Shown in pieces: positions 1 through 64,000 of a stretch of 64,000 nt of DNA. The stretch comes from Streptomyces sp. NBC_00525 (GTDB taxonomy: Bacteria; Actinomycetota; Actinomycetes; Streptomycetales; Streptomycetaceae): NCBI RefSeq assembly GCF_036346595.1, contig NZ_CP107834.1, positions 372,001 to 436,000 of the forward strand, written 5' to 3'. Position 1 is the first letter of the stretch. Every line of letters starts with the position of its first letter. Under the pieces are notes generated by a model. That model was given only the letters and a program-made list of their open reading frames with translations, did no database searches and had not been told where the DNA came from. Position numbers and translations under genes: made by a program.

Positions 1-617
1 TTGACGCCCAGGTCGGCCAGGACGCTCAGCTCGGGCCACATGCGGGGGCGGGCGAGGTGGGCCCCGTCCGGGCCGGCCGGTGACAGGGCGAGTACCCCGG
101 GCCGGGAGGGGCCTGCGGTGAGCGTGCGCAGCCGGTCCACGGCGGCGTCCCGTTCGCGCGTGGCGGCCGCGGGTTCGCCGGCGCCGAGCGAGCGGGCCAG
201 TTCCGCGAACCGGTCGCCGATCCCGGCGAGGGTGCGCTCGCGGCCCACGTCGATGACGACGACCGGGACCCGGTCCTCCAGGTGCTTGGCGGTCTCCGGG
301 TCGAGGCCGTAGACCTGGCCGCCGCCGTAGCTGACGGCGACGACGAGGTCCGGCGCGCCGCGCAGCAGGGCGTCCGTGTCCAGGGCGGCGCCGGCTCCGG
401 CGTACGCGATGCCGTCCAGGGGCAGCGAGCCGGTCTTGGCGGGGTCAGGGGCGGCCGGGTCGTCGTGGCCGGAGCCGAAGAGCCCGGCCGGGCGTATGCC
501 GTGGTCCCAGAGGGTCGCCCCGGCCTGGACGTAGGCGAGCACCCGCTGCGGGCGCTCCCCGGTTGCCGACAACTGCCCCCGGTCGTCGGTGAATTGCCAC
601 ACGGTCCGCTCGTTCAC
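1..617 (-). CDS. ABC transporter substrate-binding protein, C-terminus cut by window edge
   Basis: The first 205 residues are present and the 3' end lies outside the window. The GTG at 617 follows GGGAGG at good spacing. The reading contains RVLAYVQAGATLWDHGIRPAGLFG, split here as RVLAYVQAGATL and GIRPAGLFG, then PDLVVAVSYG and VPVVVIDVG. That is the strand order of the TroA/FecB-type periplasmic binding fold used for siderophore or metal uptake. Unlike typical family members there is no signal peptide or lipobox; the protein starts VNERTVWQF and goes straight into the fold. It may be cytoplasmic, or the true start may be missed, but no upstream in-frame signal sequence is visible. The ligand is unknown. 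Confidence 0.7.
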   Translation of the reverse strand, partial: MNERTVWQFTDDRGQLSATGERPQRVLAYVQAGATLWDHGIRPAGLFGSGHDDPAAPDPAKTGSLPLDGIAYAGAGAALDTDALLRGAPDLVVAVSYGGGQVYGLDPETAKHLEDRVPVVVIDVGRERTLAGIGDRFAELARSLGAGEPAAATRERDAAVDRLRTLTAGPSRPGVLALSPAGPDGAHLARPRMWPELSVLADLGV

Positions 618-741
618 GTCACATGCCTCCCCAACGGTGGCCCGCCGCCCGTGCGGTGGCGGTCGGGGAGTACCTGCCCAGCGGGGGCGGGCGGCATCCT
701 CCGGGACGGCGACGGCCCGGAGATCCGGCCGGGAAAGGCCC

Positions 742-1368
742 CTACAGGTCCGGCTCGGTGCCGCGGCCGAGGTAGGTGACGGGGCCGGGGTCGGGGACGT
801 CGATCTCGGTGAAGCCGAGGCGGTCGTAGAAGATCCGGGCCGGGGTGTTGGAGGTGAGCATGGAGAGGTGGACGCCCCGGACCCCCTTGGCGTGCAGGGC
901 CGCGAGGAAGGTGCGCATCAGGGCCTTCCCGTAGCCCTTGCGCTGCCATTCGGGCAGCAGGTCGATGTGCAGATGGGCGGGGTGTCCGGCGAGTTCCGGG
1001 AGCACCATGCGCTCGGGGGTGTGCAGGAGGGCGGCCATCGCCTCGCCGGGGCTGCCCGGCGGGCCCTCGGGGCGCGGGTGGCGGTCGGCCACGAGGGGCA
1101 GCCAGCGCTCGCGGAACTCCTTCGCGAAGCGGGCGGTGTCGGCGGTGCCGAGGATGTAGCCGACCGCGCGGCCGGTGCCGTCGTCCAGGACGAAGACCAG
1201 CTCGGGTTCCAGCTGGGCGTAGGGCGTGGCGAAGATCGACGGAACCAGGTCGTGGTCCGGGTAGACGTGCCGGGCGTCGCCGCCGCCGTCGGCGGTCCGG
1301 ATGCAGATGTCGGCGAGGGCCGCACCGTCGCCGGGGCGGTAGGCCCGTGGGCCGGGAAGAGGGTTCAC
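742..1368 (-). CDS. GNAT-family N-acetyltransferase
   Basis: A 208-residue protein from the GTG at 1368; a GTG at 1404 would add 12 residues. The acetyl-CoA-binding loop appears as LPEWQRKGYGKALM, followed by GVHLSM and an NTPARIFYDRLGF segment, the usual C-terminal GNAT helix. The overall layout, including a long insert with HPAHLHIDLLPEWQRKG, resembles the bacterial acetyltransferases compared with the C-terminal domain of human O-GlcNAcase; that comparison is from memory. The substrate cannot be told. A near-palindrome of LacI-operator type lies just upstream at 1386-1401. Confidence 0.8.
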   Translation of the reverse strand: MNPLPGPRAYRPGDGAALADICIRTADGGGDARHVYPDHDLVPSIFATPYAQLEPELVFVLDDGTGRAVGYILGTADTARFAKEFRERWLPLVADRHPRPEGPPGSPGEAMAALLHTPERMVLPELAGHPAHLHIDLLPEWQRKGYGKALMRTFLAALHAKGVRGVHLSMLTSNTPARIFYDRLGFTEIDVPDPGPVTYLGRGTEPDL

Positions 1369-1385
1369 GGGCTCATCCTGCCGAC

Positions 1386-1401
1386 TGGGAGAGCGCTCCC
1401 A
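1386..1401. promoter_or_regulatory. LacI-family-like operator (imperfect palindrome)
   Basis: TGGGAGAGCGCTCCCA is a 16-bp near-palindrome with one mismatched pair. It resembles the TGGGAGCGCTCCCA operators bound by CebR-like LacI-family repressors of sugar genes in Streptomyces. It sits 18 bases upstream of the acetyltransferase start and 17 bases past the end of the cupin gene at 1418. No sugar gene is adjacent, so its function is uncertain. Confidence 0.3.
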
Positions 1402-1417
1402 CAAGGGATTGCGTAGG

Positions 1418-1744
1418 TTACGGGTTGACGGCCGTGAGGAGCACGACGGCGTCCTCCAGGGCGAGCAGTCCGTGCCGTTCCTGCGGGATCGGGTGGAGCT
1501 GTCCGGGGGTCAGTTCGACGTCGCCGGAGTCCGCGGTGAGCCGGACGGAGCCGCGCAGGACCTGGAGCGAGGCGGCGGGCGGGGCGTTGTGCTCGTCCAG
1601 CGCGGCGCCCGAGGTCAGGGCGATGACGGTCTGCCGCAGCGGGTCCTGATGGAGCAGGAGGTGGGCACTGCGGCCGTGCGGCGAGTTGCGGGCGGCGGCC
1701 AGGTGCTCGGCGGCGAGTGCGTTGAGATTGTTCGGAGCGTCCAT
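1418..1744 (-). CDS. small cupin-domain protein
   Basis: A 108-residue protein starting MDAPNNLNALA. The core has the cupin pattern: LLLHQDPLRQTVIALTSG leading into ALDEHNAPPAASLQVLRGSVRLT and then LTPGQLHPIPQERHGLLALEDAVVLLT. The metal-ligand positions of the first motif are only partly kept (one clear His in DEHN); the second motif retains IPQERHG. Such single-domain cupins usually act as sensors or small-molecule binding proteins. A longer reading starting at 1969 adds only Arg/Gly-rich sequence and was not used. Confidence 0.75.
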   Translation of the reverse strand: MDAPNNLNALAAEHLAAARNSPHGRSAHLLLHQDPLRQTVIALTSGAALDEHNAPPAASLQVLRGSVRLTADSGDVELTPGQLHPIPQERHGLLALEDAVVLLTAVNP

Positions 1745-1946
1745 GGGCCCCACTCTGCCGCAGCCCCCGCCGGGCCGCGAACCTGCCGCGCGGATTCCGG
1801 CCGCGCGCCGGCCGCGAGCGGCCATCCGGTGACGAAGAGTCGAACACACGTCGGGTTCGCCGGGGATTTCCCTAGGATGGGAGCGTCCCGCGCCGCCGGT
1901 GTCCGCACGCCGCAGCGCCCGTACCTGCCGAGGAATCGACGTAACG

Positions 1947-2660
1947 GTGTACCAGCCCCACGTGTTCACGCTGACCGAGGACGGCTACCGGGGGCCCGCT
2001 CCCTCCTGGCGCCCCGGAGCCCCCTCCGTCTGGCTGGTGGACACCGAGCGGAACGCGGAGGCCGTCCGGCGGCTGGCACCCGGCGTCCTCGACGCCTCCG
2101 AGCGCGCCCGTGTGGAGCGGCTGGCGTTCCCGGCCGACCGGGAGTGCTACACCGCCGCCCATGTGGCCCTGCGGCTGCTGCTCGGCGTCCACCAGGGCGT
2201 CGCGCCGGACGCGGTACGGCTGGTCCGGGAGCGCTGCCCGTCGTGCGACGGTCCGCACGGCCGGCCCGCGACCGGCGGCGGGGTGCACTTCTCGCTCTCG
2301 CACACCCGGGGTGTCGCGCTGCTGGCCTTCGCGGACCGGCCGGTCGGCGTGGACGTCGAACGTGTCCCGGAGCCGCGGGTCGTGACGGAGATCGCGGGAC
2401 AGCTGCACCCGGCCGAGGCGGCCGAACTGGCCGCGCTGCCGCAACGGGAGCGGCCCGCCGCCTTCGCCCGCGTATGGACCCGCAAGGAGGCGTATCTCAA
2501 GGGGGAGGGCGTCGGCCTCGCGGGCGGTCTGCACCGCGACCACATCGGCACCGGGCCGCACCCGCTGGACCCGCCGGGCTGGGCGGTCGCCGATGTCGCC
2601 GTCCCGGCCGGGTACGCGGCGGCGGTGGCCGCCGGTACGGCGGGGCGCCCGCCCGCGTAG
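1947..2660 (+). CDS. Sfp-type 4'-phosphopantetheinyl transferase
   Basis: This 237-residue protein transfers phosphopantetheine from CoA to carrier proteins of NRPS and related enzymes. The two family signatures are intact: GVDVE (D136, E138), the Mg/CoA site, and WTRKEAYLK (W177, K180, E181). The upstream HFSLSHTRG segment is the conserved FSLSHT motif. GTG 1947 follows GAGGAA at slightly long spacing; GTG 1899 is an in-frame alternative. It is the only phosphopantetheinyl transferase in the window. It could prime the two NRPS carriers and the aryl carrier protein of the siderophore cluster 40-55 kb away, but that link is inference. Confidence 0.9.
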
Positions 2661-2718
2661 GGCCGCGACCGGCGAAAATGGCAGTTCGCACCGACCGACC
2701 GATACGGAGGAGTGGCAG

Positions 2719-4359
2719 ATGCCGCACGCACGAGCCGGACAGCAGGCGCGCCCCGAGGATCTGACCGACGTGGCACGGCTGGTGACGGCGTACTACGCGC
2801 TGCACCCCGATCCGGCCGAGCCCGGCCAGCGGGTGGCGTTCGGGACCTCCGGGCACCGCGGCTCGTCGACGGCCGCCGCGTTCAACGAGGACCACATCGC
2901 GGCGACGAGCCAGGCGATCAGCGAGTACCGGGCCCGGCAGGGCACGGACGGGCCGCTGTTCCTGGGCGCGGACACGCACGCCCTGTCGGAGCCGGCCCGG
3001 GTGACCGCGCTGGAGGTGTTCGCCGCCAACGACGTACGGGTGCTGATCGATTCCGGGGACGGCTACACCCCGACGCCCGCCGTGTCGCACGCCATCCTCA
3101 CGTACAACCGGGGCCGTACGTCGGGGCTCGCGGACGGGGTGGTGGTCACCCCGTCCCACAACCCGCCGGGCGACGGCGGGTTCAAGTACAACCCGCCGAG
3201 CGGCGGACCGGCCGGCTCGGACGCGACCGGCTGGATCCAGGACCGGGCCAACGAGATCATCACGGGCGGCCTCAAGGAGGTCCGCCGGGTGACGTACGCA
3301 CGCGCGCTCGCCGCCCCCACCACCGGCAGGTACGACTTCCTGGGCACCTATGTGGCGGACCTGCCGTCCGTGCTCGACCTGGACGCGGTGCGCGGGGCGG
3401 GGGTGCGCATCGGCGCCGACCCGCTGGGCGGCGCCTCGGTGGCGTACTGGGGGCGGATCGCCGAGGAGCACCGGCTCGATCTGACCGTGGTCAACCCACT
3501 GGCCGACCCCACCTGGCGGTTCATGTCGCTGGACTGGGACGGCAAGATCCGGATGGACTGCTCGTCGCCGCACGCGATGGCCTCGCTGATCGGGCAGCGC
3601 GACCGCTACCAGATCGCCACCGGCAACGACGCGGACGCCGACCGGCACGGCATCGTCACCCCCGACGCCGGGCTGATGAACCCGAACCACTATCTGGCCG
3701 TGGCCATCGACTACCTGTACGCGCACCGGGAGGACTGGCCGTCCGGGGCCGGGGTCGGCAAGACGCTGGTGTCGTCCGGGATGATCGACCGGGTCGCCGC
3801 GGACCTCGGCCGGCGGCTGGTCGAAGTGCCGGTCGGCTTCAAGTGGTTCGTGGACGGGCTGGCCGACGGGTCGCTGGGGTTCGGCGGCGAGGAGTCGGCC
3901 GGGGCGTCGTTCCTGCGCCGGGACGGCTCGGTGTGGACGACCGACAAGGACGGCATCCTGCTCGCCCTGCTCGCCTCGGAGATCCTGGCCGTCACCGGCG
4001 AGTCCCCGTCCCGGCGCTACGCCGCGCTGACGGCCCGCTTCGGCGAGCCCGCGTACGCGCGGATCGACGCCCCGGCCGACCGGGAGCAGAAGGCGGTCCT
4101 CGCGCGTCTGTCGCCCGAGCAGGTCACCGCGGACACCCTGGCCGGTGAGCCGGTGACCGGCGTCCTGACCTCGGCGCCCGGCAACGGGGCGGCGATCGGC
4201 GGCATCAAGGTGACCACCGAGAACGCCTGGTTCGCCGCCCGCCCCTCGGGCACCGAGGACGTGTACAAGATCTACGCGGAGTCCTTCCGGGGCGCCGAGC
4301 ACCTGGGCCGGGTCCAGGAGGAGGCCAGGGCCGTGGTCTCGGCGGCGCTCGGCGCCTGA
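2719..4359 (+). CDS. pgm: phosphoglucomutase (alpha-D-glucose phosphate-specific)
   Basis: Interconverts glucose-1-phosphate and glucose-6-phosphate, feeding nucleotide-sugar, glycogen and trehalose synthesis. At 546 residues it equals the length of the E. coli-type Pgm. The phosphoserine loop [11 protein letters not shown], the N-terminal FGTSGHRGS, the metal loop [10 protein letters not shown], the sugar loop GGEESAG and the C-terminal phosphate-binding [10 protein letters not shown] are all present. ATG 2719 follows GGAGGAG with 7 bases between. It lies close to the exopolysaccharide locus, which may draw on its product. A strong inverted repeat follows the stop. Confidence 0.97.
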
Positions 4360-4367
4360 TCCGGCGG

Positions 4368-4404
4368 GACCGTTCCTCCCGGCCCGGCACCGGGAGGAAC
4401 GGTC
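4368..4404. terminator. bidirectional stem-loop terminator
   Basis: A perfect 15-bp inverted repeat (GACCGTTCCTCCCGG and its complement) with a 7-base loop lies between the convergent pgm and rhamnogalacturonan lyase genes. It has no T-run, which is normal for Streptomyces terminators. Confidence 0.8.
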
Positions 4405-4410
4405 ATCCGC

Positions 4411-6300
4411 TCAGGGCGTCCACACGGTGGGCCTCGGCGCGGGCGGCATGCCGCTCCCGATGAGGAAGCCGGGGTGCGGCGGCTGATTGTAGGCGGTGTT
4501 CTGCCAGGCCAGCGCGGTGCGGTAGGTGGTGTCGTGGAGCAGGGTGGTGATCCTGGTGCCGGTCTCGTACGGCGTGGAGTAGATGCGCAGCGCGGTGTTG
4601 TTCACGGTCGGCCACACCACTTCCTCGCGCCAGTCGCCGAACAGGTCGCCGGAGAGGGCCGGGGTGGCCTTGGTGCCGTTGTTGGAGTGCACGGAGGCCG
4701 CGGTCAGCAGCCGGGTGTCGCCCGAGGTGCCGTACTTGTCGATGTGGGTGCCGTCCAGCAGTTCGCGTGTGGTGTCACCGTCCCACCAGGCGAGGAAGTT
4801 GGTGCTGGACGGTTTGCGGCTCGCCACCACGGTGCCGTGCGGGTCGCGTATCCCGGAGGCCGCCGACGACCAGGACTCGGCGCCCGCGCTGCCCGCCCAG
4901 ATGTCTCCGCTGACACCGCGTCCGTTGTCGCCGCCGGCCGGGGTGGACCAGATGATCTGCCCGGTCCTCGCGTCGGCCATCCAGGACGAGGGCTTCGAGC
5001 CGTCCTCGTCCACCTTGAACTCCTCCAGGCCCGGCCGCGCCGGGTCCAGGTCGCCGACGTGCATGGCGTCGCCGTGGCCGTTGCGCGTGGTCCACAGGGA
5101 GCGGCCGTCGTCGTCCACCGCCATCGCCCCGTAGACGATCTCGTCCCGGCCGTCGCCGTCCACATCGGCCACCGACAGCTGGTGGTTGCCCTGCCCGTCG
5201 TAGCCGCGGCCGGTGTTGGTGGAGCTGTTGGTGTCGAAGGTCCAGCGCCGGGTGAAGGCCCCGCCGCGCCAGTCCCAGGCGGCGATCACGGTGCGCGTGT
5301 AGTAGCCGCGGGCCATGATCAGTGAGGGCCTGCCGCCGTCGAGGTAGGCGGTGCCGGCCAGGAAGCGGTCGACGCGGTTGCCGTAGCTGTCGCCCCAGGA
5401 GGAGACGCTGCCGCGCGCCGGGACGTAGTCGACGGTGCCCATGGCGGCGCCGGTCAGCCCGTTGAACATGGTGAGGTATTCGGGGCCCGACAGCACGTAG
5501 CCGGCGGAGTTGCGGTGGTCGGCCGACGCGCTGCCGAGCACCGTGCCCCGGCCGTCGACGGTGCCGTCGGCGGTCTTCATCGCCACTTCGGCCCGGCCGT
5601 CGCCGTCGTAGTCGTACACCTGGAACTGCGTGTAGTGCGCGCCGGAGCGGATGTTGCGGCCCAGGTCGACGCGCCAGAGGCGGGTGCCGTCGAGCCTGAC
5701 GCCGTCGACGACGGTGTTGCCCGTGTAGCCGGACTGGGAGTTGTCCTTGGCGTTGGTGGGCTGCCACTTCAGTACGAAGTCGAGCGCGCCGTCCCCGTCG
5801 AGGTCGCCGACGGACACGTCGTTGGCCTCGTAGGTGTACGAGACGCCGTCCGGGGTCGTGCCGCCCGGCGGCGGGCTGATGGGCACGTCCTTGTAGCCGG
5901 CCCGGAACTGGATGGCGTGCACGGAGTCGCCCTGCTCGACGCCGTTGACGACGGCGCGCACGGTGTAGTCGGCGTGGCTGGGCGCTCCGGCGTGGAAGTA
6001 GTTGGTCGAGCCGGTGACGGGCGAGGAGTTGACCTTCGTACCGGCGCGGTAGACGTTGAACGCGACCGTGTCGGGGTCGGTGGCGAGCCAACGCCAGCTG
6101 ACGAGGTTTCCGCTACCGGTGTGGACGCTGACGACGCCCCGGTCCAGCGCCTCCACCTGCCGCGCGGTGGCGGCGTGGGAGGTCTGGCCGGTGACGACCA
6201 GCGCGGTGGTGGCGAGGAGTCCGGCGGTGACGGCGCCGAGCAGGGTGCGGGTCCGGGTGGTACGGGGTCTGCGGTGCGTGCGGGGGTGTCCGAGAACCAC
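4411..6300 (-). CDS. secreted rhamnogalacturonan lyase, polysaccharide lyase family 11
   Basis: Cleaves the rhamnogalacturonan I backbone of pectin by beta-elimination outside the cell. The 629-residue protein has a long basic signal peptide (RTRTLLGAVTAGLLATTALVV, ending near SHAATA, about residue 45), then the YesW-like eight-bladed propeller. Repeated calcium-loop motifs of the type DLDGDGALDFVLKW, DYDGDGRAEVAMKTAD and DVDGDGRDEIVYGAM are visible. These are PL11 hallmarks and length fits the family. GTG 6300 follows GGAAGG. It stands alone, convergent with pgm and divergent from the PAS-SpoIIE gene. Confidence 0.93.
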   Translation of the reverse strand: MVLGHPRTHRRPRTTRTRTLLGAVTAGLLATTALVVTGQTSHAATARQVEALDRGVVSVHTGSGNLVSWRWLATDPDTVAFNVYRAGTKVNSSPVTGSTNYFHAGAPSHADYTVRAVVNGVEQGDSVHAIQFRAGYKDVPISPPPGGTTPDGVSYTYEANDVSVGDLDGDGALDFVLKWQPTNAKDNSQSGYTGNTVVDGVRLDGTRLWRVDLGRNIRSGAHYTQFQVYDYDGDGRAEVAMKTADGTVDGRGTVLGSASADHRNSAGYVLSGPEYLTMFNGLTGAAMGTVDYVPARGSVSSWGDSYGNRVDRFLAGTAYLDGGRPSLIMARGYYTRTVIAAWDWRGGAFTRRWTFDTNSSTNTGRGYDGQGNHQLSVADVDGDGRDEIVYGAMAVDDDGRSLWTTRNGHGDAMHVGDLDPARPGLEEFKVDEDGSKPSSWMADARTGQIIWSTPAGGDNGRGVSGDIWAGSAGAESWSSAASGIRDPHGTVVASRKPSSTNFLAWWDGDTTRELLDGTHIDKYGTSGDTRLLTAASVHSNNGTKATPALSGDLFGDWREEVVWPTVNNTALRIYSTPYETGTRITTLLHDTTYRTALAWQNTAYNQPPHPGFLIGSGMPPAPRPTVWTP

Positions 6301-6538
6301 GGTGCGTGCCTTCCGGAGTGGGGGTGGGTGGGGTACTCCTCAGTGGCCGCCGGTTCCGGAAAGGTTGCCGCCTCCCCGGGAACCCGTACGCCCCGCCCGG
6401 TCACGCGGGAGCCACCCGGTCGCGTTCGCCGCCGGCTCACCCGTTCGCCGCGGCGCGGTGGCCGGTGGGGGCGGGGGCGCGCAGGCTGTCCGGAGAGCTG
6501 CCGATCGGCAGGGCGGCGGAGCCCGTTGGGGGTGCGAC

Positions 6539-8611
6539 GTGTCGGACACCGGTGCCACGGCCCCTGGCGCGGACACGGGCGGGGAGATGGCCCAGGCGCT
6601 CCTGGAGACGCTGTTCCGCCAGTCCGCGGTGGGGCTGCATGTGCTGGACACCGAGTTGCGGGTGGTCCGCGTCAACGCCCTCAGCGAGAAGGTGGACCCG
6701 GACCGCATCCTGGGCCTCCACTTCACCGAGGCGTACCGGCTGGACGATCCCGGGCAGGCGGAGCGGCTGCTGCGCGAGGTGCTGCGGACCGGCGAGCCGG
6801 TGCTCAACCGCGCCGCGCGCGGCCGGCTCGCCCTGGCCCCCGGCCCCTCCCGCAGCCTGGATGTGACGCTGCACCGGCTGGACGGCGCCCACGGCCGCCC
6901 GCTCGGGGTGCTGGCGGCGGTGGTGGACGTCGACGAAACGGAGAAGGCGCACCTCCGGGCCGACGTGCTGTCGGCGGTGCGCAGGGGGGCGGGCCACTCG
7001 CTGGATGTGGCGGCCACCTGCGAGGGGCTGGTGGCGGCGCTGGTGCCCGCGTTCGCCGATCTGGCCGTGGTCGAGGTGGTGGACGAGGTGCTGCGGGGCG
7101 CCGATCCGCCGCTCAGCCCGCTGCGCCGGGACGTGCCGCTGCGCCGGGCCGCGGTGCGGGGGACGGGGACGGCGCCGGACAACCTGGTCGGCGAGTTGCG
7201 CAGGCTGCCCGAGTCGACCCCGTTCGCGCTCGCCGTCACCGATCTGCGGCCCCGGCTGGTCGAGTTGGGGCCGGACACGCCGTGGCTGGACGCCGACCCG
7301 CCGACGCGCGGGATGATCGAGGCGATCGGCGCCCGTTCCCTGATCGTGGTTCCGCTGAAACTGCACGGCTCCGTCCTCGGCCTGGTGAGCCTGTACCGGC
7401 ACGGGGGCGACCACTACGACGAACGCGACCTCGCCCTCGCGGTGACCGCCGCCGCCCACACGGCGCTGAGCATCGAGAACGCGCTGCGCTACGCCCGCGA
7501 GCATGTGATCGCCTCGACCGTGCAGCGGCGGCTCCTCCCCCAGCACGACGGCGCCCATGTGGCGATCGAGACCGCGCACGTGCTGCTGCCGGGGCGCAAC
7601 AGCGGCTGCTGGTTCGACACCATCGGGCTCTCCGGCGCCCGCACCGCGCTCATCATCGGCAATGTCGCCGGGCACGGGCTCCAGACGGCCATCACCATGG
7701 GCCAGTTGCGCACCGTCATCCAGGCGCTGGCGGGCCTCGACCTGGAGCCCGACGAGGTGCTCGCCCGGCTGAACGACACGGCGGACCGGCTGGTGGACGA
7801 GCGCAGATCGCTGCCGCCGGGCGACGCGCTGCACCGCCAGCCGCTGACCGCGACCTGCCTGTACGCGGTGTACGACCCGTTCACGCAGGTGTGCACGGTG
7901 GCGCGCGCGGGGCATCCGGCACCGGTCGCCGTGGGGCCCGACGGCACCCCGCTGACCCTGGACGTCCCGGAGGGTCCGGCGCTCTTCTCGGACGACAGCG
8001 CGCCCTTCGCGACCGGTTCGGTGCGGCTGGCCGAGGGCAGTGTGCTGGCGTTCCTGACCGACGCGCTGCTGCCCGAGGCGGAGTCGGTGGAGCGGGTGCG
8101 GGAGGCGCTGGCCTTTCCGGAGCGCCGGCTGCGGGAACTGTGCGACGCGATCGTCTACAACCTGCCGGCCGAGGCCGATCCGGACGGGGCCGCGCTGCTG
8201 ATCGCCCGGACGGGCGTGGTGCCGGCGGACCGGGTGGCGACCTGGGAGCTGGCCCACGACCGGACGACGCCCTCGGTGGCCCGCACCCTGGTCCGGGACC
8301 GGCTGGAGGGCTGGGACCTGGACGAGGACACCATCGAGGCGACGGAGCTGATCGTCAGCGAACTGATCACCAACGCCGTCCGCTACGGCACCCCACCGGT
8401 GCGGCTGCGGGTGCTGCTGGACCGCACGCTGACCTGCGAGGTGCACGACACCAGTCCGGTGGCCCCGCATCTGCGCCACGCCCGTACGGTCGACGAGGGC
8501 GGACGCGGCCTGTTCATCGTCTCGCAGCTCGCCAACCACTGGGGCACCCGCTACAGCACCGACGGCAAGGCGCTGTGGACGGAGCAGGAGATCCCGGACG
8601 AGCACGCCTGA
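6539..8611 (+). CDS. PAS-GAF-SpoIIE-ATPase regulatory protein with degenerate phosphatase domain
   Basis: A 690-residue cytoplasmic regulator. Domains in order: PAS (about 20-125), GAF (about 140-320, ending before a coiled linker), SpoIIE/PP2C fold (about 330-555) and an RsbW-like histidine-kinase-type ATPase (about 570-690, N-box SELITNAVRYG with N612). Such proteins act on anti-sigma-factor antagonists in stress or development pathways. The phosphatase part lacks standard metal ligands: GGDWYD reads SGCWFD (C357), GDVxGHG reads GNVAGHG (N375), and TDGxxE reads TDALLP (D508). It may therefore sense or scaffold rather than dephosphorylate, leaving the ATPase as the active part. GTG 6539 was chosen because the PAS domain begins shortly after; the ribosome site is weak. 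Confidence 0.85.
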   Translation: MSDTGATAPGADTGGEMAQALLETLFRQSAVGLHVLDTELRVVRVNALSEKVDPDRILGLHFTEAYRLDDPGQAERLLREVLRTGEPVLNRAARGRLALAPGPSRSLDVTLHRLDGAHGRPLGVLAAVVDVDETEKAHLRADVLSAVRRGAGHSLDVAATCEGLVAALVPAFADLAVVEVVDEVLRGADPPLSPLRRDVPLRRAAVRGTGTAPDNLVGELRRLPESTPFALAVTDLRPRLVELGPDTPWLDADPPTRGMIEAIGARSLIVVPLKLHGSVLGLVSLYRHGGDHYDERDLALAVTAAAHTALSIENALRYAREHVIASTVQRRLLPQHDGAHVAIETAHVLLPGRNSGCWFDTIGLSGARTALIIGNVAGHGLQTAITMGQLRTVIQALAGLDLEPDEVLARLNDTADRLVDERRSLPPGDALHRQPLTATCLYAVYDPFTQVCTVARAGHPAPVAVGPDGTPLTLDVPEGPALFSDDSAPFATGSVRLAEGSVLAFLTDALLPEAESVERVREALAFPERRLRELCDAIVYNLPAEADPDGAALLIARTGVVPADRVATWELAHDRTTPSVARTLVRDRLEGWDLDEDTIEATELIVSELITNAVRYGTPPVRLRVLLDRTLTCEVHDTSPVAPHLRHARTVDEGGRGLFIVSQLANHWGTRYSTDGKALWTEQEIPDEHA

Positions 8612-8624
8612 CGGTCCGGCCCTG

Positions 8625-9263
8625 TCAGGACCCGGCCGCCCGGGGTTCCTCCGGTTCGGGCCGCCGCCCCGACCAGCCGAGCAGGACCACCGAGCAGACG
8701 GCGGCGAACGCGCACCACGTCGAGATGAACTCGTACCGCCACAGCGCCGCGCAGAGCGCCGCCCCGCCCGCGACGAGCACGCCGAGCAGGGCCAGCCGGC
8801 GGTCGCCGGACAGCAGCAGCGCGCCGATGGTGGCCAGCAGATAGCCGGCCACCAGCAGCCGGGGGTGCGGCAGGTCCACCGCGTAGCCGAGGGTGTGCCC
8901 GCGCACCTCGGCGGTCACCGGCCGGGTCGCCAGGCAGTACGCGAGGACGGCGGCGGTCACCGCCCCGGCGGCCAGGGGCACGGCGAGCCGGCGCCGCGCC
9001 CGGCGCGGGGCGGCGCACAGCACGCCGAGCGGCACCCACAGGGGCAGCAGCGGCAGGGCGATGACGGCCCAGGCGAGGGTCGCCGGTCCGCTCCCGCCGT
9101 CCGTCCGCCAGACGGCGGCCTCGATCAGCTGGTGGGCGCCCAGGAGCAGCGGAAGCGCCGCCAGCGGCAGATCGCGCGGCCTGCGGGTACGGGCCACGCA
9201 GGCGGCGCCGAGCGCGGCCACCGCGCCGCCCGCGACGAGGTCGGCGGTCGCGCTCCAGCACAT
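8625..9263 (-). CDS. DUF6629-type integral membrane protein
   Basis: A 212-residue protein of unknown function with about seven hydrophobic segments. It starts MCWSATADLVAGG, the conserved MCWS(A)xAD amino end of this family, which fixes the start at 9263. GAHQLIEAAVW is a second conserved stretch. It is convergent with the SpoIIE gene (13 bases apart) and its own downstream partner is not evident. Confidence 0.8.
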   Translation of the reverse strand: MCWSATADLVAGGAVAALGAACVARTRRPRDLPLAALPLLLGAHQLIEAAVWRTDGGSGPATLAWAVIALPLLPLWVPLGVLCAAPRRARRRLAVPLAAGAVTAAVLAYCLATRPVTAEVRGHTLGYAVDLPHPRLLVAGYLLATIGALLLSGDRRLALLGVLVAGGAALCAALWRYEFISTWCAFAAVCSVVLLGWSGRRPEPEEPRAAGS

Positions 9264-9346
9264 GCGGCCACGCTACGGGCCGCCGGGGCGGCCGGAGAAG
9301 AGGGACACACACATATTGACCGGTGCATGACGTTGCTGCGCCTGCT

Positions 9347-9646
9347 TCAGGCCGTCGCGTCCGACCAGGCGTACGGCGGCGGCACCGGCTCGTCCGGCCG
9401 GCCCGCGCCGGACTCGCCGATGGCGCGGTCGGCCACGCTCATCAGCTGCCCGGCCACGTCGTGCATGGCACGGCTCGCCGCCACCTCGTCGCCGATCGTG
9501 GGCACGTCCGGGTCCTGGGGACTGCACCGGGCGATGCCCTGGCCGGTGAGTTTCGCGGTGCCCGTGTCCAGCACCGCCTCCGCGCGGGTCGTCCCGCCGT
9601 CCTGCGACAGCTCGACCCGCACCGTCCATTCCAGCGTGCGGTTCAT
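9347..9646 (-). CDS. DUF1876 family small protein
   Basis: A 99-residue protein beginning MNRTLEWTVRVELSQDGGTTRAEAVL, in parts MNRTLEWTVRVELSQDGG and TTRAEAVLD. This is the DUF1876 pattern (a small alpha/beta, dsRBD-like fold): TLTGxGxARxxPxDPxVPxIGDExAAxRA, seen here as LTGQGIARCSPQDPDVPTIG and DEVAASRAM. ATG 9646 follows GGGAGG. The function is unknown. It is transcribed away from the SpoIIE phosphatase at 9897, sharing a 250-bp promoter region with it. Confidence 0.85.
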   Translation of the reverse strand: MNRTLEWTVRVELSQDGGTTRAEAVLDTGTAKLTGQGIARCSPQDPDVPTIGDEVAASRAMHDVAGQLMSVADRAIGESGAGRPDEPVPPPYAWSDATA

Positions 9647-9896
9647 CGCATACCTCCCGCGGCCCGCGCCGGCCGGCGGGCGCGGGCCGCCGCACGGGTC
9701 CACCTCCAGCATCCCCCCGACCGGCCGCCGCCGCCCGTCCACCGGCCCCGGCCTGCGCCCGGACCCCCGCCGAAATAGGATGCGGACAGGGCGTCGGCCA
9801 TCGTGGCCGCGGCCGCCCCGGCACCCCGGCCGAACCGCTCCGGGGTGCGGCCCGCCCTCTCCTGTCCGCCACCCCACAGCCCCCGCGGAGCGGCCC

Positions 9897-10724
9897 ATGA
9901 ACCGGCGTCGTCCCCGGTCGGCCAGCTCCGACGAACTGCTCACCACCCTCCACGACCTCACGTCACGGGCCCGTCGCGAGGTGGAACTGCACCAGGCGAG
10001 GGTGGAGCTGGCCGAGGCGCTGCAGCGGGAGATGCTGCCCTCCGACCTGCCCTCGCTGCCCGGCCTGCGCAGCGCCGCCCGCTACTCCCCGGCGCGCGGC
10101 GGGCTGGACATCGGCGGCGACTGGTACGACGGGTTCGTGCTCCCCGACGGCTCGCTGGCGTTCGCCATCGGGGACGTCCAGGGCCATGACGTGGAGGCGG
10201 CGGCCTTCATGGGCCAGATCCGCATCGCGATGCGCGCCCTCGCGGTGGCGGACGCCGATCCGGGCGAGGTCATGCGCCGCACCAACGACGTCCTGCTGGC
10301 AGCGGACTCCAGCCTCCTCGCGACCTGCACCTTCGTCAGCATCGACCCCGTGACCCGGCTGCTGCGCAGCGCGCGGGCCGGCCATGTGGCCGCCGTCTGG
10401 GCCACGGCGGACGGCCGGGCGGGCACCACGGACGACGAGGGCGGGCTGCCCCTGGGGGTGCTGCCCGGCGAGGAGTACCCGGTCACCACCCGGCAGCTCG
10501 CCGACGAGGGCGTCTTCGTGCTGATGACGGACGGGGTGGTCGAGGGACCCTCGTACTCCCTGGACGACGGTCTCGCCGAGGTGGTGCGGCTCGCCCGGTC
10601 CCGGACGGGCGAGGACGCGGAGGCGCTGGCCGACGCGATCCTGGGCGCCGCCGAGCACACCGGGCACGAGGACGACGCGGCGGTGCTGGTCCTGCGCCAC
10701 GAACGCCTCTCGTCCGGCGGATGA
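9897..10724 (+). CDS. SpoIIE/PP2C-family protein serine phosphatase
   Basis: A 275-residue phosphatase expected to dephosphorylate an anti-anti-sigma (STAS) protein. A short helical N-terminus (residues about 10-45, LTSRARREVELHQARVELAE) leads into the catalytic domain. The metal motifs are intact: DIGGDWYDGF, AIGDVQGHD, LMTDGVVEG and GHEDDAAVLVLR. This contrasts with the degenerate domain of the protein at 6539. ATG 9897 has only GCGGAG upstream. The MASE1 gene follows after 58 bases on the same strand, so the two may form one transcription unit. Confidence 0.9.
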   Translation: MNRRRPRSASSDELLTTLHDLTSRARREVELHQARVELAEALQREMLPSDLPSLPGLRSAARYSPARGGLDIGGDWYDGFVLPDGSLAFAIGDVQGHDVEAAAFMGQIRIAMRALAVADADPGEVMRRTNDVLLAADSSLLATCTFVSIDPVTRLLRSARAGHVAAVWATADGRAGTTDDEGGLPLGVLPGEEYPVTTRQLADEGVFVLMTDGVVEGPSYSLDDGLAEVVRLARSRTGEDAEALADAILGAAEHTGHEDDAAVLVLRHERLSSGG

Positions 10725-10782
10725 GGCGGGCTCCGGCCACCCGTGCGTGTCACGCCGCCGTCCGCCCCGGGGCCGGTGTCTG

Positions 10783-11781
10783 ATGAGAGGCGTGATCCGC
10801 AGCGAGAAGACCCGCAGACACCTGATCGCGGTGCTGCGCGTGGCGGCCGTCGCCGCCGTCTACTACGGTTCGGCGCGGCTGGGGCTGCTGCGGGAGGTCA
10901 CCGTCCACGGGGCCGTGGTCACCCCGCTGTGGCCGCCGACCGGGGTCGCGCTGGGCGCCCTGCTGTGCTTGGGCGTGCGGGTCTGGCCCGGCATCGCGAT
11001 CGGCTCGCTGGTCGTCGTCACCGTGCTGAGCGGGACGGTGCGCCCGGCCACCGCGGTCACCGTGGCGGCCAGCACCCTGGCGCCGCTGTGCGCGTATCTG
11101 ATGCTGCGCCGGGCCGGTTTCCGCGTGGAACTGGACCGGCTGCGCGACGGGATCGTGCTGGTCTTCCTCGGCGGGATGCTCCCGATGGTGATCAGCGCGA
11201 CGGCGGGGGCCGGGATGCTCGTCGCCGACGAGAAGATCCCGTCCGCCGACTTCTGGTCGGTGTGGGCGGCCTGGTGGGCGGGCGACGCGATGGGGGTGCT
11301 CATGGTGACGCCGATGGTGCTGGTCCTGCGGCGGGCGCGGCCGCCCCGGCTCAGCGACCGCTGGGTGGAGGCCGGGGCGCTCTCGGTCGTCGCGGTCGTG
11401 GCGGCGGTGGTGGCCACCCAGAGCACCCTGTCGATGATCTATCTGGTGTTCCCGATCCTCATCTGGGCCGCCCTGCGCTTCCAGCTCGCCGGGACCGCGC
11501 CCTGCGCCCTGCTGGTGTCGGTGCTCGCGGTGCTGGCGGGCACCGCCCGGAACGGCCCCTTCCAGGAGCACACCATGGTGGAGGTGATGATCAGCCTCAC
11601 CGTGCTGAACGGGGCCGTTTCCCTCACCGCGCTGCTGCTCGCCGCCGTCGTCACCGAGCAGGACAACGTCCGGCGCCGCATCGAGAGCGCCTGCGAGGAA
11701 CTGGCCGAGGTGGTGGACCAGCTCGCACCCGGCCGGTCCGCCACCGCCTGGCCCTCCCGCGCCCAGGACGAGCGCCGCGCC

Positions 11782-11787
<6 letters not shown>
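10783..11787 (+). CDS. MASE1-domain membrane sensor protein without output domain
   Basis: A 334-residue integral membrane protein with eight or more hydrophobic segments. It matches the MASE1 sensory domain: LWPPTGVALGALLCLG and a repeated WAAWWAGDAMGVLMVTPMVL segment, the family's W-x-GD-x-G pattern. MASE1 is usually joined to a kinase, phosphatase or GGDEF domain; here the protein ends about 25 residues after the last helix, so any output must come from a partner. The SpoIIE phosphatase directly upstream is the obvious candidate. ATG 10783 is the best start, though the ribosome site is poor; GTG 10747 and GTG 10795 are alternatives. Confidence 0.85.
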
Positions 11788-13441
<1,654 letters not shown>

Positions 13442-14983
13442 ATGGGGCATGTCGAGCTACCCGAATCCGACATACCGAGGCCCATGGGACTGGCGGGGGC
13501 GCCACGTCCGAGGACTTCGTCCGGCCTGCCGTCCGGCCGGGGCTCGCGCCACCCGAGGCGGGTTTCGGCCATGCCGCGCGGACGCGCCGCCCGGTCGGTG
13601 GGCGCCGGCGGCGGCCGGTTACTGCCCCTGGTCGTTTGCGTCGAGGCGGCCGGCCTGGGGTTACCGGCCTGGCTCGTGCTCCGCGCCGGCGGACAGCCCG
13701 GAGCCCTCGCCGGGGCGCTCGCGGCCACCGCGGTGTGGTGCGGGGTGCGGGCCGCGCGGGGCAGATACGCGTTACGCATACCGGGGCGGCCACCGGGGGC
13801 GCTGACCACGCCCGGCGACTGGCTGCTGCTCATCGGTGTGCTGGCGGTGCTGTGGACCGTGATCGACCGGTCCATCGACCCGGCGGCGGCCGTGGTGGCG
13901 CTCATACCCGGCCTGCTGACGGCCGCGGGCACCTCGTGGGCGCGCGGCGTCCACTGGTCCGGGCGGCGCCGCACGGTGCGCCGGGTGCTGGTGGTCGGCG
14001 AGGCGGAGGGCGTGGACCGGGCGGTGGGGCTGCTGACCTCGCGGGCGGGCCACGGCCATCTCGTGGTGGCCGCCCTGCCCGTCGGCACGGCCCCGCTGAC
14101 CTGCGAGGTCCCGGTGCCGGGGCGGCTGGCGCCGGAGCCCGCGGGGGACGACGCCTCCACGGTGCTGGGGGCGGCCTTCGCCCATGAGGCGAACCTCGCC
14201 CTGGTGGTGCCGGGTCCCCGGCTCACCGAGGACCGGTTGCGGCGCCTGTCCTGGGGGCTGCACGACGGCGGGCTCGAACTCTCCGTGCTGTCCCACCTCT
14301 CGGAGACCGCGGCGGACCGGGTGCGCCCCTCGTCGGTGGCCGGGCTGACCCTGCTGCACATCGTGCCGCCGCGGCGCCGGGGGCTCCAGCCGGTGCTCAA
14401 GGCCGCGGTGGACCGGGCGGGCGCCGTGTGCGGCCTGACCGCGCTGGCCCCGTTCCTGCTGCTGATCGCGGCGGCGGTGCGGCTCACCTCGAAGGGGCCG
14501 GTCTTCCACCGGCAGATCCGCCAGGGGCGGCACAACCGGCCGTTCGTCATGTGGAAGTTCCGCACGATGGTGGCGGACGCCGAGCAGCGCAAGGCGCGGC
14601 TGACGGCGGCGAATGAGAACGACGGCCCGATGTTCAAGATGCGCCGCGACCCCAGGGTCACCCGCCTCGGCCGGCTGCTGCGCCGCTCGTCCCTGGACGA
14701 ACTGCCCCAGCTCATCAACGTGCTCAAGGGTGACATGTCCCTGGTAGGTCCGCGTCCGCCGCTGCCGGACGAGGTGTCCCGCTACGACGAGCGCGAGTTG
14801 CGCCGGCTCGCGGTGAAACCCGGCCTGACGGGCCTGTGGCAGGTCAGCGGCCGCTCGGACCTGTCCTGGCAGGAGACCGTTTCGCTGGACCTCTGGTACG
14901 TCGACAACTGGTCGGTGGCCACGGACATGGGGCTCATGGCCCGTACGCTGCGCGCCGTCACCGACGGCCGCGGGGCGTACTGA
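13442..14983 (+). CDS. polyprenyl glycosylphosphotransferase, initiating sugar transferase of exopolysaccharide synthesis
   Basis: Transfers the first sugar-1-phosphate to undecaprenyl phosphate to start repeat-unit assembly. In 513 residues there are hydrophobic segments around 55-165, a cytoplasmic middle domain, one more membrane segment near 340-360, and the C-terminal bacterial sugar transferase domain. Conserved motifs: VFHRQIRQGRHNRPF, MWKFRTMVADAEQ, LDELPQLINVLKGDMSLVGPRP and KPGLTGLWQVSGRSDL, ending in LDLWYVDNWS. ATG 13442 follows GGGGGG; GTG 13427 is an alternative. It is the first gene of the exopolysaccharide locus and is transcribed towards fcl. Confidence 0.93.
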   Translation: MGHVELPESDIPRPMGLAGAPRPRTSSGLPSGRGSRHPRRVSAMPRGRAARSVGAGGGRLLPLVVCVEAAGLGLPAWLVLRAGGQPGALAGALAATAVWCGVRAARGRYALRIPGRPPGALTTPGDWLLLIGVLAVLWTVIDRSIDPAAAVVALIPGLLTAAGTSWARGVHWSGRRRTVRRVLVVGEAEGVDRAVGLLTSRAGHGHLVVAALPVGTAPLTCEVPVPGRLAPEPAGDDASTVLGAAFAHEANLALVVPGPRLTEDRLRRLSWGLHDGGLELSVLSHLSETAADRVRPSSVAGLTLLHIVPPRRRGLQPVLKAAVDRAGAVCGLTALAPFLLLIAAAVRLTSKGPVFHRQIRQGRHNRPFVMWKFRTMVADAEQRKARLTAANENDGPMFKMRRDPRVTRLGRLLRRSSLDELPQLINVLKGDMSLVGPRPPLPDEVSRYDERELRRLAVKPGLTGLWQVSGRSDLSWQETVSLDLWYVDNWSVATDMGLMARTLRAVTDGRGAY

Positions 14984-15034
14984 GAGCGGGGGCCGGTATG
15001 GAGGCCGGAGTGACGGGAGCCGGAGCCGGGGTGG

Positions 15035-15053
15035 CCCGCCCGCCGCGGGCGGG
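15035..15053. terminator. stem-loop between convergent sugar transferase and fcl genes
   Basis: CCCGCCCG and CGGGCGGG form a perfect 8-bp all-GC stem with a 3-base loop in the 95-bp gap between the two convergent stops. Confidence 0.55.
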
Positions 15054-15078
15054 TGCGGGCCACCGGGGCGGACGCGCC

Positions 15079-16056
15079 CTAGGCGCCCGGCTGTCGCAGC
15101 CACCAGGAGTAGGTGTCCGCCACGCCCTCCCGCAGCGGGACGCGCGGGGTGAAGCCGAGGGCGTTCAGCCGGGAGACGTCCAGGAGTTTGCGCGGGGTGC
15201 CGTCGGGTTTGCCGGTGTCCCAGCCGATCTCGCCCTGATACTTCGTCACTTCCGCGACGGTCTCGGCGAGTTCGCGGATGGTGAGGTCCTCGCCGCAGCC
15301 GATGTTGACGGGCGTGTCGTCGTCGTAGCGCTCCAGCAGGAGCACACAGGCGGCGGCGAGGTCGTCCACGTGCAGGAACTCGCGCCGGGGGGTGCCGGAG
15401 CCCCAGAGGGTGACGGTGGGGGCATCGGACTCACGGGCCTCGTGGAAGCGGCGGATCAGGGCGGGCAGCACATGCGAGGTCTCCAGGTCGAAGCTGTCGC
15501 CGGGGCCGTAGAGATTGGTCGGCATGGCGCTGATGTAGGAGGCGCCGTACTGGCGCCGGTAGGACTGCGTCTGCACGATGCCGGCGATCTTCGCCAGCGC
15601 GTACGCCTCGTTGGTGGGCTCCAGGGGCCCGGTGAGCAGTGCGCTCTCGGGGATCGGCTGCGGGGCCAGCTTCGGGTAGATGCAGGACGAGCCGAGGAAG
15701 AGGAGCCGCTCGGTGCCGGCCGCGTGCGCCCCGGCGATCACGCTCAGCTGGATGTGCAGGTTGTCCTCGATGAACTGCACGGGATACGTGCTGTTCGCCA
15801 TGATCCCGCCGACCCGCGCGGCGGCCAGCACCACGGCGTCCGGGCGTATGTCGCGCAGAAAGGCGGCGGTCGCCCCGGCGTCCCTCAGATCGAGGAGGTC
15901 ACGGCCGCGCGTGATCACCTCGTGGCCGTCGGCGGTGAGGCGGCGGGCCACCGCCGAACCCACCAGACCCCGGTGGCCGGCGACGAACACACGGGAACCG
16001 GGGCGTAACAGGGACGGGACGCGTTCCCGGTGAGGGCCGGGGAGATCAGTCGTCAT
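15079..16056 (-). CDS. fcl: GDP-L-fucose synthase
   Basis: Converts GDP-4-keto-6-deoxy-D-mannose to GDP-L-fucose (3,5-epimerase plus NADPH reductase). The 325-residue protein has the Rossmann motif [17 protein letters not shown], the AARVGGI segment, the SSCIYP catalytic Ser/Cys stretch, the YALAK Tyr-Lys pair, and [10 protein letters not shown] with a later active-site His in [11 protein letters not shown]. It is divergent from gmd across a 111-bp shared promoter region, so both steps of GDP-fucose synthesis are probably expressed together for the exopolysaccharide. Confidence 0.95.
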
Positions 16057-16167
16057 GCTGACGGATTGTGCCAGCGACCGGTGGGAACGGTGACGTTTTG
16101 CCCGAACCGCCCGGCCCTCGGGATTCCACGATCAACTGCCCCACGGGCACACACAGAAGGGGGAAAG

Positions 16168-17181
16168 GTGGCGAAGACCGCGCTCATCACCGGGGTGACC
16201 GGACAGGACGGTTCGTACCTGTCCGAGCTCCTGCTCCGGAAGGGCTACACGGTCCATGGCCTGATCCGCCGCTCGTCGAGCTTCAACACCGAGCGGATCG
16301 ACCACATCTACCAGGGCCCGGAGCAGGAGAACCGGTCCTTCGTGTTACACCACGCCGATCTCGCCGACGGGGTGGCGCTGGTGAACCTGCTGCGGGACAT
16401 CCGTCCCGACGAGGTCTACAACCTGGGCGCGCAGTCGCATGTGCGGGTCTCCTTCGACGCGCCGCTGTACACCGGCGACGTCACCGGGCTCGGCACGATT
16501 CGGCTCCTGGAGGCGGTCCGGGCCAGCGGCATCGACACCCGTGTCTACCAGGCGTCGTCCTCCGAGATGTTCGGCGCCAACCCGCCCCCGCAGAACGAGC
16601 TGACCCCGTTCCACCCGCGCAGCCCGTACAGCGTCGCCAAGGTGTATTCGTACTGGGCGACGGTCAACTACCGTGAGGCGTACGGCATGTTCGCGGTGAA
16701 CGGGATTCTGTTCAACCACGAGTCGCCGCGGCGCGGGGAGACCTTCGTGACCCGGAAGATCACCCGTGCGGTGGCCCGGATCAAGGCCGGGCTGCAGACC
16801 CGGCTGCACCTGGGCAACCTGGACGCGGTACGCGACTGGGGGTACGCCCCCGAGTACGTGGACGCGATGTGGCGGATGCTCCAGTGCGACACCCCGGACG
16901 ACTACGTGGTGGCCACCGGTGAGGGCGTCAGCGTGCGGCAGTTCCTGGAGTACGCCTTCCAGCACGCCGGCCTCGACTGGCGCGAGTACGTCCGCTACGA
17001 CGCCAAGTACGAACGGCCCAGCGAGGTGGACGCGCTGATCGGGGACGCCTCCAAGGCCGGTGAGCTGCTCGGCTGGAAACCGGCCGTGCGGTCCCGTGAG
17101 CTGGCCCGGATCATGGTCGACGCCGATGTGCGCCGGCTCGCCGACGAACTCGCCGGAACCGCCGTACGGGTGGACCGGTAG
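16168..17181 (+). CDS. gmd: GDP-mannose 4,6-dehydratase
   Basis: Makes GDP-4-keto-6-deoxy-D-mannose from GDP-mannose, the substrate of the adjacent Fcl. The 337-residue protein shows the NADP motif [16 protein letters not shown], the [13 protein letters not shown] loop, [19 protein letters not shown], the YSVAK Tyr-Lys pair and [16 protein letters not shown], all typical of Gmd. GTG 16168 follows GAAGGGGGAAAG. A longer upstream reading has no homology and was rejected. Confidence 0.96.
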
Positions 17182-17289
17182 GGCGGGACCGACAGGTTCC
17201 GCGTTCTCGACCGTCCCCACCGGCAGCCGGCCGGGCGGGGCAGCAACCGCGGCCCACCGGCCGCAGCCCGTTCTCACCTTCGGAGCTGA

Positions 17290-19539
17290 ATGATGAAACC
17301 CACCACGGGGCGCCGGCCCGGCCGGACACGGGCCGCGGCCGCGGCGCTCTGCCTGCTCGCCGGTGCGCTGAGCGCCGCCGCGGCGAGCGGTACCCCCGCG
17401 GCCGCCCTCACCCCGCCCGTCTCCATCACCGCGGACGACCTGTCCACCTGGCAGACCAACGGCATCGTCTGGTCGATGGCCGCGTCCGACGACGGGGTGG
17501 TCTACGCGGGCGGCACCTTCTCCACCTTGCGGCCGCCGGGGGCTGCGGCAGGCACCTCGGAGCAGCCCGCCGTGAACTTCGCGGCGTTCGACGCCGCGAC
17601 GGGCGGGCCCACCGGCTGCTCCCTGTCCTTCACCCTCTCCTCGGGCACCGCGACGGTGCGGGCGCTGGCCCTGTCCCCGGACGGCTCGACGCTGTACGCG
17701 GGCGGCCGGTTCGGGGCGGTGAACGGTGAGGGCGTCAGCAACATCGCGGCCATCGACACCGCCACCTGCACCCCGCGCCAGGACTTCAAGGTCGCCGTGT
17801 CCGCCACCGTGCGGGCACTCGCGGTCACCGGCGACACGGTGTACTTCGGGGGCGACTTCAACAGTGTGGAGGGGCAGAACCGCAACTACTTCGCCGCCGT
17901 CACCACCGGCGCCCAGCTGAAGCCGTGGACGGCGAACGCGGACGAGGTGGGCCGGGCGCTGGAGGTCACACCGGACGGGCAGCACGTGGTGCTCGGCGGG
18001 GACTTCTTCCGGGTGAACAACACCAACAGCCACGCGCTCGCGGTGGTGGACTCGGCCACCGGGGCGATCGACCGGAGCTACCCGGGATTCATCCCGAACA
18101 CCTCCACGGTGCAGGACCTCACCAGCGACGCCAAGCAGTTCTACACCGCCAACGAGGGCACCGGGGGCGGGGTGTTCGACGGCCGCATCGCCCTGGACCT
18201 CACCACGTTCGACCAGGTGTGGCGCGACACCTGCCTGGGGGCCACCCAGGCGATCCTGGTGCACAGCGGGGTGCTCTACAGCGGCAGCCACGCGCACGAC
18301 TGCTCCTCGATGGGCGAGTTCCCCGACCAGCCGCGCAAGCATCTGCTGGCCCAGTCGGTGGACGACCCGAAGCTGCTGCCGTGGTTCCCGGACACCAATG
18401 ACGGGATCGGTGAGCCGGTCGGCCCGCGCGTGATGGCGCAGACGGACAAGGGCGGCCACCACTACCTGTGGGTGGGCGGCGAGTTCACCACGGTCAACAG
18501 CAAGCCGCAGCAGGGGCTCACCCGCTTCGCGGACGGCCCGGACACCGGGGCGCCCTGGGTGCCCAACGTGAGTGTGTCCACGGTCGAACCGGACCGGGTG
18601 GACGTCAACTGGCAGACCAGCTTCGACACCGACGACGGGACCCTCACGTACCGCGTCTACAAGGACGGGGCGAGCACCCCGGTGTACACCACGACGGGCT
18701 ACTCGGTCTTCTGGGACCGGCCGCAGCTGCGGTGGACGGACACCGACGTGGCGCCGGGCGAGACGCACACGTACCGGATCAGCGCGAGCGACGGCACCAA
18801 CACCAGCGCCAAGTCGCCCGCCGTGACGGCCGTCGCCGCCTCGGAGGCCGAGGCGTACCCGCAGCGGGTCGTGGCGGACGGCGCCTCGCTCTACTGGCGC
18901 TACGACGAGGGCGTCTCGACGTTCGCCGCCGACACCACGGACTCGCTGGACAACGGCTTCCTGCGCAACTCTCCCGCGTACCGGCAGACTCCGGCCGCCG
19001 TCCCCGGTCCCTCCACGGCGATCGGGTTCAACGGCAGCAACGAGTACGCGTACAGCAACCGGAGCAGGTCGGGCGTCTCGACGTTCTCCGTGGAGACCTG
19101 GATCAAGACCACGACCACGCGCGGCGGGAAGATCATCGGCTTCGGCAGCAACACCATGGAGCTGAGCGGCAAGTACGACAAGCACGTGTACATGCTCAAC
19201 AACGGGCGGCTGACCTTCGGCACCAGCAACAACGGCGGCCAGACCGTCAGCACCACCGGGGCCTACAACGACGGTGCCTGGCACCACGTCGTGGCCACCC
19301 AGGGGCCGGGCGGCATGGCCCTGTACGTGGACGGGCAGCGCCGCGCCTGGAACCCCCTGTACACCAAGAACGCGAACTACACCGGCTACTGGCGGGTCGG
19401 CGGGGACAACCTCGCCACCTGGCCCAACCGGCCCTCCAGCAACTACTTCGCCGGGCAGATCGACGAGACCGCGGTGTATCCCACCGTGCTCAGCTCCTCG
19501 CAGGTCGCCGCCCACTACGCGCTGAGGACGGGTGGATGA
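17290..19539 (+). CDS. secreted beta-propeller/Fn3/LamG protein of the exopolysaccharide locus
   Basis: A 749-residue exported protein of unknown exact role. After a signal peptide (about residues 1-40, with a basic start and an Ala-rich core) comes a propeller-like region (about 45-430) with five GGxF repeats: YAGGTFS, YAGGRFGAVNG, YFGGDFNSVEG, VLGGDFFRVNN and VGGEFTTVN. Then follow an Fn3-like domain (about 430-520) and a LamG/concanavalin-like domain (about 545-745; FSVETWIKTTT, DGAWHHVVATQG, YVDGQ, FAGQIDETAVY). LamG domains bind glycans, so it may hold or organise the polymer at the cell surface. The start is ATG ATG after CGGAG. Its stop overlaps the lipoprotein start (ATGA). Confidence 0.85.
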   Translation: MMKPTTGRRPGRTRAAAAALCLLAGALSAAAASGTPAAALTPPVSITADDLSTWQTNGIVWSMAASDDGVVYAGGTFSTLRPPGAAAGTSEQPAVNFAAFDAATGGPTGCSLSFTLSSGTATVRALALSPDGSTLYAGGRFGAVNGEGVSNIAAIDTATCTPRQDFKVAVSATVRALAVTGDTVYFGGDFNSVEGQNRNYFAAVTTGAQLKPWTANADEVGRALEVTPDGQHVVLGGDFFRVNNTNSHALAVVDSATGAIDRSYPGFIPNTSTVQDLTSDAKQFYTANEGTGGGVFDGRIALDLTTFDQVWRDTCLGATQAILVHSGVLYSGSHAHDCSSMGEFPDQPRKHLLAQSVDDPKLLPWFPDTNDGIGEPVGPRVMAQTDKGGHHYLWVGGEFTTVNSKPQQGLTRFADGPDTGAPWVPNVSVSTVEPDRVDVNWQTSFDTDDGTLTYRVYKDGASTPVYTTTGYSVFWDRPQLRWTDTDVAPGETHTYRISASDGTNTSAKSPAVTAVAASEAEAYPQRVVADGASLYWRYDEGVSTFAADTTDSLDNGFLRNSPAYRQTPAAVPGPSTAIGFNGSNEYAYSNRSRSGVSTFSVETWIKTTTTRGGKIIGFGSNTMELSGKYDKHVYMLNNGRLTFGTSNNGGQTVSTTGAYNDGAWHHVVATQGPGGMALYVDGQRRAWNPLYTKNANYTGYWRVGGDNLATWPNRPSSNYFAGQIDETAVYPTVLSSSQVAAHYALRTGG

Positions 19540-20255
19540 GGTATCCGTTCCTGACCGGTGCCGCCGTCGCCCTGGCGACGGCGGTGCTGGCGGCCTGCGG
19601 TTCGTCCTCCGGTGACGGGGACGACGGCGGGAGCGGCGGCGGACGGGCGGCGGGTACACCGCCCGCCGCCTCCTCCTCCGGGCCGGTGGCCGGGACGGAC
19701 GCGGAGCCCTCCGGGCCCGCGTCCGCCGGGCCCCGGCCCGCCCGGAGCAGCGAGCCGCCCACCGTCCCCACCGACCGGCTGACGCCGGCCACCGGCACGT
19801 TCACCGAGAAGCAGAAGGAGTACCTCACCGACCGGGTGCCCGTGGGCACCGACCCGGCGGCGGTGCTGGAGACCGGGCAGGAGACCTGCGACCGGCTCAG
19901 GTATCTGGTCAAGGTGGACCCGGACACGGCGGTGGGTGCCGTCGTGACGGGCGAGGTGGCCGACGCGGCACCCGCCGTCGCCCATTTGTGCCCCCGGCAC
20001 CAGGAGGTGGTGGACCGGGCCGCGCTCGGCTACGCCGACGGTGTGCACCGGGGCGCGGCGCTGCGGCCCGGCCGCTACCGGAACGTCTCCCCCACCCGTG
20101 CCTGCTCCTGGGAGGTGACGGGGCGCGGCGGAAAGGTGCTGGACTCGGGCTCCTCCGGCGACGGGAGGCGCAGCACGCTCACGATCACCGAGGCGGCACT
20201 CGCCTTCACCTCCACAGGCTGCTACGCCTGGCTGCCCGAAGGGGACAACGGATGA
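19536..20255 (+). CDS. lipoprotein coupled to the LamG protein and GT2
   Basis: A 239-residue predicted lipoprotein: a hydrophobic signal ending in the lipobox VLAAC (Cys near residue 21), then a Ser/Gly/Pro/Thr-rich linker to about residue 85, then a globular part. The globular region has a C-terminal beta-rich half (ALRPGRYRN, CSWEVTGRGGKVLDSG, STGCYAWLP) similar in style to other actinomycete surface proteins with two cysteines. No known enzyme motif was recognised. ATGA overlaps at both ends show translational coupling with the LamG protein and the following glycosyltransferase. Confidence 0.82.
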   Translation: MRYPFLTGAAVALATAVLAACGSSSGDGDDGGSGGGRAAGTPPAASSSGPVAGTDAEPSGPASAGPRPARSSEPPTVPTDRLTPATGTFTEKQKEYLTDRVPVGTDPAAVLETGQETCDRLRYLVKVDPDTAVGAVVTGEVADAAPAVAHLCPRHQEVVDRAALGYADGVHRGAALRPGRYRNVSPTRACSWEVTGRGGKVLDSGSSGDGRRSTLTITEAALAFTSTGCYAWLPEGDNG

Positions 20256-21079
20256 ACAAGCTGCCGATAGCCGTGGCGATCCCCACGAAGAACGAGGGGC
20301 TCAACATCGCGGAGGCCGTGCGGTCGGTCATCGACCATTTCGAGGCGGTGGTCGTCGTGGACTCGCACAGCTCCGACGACACGGCGAAGATCGCGGCGGA
20401 GTGCGGTGCGGAGGTCGTCCTGTACACCTGGGACGGCGGGCACCCCCGGAAGAAGCAGTGGTGCCTGGACCATGTCCGTACGGACCTGGACTGGATTCTG
20501 CTGCTCGACGGGGACGAGCGGCTGAGCCCCGGACTGCTGGCCGAGCTGCGTCAGGTCTTCGCCGATCCGCGGGCGCCGAGGCCGGCGGCGTACGACATCC
20601 CGCTCGGCTACTGGTTCTCGGGGAAGCGGCTGCGGCACGGCTACACCATCCGCAAGCGGTCGCTGACCGACCGGACCCGCTGCCACTACCCGGAGGTGGG
20701 CGATCTGGACGCGCCGGGGATCGGCGAGGTGGAGGGGCACTACCAGCCGGTCGCGCAGAGCACGGCGGCGCTGGTCCATCCGATCGAGCACCAGGACCTG
20801 GACCCGGTCTCGGCGTGGTTCGAGCGGCACAACCGGTACTCGGACTGGGAGGCGTGGCTGAACCACCACCCGGAGGTCAAGGAGCAGGTGCGGCGCGCGA
20901 AGTCGCGGCAGGGGCAGGTGTTCCACCGGGCGCCGTTCAAACCGCTGGTGTCGTTCGCCTACATGTACGTCTACCGGCGGGGGTTCCTGGACGGGCGCGC
21001 CGGCTTCGACTTCGCCCTGGCGATGAGCTTCTACCGCTGGCAGATCGCCCTCAAGTCGCGGGAGAAGCCGTCCGGTTGA
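20252..21079 (+). CDS. family 2 glycosyltransferase (WaaE-like)
   Basis: A 275-residue cytoplasmic glycosyltransferase expected to add a sugar to the lipid-linked repeat unit. It has the GT2/GT-A start PIAVAIPTKNEGLNIAEAV, VVVVDSHSSDDT, and the DGDERLS acidic motif. A WaaE-type C-terminal half follows, with GYWFSGKRLRHGY and HPIEHQDL. ATG 20252 overlaps the lipoprotein stop. Its 3' end overlaps the convergent GT4 gene by 29 bp. Donor and acceptor are unknown. Confidence 0.9.
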   Translation: MNKLPIAVAIPTKNEGLNIAEAVRSVIDHFEAVVVVDSHSSDDTAKIAAECGAEVVLYTWDGGHPRKKQWCLDHVRTDLDWILLLDGDERLSPGLLAELRQVFADPRAPRPAAYDIPLGYWFSGKRLRHGYTIRKRSLTDRTRCHYPEVGDLDAPGIGEVEGHYQPVAQSTAALVHPIEHQDLDPVSAWFERHNRYSDWEAWLNHHPEVKEQVRRAKSRQGQVFHRAPFKPLVSFAYMYVYRRGFLDGRAGFDFALAMSFYRWQIALKSREKPSG

Positions 21080-22241
21080 GGTGCGGGTTCCTCCGGCGGA
21101 CCACGTCCTCGTAGGTCCGCCGGAGGGTGCGGGTGACGACGTCGATGGTGAAGTGCTCGCCGACCAGTCCGTGGGCGGCCCTGCCCGCGGCCGCGTTGGC
21201 CTCCGGCTCCAGCAGTTCCAGGATCGCCCGCGCGACCTTGTCCGCGTTGGCGGCGTCCTGGCCGACGCGGCTGTCGATCACCCGGCCGGCCCCGGCCCTC
21301 GCCACATCCGGGCCGAGGCCGCAGGTGCGGGTGATGACGACCGGGGTGCCCACGGACATCGCTTCGAGCACCGAGACGCCCAGGGGTTCCTCGATCGACG
21401 GCAGCACGTACACATCGGCCTCCCGGCCGGCGGCCAGCACCTCTTCGTGGCCGAGGGGGCCGACATGGTCCAGCGCGTCCATGACGCCGAGCCTGCGGGC
21501 CAGGTCGAGGGTGCCGGGCAGGGCCCCGGTGTCGGGTCCGGCGAGGACGAAGCGGGCGTCCGGGTGGGCGGCGAGGACGGCGGGCATGGCCGACACGAAG
21601 TCCTCCGGGCGCTTGCGGGCCTGGATGCGGGCGAGGAACAGCACGGTCGGCGGGCGGCCTGCGGGGCGGGCGGACTTGAACTCCTGCGGCCGCACCCCGT
21701 TGACCAGGCGCACGGTCCGGGTGAGGGCGACCGGGGCGGCGACGGCGTTGACGTCGAGCCGCTCGGCCTCGGTGAGGTGGAGCACGGCGTCGGCGCCGCG
21801 CAGCACCTTGCGCACCCCGAGCAGGTCGGTGAGCTGGGCTACCCGTTTCTCGGTGGGGTCGACCATGCCGTGGGTCTGGACGACCAGCGGGGTGCCGGAG
21901 GCGAGGGCGAGCAGGGCGGCGGGCAGGGTGACCAGGTCGCGCATCAGATGGACGTGGACGAGGTCGGCGCCGCGCATCATGCGGCGCGCGGCGCGCAGCA
22001 GGGCACCGGAGGTGATGCCGCTGACCTCGAACACGGGCAGCAGATGGCGGGCCCGGAAGAGGTGGACGGGGACGCCCTCCACCTGGTCGGGCAGGGGGCC
22101 GTCGAAGCCGTCGCCGAGCGCCATGATCCGGGCGTCGTCCCCTGCGGCGCGCTGCACCCTGGAGAGGTTCAGGGCCACCCGTGTCGGACCGCCGAAGGCG
22201 TGGTCCGGTGTGTGCAGCGTGACGATGTGCAGGATCTTCAC
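21051..22241 (-). CDS. family 4 glycosyltransferase
   Basis: A 396-residue GT-B enzyme of the exopolysaccharide locus. It begins KILHIVTLHTPDHAFGGPTRVA with the Gly-rich acceptor loop, then VHVHLMRDL, a donor-domain start PPTVLFLARIQARKRPEDFV and the GT4 signature VLPSIEEPLGVSVLEAMSVG, here SIEEPLGVSVLEAMSVG. The EX7E pair is E318/E326 in approximate numbering. GTG 22241 follows GGGGGA. It is divergent from the Wzy-like gene over about 110 bp and convergent with the GT2. Confidence 0.92.
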   Translation of the reverse strand: MKILHIVTLHTPDHAFGGPTRVALNLSRVQRAAGDDARIMALGDGFDGPLPDQVEGVPVHLFRARHLLPVFEVSGITSGALLRAARRMMRGADLVHVHLMRDLVTLPAALLALASGTPLVVQTHGMVDPTEKRVAQLTDLLGVRKVLRGADAVLHLTEAERLDVNAVAAPVALTRTVRLVNGVRPQEFKSARPAGRPPTVLFLARIQARKRPEDFVSAMPAVLAAHPDARFVLAGPDTGALPGTLDLARRLGVMDALDHVGPLGHEEVLAAGREADVYVLPSIEEPLGVSVLEAMSVGTPVVITRTCGLGPDVARAGAGRVIDSRVGQDAANADKVARAILELLEPEANAAAGRAAHGLVGEHFTIDVVTRTLRRTYEDVVRRRNPHLNRTASPAT

Positions 22242-22352
22242 CAGGGTCCCCCTCGCCCTCGTTCCCGGCCCTCACAGACTAGTCGTCACATCTCCTCACG
22301 TGTGGTGATTCGTTAATGTGTGCCTACACAACGACGTTTCGGAGACGGGAAG

Positions 22353-23849
22353 TTGACGGTGTCCTTGCACCAGGAGGTGTCCCCGGCGCCGGTGCGGGCG
22401 AGCGGGCGGCCGGCCGCGCCGCTGTCCTGGGCGATGCTGTCGCGGGCGCTGTCCGTGCCGATCGTCCTCGGCCTGGTGTGCTTCCTGCCGGCGCTGATCG
22501 CCGCCCAGCCCGGCACCGGCGACCGGGACACCGCGTACTGGTTGCAGCTCGTGCTCACCTGTTACTCGGGGGCCCGGCTGGCCACGATGATCCTTTCCAC
22601 GCGCCGGCGGCTGCTCCAGGGCGTGTTCTGGATGTTCGTGTACATCGCGATGGGGGTGGCGGCGTTCGCCCAGGCGGTCATCGGCCAGACGCCGACGCCG
22701 ATGGTGGGCCCGCGCGGTGATCTGGTGACGGCGGTGGCGCTGGTGCTGGTGGGGTGTGCCGCCTTCGACCTGGGGGCGCTGCTGGCGTCGCGGCGCCCGC
22801 TGCGCCGGCGCCGCTGGGCGCGCGGCGACGGCCGGGGGGCGACGGCGCATCCGGTGCGGCTGCGGCTGCTGGTGCTGCTGGCGTTCGCGGCGAGCGGGTA
22901 CTACGTGCTGAAGGTGGGCGGGCCCGCGGTGTTCTTCTCCAGCCGGCAGGAGATCAGCGCCTCGGTGGCGGCGAGCGGCGTTGCGTCGGGCGAGTCCAAT
23001 GTGGGCTCGGCGTTCCTGAAGGGTTTCGGCACGGTGCCCGCGCTGCTGGCGCTGCTGTTCCACACGCGCAAGCTGGTGACCTCGCGCCGGGCCCGCCGCT
23101 CGCCGTCCACGGTGCTGGTCTGGTGTGCGCTGGCGGTGGTCAACATCATCGTCAACAACCCGATCTCGAATGCGCGTTACTGGTTCCTGACGGTGCTGGT
23201 CTCGCTGCTGTTCACGGCGTTCCCGCGCAGTGCCGCGATGTATCGCTCGGTGCTGGCGCTGGGGGTGATCGGGGCGCTGGTGCTGTTCCCGTACGCGGAC
23301 CGGTTCCGCTACGACGACGACGGGTACCGGCCGGTGGAGTCGTCGTCGGTGTTCGAGCCGCTGGCCACCAAGGACTACGACCAGACGGTGATGTTCGCCA
23401 ATACCGTGACCTGGGTGGATGCCCGCGGCGGGCACACCTACGGGCGGCAGCTGGCGGGGTCCGCCTTCTTCTTCGTGCCCCGCGCGGTGTGGAGCGGGAA
23501 GCCGGAGGACACCGGGGTGCGGGTCGGGCAGTGGATGGGGATGAACATGACCAACCTCTCCGCGCCGCTCTGGACGGAGCTGTGGGTCGACTTCGGCGCG
23601 GTGGGCGTGCTCGGGGGCCTGGCGCTGACCGGGTACGGGGCGGCGCGCACCGACCGGCGTTACGCGCGGGCGGTCTCGCGGGACGGACCGGGGCCGGGCA
23701 GTGTGCTGGCGATCGCGGCGCCGCTGATCGCCGGCTACACCTTCATCCTGCTGCGCGGCCCGTTGCTCCAGGCGGCCGGGAAGCTGGCGATCGCGGCCCT
23801 GTGCCTGGCGATGGTGACCAGTTTCAGGTCCGGGCGGCGTCCGCACTGA
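22353..23849 (+). CDS. Wzy-like O-antigen/exopolysaccharide polymerase
   Basis: A roughly 498-residue polytopic membrane protein with about 11 hydrophobic segments. Between the later helices lies a large outer loop (after YADRFRYDDDGYRP, about residues 330-420, with FANTVTWVDARGGHTYG and WSGKPEDTGVRVGQ). This is the arrangement of Wzy-type polymerases that join repeat units at the outer face. Sequence conservation in Wzy is low, so the call rests on topology and locus context. TTG 22353 sits 8 bases after GGAG; GTG 22359 and GTG 22320 are alternatives. The 3' end overlaps the convergent flippase gene by 26 bp. Confidence 0.8.
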   Translation: MTVSLHQEVSPAPVRASGRPAAPLSWAMLSRALSVPIVLGLVCFLPALIAAQPGTGDRDTAYWLQLVLTCYSGARLATMILSTRRRLLQGVFWMFVYIAMGVAAFAQAVIGQTPTPMVGPRGDLVTAVALVLVGCAAFDLGALLASRRPLRRRRWARGDGRGATAHPVRLRLLVLLAFAASGYYVLKVGGPAVFFSSRQEISASVAASGVASGESNVGSAFLKGFGTVPALLALLFHTRKLVTSRRARRSPSTVLVWCALAVVNIIVNNPISNARYWFLTVLVSLLFTAFPRSAAMYRSVLALGVIGALVLFPYADRFRYDDDGYRPVESSSVFEPLATKDYDQTVMFANTVTWVDARGGHTYGRQLAGSAFFFVPRAVWSGKPEDTGVRVGQWMGMNMTNLSAPLWTELWVDFGAVGVLGGLALTGYGAARTDRRYARAVSRDGPGPGSVLAIAAPLIAGYTFILLRGPLLQAAGKLAIAALCLAMVTSFRSGRRPH

Positions 23850-25062
23850 CCCGTACCGGGCTCCGGGTGCCGGCGCGGCGCAGCCGGGCCACCCGGACCC
23901 AGGTGGCGATCGCCTTGCAGACGGAGCCCAGGCACAGGCCCCAGGCCGCGCCCGGCACGCCGCCGATGACATAGCCGCCGGTGAGGAAGGCGACGGCGGC
24001 GAGCGAGAAGACCACCTGGATGGCGAGCGTGGTGCGCGGGTCCAGGAGGCGCAGGGCCAGCAGTCCGCAGGTGCCGGCGGCCATCGCCGCGTACTGGCTG
24101 CCGGTGGCGGGGAGCAGCGAGGCCGCCGTGGGCCAGGTGGCGCCGAGGAGGTGGCGGCCCGCGGAGTCGGGGAGCAGGGCGAGGACGGTGGTCCAGGAGG
24201 CGGCGGTCAGGGCCAGGACGGCGGCGAGCGCGGCGGTGGCGCGCACCCGGAGCCGGTCGGTGGCGAGGCGGCCCAGGAGCGGGGGGCCGAAGCCGGTGGC
24301 GGAGGTGAACAGCACGTTGAGGGGGCCGAAGAGGGTGGTGGCGCCGCGCAGGGCGCCGACGACGAGCGGGTTGCCGACGGCGCCGAGGCCGAGCACGGAG
24401 AGCTGCGAGGTGGCGTTGCCGACGCCGAACTCGACGACGAACCGCCGGCCGAGGTGCCCCTTGGCGAGGAACGGCCGCAGGGCGAGCGGGGCGCCGGCCG
24501 TTCTGCGGTGCACGGCGGCGGCGGACAGCAGCAGCGCGGGCAGCGCGGAGAGCCCCCAGACGGCGATCAGCCGGGCGGCCGGTGCCCCGTGGGGCTGCAG
24601 GGCGAGGGCGCCGATGACGCAGACCAGCCGCAGCGCGTCGGAGGTCAGGGCCAGGTGCTGGGCGTGCAGGGTGGCGAAGGCGTAGCGGGCGATGTCCTGG
24701 CCGAGCACGACGGGCAGCACCAGCCCCAGCGTCATCAGGGCGTCCGCCGTGGAGCCCGGCAGCAGCGCGCAGACGGCGGCGAGGGGTGCGCCGGCGGCGG
24801 TGGCGGCGAGCAGGGTGAAGCAGCAGGCGGACCGGCAGGCGCCGCGGGTGTCCTCGCCGCCGCCCCGGCGCAGGACGAGCGGCTGGCCGGTGTAGGCGCC
24901 GCAGACGCCGAGCAGCACGGTGAAGACGAGGTAGACGGCGGAGAAGCGGGCGAAGTCCTCGACGGTGGAGAGCCGGGCGGCGGCCACCAGCACCAGGATG
25001 TTGGTGAGGGCCGCCACGCCCTGGTCCGCGATCGCGCAGACGATCGCGGTGCGCGCCCTCAT
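23824..25062 (-). CDS. Wzx-like flippase (polysaccharide transporter, MATE/MOP fold)
   Basis: A 412-residue membrane protein with about 12 predicted helices, starting MRARTAIVCAIADQGVAALTNILVLVAAARL, in parts AIADQGVAALTN and ILVLVAAARL. This N-terminal 'DQG..SLTN' pattern is common in Wzx/RfbX-type lipid-linked oligosaccharide flippases. ATG 25062 overlaps the stop of the upstream Wzz/BY-kinase-like gene (ATGA), so they are translated together with it and the glycosyltransferase at 28051. The call is from topology and context; the substrate is the fucose-containing repeat unit by inference. Confidence 0.82.
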   Translation of the reverse strand: MRARTAIVCAIADQGVAALTNILVLVAAARLSTVEDFARFSAVYLVFTVLLGVCGAYTGQPLVLRRGGGEDTRGACRSACCFTLLAATAAGAPLAAVCALLPGSTADALMTLGLVLPVVLGQDIARYAFATLHAQHLALTSDALRLVCVIGALALQPHGAPAARLIAVWGLSALPALLLSAAAVHRRTAGAPLALRPFLAKGHLGRRFVVEFGVGNATSQLSVLGLGAVGNPLVVGALRGATTLFGPLNVLFTSATGFGPPLLGRLATDRLRVRATAALAAVLALTAASWTTVLALLPDSAGRHLLGATWPTAASLLPATGSQYAAMAAGTCGLLALRLLDPRTTLAIQVVFSLAAVAFLTGGYVIGGVPGAAWGLCLGSVCKAIATWVRVARLRRAGTRSPVRVSADAART

Positions 25063-26792
25063 CTGTGTCCGGCTGCGCTGTTGCGGCCACCGTGTCCGGG
25101 GCCGCCGTCCACGGTGCGCAGTCCGAGGGTCTCGGCCGGGTCGCCGGTGCGCCCCGCCACGTCGGGGTCGCCGTACCGGCCGCGTGCGGCGGGGTTCTGG
25201 GCGGCGGGCCGGCCGCGCCGTTCGCCGGTCTCCGGGGTCTTGGCGCGGGTCCGCCGCTCCAGTCTGCCGTGTCCGGGGTGGAGGACCGCGCCGAGGACGG
25301 AGCCGCCGGCCGCGCCGATGATCTCGCGGATGCGTTCCAGGTCGCTGCGGTGCACCTCGCGGGGGCGGCAGACGATGACGACGCCCTCGACGCGGTCCAC
25401 GAGGGCGACGGCGTCGGCGTAGGAGAGGACCGGCGGGGCGAGCACGATGACGACGGCGCCGGGCCGGCCGCCCTCGGCGAGCAGCCTGCTGACGGGGGCG
25501 GAGGTCAGGGCGCGCGGCACGTTGTCGGTGGGGCGGCCGGCGACCAGGGTGAAGGCGCCCGATCCGGGGACGTCCACGTTGGCGCGGCTGTCGGAGGGCC
25601 AGGTGCGGTCCTCGTTGCCGGTGGCCCAGCGGGGGCCCCGGCCGGGGTGGACCGCGCCGAGGTCCTCGGCCAGGGACGGGGTGCGCAGGTCGGCCTCGAC
25701 CAGCAGCACGTCCCGGCCCATCTCGGCGAAGGCGGCGGCGAGGTTGGCGGCGGCGGCGCGGGCCATGTCGTTGTCGCCGCGTGGCGCGGTGACCAGGAGG
25801 CGGCGGCGTTCGGCGAAGGAGGGGTCGTAGGCGAGCCGGAAGGCGATCGCCCGGTACTCCTCGGCGAGCCGGCTGCCGAGGTGGCCGATCGCGAGCAGGG
25901 CGCGGGCGGCGCCGCGTTCCCTGGGCAGGCTGCCGAGCAGCGGGGCGCCGAGGGAGCGGACGAGTTCCCTGGTGGAGCGGACGGCCGGGTCGAAGACGAG
26001 GCGCACCCACGACATGAGCAGGCCGAGGGCGAGTCCGACGACGCCGCCGAGCCCGAGGAGCAGCGGCAGCCCGGCCCCGGCGGGTTGTGTGGGTGCGACG
26101 GGCTTCTTGTTGAGGTAGCCGGGTGTGGTGTCGAGGGCGCGCAGTTCGGAGATCTTCTGGTTGAGTCCGGAGATGGCGACGATGAGGTTGGCGCGTGCGC
26201 TGGTGACGTCGCCGCCGCCGGTGGCGGTCTCCTGCTCGGCGAGCCGGTCGCGCTGTTCGGTGAGCGGCTTCAGCTGGGTGCGGTAGCCGTCGATCATGTT
26301 GTCGATGCTGTCCTCGGTGCGCTCGCGGCGTACTTCGAGGTAGGCCTCGGCGAGGGCCTGGGCCCGGGTCCTGGCCAGCTCGGGGGTGCGGCCGGTGTAG
26401 GCGAACTTGAGGACGAGGGTGTTGGGCGGGTTGGTGACCTGGAGGCCGGAGAGCAGGGCGCCGACCTCGACGGTGTCGCCGTGCTTGGCGAGGCTGCCGG
26501 CCGCGATGGTGCCGACGACGTCGCTGACGGCGGTCTGGCGTTCGGAGCCGATGTTGATGCCCTTGTCGGCGGAGGCGCCGGCGGCGAAGGGGTCGGAGGT
26601 GGCGGAGCGTACGGAGACCTCGCCGGTCGCGGCGTAGGTGTCCTCGCCGCTCAGGGCGAGCCAGCCGCTGCCGACGAGGCCGAGGACCACTCCGGTGACG
26701 AGGATGGCCCGGTAGCGCAGGAGCTGGCGGAACTGGTCCCGCAGCAGGGCGGGCTCGTCGTGCTCGTCCAGCGCGCGGATCGGTTCGGTCAT
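25059..26792 (-). CDS. Wzz/BY-kinase-like chain-length protein with degenerate nucleotide-binding site
   Basis: A 577-residue inner-membrane protein: short cytoplasmic N-terminus, helix near 27-47, a Wzz-type external domain with coiled-coil (about 50-235, TEDSIDNMIDGYRTQLKPL to ISGLNQKISEL), a second helix near 245-270, then a cytoplasmic kinase-like domain (about 300-490). The P-loop normally reads GxGK(S/T); here the corresponding LLVTAPRGDNDMARAAAANLA has no Gly-Lys-Ser/Thr. The Walker A' DADLR reads VEADLRTPS. The C-terminal tail is Arg/Gly-rich with a single Tyr rather than a tyrosine cluster. It probably sets chain length without ATP-driven autophosphorylation. ATGA overlaps join it to both neighbours. 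Confidence 0.85.
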   Translation of the reverse strand: MTEPIRALDEHDEPALLRDQFRQLLRYRAILVTGVVLGLVGSGWLALSGEDTYAATGEVSVRSATSDPFAAGASADKGINIGSERQTAVSDVVGTIAAGSLAKHGDTVEVGALLSGLQVTNPPNTLVLKFAYTGRTPELARTRAQALAEAYLEVRRERTEDSIDNMIDGYRTQLKPLTEQRDRLAEQETATGGGDVTSARANLIVAISGLNQKISELRALDTTPGYLNKKPVAPTQPAGAGLPLLLGLGGVVGLALGLLMSWVRLVFDPAVRSTRELVRSLGAPLLGSLPRERGAARALLAIGHLGSRLAEEYRAIAFRLAYDPSFAERRRLLVTAPRGDNDMARAAAANLAAAFAEMGRDVLLVEADLRTPSLAEDLGAVHPGRGPRWATGNEDRTWPSDSRANVDVPGSGAFTLVAGRPTDNVPRALTSAPVSRLLAEGGRPGAVVIVLAPPVLSYADAVALVDRVEGVVIVCRPREVHRSDLERIREIIGAAGGSVLGAVLHPGHGRLERRTRAKTPETGERRGRPAAQNPAARGRYGDPDVAGRTGDPAETLGLRTVDGGPGHGGRNSAAGHR

Positions 26793-28051
26793 CGCTGCGG
26801 TCCCTCCCGGTCTTCCTGCAGGGCCTCGGTGAGCAGGGCGTCGAAGCGGGCGAGTGCGGCGTCCCGCCCCAGATGGCGTGCCACGTAGCGCGGTCCGCCG
26901 GCGCCGAGCGCGTCGGCCTCGGCGGGTGACTCGACGAGTTTGCGGACGGCGCCGAGCACGGCGGCCGGGTCCTCGGGCGCGACGAGGAGTCCGGCTCCGG
27001 AGCGCCGTACCTCCTGGGCGGTGCCGCCCTCGTCGGCGACCGAGGCGACGACGGGGCGGCCGGAGACGAAGTAGGAGGTGAGTTTGGAGGGGACGCTCAT
27101 GTCGAGCACCGAGGCGCGCTGGGTGACGGCGAGGACGTCGGCGGCGGCCAGGATGTCGGTGAACTCCTCGGCGTCGGCGGGGGGCAGGAACTCCAGGTTG
27201 GGCAGTCCGGCGGCGCGGGCGCGCAGGGCGTCGCGCCGGCTGCCGTCGCCCATCAGGACGATGCGGATCTCGGGGGCGAGGCGGGCGGCGTCCACCAGGA
27301 CCTCCAGGCCCTGTTTGAGCCCCATGTTCCCGGAGTGCAGGACGACGGGGGTGCCCTCGCGCCAGCCGAGCCTGGCCCGGGTCGCGGCCCGGTCGGCCGA
27401 AGGGGTGCGCACATGGCTCCAGTTGGGAACGGTGCGGATGCGGCCGGGGTCCACGCCGTAGGCGGCGACGCGGGCGACGAAGCTCTCGTGGATGACACCG
27501 ACGAGGGTGGCGGCGCGCAGGGCGAACCGTTCGGCGCGGGCGGCGAGGGCGGCCGCCCGGTCGCCGCCCCGGATGCCGCTCTGCGTGGCGGCGGCGCCCA
27601 TCAGGTCCTGGACGACGGGTATGTACGGCACCCGGTGGCGGCGGGCGATGCGGGCGCCGACGATTCCGCCGGCGAGGCTGGGCATCTGGGAGACCACCGC
27701 GTCGGGCCGTACGGCGGGGGGTGCGAGCAGGCCGTGCGCCAGGATGCTCGCCTCGAAGGCGGCTCTGCGTAACGCGCTCTGCCGGGGCGGTACGTAGTGC
27801 CGCCTGCGGTGGACGGTGACGCCCGCGCGGTGCTCCTCGGCGCGCCACATGCCCCGGTAGGCGGGGTCGGTCCGCCAGGCCGGGTAGTGCGGCATGCCGG
27901 CCAGTACATGGGTGTCGGCGCCGGACGCGGCCCAGTGCTCGGCGAGCTGGGCGGCGTACGGGCCGATGCCGGTCAGTTCCGGCGCGTAGTTCGTGGAGAC
28001 CACCAGCAGGCTGCGGTGCTCGAACGGTCTGTGGTGCTCTTCGTCCGCCAT
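26789..28051 (-). CDS. WcaI-like family 4 glycosyltransferase
   Basis: A 420-residue GT-B enzyme. The start LLVVSTNYAPELTGIGPYAAQLAEHW is the WcaI-type acceptor loop, seen as STNYAPELTGIGPYAAQL. It continues HVLAGMPHYPAW, VPYIPVVQDLMGAAA, the donor-domain LHSGNMGLKQGLEVLVDAA and VPSKLTSYFVSGRPVVASV, which replaces the common GT4 E-rich signature. WcaI-type enzymes add fucose or similar sugars during colanic acid synthesis, fitting the nearby gmd/fcl pair, but the donor here is not proven. ATG 28051 was chosen; GTG 28081 is the alternative. It is first in a coupled three-gene unit with the Wzz-like and Wzx-like genes. Confidence 0.88.
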   Translation of the reverse strand: MADEEHHRPFEHRSLLVVSTNYAPELTGIGPYAAQLAEHWAASGADTHVLAGMPHYPAWRTDPAYRGMWRAEEHRAGVTVHRRRHYVPPRQSALRRAAFEASILAHGLLAPPAVRPDAVVSQMPSLAGGIVGARIARRHRVPYIPVVQDLMGAAATQSGIRGGDRAAALAARAERFALRAATLVGVIHESFVARVAAYGVDPGRIRTVPNWSHVRTPSADRAATRARLGWREGTPVVLHSGNMGLKQGLEVLVDAARLAPEIRIVLMGDGSRRDALRARAAGLPNLEFLPPADAEEFTDILAAADVLAVTQRASVLDMSVPSKLTSYFVSGRPVVASVADEGGTAQEVRRSGAGLLVAPEDPAAVLGAVRKLVESPAEADALGAGGPRYVARHLGRDAALARFDALLTEALQEDREGPQR

Positions 28052-28204
28052 CGGGCGCTCGATTCCTTCCCCCGGAGCCACCGGTGTTCCCGTCGGGGAA
28101 CGACCCCAAAAGCGAGCTTATCCGTTCATGAGATGAGCAAGTGGTCTTCACAGTAAGGTCGTTGGACTATCGGACATCACGTTCACCGTGGGGGGAGAGA
28201 ACGG

Positions 28205-28651
28205 ATGGTGCACAGGGTCGGCTACGCGCCGGGGGTCTACGACCTGTTCCATGTGGGGCACCTCAACATTCTTCGGCATGCGCGCAGCCAGTGCGACTAC
28301 CTGGTGGCGGGGGTCGTCTCCGACGAGATGGCCACCCTCGCCAAGGGGCACCGGCCGGTGATCCCGTTGCCGGAACGGCTGGAGATCGTGCGGAGCGTGC
28401 GGTACGTGGACGCCGCGTTCGTCGAGACCGTCCCGGAGAAGGTGGAGACCTGGCAGCAGGTCAGGTTCGACGTCATCTTCAAGGGGGACGACTGGCGGGA
28501 CACGGACAGGGGCAGAAAGCTCGAACGCGACTTCGCCGAGGTGGGTGTGGAGGTGGTGTACTTCCCGTACACCGTGCACACCTCCAGCACCCAGTTGCGC
28601 CGCGCGCTGGACACCCTGGTCAGTGCGCCCGGAGCGCTTTCAGCTCCCTGA
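28205..28651 (+). CDS. TagD-like cytidylyltransferase/adenylyltransferase
   Basis: A 148-residue nucleotidyltransferase of the HxGH family. Motifs: GVYDLFHVGHLNILRHA with the HxGH signature and the later HTSSTQLRR in place of RTxGxSTT. The middle KGDDW stretch is as in glycerol-3-phosphate cytidylyltransferases. It would form CDP- or ADP-activated small alcohols or sugars. ATG 28205 follows a strong GGGGGGAGAG site. It is convergent with a CDP-alcohol phosphatidyltransferase gene (32-bp overlap), which suggests that the two make and use the same CDP-alcohol; this is inference. Confidence 0.85.
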   Translation: MVHRVGYAPGVYDLFHVGHLNILRHARSQCDYLVAGVVSDEMATLAKGHRPVIPLPERLEIVRSVRYVDAAFVETVPEKVETWQQVRFDVIFKGDDWRDTDRGRKLERDFAEVGVEVVYFPYTVHTSSTQLRRALDTLVSAPGALSAP

Positions 28652-29351
28652 ACCACTTGCCCAGGAACGCGACGAGGAACAGCGCGTGCACGGCGGCGAG
28701 TACGGCGTAACCCGTCCGGAACACCGTCTCGTCGCCCAGCAGCAGGAAGACCAGGCAGAACACCCCGTAGTCGGCGGGCAGCAGGGCCACGGCCCGCAGC
28801 CGGGACGGCGGCCCGGCGGGCTCGGGCGGCGGCGCCGTTTCGCGGGCCGCCGCCTTGCCGAGCTGCTCGCGCAGCAGCCCCGCGCAGAACGTCAGCACGG
28901 CGACGAACAGGAAGCCGAGCGGCAGCAGCAGCCAGCCGTCGCCGGGCAGCGCGAAGAAGCGGTGGAAGGCGATGAGCACGGCGGTGTGGACGAGGATCAT
29001 CTTGGCGCAGTCCACGACATGGTCCAGCCACTCCCCGTCGGGCCCGCCCCGCCCGGTCAGCCGGGCGAGCTGCCCGTCGGCCGAGTCGAGCGCGAAGCCC
29101 GCGGCGAGCCCGAGGTAGACGAGCACCGCCGTCCAGGGGCCGGGGCGTGCCAGGGCCACGCCCGCGACGGCGGAGAAGGTGAACGCCGCGCTGACCAGCG
29201 TGACCTGATTGGGCGTCATGCCCAGCCGGAAGGCTGCGGCCGCGAAGAGCCGGCCGGCCGGGCGGTTCACGTACCGCGAGTAGAGCGACACCCCCTTGGC
29301 CGTCTTCTGCGCCCCGCGCAGCCGGCCCAGCACCGTCGTCGTGCCTTCCAT
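28620..29351 (-). CDS. CDP-alcohol phosphatidyltransferase family membrane protein
   Basis: A 243-residue integral membrane enzyme with about six helices. The signature D-G-x2-A-R-x8-G-x3-D-x3-D is present: DSADGQLAR followed by GEWLDHVVDCAK. Family members move a phospho-alcohol from a CDP-alcohol to a lipid or another alcohol. The ATG at 29351 follows GGGGGG. It borders the exopolysaccharide locus and overlaps the TagD-like gene tail to tail, so it may add a phospho-alcohol group to the polymer or to a membrane anchor. Primary phospholipid synthesis is the other possibility. Confidence 0.85.
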   Translation of the reverse strand: MEGTTTVLGRLRGAQKTAKGVSLYSRYVNRPAGRLFAAAAFRLGMTPNQVTLVSAAFTFSAVAGVALARPGPWTAVLVYLGLAAGFALDSADGQLARLTGRGGPDGEWLDHVVDCAKMILVHTAVLIAFHRFFALPGDGWLLLPLGFLFVAVLTFCAGLLREQLGKAAARETAPPPEPAGPPSRLRAVALLPADYGVFCLVFLLLGDETVFRTGYAVLAAVHALFLVAFLGKWFRELKALRAH

Positions 29352-29538
29352 ACGCCCCCCAGCGTGTCGCGGCGGGCTCCCCCACCGCATTCCGGCGGCG
29401 CACCGCGCGCCGCCGGAGCCGCATCATGGCACGGGGCGGCGCCCCGCGCGGGTGGATCACCCCACCCGGTGTGCGGACGGGGCCGGTTGACCGGAATCCG
29501 GTGCCCACAGGCCGCCGCGCGGCCGTCCGGGAGGGCGG

Positions 29539-30228
29539 TCAGACGGCGGCGGTGCGGCACTCCGGGTGGCCCCAGCCGTGGTCGTTCTTGGCGATCATCT
29601 CCTGGGCCGCGTACGGCTTGCCGCAGTGGCAGCGGCCCGCGAACCTGGCCCGGATGGTGGCGCCGCCCGCCTTGCGGGCCGTGCCGCCGGTCTTCTTCGC
29701 CGCCGTGCCGGTCCGCCGTCCCTCGGTGGCGCGGGAGGGCGCGGGGACGGGGGTGGGCGAGCCCTGCGAGGTGCCGGCGGCGCTCTGGCTGACGGCCACC
29801 TCGCTGGCGGCCTGGTCGGCGAGCGCGTTGAGCGGGTCGCCGTCCACCTGATGGGCCGGTACGTAGACGAAGGTGACGGCCCGGCCGCCGAGGAGTGCGT
29901 CGATGCGGGTCACCAGGTCGCGGTTGGCGACGGGTTTGCCGGCGGAGGTCTTCCAGCCGTTGCGCTTCCAGCCGGGCAGCCATTTGGTGACCGCGTTCAT
30001 CGCGTACTGCGAGTCCATCCGGACTTCGAGCACCACCTCGGGGCCGACCGATTCCAGCAGCTCGCGCAGGGCGGTCAGCTCGGCGACGTTGTTGGTGGCG
30101 GTGCCCAGCGGGCCCGCCTCCCACCGCCGGGGCCGGCCCTCGGCGTCGGCCACCACATAGGCCCAGGCCGCGGGTCCGGGATTGCCCTTGGACGCCCCGT
30201 CACACGCGGCGATCATGCGCTCGTTCAT
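29539..30228 (-). CDS. rnhA: ribonuclease HI with C-terminal Cys/His-rich extension
   Basis: Cuts RNA in RNA-DNA hybrids. Of 229 residues, about the first 147 are the RNase H domain, with catalytic acids D10 (CDGASKGNPGP), E50 (NNVAELTAL), D72 (MDSQYAM) and the Asp in NALADQAA, plus the YVPAHQVDGDP loop. A Ser/Pro/Thr/Lys-rich linker follows, then a C-terminal stretch with CHCGKPY and a later HPEC, spaced like a small zinc-binding domain. The start is uncertain among ATG 30228, ATG 30240 and ATG 30216 because the ribosome site is poor; 30228 gives the common MNER-type start. Confidence 0.9.
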   Translation of the reverse strand: MNERMIAACDGASKGNPGPAAWAYVVADAEGRPRRWEAGPLGTATNNVAELTALRELLESVGPEVVLEVRMDSQYAMNAVTKWLPGWKRNGWKTSAGKPVANRDLVTRIDALLGGRAVTFVYVPAHQVDGDPLNALADQAASEVAVSQSAAGTSQGSPTPVPAPSRATEGRRTGTAAKKTGGTARKAGGATIRARFAGRCHCGKPYAAQEMIAKNDHGWGHPECRTAAV

Positions 30229-30379
30229 ACCCTCGATCATGCCAGCGCGCCGGCCCGGTCCCGGCCACCCGGCCCCCACCTGCACACCTCACACAGGGTG
30301 ATGGTTCGTGGTGCGTGGGTGACGGCGCGCTGCTTCCCTGGAGTGACCCGCTCTCCCCCACCGTCCCCGAGGAGTGACG

Positions 30380-30562
30380 ATGAGCGTTGTACGCGAGGTG
30401 TACGGGGCCGACCAGTTGCGCGAGACGGCCCGGCACCTGGCCGAGGCCGCCGAACGCACCCGTGACCCGGAGCAGCGCGTCCGCCTGCGGGAGAAGGCCC
30501 GCAGGCTGCGCGAGCGCAGCGAGCGGCCGGAGCTCCCGGGGAGCGGCGGCCTCCCCGTGTGA
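30380..30562 (+). CDS. DUF6381 family small helical protein
   Basis: A 60-residue, highly charged, alpha-helical protein: QLRETARHLAEAAERTRDPEQR and VRLREKARRLRERSER. It matches the pattern of the small DUF6381 proteins common in Streptomyces (two helices, DPEER/RLREKARRL). Function unknown. ATG 30380 follows GAGGAGTGACG; a GTG two codons upstream is possible. An inverted repeat 18 bases downstream may end the transcript. Confidence 0.75.
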   Translation: MSVVREVYGADQLRETARHLAEAAERTRDPEQRVRLREKARRLRERSERPELPGSGGLPV

Positions 30563-30579
30563 CGACGGGGCGCGCAGAC

Positions 30580-30621
30580 CGGTGGACCGTCGCTCTTCCA
30601 TGAGTGGGTGGCGGTCCACCG
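30580..30621. terminator. possible stem-loop terminator after the DUF6381 gene
   Basis: CGGTGGACCG and CGGTCCACCG form a perfect 10-bp inverted repeat separated by 22 bases. The long spacer makes terminator function uncertain; it could also be a regulator site before the SDR gene at 30699. Confidence 0.35.
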
Positions 30622-30698
30622 ACGTGTGCGCGGGCACCCGGCCGCCGCTGCCTACGATGGGCGCGCAAGCGGGTACGACGAGAGACGAGGGGCCCGTC

Positions 30699-31433
30699 AT
30701 GAACGGTCGGCCGGTCACGGTGGTCACTGGAGGCAGCCGGGGTATCGGTGCGGCGGTCTGCGTACGGCTGGCCGCCGAGGGGCACGACATCGCCCTGGCC
30801 TACCACTCGGACGAGGCGGCGGCGCGGGCTGTGGCCGACGCGGTGCGCACGACGGGCCGGCGCTGTGCGGTGGTACGGGCGGACACGGCCGACGAGAAGG
30901 ACGTGGACCGCCTCTTCGACACGGCGGCGGCCGAGCTGGGCCCGGTCACCGGCCTGGTCAACAACGCCGGCACCAGCGGCCCGGTCGGCCCGCTGGCCGA
31001 CGCCGACGCGGCGGGGATGCGGCGCGCCCTGGAGGTCAACGTCCTGGGCTATCTGCTCTGTGCCCGGCGGGCGGTGCGCGACATGACGCGGACCGGCGGC
31101 GGGGCGATCGTCAACGTGTCCTCGGCCGCCGCCACCCTGGGCAGCCCCGGTGAGTACGTGCACTACGCCGCCGCGAAGGGGGCCGTGGACACGATGACCG
31201 TGGGCCTGTCCAAGGAGGTCGGTCCGGCCGGTATCCGCGTCAACGCGGTGGCGCCCGGCGTCATCCGCACGGACTTCCACGCGGACCCCGGCCGTCCGGA
31301 CCGGCTGGGCCCCGGCACCCCGCTGGGCCGCCCCGGCGAACCGGAGGAGATCGCGGGCGCCGTGGCCTGGCTGCTCTCGCCGGACGCCTCGTACGCGACG
31401 GGCACGGTGCTGCGGGTGTCCGGGGGCCGCTGA
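30699..31433 (+). CDS. short-chain dehydrogenase/reductase
   Basis: A 244-residue classical SDR. It has the NAD(P) loop TGGSRGIG, the NNAG motif, the catalytic Ser in IVNVSSAAATLG, the YAAAK Tyr-Lys pair and a VAPGVIRTDF segment. It is FabG/glucose-dehydrogenase-like in length and layout; the substrate is unknown. It is not an obvious 2,3-dihydro-DHB dehydrogenase and lies 7 kb from the siderophore cluster. ATG 30699 follows GACGAGG. Confidence 0.9.
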   Translation: MNGRPVTVVTGGSRGIGAAVCVRLAAEGHDIALAYHSDEAAARAVADAVRTTGRRCAVVRADTADEKDVDRLFDTAAAELGPVTGLVNNAGTSGPVGPLADADAAGMRRALEVNVLGYLLCARRAVRDMTRTGGGAIVNVSSAAATLGSPGEYVHYAAAKGAVDTMTVGLSKEVGPAGIRVNAVAPGVIRTDFHADPGRPDRLGPGTPLGRPGEPEEIAGAVAWLLSPDASYATGTVLRVSGGR

Positions 31434-31527
31434 CGGGCGGTACGGGCGTCTTCCCACCGGCGGTGTGCCCGTTGCAGTAGAAGTGGGGGGTGCACCGGAA
31501 CAGGACCGGAGCAGGAAGGGGTCTGCC

Positions 31528-32160
31528 ATGGCAGCGGGACAGCCTCGCAACGCGGCGGCGGTGTTCGACGCGCTGGGTACCGAGTACGAGGAGGCGTTCG
31601 CCGGTTCGGCCGCGCACCGCGCCTCGCTGGAACAACTCCTGGAGGTCATGCCCCCGCACGGCCGGGTGCTGGACGTGGGCAGCGGCACCGGCCGGCCGAC
31701 GGCCCAGACCCTGGTGGACGCGGGGCACGAGGTGCTGGGGGTGGACGTCTCGCAGGTGATGGTGGACATCGCCTCGCGCCAGGTCCCGGCGGCCGAGTTC
31801 CGCTGCGCGGACATCCGCCGGATGGATCTGGAGGACGCCGGCTTCGACGCGGTGTGCATGTACTTCGCGCTGCTCCAGATGTCGCGCCCGGATCAGGCGG
31901 AGGTGCTGCGCCTGGCCGGGCGGGTGCTGCGGCCGGGCGGTCATCTGGCCGTGGCGACGGTGCCGCTGGACGTGGAGGGCGTGAGCGGTACGTTCATGGG
32001 CCAGCCGGTCGAGGTGACCAGCTTCGGCGAGAACGCGTTCACGGCGCTGGTGGAGGAGGCCGGGTTCACCGTGCTCTCGCGGCAGAGCACCATGTTCGTG
32101 CCCGCCGTCCCGGCCGCCGTCCCCGAGCCGCAGATGTTCCTGCTCGCCCGCCGCGACTGA
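31528..32160 (+). CDS. class I SAM-dependent methyltransferase
   Basis: A 210-residue methyltransferase with the SAM-binding motif VLDVGSGTGRPTAQTL, the acidic EVLGVDVSQVMV motif II, and a post-core FDAVCMYFALLQMSRPDQ followed by RVLRPGGHLAVATVP. The acceptor is unknown. ATG 31528 follows GGAAGGGG. The next gene on the strand begins 186 bases later, so it is probably monocistronic. Confidence 0.9.
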   Translation: MAAGQPRNAAAVFDALGTEYEEAFAGSAAHRASLEQLLEVMPPHGRVLDVGSGTGRPTAQTLVDAGHEVLGVDVSQVMVDIASRQVPAAEFRCADIRRMDLEDAGFDAVCMYFALLQMSRPDQAEVLRLAGRVLRPGGHLAVATVPLDVEGVSGTFMGQPVEVTSFGENAFTALVEEAGFTVLSRQSTMFVPAVPAAVPEPQMFLLARRD

Positions 32161-32345
32161 GCCCGACCGGCGCGTGGGGGGCGGCGTCGCGGGCCGGCCC
32201 GGAGCCGCCGGTTCGGCGTCCCCGCGGACATGCCGTGCGGTGCCGACCGGCCCACAATGGGTTGGCCGACGCACCGCGGGTACCCGGCCGGGTGAGGCGA
32301 GCGGTGCCCTGCCGCCCGCCCGCGGGGACGACGACGGAGGAACCC

Positions 32346-32546
32346 ATGACCGACCGCAGACCGGAAGGCCCCGTCCACAAGGGCGCGGCCCCGAGTCCCC
32401 CGCCGATTCCGGCGGACCTGCCCGACCAGCAGGTCCAGGAGGGCGAGGACCCGATGGACGTGCCGACGCCGTCGCACACCGGGCGCGAGGGGGACGACTC
32501 CGCCGCCGATCCCGACCACCCGGTGCCGGACGAGCCGACGGGCTGA
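32346..32546 (+). CDS. small acidic Pro-rich hypothetical protein
   Basis: A 66-residue acidic protein of low complexity: PVHKGAAPSPPPIPADLP, DPMDVPTPSHTGREGDD and DPDHPVPDEPTG. No fold or function is recognised. It is kept because the ATG follows a perfect GGAGGAA site and the codon use matches a real Streptomyces gene. It is probably unstructured. Confidence 0.6.
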   Translation: MTDRRPEGPVHKGAAPSPPPIPADLPDQQVQEGEDPMDVPTPSHTGREGDDSAADPDHPVPDEPTG

Positions 32547-32597
32547 GCGGCCCGCTCCCGGACTGCGGGCACCGGCCCGCCGCTCGATCATGGGGCC

Positions 32598-33566
32598 ATG
32601 GCCCTCATCCCCGCGGACGCCTCCGGGGCGCTTCCGTCGATCGCACCGATGCTGGCCGTGCCGGGCCCCCTGCCCGTGCCGGACACCGGGTGGGCCTTCG
32701 AGGCCAAGTGGGACGGCGCCCGCTGCGTCGTCTCGACGCCGGGCGACGGCACGCTGCGGCTGACCTCGCGGGCCCGCAACGACGTCACGCCGACCTATCC
32801 CGAGCTGCACGCCCTGGGCGAGGTGCTGCGGGGCCGCAGCGTGGTCCTGGACGGCGAGATCGTGGCCCTGGACACGGCGGGGCGGTCGGACTTCGGGCTG
32901 CTCCAGCGCCGGATGGGCGTGATGAACGCCCGCCGCGCGGCCCGGCTCGCGCTGGACCTGCCCGCCCATCTGGTGGTCTTCGACGTGCTGTTCCTGGACG
33001 GCCGGACGCTGACCACCCTGGGCTACGAGGAGCGCCGCGCGGTCCTGGCGGCGCTCCTCCCTGCCGGGCCGCACTGGTCGGTGCCGTCGTATGTGCGCGG
33101 GAGCGGCGCGAAGGCGTGGGAGACCGTGGTGCGCGGCGGGCTGGAGGGGGTGGTCGCCAAGCGGCTCACCTCGCCGTACCTGCCGGGCGTCCGGTCACCC
33201 GACTGGCGCAAGACGAAGCGGGTCGAGACCCTGGACGTGGTCATCGGCGGCTGGACCCAGCGCAACGGGGCGCCCGAAGGGGTGCCGGGGGCGGTGCTGG
33301 TCGGCGTGGACGACCCGGCGGGGCTGCGGTACGCGGGCTCGGTGGGGTCGGGGATGTCCGACCGGGAGCTGGGCGAGCTGAGGGAGTACCTGCGGGTGAT
33401 CGCCCGCCCCTCGTCGCCGTTCACCGGGCCGGTCGATGTGGCCGGGGCGCACTGGGTGGAGCCGCGCCTGGTCGCGGAGGTCGCCGCCTCGCAGTGGACG
33501 GCGGCCGGACGGCTGCGGCATCCGGTGTGGCAGCGGCTGCGCCCGGACCTGACCCGGCTGGACTGA
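32598..33566 (+). CDS. stand-alone ATP-dependent DNA ligase
   Basis: A 322-residue ligase with the adenylation motif EAKWDGAR (K37), RNDVTPTYPEL, LDGEIVAL, LEGVVAKR and WRKTKR motifs, followed by an OB-fold region (about 215-310; VIGGWTQRN, GSVGSGMSD). These are the features of LigC/LigD-type ligases of bacterial end-joining. It has no polymerase or nuclease domain and no Ku gene lies nearby in the window. It is probably a backup repair ligase. Confidence 0.9.
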   Translation: MALIPADASGALPSIAPMLAVPGPLPVPDTGWAFEAKWDGARCVVSTPGDGTLRLTSRARNDVTPTYPELHALGEVLRGRSVVLDGEIVALDTAGRSDFGLLQRRMGVMNARRAARLALDLPAHLVVFDVLFLDGRTLTTLGYEERRAVLAALLPAGPHWSVPSYVRGSGAKAWETVVRGGLEGVVAKRLTSPYLPGVRSPDWRKTKRVETLDVVIGGWTQRNGAPEGVPGAVLVGVDDPAGLRYAGSVGSGMSDRELGELREYLRVIARPSSPFTGPVDVAGAHWVEPRLVAEVAASQWTAAGRLRHPVWQRLRPDLTRLD

Positions 33567-33599
33567 CCGGTGGCCGTACGGTTCGCGGCCCCGCCCCCG

Positions 33600-34403
33600 T
33601 CAGCCGGGCAGGGTGAGTCCGCGGGAGACGCGTACGGCGGCCGAGAGGAGGCCGGCCCGGACCTGCGAGCTGCGGTACATCCGGTCGGAGCGGAAGGAGA
33701 TGCCGAGGGAGCCGATCTGCTCGCCCCGGTAGACCGGCACCGCCACACAGGTGGTGCCGCGCACATACTCCTCGCGGTCCATGACGACCGGCGCGGGCGC
33801 CCCGTCGAGCTGCCGGACGAGTTCTTCCTCGTGGGTGATGGTGCGCGGGGTGAGCCCGGTCAGCTCGTGCCGGGAGAGGTAGTCGGCGCGCGCCTCCTCG
33901 TCCAGTTCACGCAGGACGCTCTTGCCGAGGGCGGTGGCGTGCCCGGCCTCGTCGAGGCCGACCCACAGGTCGACGCGCGGGGCGCTCACGCTGTCGACGA
34001 TCTCCATGACCCGGATCTCGCCGTCCACGTAGAGGGTCAGATAGGCGGCGGCGTCCAGCTGGTCGCGCAGGGCCGCGAGGGCGGGCCGGACGCGCGCGAT
34101 CCCCTGCCGTGCGCCGGTTCCGGCGGCCGGATCGGTGCCGGCGCACGTCTCCGTGTCCGCGCCGGGGACCGGGTCCGCGACCGTGTCCGTCTCGGCGAGG
34201 ACGAAGGTGTGGTCGTCCCGTTCCGCCAGGAATCCGTCGCCGACCAGCAGGGACAGCAGCTCGCGCGCCGCGTCCGGGGGGAGCCCCGCCTCGCGGGCCA
34301 GCTGCTGCGCGGTCGCCCCGTTCCCGTGCTGCCCGGCGGCCTCCAGCAGGCGGAGGGAGCACCGGACGGCGGCGACGGGTTCGGGGCCGGCGTGGTCGGC
34401 CAT
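33600..34403 (-). CDS. IclR-family transcriptional regulator
   Basis: A 267-residue regulator: N-terminal winged helix (about 10-70; VAAVRCSLRLLEAAGQ, ATAQQLAREAGLPPDAARELLSLLVGDGFL) and a C-terminal effector domain (about 115-260; LTLYVDGEIRVMEIVDS, GHATALGKSVL, GTTCVAVPVYRGEQIGSLGISF). An acidic, Thr/Gly-rich insert separates them. It is divergent from pyc and may control it. ATG 34403 is preferred on length; ATG 34415 is close by. Confidence 0.85.
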   Translation of the reverse strand: MADHAGPEPVAAVRCSLRLLEAAGQHGNGATAQQLAREAGLPPDAARELLSLLVGDGFLAERDDHTFVLAETDTVADPVPGADTETCAGTDPAAGTGARQGIARVRPALAALRDQLDAAAYLTLYVDGEIRVMEIVDSVSAPRVDLWVGLDEAGHATALGKSVLRELDEEARADYLSRHELTGLTPRTITHEEELVRQLDGAPAPVVMDREEYVRGTTCVAVPVYRGEQIGSLGISFRSDRMYRSSQVRAGLLSAAVRVSRGLTLPG

Positions 34404-34660
34404 GCCCACCAGCATGGCCCGGCTGCCGGGGAGCGGCAAAACGTCCTGGGGAAGGGGTGCGGTGGAGGGAGGTTTCCGGGACGTGACGCAAGCCATCTTT
34501 TGTGCTCGCGATCTCCGGGGAAGTCTCCGGTACGGTGTCGAACACTCCGGACCCGGAGGGTCACGGAGCGCATCGCCACCGCCGTACGGTTTCCGAGGAC
34601 ACGTGTGCCCGTCGCCGTGCGGCCGTCCCTGACGCCCTCGTGACACGACTGGGGAGTTTG

Positions 34661-37600
34661 ATGTTCGACAAGGTATTGGTCGCCAACCGCGGGGAGATCG
34701 CCATCCGCGCGTTCCGCGCGGCGTTCGAGCTCGGCATCTCCACGGTGGCCGTGTATCCGCACGAGGACCGCAACTCCCTGCACCGGGCGAAGGCGGACGA
34801 GGCGTACCGGATCGGTGAGCCGGGCCATCCGGTGCGGGCGTATCTGTCGGTGGACGAGGTGGTGAAGGCGGCCCGCAGGGCCGGGGCGGACGCGATCTAT
34901 CCCGGTTACGGGTTCCTGTCGGAGAATCCGGACCTGGCGGCGGCGTGCGCGGCGGCGGGCATCACGTTCGTGGGGCCGCCGGCGTCGGTGCTGAACCTGA
35001 CGGGCAACAAGTCGCGTGCGGTGGCGGCGGCCCGCGAGGCCGGTGTGCCGGTGCTGAAGTCGTCGGAGCCGTCCGAGGACGTGGACGCCCTGGTCGCGGC
35101 CTCGGAGGAGATCGGTTTCCCGGTCTTCGTGAAGGCGGTGGCCGGTGGCGGCGGGCGCGGGATGCGCCGGGTCGCCGAGCCCGCGGAGCTGCGGGACGCG
35201 ATCGACGCGGCGATGCGCGAGGCGCGCTCCGCGTTCGGGGACGCGACGGTGTTCCTGGAGCAGGCGGTGATCAACCCCCGCCACATCGAGGTGCAGATCC
35301 TGGCCGACGCCGAGGGCAACGTGGTGCACCTCTACGAGCGGGACTGCTCGCTCCAGCGCCGCCACCAGAAGGTCGTGGAGATCGCCCCGGCCCCGAATCT
35401 GGACCCGGCGCTGCGGGACCGGATCTGTGCCGACGCGGTCTCCTTCGCGCGGCACATCGGCTACGTGAACGCGGGCACCGTCGAGTTCCTGGTGGACGAG
35501 CGCGGCAACCATGTCTTCATCGAGATGAACCCGCGCATCCAGGTCGAGCACACGGTGACGGAGCAGGTCACCGGGCGCGACCTGGTGATCGCCCAGCTGC
35601 GCATCGCGGCGGGTATGACGCTGCCCGAACTGCACCTGTCCCAGGAGGACATCACTCTCACCGGGACCGCGATGCAGTGCCGCATCACGACGGAGGACCC
35701 GGTCAACGGCTTCCGTCCGGACACCGGCACCATCTCCGCGTACCGCTCCCCCGGCGGTCCGGGTGTCCGGCTGGACGGCGGGACCGTCCACACGGGCGCG
35801 GAGGTGTCGGCGCACTTCGACTCGATGCTGGTCAAGCTCACCTGTCACGGGCACGACTTCGCCAACGCGGCCCGCCGGGCGCGCCGGGCGATCGCCGAGT
35901 TCCGCATCCGCGGGGTGGCGACCAACCTGCCGTTCCTGGGCGCGGTGCTGGACCATCCGGAGTTCCGGGCGGGGCGGGTCACGACCGGTTTCATCGACGC
36001 CCATCCGGAGCTGATCCGGACCCGTCCGTCGGCGGACCGGGGCAGCCGGATGCTCAGCTATCTGGCGGAGACCACGGTCAACCGCCCGTACGGGCCGCGT
36101 CCCCGGGTCATCGATCCGGCGGACAAGCTGCCCGCGCTGCCGCCGGGGACGCCGCCGCCCGGTTCCCGGCAGCGGCTGGCCGAGCTGGGTCCGGAGGCGT
36201 TCGCCGCCGAGCTGCGGGCGCGGCCGGCGGTGGCCGTCACCGACACCACGTTCCGCGACGCGCACCAGTCGCTGCTGGCCACCCGGGTCCGCACCCGTGA
36301 TCTGCTGGCGGTCGCCCCGCATGTCGCGCACACCGTGCCGCAGTTGCTGAGCCTGGAGTGCTGGGGCGGCGCGACCTACGACGTGGCGCTGCGCTTCCTC
36401 GCGGAGGACCCGTGGGAGCGGCTGGTCAAGATCCGTGAGGCGGTGCCCAACATCTGTACGCAGATGCTGCTGCGCGGCCGCAACACGGTCGGTTACACGC
36501 CCTACCCGGCCGAGGTGACCGAGGCGTTCGTGTCCGAGGCCGCGTCGGCGGGGATGGACATCTTCCGGATCTTCGACGCCCTCAACGACGTGTCGCAGAT
36601 GCGTCCGGCGATCGACGCGGTGCGTGCCACCGGCACCTCGCTGGCGGAGGTGGCGCTGTGCTACACCGCCGACCTGTCCGATCCGGGCGAGAGCCTGTAC
36701 ACGCTGGACTACTACCTGCGGCTGGCGGAGCAGATCGTCGAGGCGGGCGCGCATGTGCTCGCCATCAAGGACATGGCCGGGCTGCTGCGTCCGCCGGCCG
36801 CGCGCACGCTGGTGACGGCGCTGCGGGAGCGGTTCGACCTGCCGGTGCATCTGCACACCCATGACACGGCGGGCGGGCAGCTGGCCACGCTGATGGCGGC
36901 GATCGACGCCGGGGTGGACGCGGTGGACGCGGCCGTCGCCTCGATGGCCGGTACCACCAGCCAGCCGCCGCTGTCCGCGCTGGTGGCGGCGACCGACCAC
37001 ACCGAGCGGGCGACGGGCCTGTCCCTCCAGGCGGTCGGCGACCTGGAGCCGTACTGGGAGGCGACCCGCAAGGTGTACGCCCCCTTCGAGTCGGGGCTCG
37101 CCTCGCCGACCGGCCGGATCTACCACCACGAGATTCCGGGCGGGCAGCTGTCCAACCTGCGGCAGCAGGCCATCGCGCTGGGGCTCGGGGACCGCTTCGA
37201 GCTGATCGAGGACTGCTACGCGGCGGCCGACCGCATGCTGGGCCGGCTGGTGAAGGTGACCCCGTCGTCGAAGGTGGTCGGGGACCTGGCGCTGCATCTG
37301 GTGGGTGCCGGTGTGGAGGCGGCGGACTTCGAGTCGGACCCCGGCAAGTTCGACGTGCCGGACTCGGTGATCGGGTTCCTGCGCGGTGAGCTGGGCGACC
37401 CGCCCGGCGGCTGGCCGGAGCCGTTCCGCACCCGCGCGCTCCAGGGCCGTCCGGAGAAGGCGCAGACGCCCCGGTTGTCGCCGGAGGACCGCGAGGCGCT
37501 GCGCGAGTCGCCGCGCGCGACGCTGAACCGGCTGCTGTTCCCCGGCCCGACCAAGGAGTTCACCGCGCACCGGGAGGCGTACGGCGACACGTCGGTGCTG

Positions 37601-38035
37601 CCGACCTCGGACTTTCTGTACGGGCTCGAACCGGAGACCGAGCACCCGGTGACGCTGGAGCCGGGGGTGACGCTGCTGATCGAGCTGGAGGCCATCTCCG
37701 AGGCGGACGAGCGCGGTTTCCGCAGCGTACTGGCGACGCTCAACGGGCAGTTGCGGCCGGTGTCGGTGCGGGACCGGTCGGTGGCGACCGAGGTGAAGGC
37801 GGCGGAGAAGGCGGACCGCTCGAATCCGGGCCATGTCGCGGCGCCGTTCGCCGGGGTGGTGACGCTCCAGGTGGAGGAGGGTGTGTCGGTGTCGGCGGGT
37901 CAGACGGTGGCCACCATCGAGGCGATGAAGATGGAGGCGTCGATCACCGCCCAGTCGGCCGGGGTCGTGCGCCGGCTGGCCATCGGCCGGGTGCAGCAGG
38001 TCGAGGCGGGCGATCTGCTCATCGAGATCGGCTGA
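34661..38035 (+). CDS. pyc: pyruvate carboxylase
   Basis: Makes oxaloacetate from pyruvate, bicarbonate and ATP, refilling the TCA cycle. The 1124-residue single chain has all domains: biotin carboxylase (about 1-450; GGGGRGMRRV ATP loop, HIEVQILAD, EMNPRIQVEHTVTE), carboxyltransferase (about 510-800; DTTFRDAHQSLLATR, DPWERL, HLHTHDTAGG metal site), the linking domain, and the C-terminal biotinyl domain with EAMKMEA (biotinylated K1090). ATG 34661 follows GGGGAG. A divergent IclR regulator shares its 257-bp promoter region. Confidence 0.98.
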   Translation: MFDKVLVANRGEIAIRAFRAAFELGISTVAVYPHEDRNSLHRAKADEAYRIGEPGHPVRAYLSVDEVVKAARRAGADAIYPGYGFLSENPDLAAACAAAGITFVGPPASVLNLTGNKSRAVAAAREAGVPVLKSSEPSEDVDALVAASEEIGFPVFVKAVAGGGGRGMRRVAEPAELRDAIDAAMREARSAFGDATVFLEQAVINPRHIEVQILADAEGNVVHLYERDCSLQRRHQKVVEIAPAPNLDPALRDRICADAVSFARHIGYVNAGTVEFLVDERGNHVFIEMNPRIQVEHTVTEQVTGRDLVIAQLRIAAGMTLPELHLSQEDITLTGTAMQCRITTEDPVNGFRPDTGTISAYRSPGGPGVRLDGGTVHTGAEVSAHFDSMLVKLTCHGHDFANAARRARRAIAEFRIRGVATNLPFLGAVLDHPEFRAGRVTTGFIDAHPELIRTRPSADRGSRMLSYLAETTVNRPYGPRPRVIDPADKLPALPPGTPPPGSRQRLAELGPEAFAAELRARPAVAVTDTTFRDAHQSLLATRVRTRDLLAVAPHVAHTVPQLLSLECWGGATYDVALRFLAEDPWERLVKIREAVPNICTQMLLRGRNTVGYTPYPAEVTEAFVSEAASAGMDIFRIFDALNDVSQMRPAIDAVRATGTSLAEVALCYTADLSDPGESLYTLDYYLRLAEQIVEAGAHVLAIKDMAGLLRPPAARTLVTALRERFDLPVHLHTHDTAGGQLATLMAAIDAGVDAVDAAVASMAGTTSQPPLSALVAATDHTERATGLSLQAVGDLEPYWEATRKVYAPFESGLASPTGRIYHHEIPGGQLSNLRQQAIALGLGDRFELIEDCYAAADRMLGRLVKVTPSSKVVGDLALHLVGAGVEAADFESDPGKFDVPDSVIGFLRGELGDPPGGWPEPFRTRALQGRPEKAQTPRLSPEDREALRESPRATLNRLLFPGPTKEFTAHREAYGDTSVLPTSDFLYGLEPETEHPVTLEPGVTLLIELEAISEADERGFRSVLATLNGQLRPVSVRDRSVATEVKAAEKADRSNPGHVAAPFAGVVTLQVEEGVSVSAGQTVATIEAMKMEASITAQSAGVVRRLAIGRVQQVEAGDLLIEIG

Positions 38036-38048
38036 TCGCGCGCGGCGG

Positions 38049-38086
38049 AGCCCGCCCCGGTGGAGGTGCTTCCACCGGGGCGGGCT
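38049..38086. terminator. bidirectional stem-loop between pyc and mbtH-like gene
   Basis: A perfect 16-bp inverted repeat (AGCCCGCCCCGGTGGA and its complement) with a 6-base loop starts 13 bases after the pyc stop. It separates the housekeeping gene from the siderophore cluster on the other strand. Confidence 0.85.
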
Positions 38087-38114
38087 TCGCCGTCCGGGCG
38101 CGCCGGGCGCCGGG

Positions 38115-38327
38115 TCAGGCGTCCATCGACGCGGCGAGGGACCGGGGGCGCAGGTCGGTCCAGTGGCTCTCCACGTACTCCAGGCACGCCTCGCGGCTGT
38201 TCTCGTCGAGGGCGACGCTCCACCCGGCCGGTACGTCGGCGAAGGACGGCCACAGGGAGTGCTGTCCCTCGTCGTTGACCAGGACGAGGAAGCGGCCTTC
38301 GGGGTCGTCGAACGGGTTGGTGCTCAT
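38115..38327 (-). CDS. MbtH-like NRPS accessory protein
   Basis: A 70-residue protein that binds and activates NRPS adenylation domains. The family signature is complete: [24 protein letters not shown] and [27 protein letters not shown], in pieces [30 protein letters not shown] and [14 protein letters not shown]. It lies 46 bases after the ornithine monooxygenase gene on the same strand and should be co-transcribed with it under the iron box at 39801. Its partner is the NRPS at 42366-52340. Confidence 0.95.
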
Positions 38328-38373
38328 ACGGGGTGCCTCCGGGGTGAAGGTGGTGGGGAGGGGACGGGCGCGG

Positions 38374-39714
38374 TCACGGCATTTCGGCGACGGGACGCGG
38401 GGCGTCGGCGAGGGTCGCGCCGCCGCGGGCGAGGACGGATTCGAGTATGTCGCCGACCCGGATCGCGGTGTTGGACAGCAGCGACGAGGTGATGCCGTGC
38501 GTGTGCTCGGTACCGCCCTGGAGGTAGATGCCGGTGCGCAGGGCGGCGTCCGTGGTGAGGCGGTAGTCGCGTTCGACGCGTACGCGGCCCTCCTCGTCGC
38601 GCAGGCAGAGGTCGGCGACCTCGCCGAGCAGGCCGAGCGGGTCGGCCGGGAGGTAGCCGGTGGCGAGGACGACGACGTCGGCGTCCAGGAGGGTCTCCTC
38701 GCCGGTGACGAGTGACGTCACGGTGGCGCGGACCTTGTCCGGGGTCTCCTTGACGTCGGTGAGCCGGGACACGTTGAGGAAGCGCAGCCGCTCGGTGCCG
38801 AGGACCTTCTCGCGGTACACCTGCCGGTACAGATCGTCGATCAGGTCGATGTCCACCACGGAGTAGTTGGTGTTGCCGTGGTAGTCCATCAGCCGGCGCT
38901 TGACGTCGTCGGGGGCGGCGAAGTACTCGTCCACCGCGTCCGGGTCGAAGATCTTGTTGGCGAAGGAGCTGTCGTCGGCCGGGCTGTAGCCGTAGCGCGA
39001 GAACACCGCGCAGACCTCGGCGTCCGGGAAGGTGCGGTGCAGATACGCGACGTTCTCGGCGGCGCTCTGGCCGGCGCCCACGACGACGAAGCGGGAGGGC
39101 GAGGTGCCTTCCAGTTCACCGGCGCGGTTGAGGAGTTCGGAGGTGTGCCAGACGCGGTTGCCGCGCTCGACGCCTTCGGGCAGCCGGGGGCGCAGTCCGG
39201 TGCCGATGACGAGGTTGCGGGTGCGGTGGACGGTGAGGCCCTCTCCCGAACGCACCGTCACGTCCAGGTATTCGACGGCGCCGTCGTGCGGGACGGGGGC
39301 GACCCCGACGACCTCGTGGTCGTAGGAGACCAGGTCGGCCACGCGGGAGGCGGCCCACTCGAAGTACTCGTGGAACTCGACCCGGAGCGGGAAGAGGTTC
39401 TTGTGGTTGATGAAGTCGATCAGGCGTCCCCTGCTCTGCAGGAAGCAGAGGAAGCTGAACTCGCTGGCGGGATTGCGGAGTGTCACCAGGTCCTTGAGGA
39501 AGGAGACCTGCATGGTGGCGTCGTCGATGAGCATGCCGCGGTGCCAGCCGAAGGCCGGTTGCTGCTCGAAGAACTGGGCCGTCACCGCTTCTCGCGTCCC
39601 GGAGCGCGCGTTGTGCTCGCTGATCGCGATCGCCATGGCCACATTGGACGGCCCGAAGCCGATTCCAATGAGGTCGTGGACCGGTGCTGCGTCGCCAGGA
39701 CGAGCCTGTGACAT
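38374..39714 (-). CDS. L-ornithine N5-monooxygenase of siderophore synthesis
   Basis: FAD/NADPH enzyme that hydroxylates the side-chain amine of ornithine (or lysine), the first step to a hydroxamate. In 446 residues: FAD motif [15 protein letters not shown], substrate/FAD stretch [15 protein letters not shown] with FSFLCFL, NADPH motif [28 protein letters not shown] and the C-terminal VVLATGYLP. It is close to the coelichelin monooxygenase in layout. ATG 39714 follows GGGAGTGAC; upstream in-frame sequence is not protein-like. The iron box 39801-39819 lies 87 bases upstream. Confidence 0.95.
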
Positions 39715-39800
39715 GTCACTCCCATCGTGCGGGGAAGCCGCCAGTCGGATGTGGGGAAACGGGCGAGGAAAGGGCACGCCGAAGCAGCGGCCCCATGAAC

Positions 39801-39819
39801 TTAGGTGAGCCTAAGCTAA
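39801..39819. promoter_or_regulatory. iron box (DmdR/IdeR operator) of the monooxygenase-mbtH unit
   Basis: TTAGGTGAGCCTAAGCTAA agrees with the 19-bp consensus TTAGGTTAGCCTAACCTAA at 17 positions. It lies upstream of the leftward monooxygenase gene. Iron-loaded DmdR/IdeR should repress from it. Confidence 0.85.
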
Positions 39820-39906
39820 TCCGTCAACGCTGTCGATAGGCGCTATTCGGACACACTTGCCGCACGGACGGCCTCAACTGGTGCGCTTCGTGCGCCCGTT
39901 GCGAGA

Positions 39907-39925
39907 TAAGGTAAGGCTTGCTTTA
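39907..39925. promoter_or_regulatory. iron box (DmdR/IdeR operator) of the formyltransferase gene
   Basis: TAAGGTAAGGCTTGCTTTA is a weaker iron box, matching about 13 of 19 consensus positions, 37 bases before the rightward formyltransferase start. With the box at 39801 it makes a divergent, jointly iron-controlled region. Confidence 0.7.
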
Positions 39926-39962
39926 CTTGTCCGGCTCTGTCTCTACGTCGAGGAGGAACCCC

Positions 39963-40910
39963 ATGCGGGTCGTCATGTTCGGTTACCAGACCTGGGGGCA
40001 TCGCACCCTGCAAGCCCTGCTGGACTCCGAGCACGACGTGGTGCTGGTCGTCACCCACCCCCGGAGCGAGCACGCCTACGAGAAGATCTGGAGCGACTCC
40101 GTCGCCGACCTCGCCGAGGAGCACGGCGTCCCGGTCCTCATCCGCAACCGCCCCGACGACGACGAGCTGTTCGAGGCGCTGAAGGCGGCCGACCCGGACG
40201 TCATCGTCGCCAACAACTGGCGTACGTGGATTCCGCCGCGCATCTTCGCGCTCCCCCGCCGGGGCACCCTGAACGTCCACGACTCGCTGCTGCCGAAGTA
40301 CGCGGGCTTCTCGCCGCTGATCTGGGCCCTCATCAACGGTGAGAGCGAAGTCGGCGTCACCGCGCACATGATGAACGACGAGCTCGACGCCGGCGACATC
40401 GTCCGCCAGGAGTCCGTCCCGGTCGGCCCGCGGGACACCGCGACGGATCTCTTCCACAAGACCGTCGATCTGATCGCCCCCGTCACCACCAAGGCGCTCG
40501 CCCTGATCGCTGACGGGCAGACGGAGTTCACCCCGCAGGACCGCTCGCAGGCCACCTTCTTCCACAAGCGGGCCGAGGAGGACATCCGGATCGACTGGAA
40601 CTGGCCCGCCGAGGACCTGGAGCGCCTGGTGCGCGCCCAGTCGGCCCCGTACCCGAGCGCCTTCACCTTCCACCGCGGCAAGCGGATCGAGGTGCTGGCG
40701 AGCGTGGTCTCCGAGGGCCGCTACGGCGGCACGCCCGGCCGGATCTTCTACCGCGAGGGCGACGGCGTCGTGATCGTCGCGGGCGCGGACGCCCGCACCG
40801 GCCGCAACCGGGGGCTGGCCATCACCCGGGTCCGCACCGAGGACGGCCGCGAGCTGCCCGCGACGGAGTACTTCACCTCCATGGGCGGCTATCTGACCAG
40901 CCGTCCCTGA
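39963..40910 (+). CDS. N5-hydroxyornithine formyltransferase of siderophore synthesis
   Basis: Formylates the hydroxylated ornithine side chain using formyl-tetrahydrofolate, giving the bidentate hydroxamate. In 315 residues: N-terminal formyl transferase fold (MRVVMFGYQTWGHRTLQALL), the catalytic Asn-His-Asp region as NVHDSLLPKYAGFSPLIWAL, TAHMMNDELDAGDI with the active-site Asp, and a Fmt-type C-terminal domain from about 205 (DIRIDWNWPAEDLERLVRA). ATG 39963 follows GAGGAGGAA. It is divergent from the monooxygenase, and together they predict N5-formyl-N5-hydroxyornithine. Confidence 0.94.
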   Translation: MRVVMFGYQTWGHRTLQALLDSEHDVVLVVTHPRSEHAYEKIWSDSVADLAEEHGVPVLIRNRPDDDELFEALKAADPDVIVANNWRTWIPPRIFALPRRGTLNVHDSLLPKYAGFSPLIWALINGESEVGVTAHMMNDELDAGDIVRQESVPVGPRDTATDLFHKTVDLIAPVTTKALALIADGQTEFTPQDRSQATFFHKRAEEDIRIDWNWPAEDLERLVRAQSAPYPSAFTFHRGKRIEVLASVVSEGRYGGTPGRIFYREGDGVVIVAGADARTGRNRGLAITRVRTEDGRELPATEYFTSMGGYLTSRP

Positions 40911-40919
40911 ATCGGGCGG

Positions 40920-40960
40920 AGGGGGGCGGGGCGGCCATGCGACGGCCGCCCCGCCCCCCT
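40920..40960. terminator. strong bidirectional stem-loop terminator
   Basis: A perfect 17-bp GC-rich inverted repeat with a 7-base loop fills most of the 58-bp gap between the convergent formyltransferase and MFS genes. It ends both the short formyltransferase transcript and the 15-kb siderophore operon. Confidence 0.85.
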
Positions 40961-40968
40961 TCGTACGT

Positions 40969-42369
40969 CTAGGCCCCCTTCGGGGGTGTACGGGGCAGCC
41001 GGGTCGCCGCCGCCGCGGCGAACAGGCAGAACCCGAGCACCCACCAGAACGTGTCGCCGAACGCCGCGGAGACGTCCGCGCCCCGCTCCGTGAGCCGGCT
41101 CTCCAGCACCACCGCCAGGGCCGCCGTGCCCACCGAACCGCCCACCGTGTTCAGCAGGTTGAGCGCACCGGCGGCCCGCGGCAGCTGCTCCGGCTCGATG
41201 CGGCTGTAGACGATGTTCATCACCGGCGCGCCCACCATCGACATCCCGAAGCCGCGCACCACCAGCGCCGAGGCGATCACCGCGTCGGGCACCCCGTGGC
41301 CCAGCCAGGTGAACGGGGCCGTCCCGGCGAGGATCAGCACGATGCCCGCCACCACCAGGGTCCTCGGCGCCACCTTGACGATGGTCCGGTTGACGAGCAC
41401 CGAACCGGCCGCCGCCCCCAGCCCCTGGGGAGCGAGCAGCAGCCCCGCCTCCCACGCCGACATGGACCGGCCCGACTGGAAGTACAGCGGCAGCAGGAAC
41501 ATCGTGCCGAACACCGAGGCCCCCAGCACCACCAGCGCCAGCGCGGCGGCCCCGAACGGCGGCCGGGCGAACAGCCGGGGATCGACCAGCGGGGTGGCGC
41601 GCGTGCGCAGTCCGTGCGCGGTGAACGCGCCCAGCATCACCACACCGGCCACCACCCCCGCCGCAGCCGGGACCGTACGGCCGTGGGCGACCTCGGTCAG
41701 CCCGTACACCAGCACCGCGAGCCCCGGGGACAGCAGCAGCGCGCCCCGCAGGTCGAATGCGGTGCGCCCGGGGGCCGGGGGCACCACCGGCACATGGCGG
41801 CGGGCCAGCAGCATCGCGGCCGCGCCGATCGGCAGGTTGATCAGGAACAGCCACGGCCACGGCGCCACGGCCAGCACGGAGCCGCCGGCCAGCGGGCCGA
41901 AGACCGGTGACAGCAGCGGAACCACGGCGACGATGCTGATGACCTTCCCGGTGCGTCCCGGTCCCGCCACCCGGGCCAGCAGCGCCTGCCCGGTCGCCGG
42001 AAGCAGCCCGCCGCCCAGCCCCTGGATCACGCGGAACACGATGAGGCTGGTCACCGACCAGGCCGCCGCGCACAGCAGCGAGCCGAGCAGGAACACGCCG
42101 ACCGCCGCGAGCCAGACCCGCCGGCCGCCGAACCGGCCGGCCAGCCAGCCGGACGCGGGGACGGCGGCGACGACGGCCAGCAGATAGGCCGTGGTGACCC
42201 ACTGGATCTCGGCGACCGACGCGCCGAACTCCTCGGTGAGCCGGTCGAGTCCGACGCTGACGATGGTCGCGTCGAGCGAGGCCATGAAGGTGCCGAGGAC
42301 CAGGATGAACGCGACCCGCAGCAGATCCCGGTCCACGCGCCCGTCCGGTGGCGCGGTCGCCGCGGTCAT
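40969..42369 (-). CDS. MFS exporter, DHA2 (14-helix) family, probable siderophore export
   Basis: A 466-residue multidrug-type exporter with about 14 hydrophobic segments. It has the DHA2 markers [17 protein letters not shown] (motif D1), [10 protein letters not shown] (motif A-like), [15 protein letters not shown] and an antiporter motif-C-like [17 protein letters not shown] 42369 overlaps the NRPS stop (ATGA), so it is the last gene of the iron-controlled operon and most likely exports the finished siderophore. Confidence 0.92.
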
Positions 42370-45300
42370 CGGTCCTCCAGGAGGGCGCGCACGTCCGCGT
42401 CCAGGTGGTGCTCCAGGTTCCGCAGCAGCTCGACGAGCCGGTCCGCGAATCCGGTGACGTCCGTGCCGGCCCGGTGGGCGAGGACGCCCGTCCAGCCGTC
42501 GCCGTCCGGCATCACGGTCAGGGTCGCGGGGTGGTGGGTGGACTCCCGGAACCGGGTGGCGAGCACGGTCAGTCCGGGGGCGGGTTCGCGCAGCCGCTCG
42601 GGGTCGACCGGGTAGTTCTCGAACACCACCATGCTGTCGAACAGCCGGCGCCGGCCGGTGATCCGCTCCAGGTCGGCCAGGGCCACGTGGTGGTGCTCGA
42701 CCAGCTCGCGCTGGCGGGCCTGCAGGTCGGTGAGCGCGGCGGCCAGCGTGCCGTCGAGCCGGGCCCGCACCGGCACGGTGTTGGCCAGCAGGCCGATGAT
42801 CTCCTCCACGCCGTCCAGCTCCGGGGGCCGGCTGGAGACCATGGCGCCGAAGCAGACGTCCCGCAGTCCCGAGCGCCGGGCGAGCAGCACCGCCCAGGCG
42901 CCCTGGACCAGGGTGTTCGGGGTCAGGCCGCGTCCGGCGGCGAGCCGGGTCAGCCGGTCCACGAGCGCCGCGTCGAACGTGATGACCTCGGGCTCCTGCC
43001 AGGCCGGGCCGCTGTCGCCGCCGCCCAGGTAGTCGCCCTCGGGCAGCCCGTCGAGTTCGGCCGCCCAGGCGTCCAGGTCCGGTTGGTGCTCCGCGCACCA
43101 GTCGAGGTAGGCGGCGAACGGGACGGGGGCCGGCAGCTCGGGCGCGCGGTTCCCGGTGCGCGCGGTGTAGAGGGCGAACAGCTCGCCGAGGACGCGCGGC
43201 GCGGACCAGCCGTCGGAGAGGGCGTGATGGCTGGTCAGGACGAGGTCGGCGCGCTCGGGGCCGCGCCGGATCACGGTGATGCGGTAGAGCGGGCCGCGGG
43301 TGAGGTCGAAGGATTCGGCCAGGTCGGCGGCGAGCACCTCGTCGGCCGGGGCGTCGGTGACGCGGAACTCCGGCCGGGGCGCGGCGGGGACGACGGCGAA
43401 CGAGGCGGGGAAGACCGCGCCCAGGTTCGGGTGCCGGGCCAGCAGGTCGTCGCCCGCGCCGCGCAGCGCGTCGGTGTCGAGCGGGCCGGCGAGCGAGAAC
43501 ACCGACTGCACGGTGTACGGGTCGGGGCGCTCGGTGCGCGAGTGCCGCAGCATCACCTCCTGGAGCGGTGCGAGCGGCTGCACGGCGGCGCCCGGCCGGT
43601 CCCCGAGCGCGCCGGTTCCGGGCGCGTCGGCGAGCCGCAGCAGCGCGGCCTCCAGCTGCCCGGCCAGCTCCTCGATCTCCGTGCCGGTGAACAGCGCGGC
43701 CGGCCAGGTGATCCGCACGCCGAGCATGTCGTCACGGACCAGGGCGTTGACCATCAGGCTGTACGGGAGGGGCATCGGGCCGGAGCCGTCGGAGCCGAGC
43801 GGGTCGGCGTCCGGGGCCGGCTGCCAGGGCGTCTCCGTGTCGGGGGCGCCGGGGTACTGGCCGAGGTAGTTCCAGGCGATCTCCGGCCGGACCGGGTCGA
43901 GGAGCCCGGCCGCGGTGAGGATGCCGTGGCCGAGGCCGTCGCCCTGGGCGCGCAGCCGCTCGCGGACGGCCGGTACGTCGTCGGCGGCGGCGAGCCGGAC
44001 GGGATGGATCGCGGTGAACCAGCCCACGGTCTGGGAGAGGTCCACCTCGCGGGGCCGGCCGTGGCTCTCCAGGGCGACCAGCAGTTCCGGGGTGCCGCGC
44101 CAGTCGCCTACCGCCCGCGCCAGGGCCGTGAGCAGCACGGCGTCCGGGGTGGTGCGGTGGGCGGCCGGGAGGGTGGTGACCAGGGCGCGGGTGGCGTCCG
44201 CGCCGAGCCGGATCTCGTGGTGCGCGGCGGTGTCCACGGTGTCGCGGGCGGGGTCGAGCGGCCGGGTGAGGGGCGCGGTGGCCGTCATCCGCCGCCAGTG
44301 CGGGAGTTCGTGGCGCCGGTCGGCGTCGCGCAGGGTGCGGGCCCAGCCGAGGAAGGACTGGCCGTGCCGGGTGAGTGCGCCCCCGTCGTGGGCGTGCCGG
44401 AGGTCGTCCAGGAGGATGCGCCAGGACACCCCGTCGGCCACCAGGTGGTGGGCGAGCAGGACGAGCCGGCCGGGCCGGTCGGGTCCGGCGTCCACGTGGA
44501 TCGCGCGCAGCAGGGGGCCGGTGCGCGGGTCCATCGCGGCGCGTGCCGCCGCGATCGCGGCGTCGGCGGCGGCGCGCGGGTCGCCGCCCGCGGGGACGCG
44601 GGTCAGGACGTCGGCGCCGGTGACCTCGCCCACCGGCGGGATGCGCAGGACGTCGTGCGCGGCGCCGAGGCGGGCGCGCAGCACGTCGTGCCGGGCCAGC
44701 AGGGCGTCGAGCGCGGTGCGCAGGCGGTCCTCGTCGCCGCCGGCCGGTACGCAGACCTCGACCCACTGGCAGAAGCCGTCGGCGGCCCGGCCCGCGCGGT
44801 GCAGCAGGTCGCGCATGACCGGGGTCAGCGGGGCGTCGCCCACGGCCGGGGCGGCCTCGCCGACGAGGGCGCGGGCGCGGGCGGCGATTCCGGCGACGGT
44901 CTCGCCGTCGAACACGTCCTTCGGGCTCAGCCCGAGCCCCTGGCGGCGTACTCGGGAGACCAGTTGGAGGGAGACGATGCTGTCGCCGCCGATGTCGAAG
45001 AAGTTGTCGTCGGGGCCGATGTCGTCGCGGCCCAGGACGTCCCGGAACACGGCGAGCAGCAGTTCCTCCGCCTCGGTGGCGGGTTCGCGCCGGGCGGCGG
45101 AGCCGGTGGCGGGGGCGGGCAGCGCGGCGGCGTCCAGCTTGCCGCTCGGGCTGAGCGGAAGGCGGTCCAGGGGGACGAGCGCGGTGGGCACCATGTGGTC
45201 GGGCAGCCGCTCGGCGAGGTGGGCGCGCAGCCCGGCGGGGTCGAAGCCGGCGTCGTCGGCCGGGATGACGTAGCCGACGAGCCGGCCCTCGCGCAGGACG

Positions 45301-48300
45301 ACGGCGCAGGCGCGGACGTCCGGGTGGCCGGTGAGGACGGTCTCGATCTCGCCCAGTTCGACGCGGAAGCCGCGCACCTTGATCTGGTGGTCGGCGCGGC
45401 CGAGGAAGACCAGCTGGCCGTCGTGGCGCCAGCGCACCAGGTCGCCGGTGCGGTACATGCGGGTGCCGGGCGGGCCGTAGGGGTCGGCGACGAAGGTGCC
45501 GGCGGTGCGGCCGGGGCGGCCGAGGTAGCCGCGGGCCAGGCTGGGGCCGCCGAGGTACAGCTCCCCGGTGACGCCGACGCCGACCGGCTGGAGTCCGCCG
45601 TCGAGGACGTAGGCGCGGACGTTGGGGTCGGGGCGGCCGATGGGCAGCGGTCCGGCGTCGTCCGGGTCGTAGTGCCAGGTGGTGGAGTTGATGGTGACCT
45701 CGGTGGGGCCGTAGGCGTTGAACAGCGCCCTTCGGCCCCGGCCCCAGCGGTGGGCGAGTTCCGGGTCGAGGCGTTCGGCGCCGACGACGAAGAGCACGTC
45801 GGGGTCGACGGTGCGGTCGTCGGGCATGGCGGCCAGGAACGACGGCAGCAGGTTCACGCCGGTGACCCGGTGCTCGGCGATGTAGTCGAGGAGTTCGTCG
45901 CCGGGGACGCGGACCTCCTCGGGGGCGATGACGGAGGTCCCGCCGGACAGCAGCGGCACCATGGTCTGCCAGAACGCCACGTCGAAGCCGGTCGAGGCGA
46001 AGTGCAGATAGCGGTCGTGCTCGGTGACGCCGACGACCTCCTCCTGGAGGGCGATGAGGTCGGGCACGCCCCGGTGGGTGACGCCGACGCCCTTGGGGCG
46101 GCCGGTGGTGCCGGAGGTGTAGATGACGTACGCGAGGGCGTCGTCGGTGAGCCGGGCGCGCGCCTCGGCCGGGTCGGTGTCGGGTACGGAGGCCAGGGTG
46201 GCCGGGTCGTCGAGGCGCAGGACGGGCAGGTCGCGGTCGACGGGCAGTTCGGCGCCGGTGGTCACCACGGCCGCCGGCGCGATGTCGTCGAACATGTACG
46301 CGAGCCGTTCGCGCGGGTAGGCCGCGTCCATCGGCACGTACACCGCGCCGGCCTTGGCCACGCCGAACAGGGCGACGGTCATCTCGACGTCCCGGCCGAT
46401 GAGGACCGCGACGGGGTCCTGGGGCCGGACGCCGCGGGCGATGAGCGCGTGGGCGAGCCGGTTGGCCTGCCGGTCGAGTTCGTCGTAGGTGAGGCTGCGG
46501 TCGCGGCAGACCAGTGCCTCGGCGCCGGGCTTGCGGCGGACCCAGTGGGCGAACTCCGCCAGCCAGTGGCCGCGTTGCCGGACGGGGACGACCTCGGTGC
46601 CGGTGCGCAGGACGCGGGCCCGCTCGCCGGCGTCGAGGGTGGGCAGGACGAGCGCGGGCCGGTCCGGGTCGTCGGTGATCTCGCGCAGCAGGTTGAGGAG
46701 CCAGCGTCCGTAGTCGCGGACGGTGTCCCGGTCGAAGGCGCGGGGCTGGTGGCCGAGGCCGATGGTGATCTCGTCGCCGGGGATCACGATGACGGTGAGG
46801 GCGTAGTGGGTGGCGTCGGTGATGTCCACGCCGGTGAGGTCGAGGCCGGGGGCGAGCGGGGTGCGGGTGCGGCTGGAGAGCGGGAAGTTCTCCATGACGA
46901 GCATGGTGTCGAAGAGTTCGCCGATGCCGGCCGCCCGCTGGATGCCGGGCAGGCCCACGTGGTGGTGGTCGGCGAGGGCGACGCTCTCGGCGTGCACCCG
47001 GGCCATGAGGTCGGTGACGGTGCGCTGTGCGTCGTACCGGACGCGGACCGGGACGGTGGTGCCGAGCTGGCCGATCATCGACTCGACGCCGTCGACCTCG
47101 GCGGGCCGGCCGGAGACCGGGCAGCCGAACACGACGTCGCGGCGGCCGGTGAGCCGGCCGAGCAGCAGGCCCCAGGCGGTCTGCAGGACGGTGGTCAGGG
47201 TGACGCCCCGGTCGCGGGCGAAGGCGCGCAGCCGGTCGCTGAACTCGCGGCCCAGCTCGACGGTTTCGCGGCCGGGCCGTTCGGTGCCGGTGGAGGTGGT
47301 GGCGGGTGCCAGCCGGGTGGCGTCCTCGACGCCGGCGAGCGCCTCGCGCCAGGCGGTGAGCGAGGCCTCCCGGTCCCGGCCGGCCAGCCAGCGGAAGTAC
47401 TCCTGGAGGGGCGGGGAGACGGGTGCTGCGGGGCCGCCGCCGAGTTCGGCGTAGATCGCGAGGAGGGTGCGGCCGACGATGGGCATGGACCAGCCGTCGA
47501 GCAGGGCGTGGTGGTTGGTGATGACGAGCTTGTGCTCGGCGGGTCCGACGCGGGAGAGCAGGAAGCGGATGAGCGGGGGCACGGCCGGGTCGAAGGGGCG
47601 TTCCAGGTCGGCGCGGGCGGCCTCGGCGAAGTCGTCGTCGCGCCGCCATTCCAGGGCGACGCCGGCGGGTATCACCTGGATCACCTCGTCGCCGGCGGTG
47701 GCGAGGTGGACGCGCAGGGCGGGGTGGCGGCGCAGCAGTTCGCGGGCGGCGCGTTCCATCCGGTCGGGTTCCAGTTCGCCGGACAGGGTGGTGACGGCCT
47801 GGACGACGTAGACGTCGGTGTCCGTCTCGTCCCGTACCAGGGTGTGGAAGGAGAGTCCGACCTGGAGCGGGGTGGCGGGCAGTACGTCGCTGACGCGGCC
47901 GGTGCGTTCCAGGGCGTCGATGGTGTCCTGGTCGAGGTCCACCAGCGGCAGGTCACTGGGGGTGAGTCCGCCGTCGGTGTGCAGGGCGTGCGCGGCCAGG
48001 GCGTCCAGTGCGGCGGCCCAGGCGTCCTGGAGGGCGGTGACGGCGCCGTCACCGAGGATCTCGCCGGCGGCGGTCCACTCGACGGCGAGGCGGGGTGCGT
48101 CGCCCTCGTGGACGAAGCAGTTGAGGGCGAGCACCTGTTCCAGGGCCTTGGCGTCCGGTTCGGTCACCGAGAAGGCGTCGTGCTCGGGCAGCCGCCAGCC
48201 CTCGGCGGCCTGCGGGGCGAACCGGCCCAGGTAGTTGAGCAGGACGTCCGGCGGCGGGACCGCCGCGAGTGCGGGGCTCGTCTCCGGGTCGAGGTGGCGC

Positions 48301-51300
48301 AGCACCCCGTAGCCGATGCCGCCGTCCGGGACGGCGCGGCGGGCCTCCTTGGCGGCGCGCAGGACGTCGCGGACGTCGTCGGACGCGGGGACGCGTACGG
48401 GGAACTCGCTGGTGAACCAGCCGACCGTGCGGGCCAGGTCGAGGTGTTCGCGGCCGTGGCCCTCCAGCGAGACGGTGACGGCGTCGTCGCGCAGGCCCCA
48501 GCCGCGCAGGGCGAGGACGAGGGCGGCGAGCAGCACCTCGTCCACGCCGGCCCGGTAGGCGGCGGGCAGGGTGGTGAGGAGGGCCTCGGTGGCCTCGGGC
48601 GAGGCGGTGGTGACGGTGCGCCGGGCGGTGGCCGCGGTGTCGCGTGCGGGGTCGAGGGGGCGGGCGCCGAGCCGGGGCGAGGAGTCCAGCGCGGCGCGCC
48701 AGTGGGCGAGTTCGCCGCGCCGGGCGCCGCCCGCGCCCTGTTCGGCGAGGACCCGGGCGTGCCGGCGCCAGGACGTGCCGGCGGGTTCGGGGGTGCCGCC
48801 GGCGCAGGCGGTGTGGAGGTCGGGGAGCAGGACGCGCCAGGAGACGCCGTCCATGGCGAGGTGGTGCACGACGACGACCAGCCGGTCCGGTTCGCCGTCG
48901 GGGGTGCGGAGCAGGGCGGCGCGCACCAGGTCGCCGGTGCGCGGGTCGAGCGCTCCGGCCAGCCGCCGGGCAAGGGCGTCCACCTCTTCGCCGCGGGTCT
49001 CCTCGACGGCGGCGCGGACCGTGCCGCGCGGCAGCACCTCCAGGCCGTCGGCGACGCGCAGCCGCAGGGCGTCGTGGTGGTCGAGGAGGGTCTGCACGCC
49101 CCGGTCCAGCTGCTGCGGGGTGAGGGCGTCCACGTACAGGGCGGTCCACTGGGCGTATCCGGCGACGGTGTCGACGTCCGGGTGCGGGTCGAGCAGGGCG
49201 CGCACGATGGGCGGGGCCGGTACGGGGCCGGCCGGCTCGTCGGCGGGGCCCGTCGTCTCTTCGAGGAGTTCGGCCGATGCGGCGAGCGCGGCGAAGGTGC
49301 GGCGGTCCAGCAGGTCCTTGGGGCGCAGGCCGAGGCCGCGGGCGCGCAGTCTGCTGCTGACGGTGATGGCGGTGATGCTGTCCCCGCCGAGGGCGAAGAA
49401 GTCGTCGTCCACGCTCACCCGTTCGACGTCGAGCGCTTCGGCGAGGACGGCGCACAGCAGCCGTTCGCGGTCGGTGCCGGGCTCCCGGCCGCCGCCGGGC
49501 AGGGCGGGGGCGGGCAGGGCGGCGCGGTCGAGCTTGCCGTTGGGGGTGACGGGCAGGGCGTTCAGTACGACGACGGCGGCGGGCACCATGGGGGCGGGCA
49601 GCCGCTCGGCGAGCAGGGTGCGGGCCTGGTCGCCGGTGAGGGAGGCGGACACGATGTAGCCGACGAGCCGGGAGGAGAGGACGCGTGCGGCGGCGGCGGT
49701 GACGCCGGGCAGGGCGGCGAGCGCCTCCTCGACCTCGCCGGTCTCCACCCGGTGGCCGCGGATCTTGACCTGTCCGTCGCCCCGGCCGCCGTACTCCAGG
49801 CCGCGGCCGGGCAGCCAGCGGGCCAGGTCTCCGGTGCGGTACATCCGGTCGCCGGGGGCGCCGAACGGGTCGGCGACGAAGCGTTCGGCGGTGGCGGCGG
49901 GGCGGCCGAGGTAGCCGCGGGCCAGGTGGGGGCCGGCCAGGTACAGTTCGCCGGCGGTGCCGGGCGGGACGGGCTGCAGGGCGTTGTCCAGGACGTAGAC
50001 CCGGGTTCCGGCGAGGGGGTGCCCGATGACGGGTTCGCCGTCGTCGACGCGGGCGGTGGTGCTGTCCACGGTGGCTTCGGTCGGCCCGTACATGTTGCGT
50101 GCGGGGATGCCGGAGGCGGCGACGCGGCGCCACAGGGCGGGCGGGGTGGCCTCGCCGCCGAGGACGAGCAGGGCGGGCGGCAGGTCGAACAGGCCGGCGT
50201 CGATGAGCGGGGCCGCCATCGAGGGGGTGGTGTCCACGATGTCGATGCCGTCGCGGGCGTACGCGGCGAGCAGGGCGTCGGCGTCGCGGGTGGTGTCGGC
50301 GTCGTAGATGTGGAGTTCGTGCCCGCACAGCAGCCAGACGAGGTGTTCGAAGGCGGAGTCGAAGGCGAAGGAGTAGGTGTGCGCGGCGCGCAGCCGGCGT
50401 CCTGCGGCCCGTTCGGTCTCGGCGACGACGGTGGCCCGCTGGTGGTGCAGCAGGCCGGCGAGGCCGCCCGCGCGGCCCAGTACGCCCTTGGGGCGGCCGG
50501 TGGAGCCGGAGGTGTGGATGACGTAGGCGAGGTCGTCGGGGTGGCGGGGGCGGGAGAGTTCGGCGGTGGCCAGCGGGGCGCCGGAGAGCGCGGCGGCCTC
50601 GTCGGCGAGGGTCTTCCAGGGCAGTCCGTCGACGGTGCCGTCGGTGAGGACGAGGGCGGGGCGGGTGTCGTCGATGAGTCCGCGCAGCCGCTCGGCCGGG
50701 TGTGCGGCGTCCAGCGGCAGGAAGGCGGCGCCCGCGTGGAGGACGGCGAGCAGGGCGACGACGGCGTCGGCGGAGCGCGGCAGGGCGAGGGCCACCACGT
50801 CCTCGGCGCCGATGCTGCGGGCGCGCAGGGCGCGGGCCACGCGGTGGACGCGGTCGGCGAGTTCGGCGGCGGTGAGCCGTTCGGCGCCGCAGACCAGGGC
50901 GATGTCGCCGGGACGGGCCGCGGCCATCGCGTCGAAGGCGGCGGGTATGTCGGCGGGGGTGCCGGGCAGGGCGGGTGGGCTCCACCGGTCGAGCAGTGCG
51001 GCGGTGTCGGCGGCGAGGGCGATCCGGGCGACGGGCAGGCCGGCGGTCAGTCCGGACAGCAGGGCGCGCAGGGCGCTCATCAGGGCGTCCACGGCGGCCT
51101 GGTCCTTGGCGCGGGCGTCGACCTCGAAGCCGAGCAGGAGGCCGCCGTCGCGGGTCGGCAGCACGCTGAGGCCCATGTCCTCGGGCGGGCCGCCGGCGAC
51201 GTTGCGCATGACGCCGGCCGCGCCGGCGAAGTCGAGGGTCAGGTCGAACGCCTTGAGGTTGATGCCGCGTCCGTGCAGCAGCGCGCCCGCGCCGGGCACG

Positions 51301-52340
51301 CCGAGGTCGCGGGGCAGGTCCTCGCCCCGGTAGCGCTGGTGGTCGCGCATCTCCCGCATGGCGGCGGCGACCCGCCGGCTCAGCTCGCCGAGCCGGTCGC
51401 CGCCGCGCACGGTCACCCGCAGCGGCAGCACGTTGACCGCCATGGAGGGGGTGCGCAGGGCGGTGGAGCCGGTCCGGCACATCAGCGGGAGGGCGAAGAC
51501 GACGTCGGTGCGGCCCAGCATGCGGTGCAGGAAGGCGGCGTAGCAGGCGATCAGCGCCTCGCCCCAGGCGACGCCCTCGGCGGCGGCGAAGGCGCGCAGG
51601 GCGGCGGTCTCCTCGGGGCCGATCTCGGCGCGCGCGGTGAGCGTACGGGCGGGGGCGCCGCCGGCGGCGGGGCCGTCGTCGGTGCCGAGGTCGGGCAGCG
51701 GGGTGAAGCGTTCGACCCAGTAGGCGCGGTCCTCGGCGGCCCGGTCGCTCTCCCGGTAGGCGGTGTCCTCGGCGACGAGCGCCGCGAAGGAGCCGAAGTT
51801 GGCGCGGGGCGGCTCGGTGGCGCGGACGCGGGCGGTGTAGTGGGCGGCGGTGCGCCGGGCGAGCATGGCGGCGGTGTAGCCGTCGAAGACGAGGTGGTGG
51901 CCGAGCTGGGTGTACCAGACCTCGTGGTCGGAGAGCCTGATGACGGTACGCGCGTACAGCGGGCGGTCCGTCATGCCGCGGGTGGCCTCGGCGAGCCGGG
52001 CGCGTTCGGCGGTGACGTACTCGCGGGCCGCGGCGGCGGGGTCGTCCTCGGTGCTGAGGTCGATGACCGGGGGCAGGGCGACGGGGTCGGTGCAGACCGC
52101 CTGGCGCGGTCCGTCCGGGGTGTCGTACACCCGGAGCCGGAGGCTTTCGGCCTCCTCGGTGGTGGCCCGGACGGCGTGGGCGAGGGCGTTCGTGTCGACC
52201 GGTTCGCCGCCGGTGATCTCGATGACGTCGCCGACGACGTAGTAGGGCGAGTCGGGTTCGATGCGCTGGGCGTTCCAGATGCCGAGTTGGGCGCCGGTCA
52301 GGGGGAGAAGGCCGTCCGGGGACACGCTCGCGGTGGTCAA
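42366..52340 (-). CDS. two-module NRPS, C-A-T-E-C-A-T-E-C, siderophore peptide synthetase
   Basis: A 3324-residue peptide synthetase. Domains: C1 about 10-440 (HHLVFDG at 148; its layout, [13 protein letters not shown] and [14 protein letters not shown], is that of EntF's aryl-accepting C domain); A1 about 460-955 ([10 protein letters not shown] at 606); T1 (GGDSITA, about 989); E1 about 1040-1470 ([10 protein letters not shown] at 1158, NYLGRF); C2 ([10 protein letters not shown], about 1609); A2 about 1940-2415 ([10 protein letters not shown] at 2071); T2 (GGDSIVS, about 2453); E2 ([10 protein letters not shown], about 2631, NYLGQY); C3 ([10 protein letters not shown], about 3038) to the end. 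No third A-T and no thioesterase. By-eye pocket codes: A1 D-S-E-D-V-G-M-V-D-K (acidic, basic substrate such as Arg likely); A2 D-V-W-N-V-G-A-I-N-K (partly like the formyl-hydroxyornithine code DMENLGLINK). TTG start after AAGGAGAG, one base past the ATPase stop. Confidence 0.95.
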
Positions 52341-52341
52341 C

Positions 52342-53127
52342 TTACTCTCCTTGCAGGGTGGGGACGACCATCGGAGTTCCGGTCACGGGGTCCGGGACGA
52401 CGACGCTGGGCAGGTCGAACACGTCCTTGATCAGCGTGGCGTCCACGATGTCCGCGGGGTCGCCCTCGGCGACCACGGAACCGGCCTTCATGGCGATCAG
52501 GTGGTCGGCGAAGCGGCAGGCCTGGTTGATGTCGTGCAGTACGGCGACGACGGTGCGGCCCTCGTTGCGCAGCCGGGCGAGCAGGCCGAGCAGTTGGTAC
52601 TGGTGGGTGATGTCGAGGAACGAGGTGGGTTCGTCGAGCAGCAGGTAGGGCGTCTGCTGGGCGAGCACCATGGCCATCCAGACCCGTTGCCGCTGGCCGC
52701 CGGAGAGTTCCCGTACGAACCGGTCGGCGAGGTCGGCGACGCCGGCCGCGGCCAGTGCCCCGTCGACGGCCTCCTGGTCGCCGTCCGACCACAGGGCCAG
52801 CAGCGACTGGTGCGGGAAGCGGCCGCGGGCCACGAGCTGGCGGACCTTGATGTCCTCGGGCGCGGTGGGGTCCTGCGGCAGGAAGCCGAGGTGTTTGGCC
52901 AGCGCCTTGGTGCCGAAGGCGCCGACCTCGCGGCCGTCGAACTCGACGTGTCCGGAGTGCGGTTTCAGCAGCCGGACCAGCGCGCTGAGGAGGGTGGACT
53001 TCCCGCAGGCGTTGGGGCCGACGACGGCGGTGAACGCGCCGTCGGGTATGTCGAGGGTGAGCCGCGTGGACACGACCCGGTCTCCGTAGCGCAGGGTGAT
53101 GTCCCGCGCAGTCAGGCGTGCGGTCAC
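52342..53127 (-). CDS. FecE/FepC-type ferric-siderophore ABC transporter ATPase
   Basis: A 261-residue ATPase powering siderophore uptake. Walker A is GPNACGKST, the Q-loop region is [16 protein letters not shown], the signature is [12 protein letters not shown], Walker B is [12 protein letters not shown] and the switch His is in [10 protein letters not shown]. All match the FepC/FhuC subfamily. GTG 53127 overlaps the permease stop (GTGA) after AAGGAGGTGAGG. Its last codons contain the ribosome site of the NRPS, so the two are tightly coupled. Confidence 0.96.
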
Positions 53128-54119
53128 GCGCGCCTCACCTCCTTGGTCAGCAGCCAGATCAGGTAGCAGCCGCCGATCGCGGTGCTCACGACGCCCACGG
53201 GCAGGGCGACGGGCGCGAGCAGCATCTGGGCCAGCAGGTCCGCGCCCTGGAGCAGGACGGCTCCGGTCAGCGCGGCGGGGAGCAGGGGGATACCGGCGGC
53301 GCCCGCGAGCCGGCGGCCGATCTGCGGGGCGGCCAGCGCGATGAACGCGATGGGCCCGGCCACGGCGGTGACGGTGGCGGTGCAGCCGACGCCGACGAGG
53401 ACCATGAGCAGCCGCAGCCGGTCGAGTCCGACTCCGGTGGTGACGGCGATCGGGTCGCCGAGTGCCGCCTGGTGCATGGCGTGGGCGCGGGTGGTCATCA
53501 GGAGCAGCAGTACGGCGATGACGGTGAAGGGAATGCCCAGGTCCTCCCAGCCGACGCCGTTGAGCGAGCCGGCGCTCCAGCCGACGGCGGCGATCGCCAC
53601 CTCCAGTTCGGCGCGGAGCACGATCCAGGAGTTGATCGCGGTGATCATGGCGTTGACGGCGATGCCGATGACCACGAGCCGCAGCCCGGAGAAGCCGTGT
53701 TCGAGCGAGAGCAGGTAGATGGCGGCGGCGACGACGAGCCCGCCGGCCACGGAGCCGATCGCGAGCTGTGCGGAGGTGCCCGACAGTACGGTGATGGCGA
53801 CCAGGGCGCCGGTGTAGGCGCCGGCGTCGAGGCCGATGACGTCGGGGCTGCCCATGGGGTTGCGGGTGAGGTTCTGGAAGATGGCCCCGGCGACGCCGAG
53901 CGCGGCGCCGAAGACGAGGCCGGCCAGCACGCGCGGCAGCCGCCAGTCCCGGATCACCACGGAGTGCTCCGTACCGGTGAGGACGGCGAACACCCGTGCG
54001 GGGGACGACCATGACGCCCCGTAGCAGAGGCCCAGCAGGCCGAGGCCGAGGATCAGGGCGAGCAGTACGGCGACGAGCGCCACCGTGCGGCGTTCGGCGC
54101 GCAGTCCGAGCAGGTTCAC
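53124..54119 (-). CDS. FecCD-family ferric-siderophore permease
   Basis: A 331-residue permease with about nine to ten helices. FecCD family motifs: RLPRVLAGLVFGAALGVAGAIFQNLTRNPMGSPDVIG, seen as RLPRVLAGLVFGAALGVAGA and QNLTRNPMGSPDVIG, and GPIAFIALAAPQIGRRL in the second half. GTG 54119 and its stop both form GTGA overlaps with the neighbouring genes. It pairs with the permease at 54116-55138. Confidence 0.95.
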   Translation of the reverse strand: MNLLGLRAERRTVALVAVLLALILGLGLLGLCYGASWSSPARVFAVLTGTEHSVVIRDWRLPRVLAGLVFGAALGVAGAIFQNLTRNPMGSPDVIGLDAGAYTGALVAITVLSGTSAQLAIGSVAGGLVVAAAIYLLSLEHGFSGLRLVVIGIAVNAMITAINSWIVLRAELEVAIAAVGWSAGSLNGVGWEDLGIPFTVIAVLLLLMTTRAHAMHQAALGDPIAVTTGVGLDRLRLLMVLVGVGCTATVTAVAGPIAFIALAAPQIGRRLAGAAGIPLLPAALTGAVLLQGADLLAQMLLAPVALPVGVVSTAIGGCYLIWLLTKEVRRA

Positions 54120-55138
54120 AGCTCCCCCGCCCCGTGGCGGCGGACCGCCCAGATCAGCATGGGGCCGCCGAGGAACGCGGTGACGATGGCCACGGGGACC
54201 TCACCTGTGGGCAGCAGGACGCGGGAGGCGATGTCGGCCACCAGCAGCAGAACGGGCCCGAGCACCATGGTGTAGAGGATCAGCCAGGGTACGGAGCCGG
54301 CGGCGGGTTTGCGTACGAGGTGGGGCACGATCAGTCCGACGAAGAGGATGGGCCCGGCCACGGCCGTCGCCGCGCCGCTGAGCACGGTGATGAGGACGAG
54401 GGTGACGAGCCGGACCCGGCCGACGTGGGCGCCCAGGGTGTGCGCCACGTTGTCGCCGAGGGTGAGGGCGTTGAGGGCCCGGCTCAGCAGCAGCGCGGCG
54501 GCCAGCGAGACCGCGATCGCGGTCAGCGGCCATTCCAGCGGGGCCTGTTCGCGCCCGGCGAGGGTGCCGACGGACCAGAAGCGGTAGACGTCGAAGGTGT
54601 CGGGGAGCATGAGGCGCAGCCCGAGGGAGACGCCGCTGAGCACGGCGGTCAGCGCCACTCCGGTGAGGACCAGGCGCAGGGGCGAGCTCCGGCCGACCGC
54701 GGCGACCAGCAGTGCCGCGATCGCGGAGCCGACGACGGCGAAGCCGAGCTGGCCGGTCTGGCCGGAGGCCAGACCGATCGCGGACCCGATGGTGACGGCG
54801 AACCCGGCACCCGCGGTGACTCCGAGGATGCCGGGCTCGGCCAGCGGGTTGCGGGCGAGCGTCTGGATCAGCGCGCCGGCCACGGCCAGCGCGGCGCCCA
54901 CGGCGACGGCGAGCAGCGCGCGCGGTGCGCGTACGTCCCGTACGACGACGTGGTCGTCGGTGCCCGCGTAGTCGAACAGCGCGCGTACGACCTCGCCGGG
55001 GGCGACGTGGCGGGCCCCGACGCCCATGCTGAGGACGGCGAGTACGGCCAGCAGCACCAGTCCGCCGGCGAGGAAGGCGGTCCGGGAGACGGCCCGCCGG
55101 GTCCCCGCCTTCTCGGACGCGCGGCCCGCGACGGTCAC
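54116..55138 (-). CDS. FecCD-family ferric-siderophore permease
   Basis: A 340-residue permease with about nine to ten helices. Motifs: RAPRALLAVAVGAALAVAGA, LIQTLARNPLAEPGILG and GPILFVGLIVPHLVR, the usual FecCD set. GTG 55138 overlaps the lipoprotein stop (GTGA). It is the first of two permeases, so the importer has the common BtuCD-like heterodimer plus one ATPase gene. Confidence 0.95.
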   Translation of the reverse strand: MTVAGRASEKAGTRRAVSRTAFLAGGLVLLAVLAVLSMGVGARHVAPGEVVRALFDYAGTDDHVVVRDVRAPRALLAVAVGAALAVAGALIQTLARNPLAEPGILGVTAGAGFAVTIGSAIGLASGQTGQLGFAVVGSAIAALLVAAVGRSSPLRLVLTGVALTAVLSGVSLGLRLMLPDTFDVYRFWSVGTLAGREQAPLEWPLTAIAVSLAAALLLSRALNALTLGDNVAHTLGAHVGRVRLVTLVLITVLSGAATAVAGPILFVGLIVPHLVRKPAAGSVPWLILYTMVLGPVLLLVADIASRVLLPTGEVPVAIVTAFLGGPMLIWAVRRHGAGEL

Positions 55139-56136
55139 CGGTTCAGCAGCGGAGCGAGCGACTTGTCGATCGCGTCCAGGGTCATCAGGGCCTCGCCGTA
55201 GGTGGCGGCCTCGGTGTAGCGGTAAGGGAAGACCTTGCCGGCCTTGACGGCGGGCAGGTTCTTCCAGAGCTTGGAGTCCAGGACGTACTTGACGGACTCC
55301 GAGACGCTGCCGTCGGCGTTGACCGAGTACGTCAGGACGTCGGCCTCGCCGAACGCCTCGGGAAGCTCCTCGATGGAGGGGTATTCGCTGACCGCGCGGG
55401 AGCCCGGTCCGGGCTCCTTCACCTTGCCGTAGTAGGTGATGCCCAGGTCCTCGGCGACGTTGGTGCCCCAGGAGCCGTTGAACTCGCGCTGGAAGGTGCC
55501 CTTGGCGGTGTCGCCGTACGCGCCGACGTGGCCGAACTTGAGCTTGGGCAGGACGTCCTTGTACTTCTCCGCCAGTTCGGCGGCCTTGGTGTCGTACGCC
55601 TTCTTCTGGGCGTCGAACTGCTCCAGCGCGCCGGCGGCGTCGGCCTGCTTGCGGGAGAGGTCGCGCCAGGCGGACGGCACGCTGGGGCCGATCGCGACGA
55701 CGGGGGCGATGGATTCGAGCCGCTTCATGTCGATGTCGCCGAGCACGGGGGCCGGCACGCCGATGACGATGAGGTCGGGTTCGGCCTCGGCGACGGCCTC
55801 GTAGTTGGTCTCGGCCGCCTGCTCGCCCGCCACCTTGGTGAGCTTCTTGTAGGTGGCCAGGTCCTCCTTGTTCATCATCGGTTCGCCGCGCTTCCACGAC
55901 GAGATGCCGACCAGCGGTGCGTCGGCCTGGATGAGCGCGGGCACGGCGTAGCCGGTGGCCACCACACGCTTGGGGTGCGCCGGGATCTTGATCTTGCCGT
56001 TGTCCGCGGCGAACACCCGGGTCTTGCTCTTCTCCGAGGCGGAGTCCGACCCGCCGTCGGAGGACGACCCGCATCCGGCCAGTACGAGGGCCAGCGCGAC
56101 GGCGCCGACCAGGCCGGACGATCTGCGTATGGACAT
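55135..56136 (-). CDS. siderophore-binding lipoprotein (FecB/FepB-like)
   Basis: A 333-residue surface lipoprotein that captures the ferric siderophore. It has a signal with lipobox LVLAGC (Cys near residue 22), a Ser/Gly/Asp linker, and the periplasmic-binding fold: HPKRVVATGYAVPALIQADA, PDLIVIGVPAP, VAIGPSVPSAWRDL and GKVFPYRYTEAATYGEALMTLD. The latter two segments are typical of family members for hydroxamate or mixed siderophores. ATG 56136 follows AGGAGC. The iron box 56155-56173 sits just upstream, so this is the first gene of the operon (lipoprotein, two permeases, ATPase, NRPS, MFS). Confidence 0.96.
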   Translation of the reverse strand: MSIRRSSGLVGAVALALVLAGCGSSSDGGSDSASEKSKTRVFAADNGKIKIPAHPKRVVATGYAVPALIQADAPLVGISSWKRGEPMMNKEDLATYKKLTKVAGEQAAETNYEAVAEAEPDLIVIGVPAPVLGDIDMKRLESIAPVVAIGPSVPSAWRDLSRKQADAAGALEQFDAQKKAYDTKAAELAEKYKDVLPKLKFGHVGAYGDTAKGTFQREFNGSWGTNVAEDLGITYYGKVKEPGPGSRAVSEYPSIEELPEAFGEADVLTYSVNADGSVSESVKYVLDSKLWKNLPAVKAGKVFPYRYTEAATYGEALMTLDAIDKSLAPLLNR

Positions 56137-56154
56137 TCCGAAGCTCCTTGCTAC

Positions 56155-56173
56155 TTAGGTAAGGCTCACCTTA
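56155..56173. promoter_or_regulatory. iron box (DmdR/IdeR operator) of the uptake-NRPS-export operon
   Basis: TTAGGTAAGGCTCACCTTA is 19 bp upstream of the lipoprotein start, close to the TTAGGTTAGGCTAACCTAA type of consensus. It should control the 15-kb leftward operon down to 40969. Confidence 0.9.
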
Positions 56174-56231
56174 GTTGATGGCCTTTCGGCAGGACAACTC
56201 GGGGTGGCGGGGCCCCGGTCCGGCCGGTCGT

Positions 56232-57131
56232 TCAGTGGTCGTGCCCGTGCTCGTGGTCATGCCCGTGGTCGTGCCCGTGGTCGTGGTCGTCCTCGTCGAA
56301 GTCCGCGACGCCGCGCTTCCAGTAGCCGGTGATGTCGTAGTCCGCCTTGTCCAGGCGCAGTTCGTCCCGGACCCAGCGGCGCAGCGGCTTGATCTGCCCG
56401 GCCTCGCCGGCGACCCAGACGTAGGCCCGCTCCCCCTCGGGCACGGTCACCGCGGTCACGGCGCGGACCAGCGCGTCGCCGGAGCCGGCGGGCCGGTCGC
56501 CCCGGTGCAGCCAGCGCACCTCGAAGCCCTCGGGCGCGTCCAGTTCGATCTGCTCGTGGGCGCCCGCGACCTCGACGAAGGCCCAGCCCCTGGCCGTCCG
56601 GGGCAGCTCCTCCAGCCATCGCGCGACGGCGGGCAGGGCGGTGAGGTCGCCGACGAGCAGATAGCGGTCGTAGGTGTGGGGCACGATCAGTCCGCCGGGC
56701 GGGCCCGCGACATGGATGGTGTCGCCGGGCTGCGCCTTGCCGGCCCAGTCCGAGGCGAGTCCGCCCTCGTGCACGGCGACGTCGATGTCGATCTCGCCGG
56801 TGGCGGGGTCGTAGCGGCGCACGGTGTACTCGCGGGAGGTGGGCACCGGCCGGGGCCAGCGCAGCATCGACCCGTTGCGCTCGGGCAGCCGCAGGGTGCC
56901 GTCCGGCTCCCGGAAGATCAGTTTCACGTGCTCGTCGGGCGCGTGGGCCTCGAACCCCTCGGTTCCGGGGCCGCCCAGCGTCACGCGCAGCAGCCCGGCG
57001 CCGACGGGGGCCGTGCGTACGACCTCGGCCTCCCGGATGCCGATCGGGTAGCCGACCTTCTCGGCGTGCCGCCCCTCGCGCACCTCGGCGATCCGGGCCA
57101 GATGGCGGTCGCGGTGGTCGGTGCGGCTCAT
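56232..57131 (-). CDS. siderophore-interacting protein (FAD ferric reductase) with His-rich tail
   Basis: A 299-residue flavoprotein that reduces the ferric siderophore inside the cell to release iron. FAD-binding part (about 15-130): SREYTVRRYD, with the HEGGLASDWAGKAQPGDTIHVAGPPGG segment as EGGLASDWAGKAQPGD. The SIP NAD(P)H part (about 150-275) has YLLVGDLTALPAVARWLEEL and YVWVAGEAGQIKPLRRWVRDE. The last about 22 residues are Asp/His repeats (HDHGHDHGHDHEHGHDH), unusual for this family and likely to bind metal. ATG 57131 overlaps the aryl carrier stop (ATGA). Confidence 0.94.
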   Translation of the reverse strand: MSRTDHRDRHLARIAEVREGRHAEKVGYPIGIREAEVVRTAPVGAGLLRVTLGGPGTEGFEAHAPDEHVKLIFREPDGTLRLPERNGSMLRWPRPVPTSREYTVRRYDPATGEIDIDVAVHEGGLASDWAGKAQPGDTIHVAGPPGGLIVPHTYDRYLLVGDLTALPAVARWLEELPRTARGWAFVEVAGAHEQIELDAPEGFEVRWLHRGDRPAGSGDALVRAVTAVTVPEGERAYVWVAGEAGQIKPLRRWVRDELRLDKADYDITGYWKRGVADFDEDDHDHGHDHGHDHEHGHDH

Positions 57132-57367
57132 GCGCCCTCACCCGCCAGCAGCGTCTGCCAGTGGGCGAGTTCGGGCTGCTCGAAGAGGTCGGGGAACTCC
57201 AGCGTGGTCGCCCCCGCCGCACGCCAGCGCTCGACCAGAGTCATGATCCGCATCGAGTCGAGCCCGAGGTCGACCAGATTGTCGTCGGACGCGATCTCGC
57301 CGGGCTCGCAGCCCAGCAGTTCGGCGATGTCGGCCCTGACACGGTCGGGCGACAAGGTCGGACTCAT
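57128..57367 (-). CDS. stand-alone aryl carrier protein
   Basis: A 79-residue carrier. The phosphopantetheine site is LGLDSMRIMTLVERWR, with the Ser preceded by GLD and followed by the (R/M)-IM-L-x-E-R-W pattern of aryl carrier domains of EntB and VibB. It would hold 2,3-dihydroxybenzoate (or salicylate) for the EntF-like C1 domain of the NRPS. It is not fused to an isochorismatase. ATG 57367 follows AGGAG. Upstream in-frame sequence is Arg/Pro-rich and not homologous. Confidence 0.9.
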   Translation of the reverse strand: MSPTLSPDRVRADIAELLGCEPGEIASDDNLVDLGLDSMRIMTLVERWRAAGATTLEFPDLFEQPELAHWQTLLAGEGA

Positions 57368-57637
57368 CGGGGGTACTCCTTCGGGGGGTGGGCCGCCGGC
57401 AGGCGGCCGAAGCGGCGGTTCTACGGAGCCCGGCGAGGGGTCCGGTACGCGAACGGGCGCCCCGAGCGGGACTGTTCGCGGGATACGGGGGCGGCGGAGG
57501 CGCCGGCGGGCCCGCCGGGGAACCGGGGCGCGCGGCGGGGGATCACGGACGCGGCGCAGCGCGACGCGCGCGGCGTCGCCCGCCGTGGGGCGCATCGGCC
57601 TCCCCCTGATTCCACGCCCACACAGTCCCCCTCAAGA

Positions 57638-57656
57638 CAAGGCGAGGCTAACCTAA
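57638..57656. promoter_or_regulatory. iron box (DmdR/IdeR operator), leftward
   Basis: CAAGGCGAGGCTAACCTAA matches about 15 of 19 positions of the consensus; its right half AGGCTAACCTAA is perfect. It probably controls the aryl carrier and siderophore-interacting protein genes. Confidence 0.75.
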
Positions 57657-57770
57657 CATCGACAGGTGCGACACGGGCACCCCGCCCACCAACCGGGCGG
57701 CCGGAGTGCGCAGTTCGCGTACCGGACTCCACCGCACGCTTCTCGCCATCCCCTGCGCGAACAGGCAAAC

Positions 57771-57789
57771 TTAGGTTACCCTCACCTAA
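57771..57789. promoter_or_regulatory. iron box (DmdR/IdeR operator), rightward
   Basis: TTAGGTTACCCTCACCTAA matches 17 of 19 positions of TTAGGTTAGCCTAACCTAA. It lies upstream of dhbC and is the best iron box in the window, level with that at 39801. Confidence 0.9.
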
Positions 57790-57915
57790 CCTACCGTAGG
57801 GGCTGCTCCGGGTGAAGACCCGCGGCAGGCGTACCGCCGCACGGCCCGGCACAGCTCCTCCCCCGCACCTTCATCCCTGGCTCCGCAGGACGGGGCCATC
57901 GAGATCGGAGTCCTC

Positions 57916-59112
57916 GTGTCGCCGGCATCCCGAGCCGCCACGCACATACCCACGGCCCACCCGGCCACCGGAGCCGCCACCTCCCTCCTGGACGCCTACA
58001 CACCCGGCGCGCGCTTCCTCGCCACACCGGGGCGCACCCTGCTGGCCGACGGCCCCGCGCGCCAAGTGCCGCACGGCGCCCGCCCGGTGGACCAACGGGT
58101 GACGGCCGCCCTGGCCGAAGCGGCCGACGCCGGGCAGGACGCCCCGGTGGTACTGGGCGCGATCCCCTTCGACCACACCGCCCCGGCCGCGCTGAGTGTG
58201 CCCGAGAGGCTGCGCACCGCCCCGCCGCTCTCCAGCGACCCGCTCATCGCCCTCCCCTCGTCGCCGGCGGCCTCCCCCGACTGGGGCATCCGCCCGGTGC
58301 CGGAGCCGGACGTCTACGCGGCGGGTGTCGCCTCGGCGGTGGCCCGGATGTGGCGCGGCGAGTTCAGCAAGGTCGTCCTGGCCCGCACCCTCGAACTCAC
58401 CTCCCCCGCGCCGCTGGACGTGCCGGCCATGCTCCAGCGGCTGGCCCGCCGCGACCCCTGCGGCCACACCTTCGCGCTCCCCACCGGCCCCGGCCGCACC
58501 CTGATCGGCGCCAGCCCCGAACTCCTCGTCTCCCGCCGGGGCCGCCGGGTCGTCGCCAACCCGCTGGCCGGTTCCACACCGCGCAGCGACGACCTCGCCG
58601 AGGACGTGCGCCGGGCCGCCGCGCTCCTGGAGTCGGCGAAGGACCTCCACGAGCACGCCGTCGTGGTGGACGCCGTGCACCAGGCGCTCGCGCCGTACTG
58701 CTCCGGCATGACCGTGCCGCCCCGGCCGACCCTGACCCGTACCGCCACCATGTGGCACCTGTCCACCACGGTCACCGGCACGCTCACCGACCCGGCCGTC
58801 TCGGCGCTCACCCTGGCCTGCGCCCTGCACCCCACGCCCGCGGTGTGCGGCACCCCGACGGACCGGGCCCGGCAGGTGCTGGCGGAGACCGAGCCCTTCG
58901 ACCGCGGCTACTTCACCGGCATGGTCGGCTGGGGCGACGCGAGCGGCGACGGGGAATGGGTGGTCACGATCCGCTGCGCCGAGGCGGAGGAGCGCACCCT
59001 GCGCCTCTACGCGGGCGCGGGCATCGTCGCCGCGTCCGAGCCGGAGGCCGAGACGGCGGAGACCGCCGCCAAGTTCCGCACCTTCCTGAGCGCGGTGGGC
59101 GCCGAACTCTGA
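57916..59112 (+). CDS. dhbC: isochorismate synthase
   Basis: Converts chorismate to isochorismate, the first committed step to 2,3-dihydroxybenzoate. The 398-residue chorismate-binding enzyme has [47 protein letters not shown] (as [12 protein letters not shown] and [10 protein letters not shown]), [33 protein letters not shown] and [17 protein letters not shown], in the order of DhbC/EntC. GTG 57916 follows GGAG. An iron box lies upstream. The next steps, isochorismatase and dihydro-DHB dehydrogenase, are not in the window. Confidence 0.94.
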
Positions 59113-59142
59113 ACCCGCTCCCCGCGCTCCCCGGTTCGGGGT

Positions 59143-59883
59143 TCAGGCCGCCAGGGCGGCGGGCTCCCCGAGCCGGGCGGCGGCGGTGCGCCAGGCCGCG
59201 GTGACGGCGAGCCGGGCCCGCGCGGTCGCCTCCGGTCCGTCGCCGTCCAGGACGAGCGGCGCGCCGACGTGGACATGGAGGCGGGGCCGCCGCAGCGGGG
59301 CGGTGGCAAGGCCCGCGAGCTGCTTGACCGGTGAGCCGGAGGTGATGCGCCGGGCACCGGCCTGCCCGACCGGGACGACCGGCACCCCGGTGCGGTGCGC
59401 GAGCCGGGCCAGCCCCCGCTGGAAGGCGCCGGGCGCGGCCTCGGCCGCGTCGTCGCGCGGCGGCAGTCCGCCCTCGGCGTAGATGAGGATGTGCCGGCCC
59501 TGTTCCAGCGCCCGCTGGGCGAGTTCGACGGACCGGCCGGCGCGGGGGTCGCCGCGGTGGACGGGGATATGGCCTTCGCGGGCGAGCGCGCGGCCCAGCA
59601 GGGGCACCCGCCACAGCCCGGCCGCCGCCATGACGACGGGGCGGGCGCCGAGGAGGCGGAGCGCGGCCAGCACGATCGCCGGGTCCGCGAGCGAGGTGTG
59701 GTTGGCGGCGATGATCCCGGCCGGCGGAAGAGCGGCCTCTGGGTCGGTGGTGAGCGTCAGCCGCCCGAAGGCGGGGACGAGTTGGCCGGCGCAGCGGCTG
59801 AGCATGGGGTTCTCCGGATTCATTCGGGACGATGCCCCATCGTCCCGAAGGGCCCGCCCGCACGCCTGAGTCGCCGTACTCAT
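59143..59883 (-). CDS. PlsC-like 1-acyl-glycerol-3-phosphate acyltransferase
   Basis: A 246-residue lysophospholipid acyltransferase with the catalytic motif NHTSLADP (HX4D) and an EGGLPP in place of the usual EGTRS. A third conserved region VPVVPVGQAGARRI follows. It would acylate a lysophosphatidic acid or related acceptor at the membrane. ATG 59883 follows GAGGGG; ATG 59823 is the alternative and better fits homology, as the first 20 residues look unrelated. A perfect 12-bp inverted repeat covers 59823-59849. Confidence 0.8.
   Translation of the reverse strand: MSTATQACGRALRDDGASSRMNPENPMLSRCAGQLVPAFGRLTLTTDPEAALPPAGIIAANHTSLADPAIVLAALRLLGARPVVMAAAGLWRVPLLGRALAREGHIPVHRGDPRAGRSVELAQRALEQGRHILIYAEGGLPPRDDAAEAAPGAFQRGLARLAHRTGVPVVPVGQAGARRITSGSPVKQLAGLATAPLRRPRLHVHVGAPLVLDGDGPEATARARLAVTAAWRTAAARLGEPAALAA
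59823..59849. promoter_or_regulatory. perfect 12-bp inverted repeat at the acyltransferase start
   Basis: TTCGGGACGATG and its exact complement are separated by CCC. The repeat begins at the ATG 59823. It is too close to a start to be a normal terminator; an operator or an RNA hairpin over the ribosome site is more likely. Confidence 0.5.
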
Positions 59884-59975
59884 TCGCGCGTACCCCTCGT
59901 GCCGGGAACTGCGGGCGGGCGTACGGGCATCCCCCTTCATGCCGGGTGATCGCGCGGAGTGCCGGAGGGGTGCGG

Positions 59976-60779
59976 ATGACGGGCGGGGACGAGCCGCGGG
60001 ACGCGGTGCCGGAGGGCTGGGGGGACCGGTCGGGGCCGGAGCCGGAGGACGCGCCCCCGCCGCCGGAACCGGAGGACGAAGCGCCGGAGCCCGAGGACGA
60101 CGCGCCGGAGCCGGCCGACGGGGGAAGACCGCGCCAGTGGGGAACCCATGCGGCGCTGACCCTGATCTTCGCGTCCGTGTTCCTGTACCTCGCGTGCGAG
60201 CTGTCGCAAGCCGGGCCCCCCGCCATGGACCGGGCCGCGACCCCCGCCCCCACCGCCACCGCCTCACCGTCCGCGTCCGCTTCGGCGGCGCGTCCCGCGC
60301 CCCGGCCGGACCTGACCACCCCCGAGCGGATACGCGGGCTGATCGCGGATCTGAAACGGCGCACCGGCGGCACCGAGGTCGTCTCCTTCTCGGTCTCGGA
60401 CGGCTTCGCCTGGGCCACCGTCCCGATCGCCGGTGACCGCGAACGCTTCGAGAACCACACGTACCGGAGTGGCAGGGGCTGGACCTCCTTCACCGGTTCC
60501 GGCGGCACCGACGCCGCCGACAGCACGCCGGTCGACCTCGCGGCCGTCGACTGGGACGTGCTCGGGGGCCTGTACCGGAAGGTGGACACGGAGCTGGGCT
60601 TCCCCGCGCGGCCCCGGCGCACCCTGCGGCTGAAGGCCGGGCTCGCCGCGCGGGGCGTGTTCCGCGCCACCGCCCCCGAGCTGTCCGTGGAGCTGGACGA
60701 CCACACACGGATCGGCTGGGTGGAGGCGCGCATCGACGGCACCGTCACCGAGGTGCACCGGCCGGTGCGCTACGCGTAG
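59976..60779 (+). CDS. single-pass membrane protein with Glu/Pro-rich N-terminus
   Basis: A 267-residue protein of unknown function. An acidic, Pro-rich cytoplasmic start (EPEDAPPPPEPEDEAPEPED) is followed by one membrane helix (about 60-80, AALTLIFASVFLYLACEL), a Pro/Ala/Ser/Thr linker, then an outer domain of about 155 residues with alternating beta segments (TEVVSFSVSDGFAWATVP, YRSGRGWTSFTG). Similar architecture is seen in many actinomycete hypothetical surface proteins. ATG 59976 follows GGAGG. A large stem-loop follows the stop. Confidence 0.75.
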   Translation: MTGGDEPRDAVPEGWGDRSGPEPEDAPPPPEPEDEAPEPEDDAPEPADGGRPRQWGTHAALTLIFASVFLYLACELSQAGPPAMDRAATPAPTATASPSASASAARPAPRPDLTTPERIRGLIADLKRRTGGTEVVSFSVSDGFAWATVPIAGDRERFENHTYRSGRGWTSFTGSGGTDAADSTPVDLAAVDWDVLGGLYRKVDTELGFPARPRRTLRLKAGLAARGVFRATAPELSVELDDHTRIGWVEARIDGTVTEVHRPVRYA

Positions 60780-60783
60780 GGCC

Positions 60784-60838
60784 AGGGGGTGTCTGACAAA
60801 TCCCCGCGGCGTCGCGGGGATTTAGTCAGACACCCCCT
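60784..60838. terminator. long near-perfect inverted repeat, bidirectional terminator
   Basis: A 25/26-base stem (one bulged base) with a 4-base loop lies between the convergent membrane-protein and PF04672 methyltransferase genes and includes the latter's stop codon. The arms start AGGGGGTGTCTGAC and continue AATCCCCGCG. The length and symmetry also resemble small repeated elements. Confidence 0.8.
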
Positions 60839-61637
60839 AACGCTTGGCGGCGACGAAGCCCCACTGGTCGACCGGTTCGCCCTCGACCGGCCCCTCGGGA
60901 CGCCACAGGCTGATCGAGCCGAAGCCCGGCTCCACCAGTTCGAGCCCGTCCGCGAAGGTGGCGACGACCTCCTTGGGGCGCGAGATGTACGGCATGGCGC
61001 CGCCGTCGGCGTACTCGTCGGAGCCGGCCCGCGTCTCCGGGGTCTCGATGGTGTCGCAGAGCATCAGATGGCTGCCCGCGGGCAGGGCGTCCAGGTAGCT
61101 CCGGAGCAGCGCCGCGGCCTCGTCCGAGTCCGCCACGTGTCCGAGCGTCGAGAGCACCATGACGGCCACCGGACGGTCGAGGTCGAGCGTGCGGGCGGCC
61201 TCGCGCAGCACGGTCCCGGAGTCCCGCAGATCCGCGTGCACATAGTCCGTCGCCCCTTCGGGGCGGCTCGTCAGCAGGGCGCGGGCGTGGGCGAGGACGA
61301 TCGGGTCGTTGTCCACGTACACGATGCGCGAGGTGGGGTCGACGCCCTGGGCGACCTCGTGCGTGGAGTTGGCGGTGGGCAGTCCGGTGCCGAGGTCCAG
61401 GAACTGCCGTATCCCCGCCTCACCGGCCAGATAGCGCACCGCCCGCGCCTGGAACGCCCGTGAGGCGCGCGCTATGTCGATGATCTGCGGATACAACTCC
61501 TCCATCGTGGCCCCGAGTCGGCGGTCCACCTCGTAATTGTCCTTGCCGCCCAGCCAGTAGTTCCACACCCGCGCCGAGTGCGGTGTACTCGTGTCGATTC
61601 CGTCCACCGGCATCCGGCTGTCCCGCCCGTCAGTCAT
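60837..61637 (-). CDS. SAM-dependent methyltransferase, PF04672 (DUF574) family
   Basis: A 266-residue protein of a family expanded in Streptomyces. The family start STPHSARVWNYWLGGKDNYEVDR is present as SARVWNYWLGGKDNYEVDR, then QFLDLGTGLPTANSTHEVAQ (SAM loop), VYVDNDPIVLAHARALL and HVADSDEAAALL. Acceptor and role are unknown; many copies occur per genome. ATG 61637 gives the standard length. It stands alone between convergent and same-strand neighbours. Confidence 0.92.
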   Translation of the reverse strand: MTDGRDSRMPVDGIDTSTPHSARVWNYWLGGKDNYEVDRRLGATMEELYPQIIDIARASRAFQARAVRYLAGEAGIRQFLDLGTGLPTANSTHEVAQGVDPTSRIVYVDNDPIVLAHARALLTSRPEGATDYVHADLRDSGTVLREAARTLDLDRPVAVMVLSTLGHVADSDEAAALLRSYLDALPAGSHLMLCDTIETPETRAGSDEYADGGAMPYISRPKEVVATFADGLELVEPGFGSISLWRPEGPVEGEPVDQWGFVAAKR

Positions 61638-61765
61638 CGGCCCTCTTCACCTCGCGCACGGTCGGCACGGACGTTCTCCGTGCCGCGCGGGCCCCATGTT
61701 TCCTCACCTGCGACGACGGCACCAGGGCGGGGGTACCGCACGGCAGCGGAGGCAATCGTTCCGCT

Positions 61766-62245
61766 CTACTGGGGGGCGGTGGGCTCGAACCAGGTGGGTC
61801 CGTCGGTCAGTGCCTGCTTGATCCGCAGCAGCGCGAAGTCCGCCAGATCCGGCAGCGCGTCCACGGGGAACCAGCCCACCTCGAGGGACTCGTCGTCGTT
61901 GACCCGGGCCGTGCCCCCGGTGGCGCGGCAGCGGAAGGTGACGTCGAGGAACTGGCAGCGGTCGCCGTTCTCGTAGCGCACGGGCGGCAGTGCCTGGGTG
62001 AGCACGACCCGCTCCGCCACGCAGCGCACGGCGGTCTCCTCGTACACCTCGCGCTCCGCCGTCGTCGCGGGCTGCTCGCCCGGCTCGCAGATGCCGCCGA
62101 TCACGGACCACTCGCCGGTGTCGGCCCGCCGGCCCAGGAGGACTCGGCCCTCGTCGTCGAAGACGACGGCGGTGACACCGGGCAGCAGGAGGAGCTGCTG
62201 CCCGGCGGTGGCGCGGATCTCTCGGATGAAGTCAGGAATGGCCAT
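61766..62245 (-). CDS. Nudix hydrolase
   Basis: A 159-residue pyrophosphohydrolase. The Nudix box is present as GGICEPGEQPATTAEREVYEETAV, here GEQPATTAEREVYEETA, with the REVYEE core; the final Gly of the usual EExG is Ala. An N-terminal helix and a GVTAVVFDDEGRVLLGRR strand precede it. The substrate is unknown (nucleotide sugar or oxidised nucleotide are common). It ends 128 bases before the methyltransferase start on the same strand. Confidence 0.9.
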   Translation of the reverse strand: MAIPDFIREIRATAGQQLLLLPGVTAVVFDDEGRVLLGRRADTGEWSVIGGICEPGEQPATTAEREVYEETAVRCVAERVVLTQALPPVRYENGDRCQFLDVTFRCRATGGTARVNDDESLEVGWFPVDALPDLADFALLRIKQALTDGPTWFEPTAPQ

Positions 62246-62275
62246 GGGTCCGACCCTACGCGGCGGGCCGCCCGG

Positions 62276-63871
62276 TCAGCCGACGCGCCGGGCGCGCACC
62301 GCCCGCGCGCCCGCCCAGCCGAACGCGCCGAGCGCGAGGAGCACCAGCACGCCCTCGGGCAGCGGGCCCATCCGGGTCGCGGGGGTCAGCGAGGAGCGCA
62401 GCGGCACCTCGTCGACCAGGGCGTCCGGGGTGAACATCTTCGTCTTCTCCACCACCGTGCCGTCCGGGCGGATCACCGCGCTGACGCCGCTGGTGACGGG
62501 GACGACGACGGAGCGGCTGTGCTCGACGGCGCGCACCCGGGACATGGCGAGCTGCTGGTAGGTCATCTCGCTGCGGCCGAAGGTGGCGTTGTTGCTGGGT
62601 ACGGCGATGAGCTGGGCGCCGTGTTCGACCGTGTCGCGCACGGCGTCGTCGAACGCGGCCTCGTAGCAGGTGACGAGCCCGGTGTAGGTGCCCGCGAGGT
62701 CGAAGACGCCGACCTTCTCCCCCGGCCCGAAGTCGCGCCGCACGCGGTCCACGTCGGAGCTGAAGAGGCGGACGAAGGAGCGCATCGGCATGTACTCGCC
62801 GAACGGCTGGATGTGGCGCTTGTCGTACGTGTCCACCGGGCCCTTGTCCGGCTCCCACTGGATGAGGGTGTTGCGCAGGGGCCCCGATTCGGGTTCGACG
62901 ACCGCGCCGACGACGGTCGGCACGCCGATCGCCCGCACCGCGTCGTCGATGACGGCCCGCGCGTCCGGGTTGCGGTACGGGTCCAGGTCGGAGGAGTTCT
63001 CCGGCCACAGGACGAAGTCCGGCTGCGGGACCTTTCCGGCCTTCACCTCGCGGGCGAGCTGCTCCGTGCGCTTCGCGTGATTGTCCAGGACGGCGCGGCG
63101 CTGGGCGTTGAAGTCGAGCCCGAGGCGGGGCACGTTGCCCTGGATGGCGGCGACGGTCGCCGTGCCGTCCTCGGCCGCGTCGTCGACGAGCGGCAGCGCC
63201 GCGAGTGCCCCGGCCACCGGGACGAGCACGGCCGCCGCCGCGACGGCCGCGGCCGTGCGGCGCAGTTCGCCGGTGGTGCGGTGCAGGACGACGCGGCGGA
63301 CCGCCTCGAAGAGGCCGAAGCCGCAGAGGACCACGGCGAAGGAGAGCAGCGGGGTGCCGCCGAGCGCGGCGAGCGGCAGGAAGATCCCGTCCGCCTGGCC
63401 GAAGGCGATCTTGCCCCAGGGGAAGCCGCCGAACGGCACCCGTGCGCGGACCGCCTCGTCCAGGGTCCAGACGGCGGCCGCCCACAGCGGTCCGCCGGGG
63501 AGGCGGGAGACGGCGGAGATGCCGATGCAGCCGACCGCGACGAACAGCGCCTCGGCGGCGGCGAGGGCCAGCCACGGCACCGGGCCGACCTCCTCGCCGG
63601 TCCAGTGCAGCAGGGGCAGCATGAAGCCGAGTCCGGCGAGCAGCCCGAGCCCGAAGGCGGCGCGCGCCCGGCGCTCGTACAGCACCCAGCCGAGCAGCGC
63701 GAAGCCGGGCAGAACCAGCCACCACAGGGGCCGGGGCGGGAAGCTGAGATACAGCATCGTCCCGGCGAGGACGGCGGCCGCAGGCCGTACGAGGCGCTTC
63801 GGCAGACCGCCCGTCCGGGAGACGGGGGCGGGGCTCTGCGGTTCGCCGACCTGGGCGATGGTGGTGCTCAC
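62276..63871 (-). CDS. lnt: apolipoprotein N-acyltransferase
   Basis: Adds the third acyl chain to the N-terminal Cys of lipoproteins at the membrane. The 531-residue protein has about six to seven N-terminal membrane helices (about 30-210) and a nitrilase-type domain (about 240-490). The catalytic Glu-Lys-Cys triad is visible in LWPENSS, DKRHIQPFGEY and VTCYEAAFDD. GTG 63871 was chosen because the preceding in-frame sequence is not conserved; the ribosome site is weak. The window has several candidate substrates, such as the lipoproteins at 19536 and 55135. Confidence 0.93.
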   Translation of the reverse strand: MSTTIAQVGEPQSPAPVSRTGGLPKRLVRPAAAVLAGTMLYLSFPPRPLWWLVLPGFALLGWVLYERRARAAFGLGLLAGLGFMLPLLHWTGEEVGPVPWLALAAAEALFVAVGCIGISAVSRLPGGPLWAAAVWTLDEAVRARVPFGGFPWGKIAFGQADGIFLPLAALGGTPLLSFAVVLCGFGLFEAVRRVVLHRTTGELRRTAAAVAAAAVLVPVAGALAALPLVDDAAEDGTATVAAIQGNVPRLGLDFNAQRRAVLDNHAKRTEQLAREVKAGKVPQPDFVLWPENSSDLDPYRNPDARAVIDDAVRAIGVPTVVGAVVEPESGPLRNTLIQWEPDKGPVDTYDKRHIQPFGEYMPMRSFVRLFSSDVDRVRRDFGPGEKVGVFDLAGTYTGLVTCYEAAFDDAVRDTVEHGAQLIAVPSNNATFGRSEMTYQQLAMSRVRAVEHSRSVVVPVTSGVSAVIRPDGTVVEKTKMFTPDALVDEVPLRSSLTPATRMGPLPEGVLVLLALGAFGWAGARAVRARRVG

Positions 63872-64000
63872 CCGGCGGAGTCTACGGTGGCCGGCGGGCC
63901 GCCGGGGAGTCCCGTCCGGGCGGCGGAAGGATGGCGGAATCCCACCCACCGCATCATTTCTCCGCATCTTCCGCCCATATGCCCGGTCCGGCGGTTAGCC
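63872..64000. other. upstream region of lnt, nothing recognised
   Basis: The last 129 bases contain no convincing gene or motif; they probably hold the lnt promoter. Confidence 0.4.

Follow-up and report, generated by a model that had tools for sequence, protein, structure and literature searches.

Gene content of the locus

The window (the whole 64-kb stretch of Streptomyces sp. NBC_00525 DNA that was analysed) holds, at 38115-59112, all the genes that a first-pass annotation had named. Pfam and NCBIfam profile matches gave the gene identities and agree with its calls of an ornithine monooxygenase, a formyltransferase, an MbtH-like protein and a FecCD uptake set.

38115..38327 (-) MbtH-like protein, apparently left over from the cchK end of a coelichelin cluster; Pfam PF03621, 9.6e-29
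38328..38373 putative deletion junction, a gap occupied in relatives by some 20 kb of coelichelin genes
38374..39777 (-) ornithine/lysine N-monooxygenase (cchB-type); Pfam PF13434, 1.2e-106
39801..39819 predicted iron box, 16/19
39907 weaker predicted iron box, 13/19
39918..40910 (+) hydroxyornithine formyltransferase (cchA-type); Pfam PF00551, 6.7e-33
40969..42363 (-) MFS exporter, directly after the NRPS; PF07690, 8.2e-52; start putative
42366..52340 (-) NRPS, 3324 aa, C1-A1-T1-E1-C2-A2-T2-E2-C3; start putative
42369..43589 (-) C3, terminal condensation domain after an epimerase; HHxxxDG intact
45111..46598 (-) A2, code DVWNVGAIN, read as formyl-hydroxyornithine
49506..50978 (-) A1, code DSEDVGMVD, read as Arg
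51006..52340 (-) C1, starter (aryl-accepting) condensation domain
52342..53166 (-) ABC ATPase, ferric siderophore uptake; PF00005
53124..54119 (-) FecCD permease; PF01032, 3.2e-72
54116..55135 (-) FecCD permease, within ORF 54116-56074; PF01032, 6.3e-81
55135..56136 (-) siderophore-binding protein (SBP); PF01497, 4.5e-13
56155..56173 predicted iron box, 16/19
56232..57131 (-) siderophore-interacting (SIP) FAD reductase; PF04954, 4.1e-38
57128..57367 (-) aryl carrier protein (ArCP), 79 aa, the part kept in relatives; PF00550, 6.3e-11
57638..57656 predicted iron box, 15/19
57771..57789 predicted iron box, 16/19
57916..59112 (+) isochorismate synthase dhbC; NF005380, 491.9 bits (cut-off 486)

Several reading frames required correction. 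The gene at 40969-42363(-) is the MFS exporter, and two ORFs drawn over it, 40889-42202(-) and 41213-42187(+), are in the wrong frame. The second of these, a supposed conserved "unknown gene" with matches in mrb relatives, is the exporter's antisense frame. The aryl carrier protein had been called correctly, with the Pfam PP-binding domain at residues 84-144 of ORF 57128-57595; only the last 79 residues of that ORF are conserved in relatives (8 of the 10 with a match cover 46-56% of its length), and its N-terminal extension, the base composition of which is not coding-like, was rejected as a start-site artefact. For the ABC ATPase, the best NCBIfam models were enterobactin and FecE-type ATPases, under their cut-offs. 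The isochorismate synthase was also named in the first pass; no other gene in the genome matches at E ≤ 1e-60.

We scored iron boxes against the IdeR/DmdR palindrome. Six matches of at least 13/19 (two overlapping) were found in the 64 kb, whereas 20 mononucleotide shuffles averaged 0.3, and all six lie between 39.8 and 57.8 kb of the window, in keeping with the iron boxes noted initially.

Domain organization and predicted substrates of the NRPS

The NRPS contains five condensation-type, two A and two T domains, in an order read as C-A-T-E-C-A-T-E-C; no thioesterase domain was found in it (42366-52340). In the tree, C1 falls together with EntF and the DhbF-type starters at a support of 1.0, which places it inside the clade on which the first-pass claim of an EntF-like start depended. 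The eight best PDB sequences for C1 include CDA, EntF, ObiF1 and VibH, which are starter-type domains; much lower scores were obtained for ordinary C domains of the elongation type. C3 was considered as a second starter domain using DHB-ArCP, which we do not favour because it groups with C2, its sister, outside the starter clade, and because the PDB sequences closest to it are those of McyB, bacitracin synthase 3 and PvdL. Domain labels in this tree derive from position, with no independently labelled post-epimerase reference included. For the NRPS at contig position C1:5832 kb, the A and T motifs escaped detection, which makes its "postE" labels incorrect.

Code extraction returned DVWHFSLVD, the Ser code, for the EntF control. 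The A1 substrate is most likely Arg, judging from orthology, the mirubactin formula and a code table. The corresponding codes of the mrb NRPS of Actinosynnema mirum DSM 43827 are DSDDVGAVD and DVWNVGAVN, and the A1/A2 pattern is common to 46 of 48 named loci, the remaining two being shorter open frames with A2 only. Across the family, position 7 of the A1 code is M, I, L or A and the last position D or T. This slight variation could be taken to indicate a new hybrid siderophore with residues other than, or additional to, those of mirubactin, a reading that the first pass had allowed; we regard this as extremely unlikely, as there are only two A domains, and codes, gene order and domain layout (the last also found in A. 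mirum and four other loci) are as in the characterised producer.

Correspondence to the mirubactin cluster

The A. mirum mrb cluster has the same order, MFS-NRPS-ABC-FecD-FecC-SBP-SIP-ArCP followed by dhb genes, and is thus collinear with our locus from exporter to carrier protein, which upholds mirubactin as the closest precedent. Its NRPS is 66.1% identical to ours over 3274 aligned positions, and its MFS homologue, in the same place, is 69% identical. There are also differences. In A. mirum, dhbB-dhbE-dhbC-dhbA all lie in the cluster and on the ArCP strand, whereas here dhbC alone is present and is transcribed away from ArCP, an orientation that counts against the mirubactin reading. Conversely, no monooxygenase, formyltransferase or MbtH match was found in the 55 kb of A. 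mirum searched, while here these genes adjoin the cluster.

The pairing of mirubactin and coelichelin genes, with dhb genes at a distance, is already on record: PMC9609785 reports mirubactin A from S. drozdowiczii MDA8-470, where mrb borders the coelichelin gene cluster and the dhb operon lies about 130 kb from the mrb genes. Going by that published description, our strain shares with S. drozdowiczii a Streptomyces host, a remote dhb operon and mrb beside coelichelin genes, but the coelichelin core is absent here. Because S. drozdowiczii also splits its DHB genes, their location outside the cluster is not a defining difference.

The formula of mirubactin A is C26H32N6O11 (PMC9609785), which arithmetically equals two DHB plus Arg plus formyl-hydroxyornithine minus three H2O. 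The first-pass expectation of a DHB-capped peptide with formyl-hydroxyornithine and D-residues holds, with "one or more" hydroxamate units narrowed, on the codes and this formula, to a predicted single unit, a first residue that is most likely Arg, and two DHB. The product is, most likely, chemically a known siderophore, and the locus is less novel in chemistry than had been suggested. A tailored congener, such as chlorocatechelin A, which has this scaffold with its DHB units chlorinated, is an alternative that we consider very unlikely, given that the genes recognised at 38-59 kb include no halogenase and correspond to those of A. mirum mrb; a halogenase encoded elsewhere in the genome could still allow chlorination.

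Another catecholate-hydroxamate siderophore, qinichelin of Streptomyces sp. MBT76, reportedly has an intertwined precursor supply (from the title of its report), and its peptide is said to differ from that of mirubactin.

Probable remains of a coelichelin cluster

The "coelichelin-like arrangement" described initially is real, with an amendment: the formyltransferase, monooxygenase and MbtH genes look like what is left of a coelichelin cluster, its two ends with the 20-kb core gone. In relatives these are the end genes of a coelichelin-type cluster; in the relative G354, the MbtH homologue lies 20 kb from the monooxygenase, behind a 3643-aa NRPS. The flanks of the gap at 38328-38373 match positions 366 and 20469 of the compared G354 block, and the unalignable stretch extends into the end of the monooxygenase gene. 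Coelichelin NRPS matches at 1e-100 occur in 7 of 14 genomes, G354 and G349 included; at the same threshold, no ortholog of this three-module CchH-type NRPS was found in our genome. The deletion in A1277 has other endpoints, and the core has probably been lost twice, independently, among the relatives.

The notion that the window holds the only ornithine hydroxylase was discarded, as two more strong family matches lie at C1:1321542 and C1:4464188; these count against the mirubactin reading.

A divided set of DHB genes

The cluster at 38115-59112 gave no match to a DHB-AMP ligase, DHB dehydrogenase or isochorismatase and is not self-sufficient: dhbA-dhbE-dhbB lie 106 kb away, at contig position C1:536882-540152. 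A single gene in the genome passes the DHB-AMP ligase cut-off (C1:537833-539413, between dhbA and dhbB), and together with the window dhbC the remote genes complete the 2,3-DHB pathway. Beside the window dhbC, no dhbA or dhbE remnant scored above chance (best E 0.15). The genes are divided in the same way in Streptomyces sp. AC1-42W, whose cluster is nearly identical and lies 109 kb from the remote set, and in OfavH-34-F, where the two sets are on separate contigs. An iron box precedes dhbA in both of these strains, as does one of 16/19 here. AC1-42W has a second dhbE-like gene, 52% identical, which we counted against the mirubactin reading.

The remote trio appears to be the remnant of a griseobactin-type locus that is complete in relatives. 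In G354 and A1277, dhbA-C-E-B and an NRPS sit between SLT and helicase genes, and our dhbA-E-B sits between the same pair, with NRPS, dhbC and uptake genes absent (the comparison is with these relatives' loci). Uptake genes are present in G354, and only pieces of them matched in A1277. Best matches to a DhbF-type NRPS in our genome reach only 37-42%.

With dhbC as the sole dhb gene left in it, the cluster might instead be defunct, making no capped product while the remote genes serve something else. The starter-like NRPSs at contig positions C1:6468 kb and C1:5859 kb could be such users, which also counts against the mirubactin reading. We nevertheless hold this explanation to be highly improbable. 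Between our strain and OfavH-34-F, dN/dS is 0.11-0.32 for the measured cluster genes and 0.13-0.40 for remote dhbA, dhbE and dhbB, and both sets therefore appear to be under constraint. The remote set has its iron box, and in G349, where most of the mrb NRPS is lost, the first half of dhbA was not found either. The split S. drozdowiczii cluster is, moreover, productive (PMC9609785).

Proposed pathway and origin

Taken together, the locus is most likely, and with high confidence on our part, a Streptomyces mrb cluster making mirubactin A, with remote dhb supply and salvaged coelichelin ends. Under iron starvation, an IdeR/DmdR-type repressor would leave the predicted iron boxes and the cluster would be expressed. 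The monooxygenase and formyltransferase would yield N5-formyl-N5-hydroxyornithine, while window DhbC with remote DhbA, DhbB and DhbE would supply 2,3-dihydroxybenzoate for loading onto the window ArCP. C1-A1-T1-E1 would join DHB to Arg and epimerise the latter to D, and C2-A2-T2-E2 would add formyl-hydroxyornithine, likewise epimerised. A second DHB would be placed on the Arg guanidine as an acylguanidine, and the chain released without a thioesterase domain; for these two steps the candidates are C3, a second use of C1, or both. The predicted product, mirubactin A, comprises two DHB, D-Arg (acylguanidine) and one D-formyl-hydroxyornithine. The MFS protein would export it, and FecCD-type uptake with the SIP reductase would recover the iron. 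A conserved post-epimerase C domain with no downstream module and an acylguanidine-bearing product poses an enzymatic question.

As to origin, an mrb core with salvaged coelichelin ends would be fed by the griseobactin-type remnant, and part of the enzyme set is most likely the leftovers of two other siderophore clusters otherwise lost from the strain. What is new here is this reading of the locus as salvaged parts of three siderophore loci. More broadly, and with somewhat better than even confidence, we propose that Streptomyces mirubactin pathways have repeatedly been rebuilt by dismantling neighbouring siderophore clusters, sparing exactly the genes that mirubactin needs: here the mrb core, both ends of a coelichelin cluster (core deleted at least twice, independently, among relatives) and a three-gene griseobactin relic whose missing dhbC comes from mrb. 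If so, 1) these loci amount to an experiment of nature in which biosynthetic clusters lost genes reciprocally, and 2) genome mining that proceeds cluster by cluster misreads the product. The value of the locus lies in showing how cluster tools can come to mis-file loci of this sort, which are part coelichelin-like and lack dhb genes; among the relatives, the ways in which DHB genes are shared out between two loci form a graded series.

Cluster architecture and predicted product

The first-pass annotation had placed a hybrid siderophore cluster at 38115-59112, and the gene calls reproduce these limits exactly, from MbtH (38115) to dhbC (59112), within a 7.1 Mb genome (window C1:372001-436000). 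The NRPS reads C1-A1-T1-E1-C2-A2-T2-E2-C3. Iron boxes lie between the ornithine monooxygenase (mono) and formyltransferase (fmt) genes, ahead of the siderophore-binding protein (SBP) gene, and between the aryl carrier protein (ArCP) gene and dhbC. The mirubactin cluster (mrb) of Actinosynnema mirum runs MFS exporter, NRPS, ABC, FecD, FecC, SBP, siderophore-interacting reductase (SIP), ArCP, dhbB, dhbE, dhbC, dhbA; the window shares the order from MFS to ArCP, whereas its dhbC is divergent and the A. mirum dhb genes are co-directional with ArCP. A PlsC-type acyltransferase (59143-60267) adjoins dhbC; pieces of it also lie beside the mrb end in strain col6 and the mrb remnant in genome G349, and it therefore marks the cluster boundary.

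The window and A. mirum NRPSs are 66.1% identical over 3274 aligned positions. Nine-residue A-domain codes were taken via alignment with EntF as control, which returned DVWHFSLVD, the Ser code. A1 reads DSEDVGMVD in the window and DSDDVGAVD in A. mirum; A2 reads DVWNVGAIN and DVWNVGAVN, respectively. Across 48 named loci (79 minus 31 at 37-44% identity), the pattern was the same in all 46 where both codes were readable; the other two (L094, L133) have shorter open frames and gave the A2 code only, and the terminal C domain keeps HHxxxDG in 48/48. Mirubactin A is C26H32N6O11 and is placed with the chlorocatechelins, for which the title cited there names an acylguanidine (PMC9609785). By arithmetic, joining two 2,3-dihydroxybenzoates (DHB) with Arg and formyl-hydroxyornithine, one of each, and removing three H2O gives the same formula, and we infer that A1 loads Arg. 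In mirubactin C, one of the DHB units is missing and so is the guanidine group, and both ornithine-type residues are D-configured (PMC9609785), which fits the two E domains.

Condensation domains

In a FastTree phylogeny of 90 C and E domains (part of those in the source genome, five mrb relatives, EntF and four DhbF-type), C1 shared a clade (support 1.0) with EntF and the DhbF-type starters, and three of the other NRPSs in this genome place their first domain there too; resolution inside that clade is weak (EntF + C1 0.26, rest 0.40). C2, which follows E1, is sister to C3 (0.927), and the best PDB sequence matches are starter-type for C1 and elongation-type for C3. Given this sister relationship and these matches, C3 appears to be a C-domain duplicate, expected to accept the D-peptidyl chain as donor, in a tree built without an independently labelled reference of that donor class. 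The NRPS has no module downstream of C3 and no thioesterase domain; C3 and repeated C1 action are the candidates for adding the second DHB to the guanidine and for free-acid release.

Predicted DHB supply from two loci

Among the dhb genes, dhbC is present in the window cluster, and dhbA, dhbE and dhbB were not found there. Only one gene genome-wide passed the DHB-AMP ligase cut-off (737 bits; runner-up 227), in an operon lying 105.8 kb beyond dhbC:

C1:536882-537718, dhbA, with a 16/19 iron box immediately ahead
C1:537803-539485, dhbE (DHB-AMP ligase), the one gene over the cut-off
ending at C1:540152, dhbB, last in the operon

This operon has no dhbC, and the whole genome yielded a single dhbC match at E<=1e-60. 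In the relative G354, the SLT and helicase genes that border the remote operon here also flank dhbA-C-E-B, a starter-type NRPS and FecCD/ABC genes; A1277 (G322) has the same locus with its uptake genes matched in part only. The NRPS of these two loci had no close match in the source genome (37-42% at best). Shared flanks and an unmatched NRPS argue that the remote operon is what remains of a griseobactin-type locus, a name used here by gene content only. The locus is likewise reduced between SLT and helicase in AC1-42W and OfavH-34-F, each with an iron box ahead of dhbA; gene order, flanking genes and this box are thus kept in three strains (L012, L229, L230).

Partition of dhb genes in the fetched stretches of relatives' genomes
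S. atratus OK807, S. chumphonensis (G226), G215, A. mirum: dhbA, B, C, E all beside mrb
G321: dhbA, C, E beside mrb; dhbB not found in the stretch
SirexAA-E: dhbA and dhbC beside mrb; dhbC, E, B elsewhere
WC-3549: dhbA and dhbC beside mrb; dhbE, B elsewhere
S. atroolivaceus (G338), G091: dhbC beside mrb, plus full remote set
col6: dhbC beside mrb; remote dhbC, E, B, dhbA not found
G354, A1277, S. silvae (G154), G171: no dhb gene beside mrb in the stretch examined

The series does not place G016, G068 and G383, whose dhb complements are different or mixed, and it does not extend to S. halstedii on the mrb side. In G349, the mrb NRPS was found as a tail only, the first half of dhbA was not found, and the dhbE match spans 506 codons for 551 residues. 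Apparent decay of these genes alongside NRPS loss is what one would predict were the relic maintained for mirubactin; the damage may instead be a sequencing fault in the assembly. Separately, the mrb NRPS of G383 (L073; G383:C35) matches at only 37-40% in C1 and part of A1 and has a second mono/fmt pair upstream; it looks recombined, either a siderophore NRPS chimera or an assembly fault.

By a simple counting method applied to one pair (source strain and OfavH-34-F), dN/dS was 0.40, 0.13, 0.37 and 0.19 for dhbA, dhbE, dhbB and dhbC; 0.15, 0.11 and 0.29 for mono, fmt and MbtH; 0.24, 0.11 and 0.15 for SBP, SIP and FecD; and 0.32, 0.27 and 0.23 for C3, A2 and C1. The flanking helicase gave 0.17, and dhbA and dhbB are therefore both looser than their flank.

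A probable coelichelin remnant

In G354, mrb-MFS-fmt-mono is followed by a pair of FecCD genes, ABC genes, an NRPS of 3643 aa, other genes and then MbtH, pyruvate carboxylase and IclR, an order that is also that of coelichelin (S. coelicolor SCO0489-0499). A single A code could be read by motif in that NRPS: DMENLGLIN, the code for hydroxyornithine in coelichelin. In the window, 46 bases separate mono and MbtH, with the same outer flank as G354. A C domain of the G354 NRPS was matched at 1e-100 in 7/14 genomes queried, and not in the source genome, AC1-42W, OfavH-34-F, A1277, WC-3549, G226 or G215. The hydroxamate half of the window cluster looks like a coelichelin remnant.

On G354 block positions, the deletion junctions fall at 366/20469 (window) and 477/20240 (A1277). 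A1277 and G354 pair in the mono (0.994), helicase (0.996) and dhbE (0.987) trees, apart from the group of the source strain, AC1-42W and OfavH-34-F. The fmt tree carries no support value for this pair, and the A2 tree lacks it, A1277 lying nearer col6 and the source strain (0.688). On balance, the coelichelin core would have been deleted twice independently, with the same three genes spared each time. G349 is the reverse of the window: its coelichelin-type cluster is retained and its mrb NRPS lost.

Prior reports, distribution and other NRPS regions

Precursor supply across clusters is reportedly in print for qinichelin. For S. drozdowiczii, mirubactin, a coelichelin neighbour and remote dhb genes are already published (PMC9609785). 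We found no statement of salvage or of reciprocal loss in the passages covered from the mirubactin, griseobactin and acylguanidine-siderophore literature, in a search that lay mostly outside subscription papers; relative to that literature, this reading appears to be the new part.

Among named relatives, Streptomyces strains are nearest, and Streptomyces sp. AC1-42W (C3 99% identical) is closest of all. C3 relatives at E<=1e-80 occurred in 15/391 genomes of the order (own counted; one is the G349 remnant and one only 46% identical) and 4/394 of the class (own counted), and the C3 profile at 1e-100 matched 52/297 genomes of the family of G618, which includes the A. mirum genome.

A separate NRPS cluster lies 5 kb past the window (C1:441474-456820; L001/L002). 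Three C domains in it are each paired with one from a second cluster at C1:6684-6699 kb (support 1.0), with 72% DNA identity across 12 kb, which makes the two paralogous clusters within one genome. A further NRPS region (C1:4408-4465 kb) contains, at 4464188, a strong match to ornithine/lysine monooxygenases and is possibly a second hydroxamate siderophore locus.
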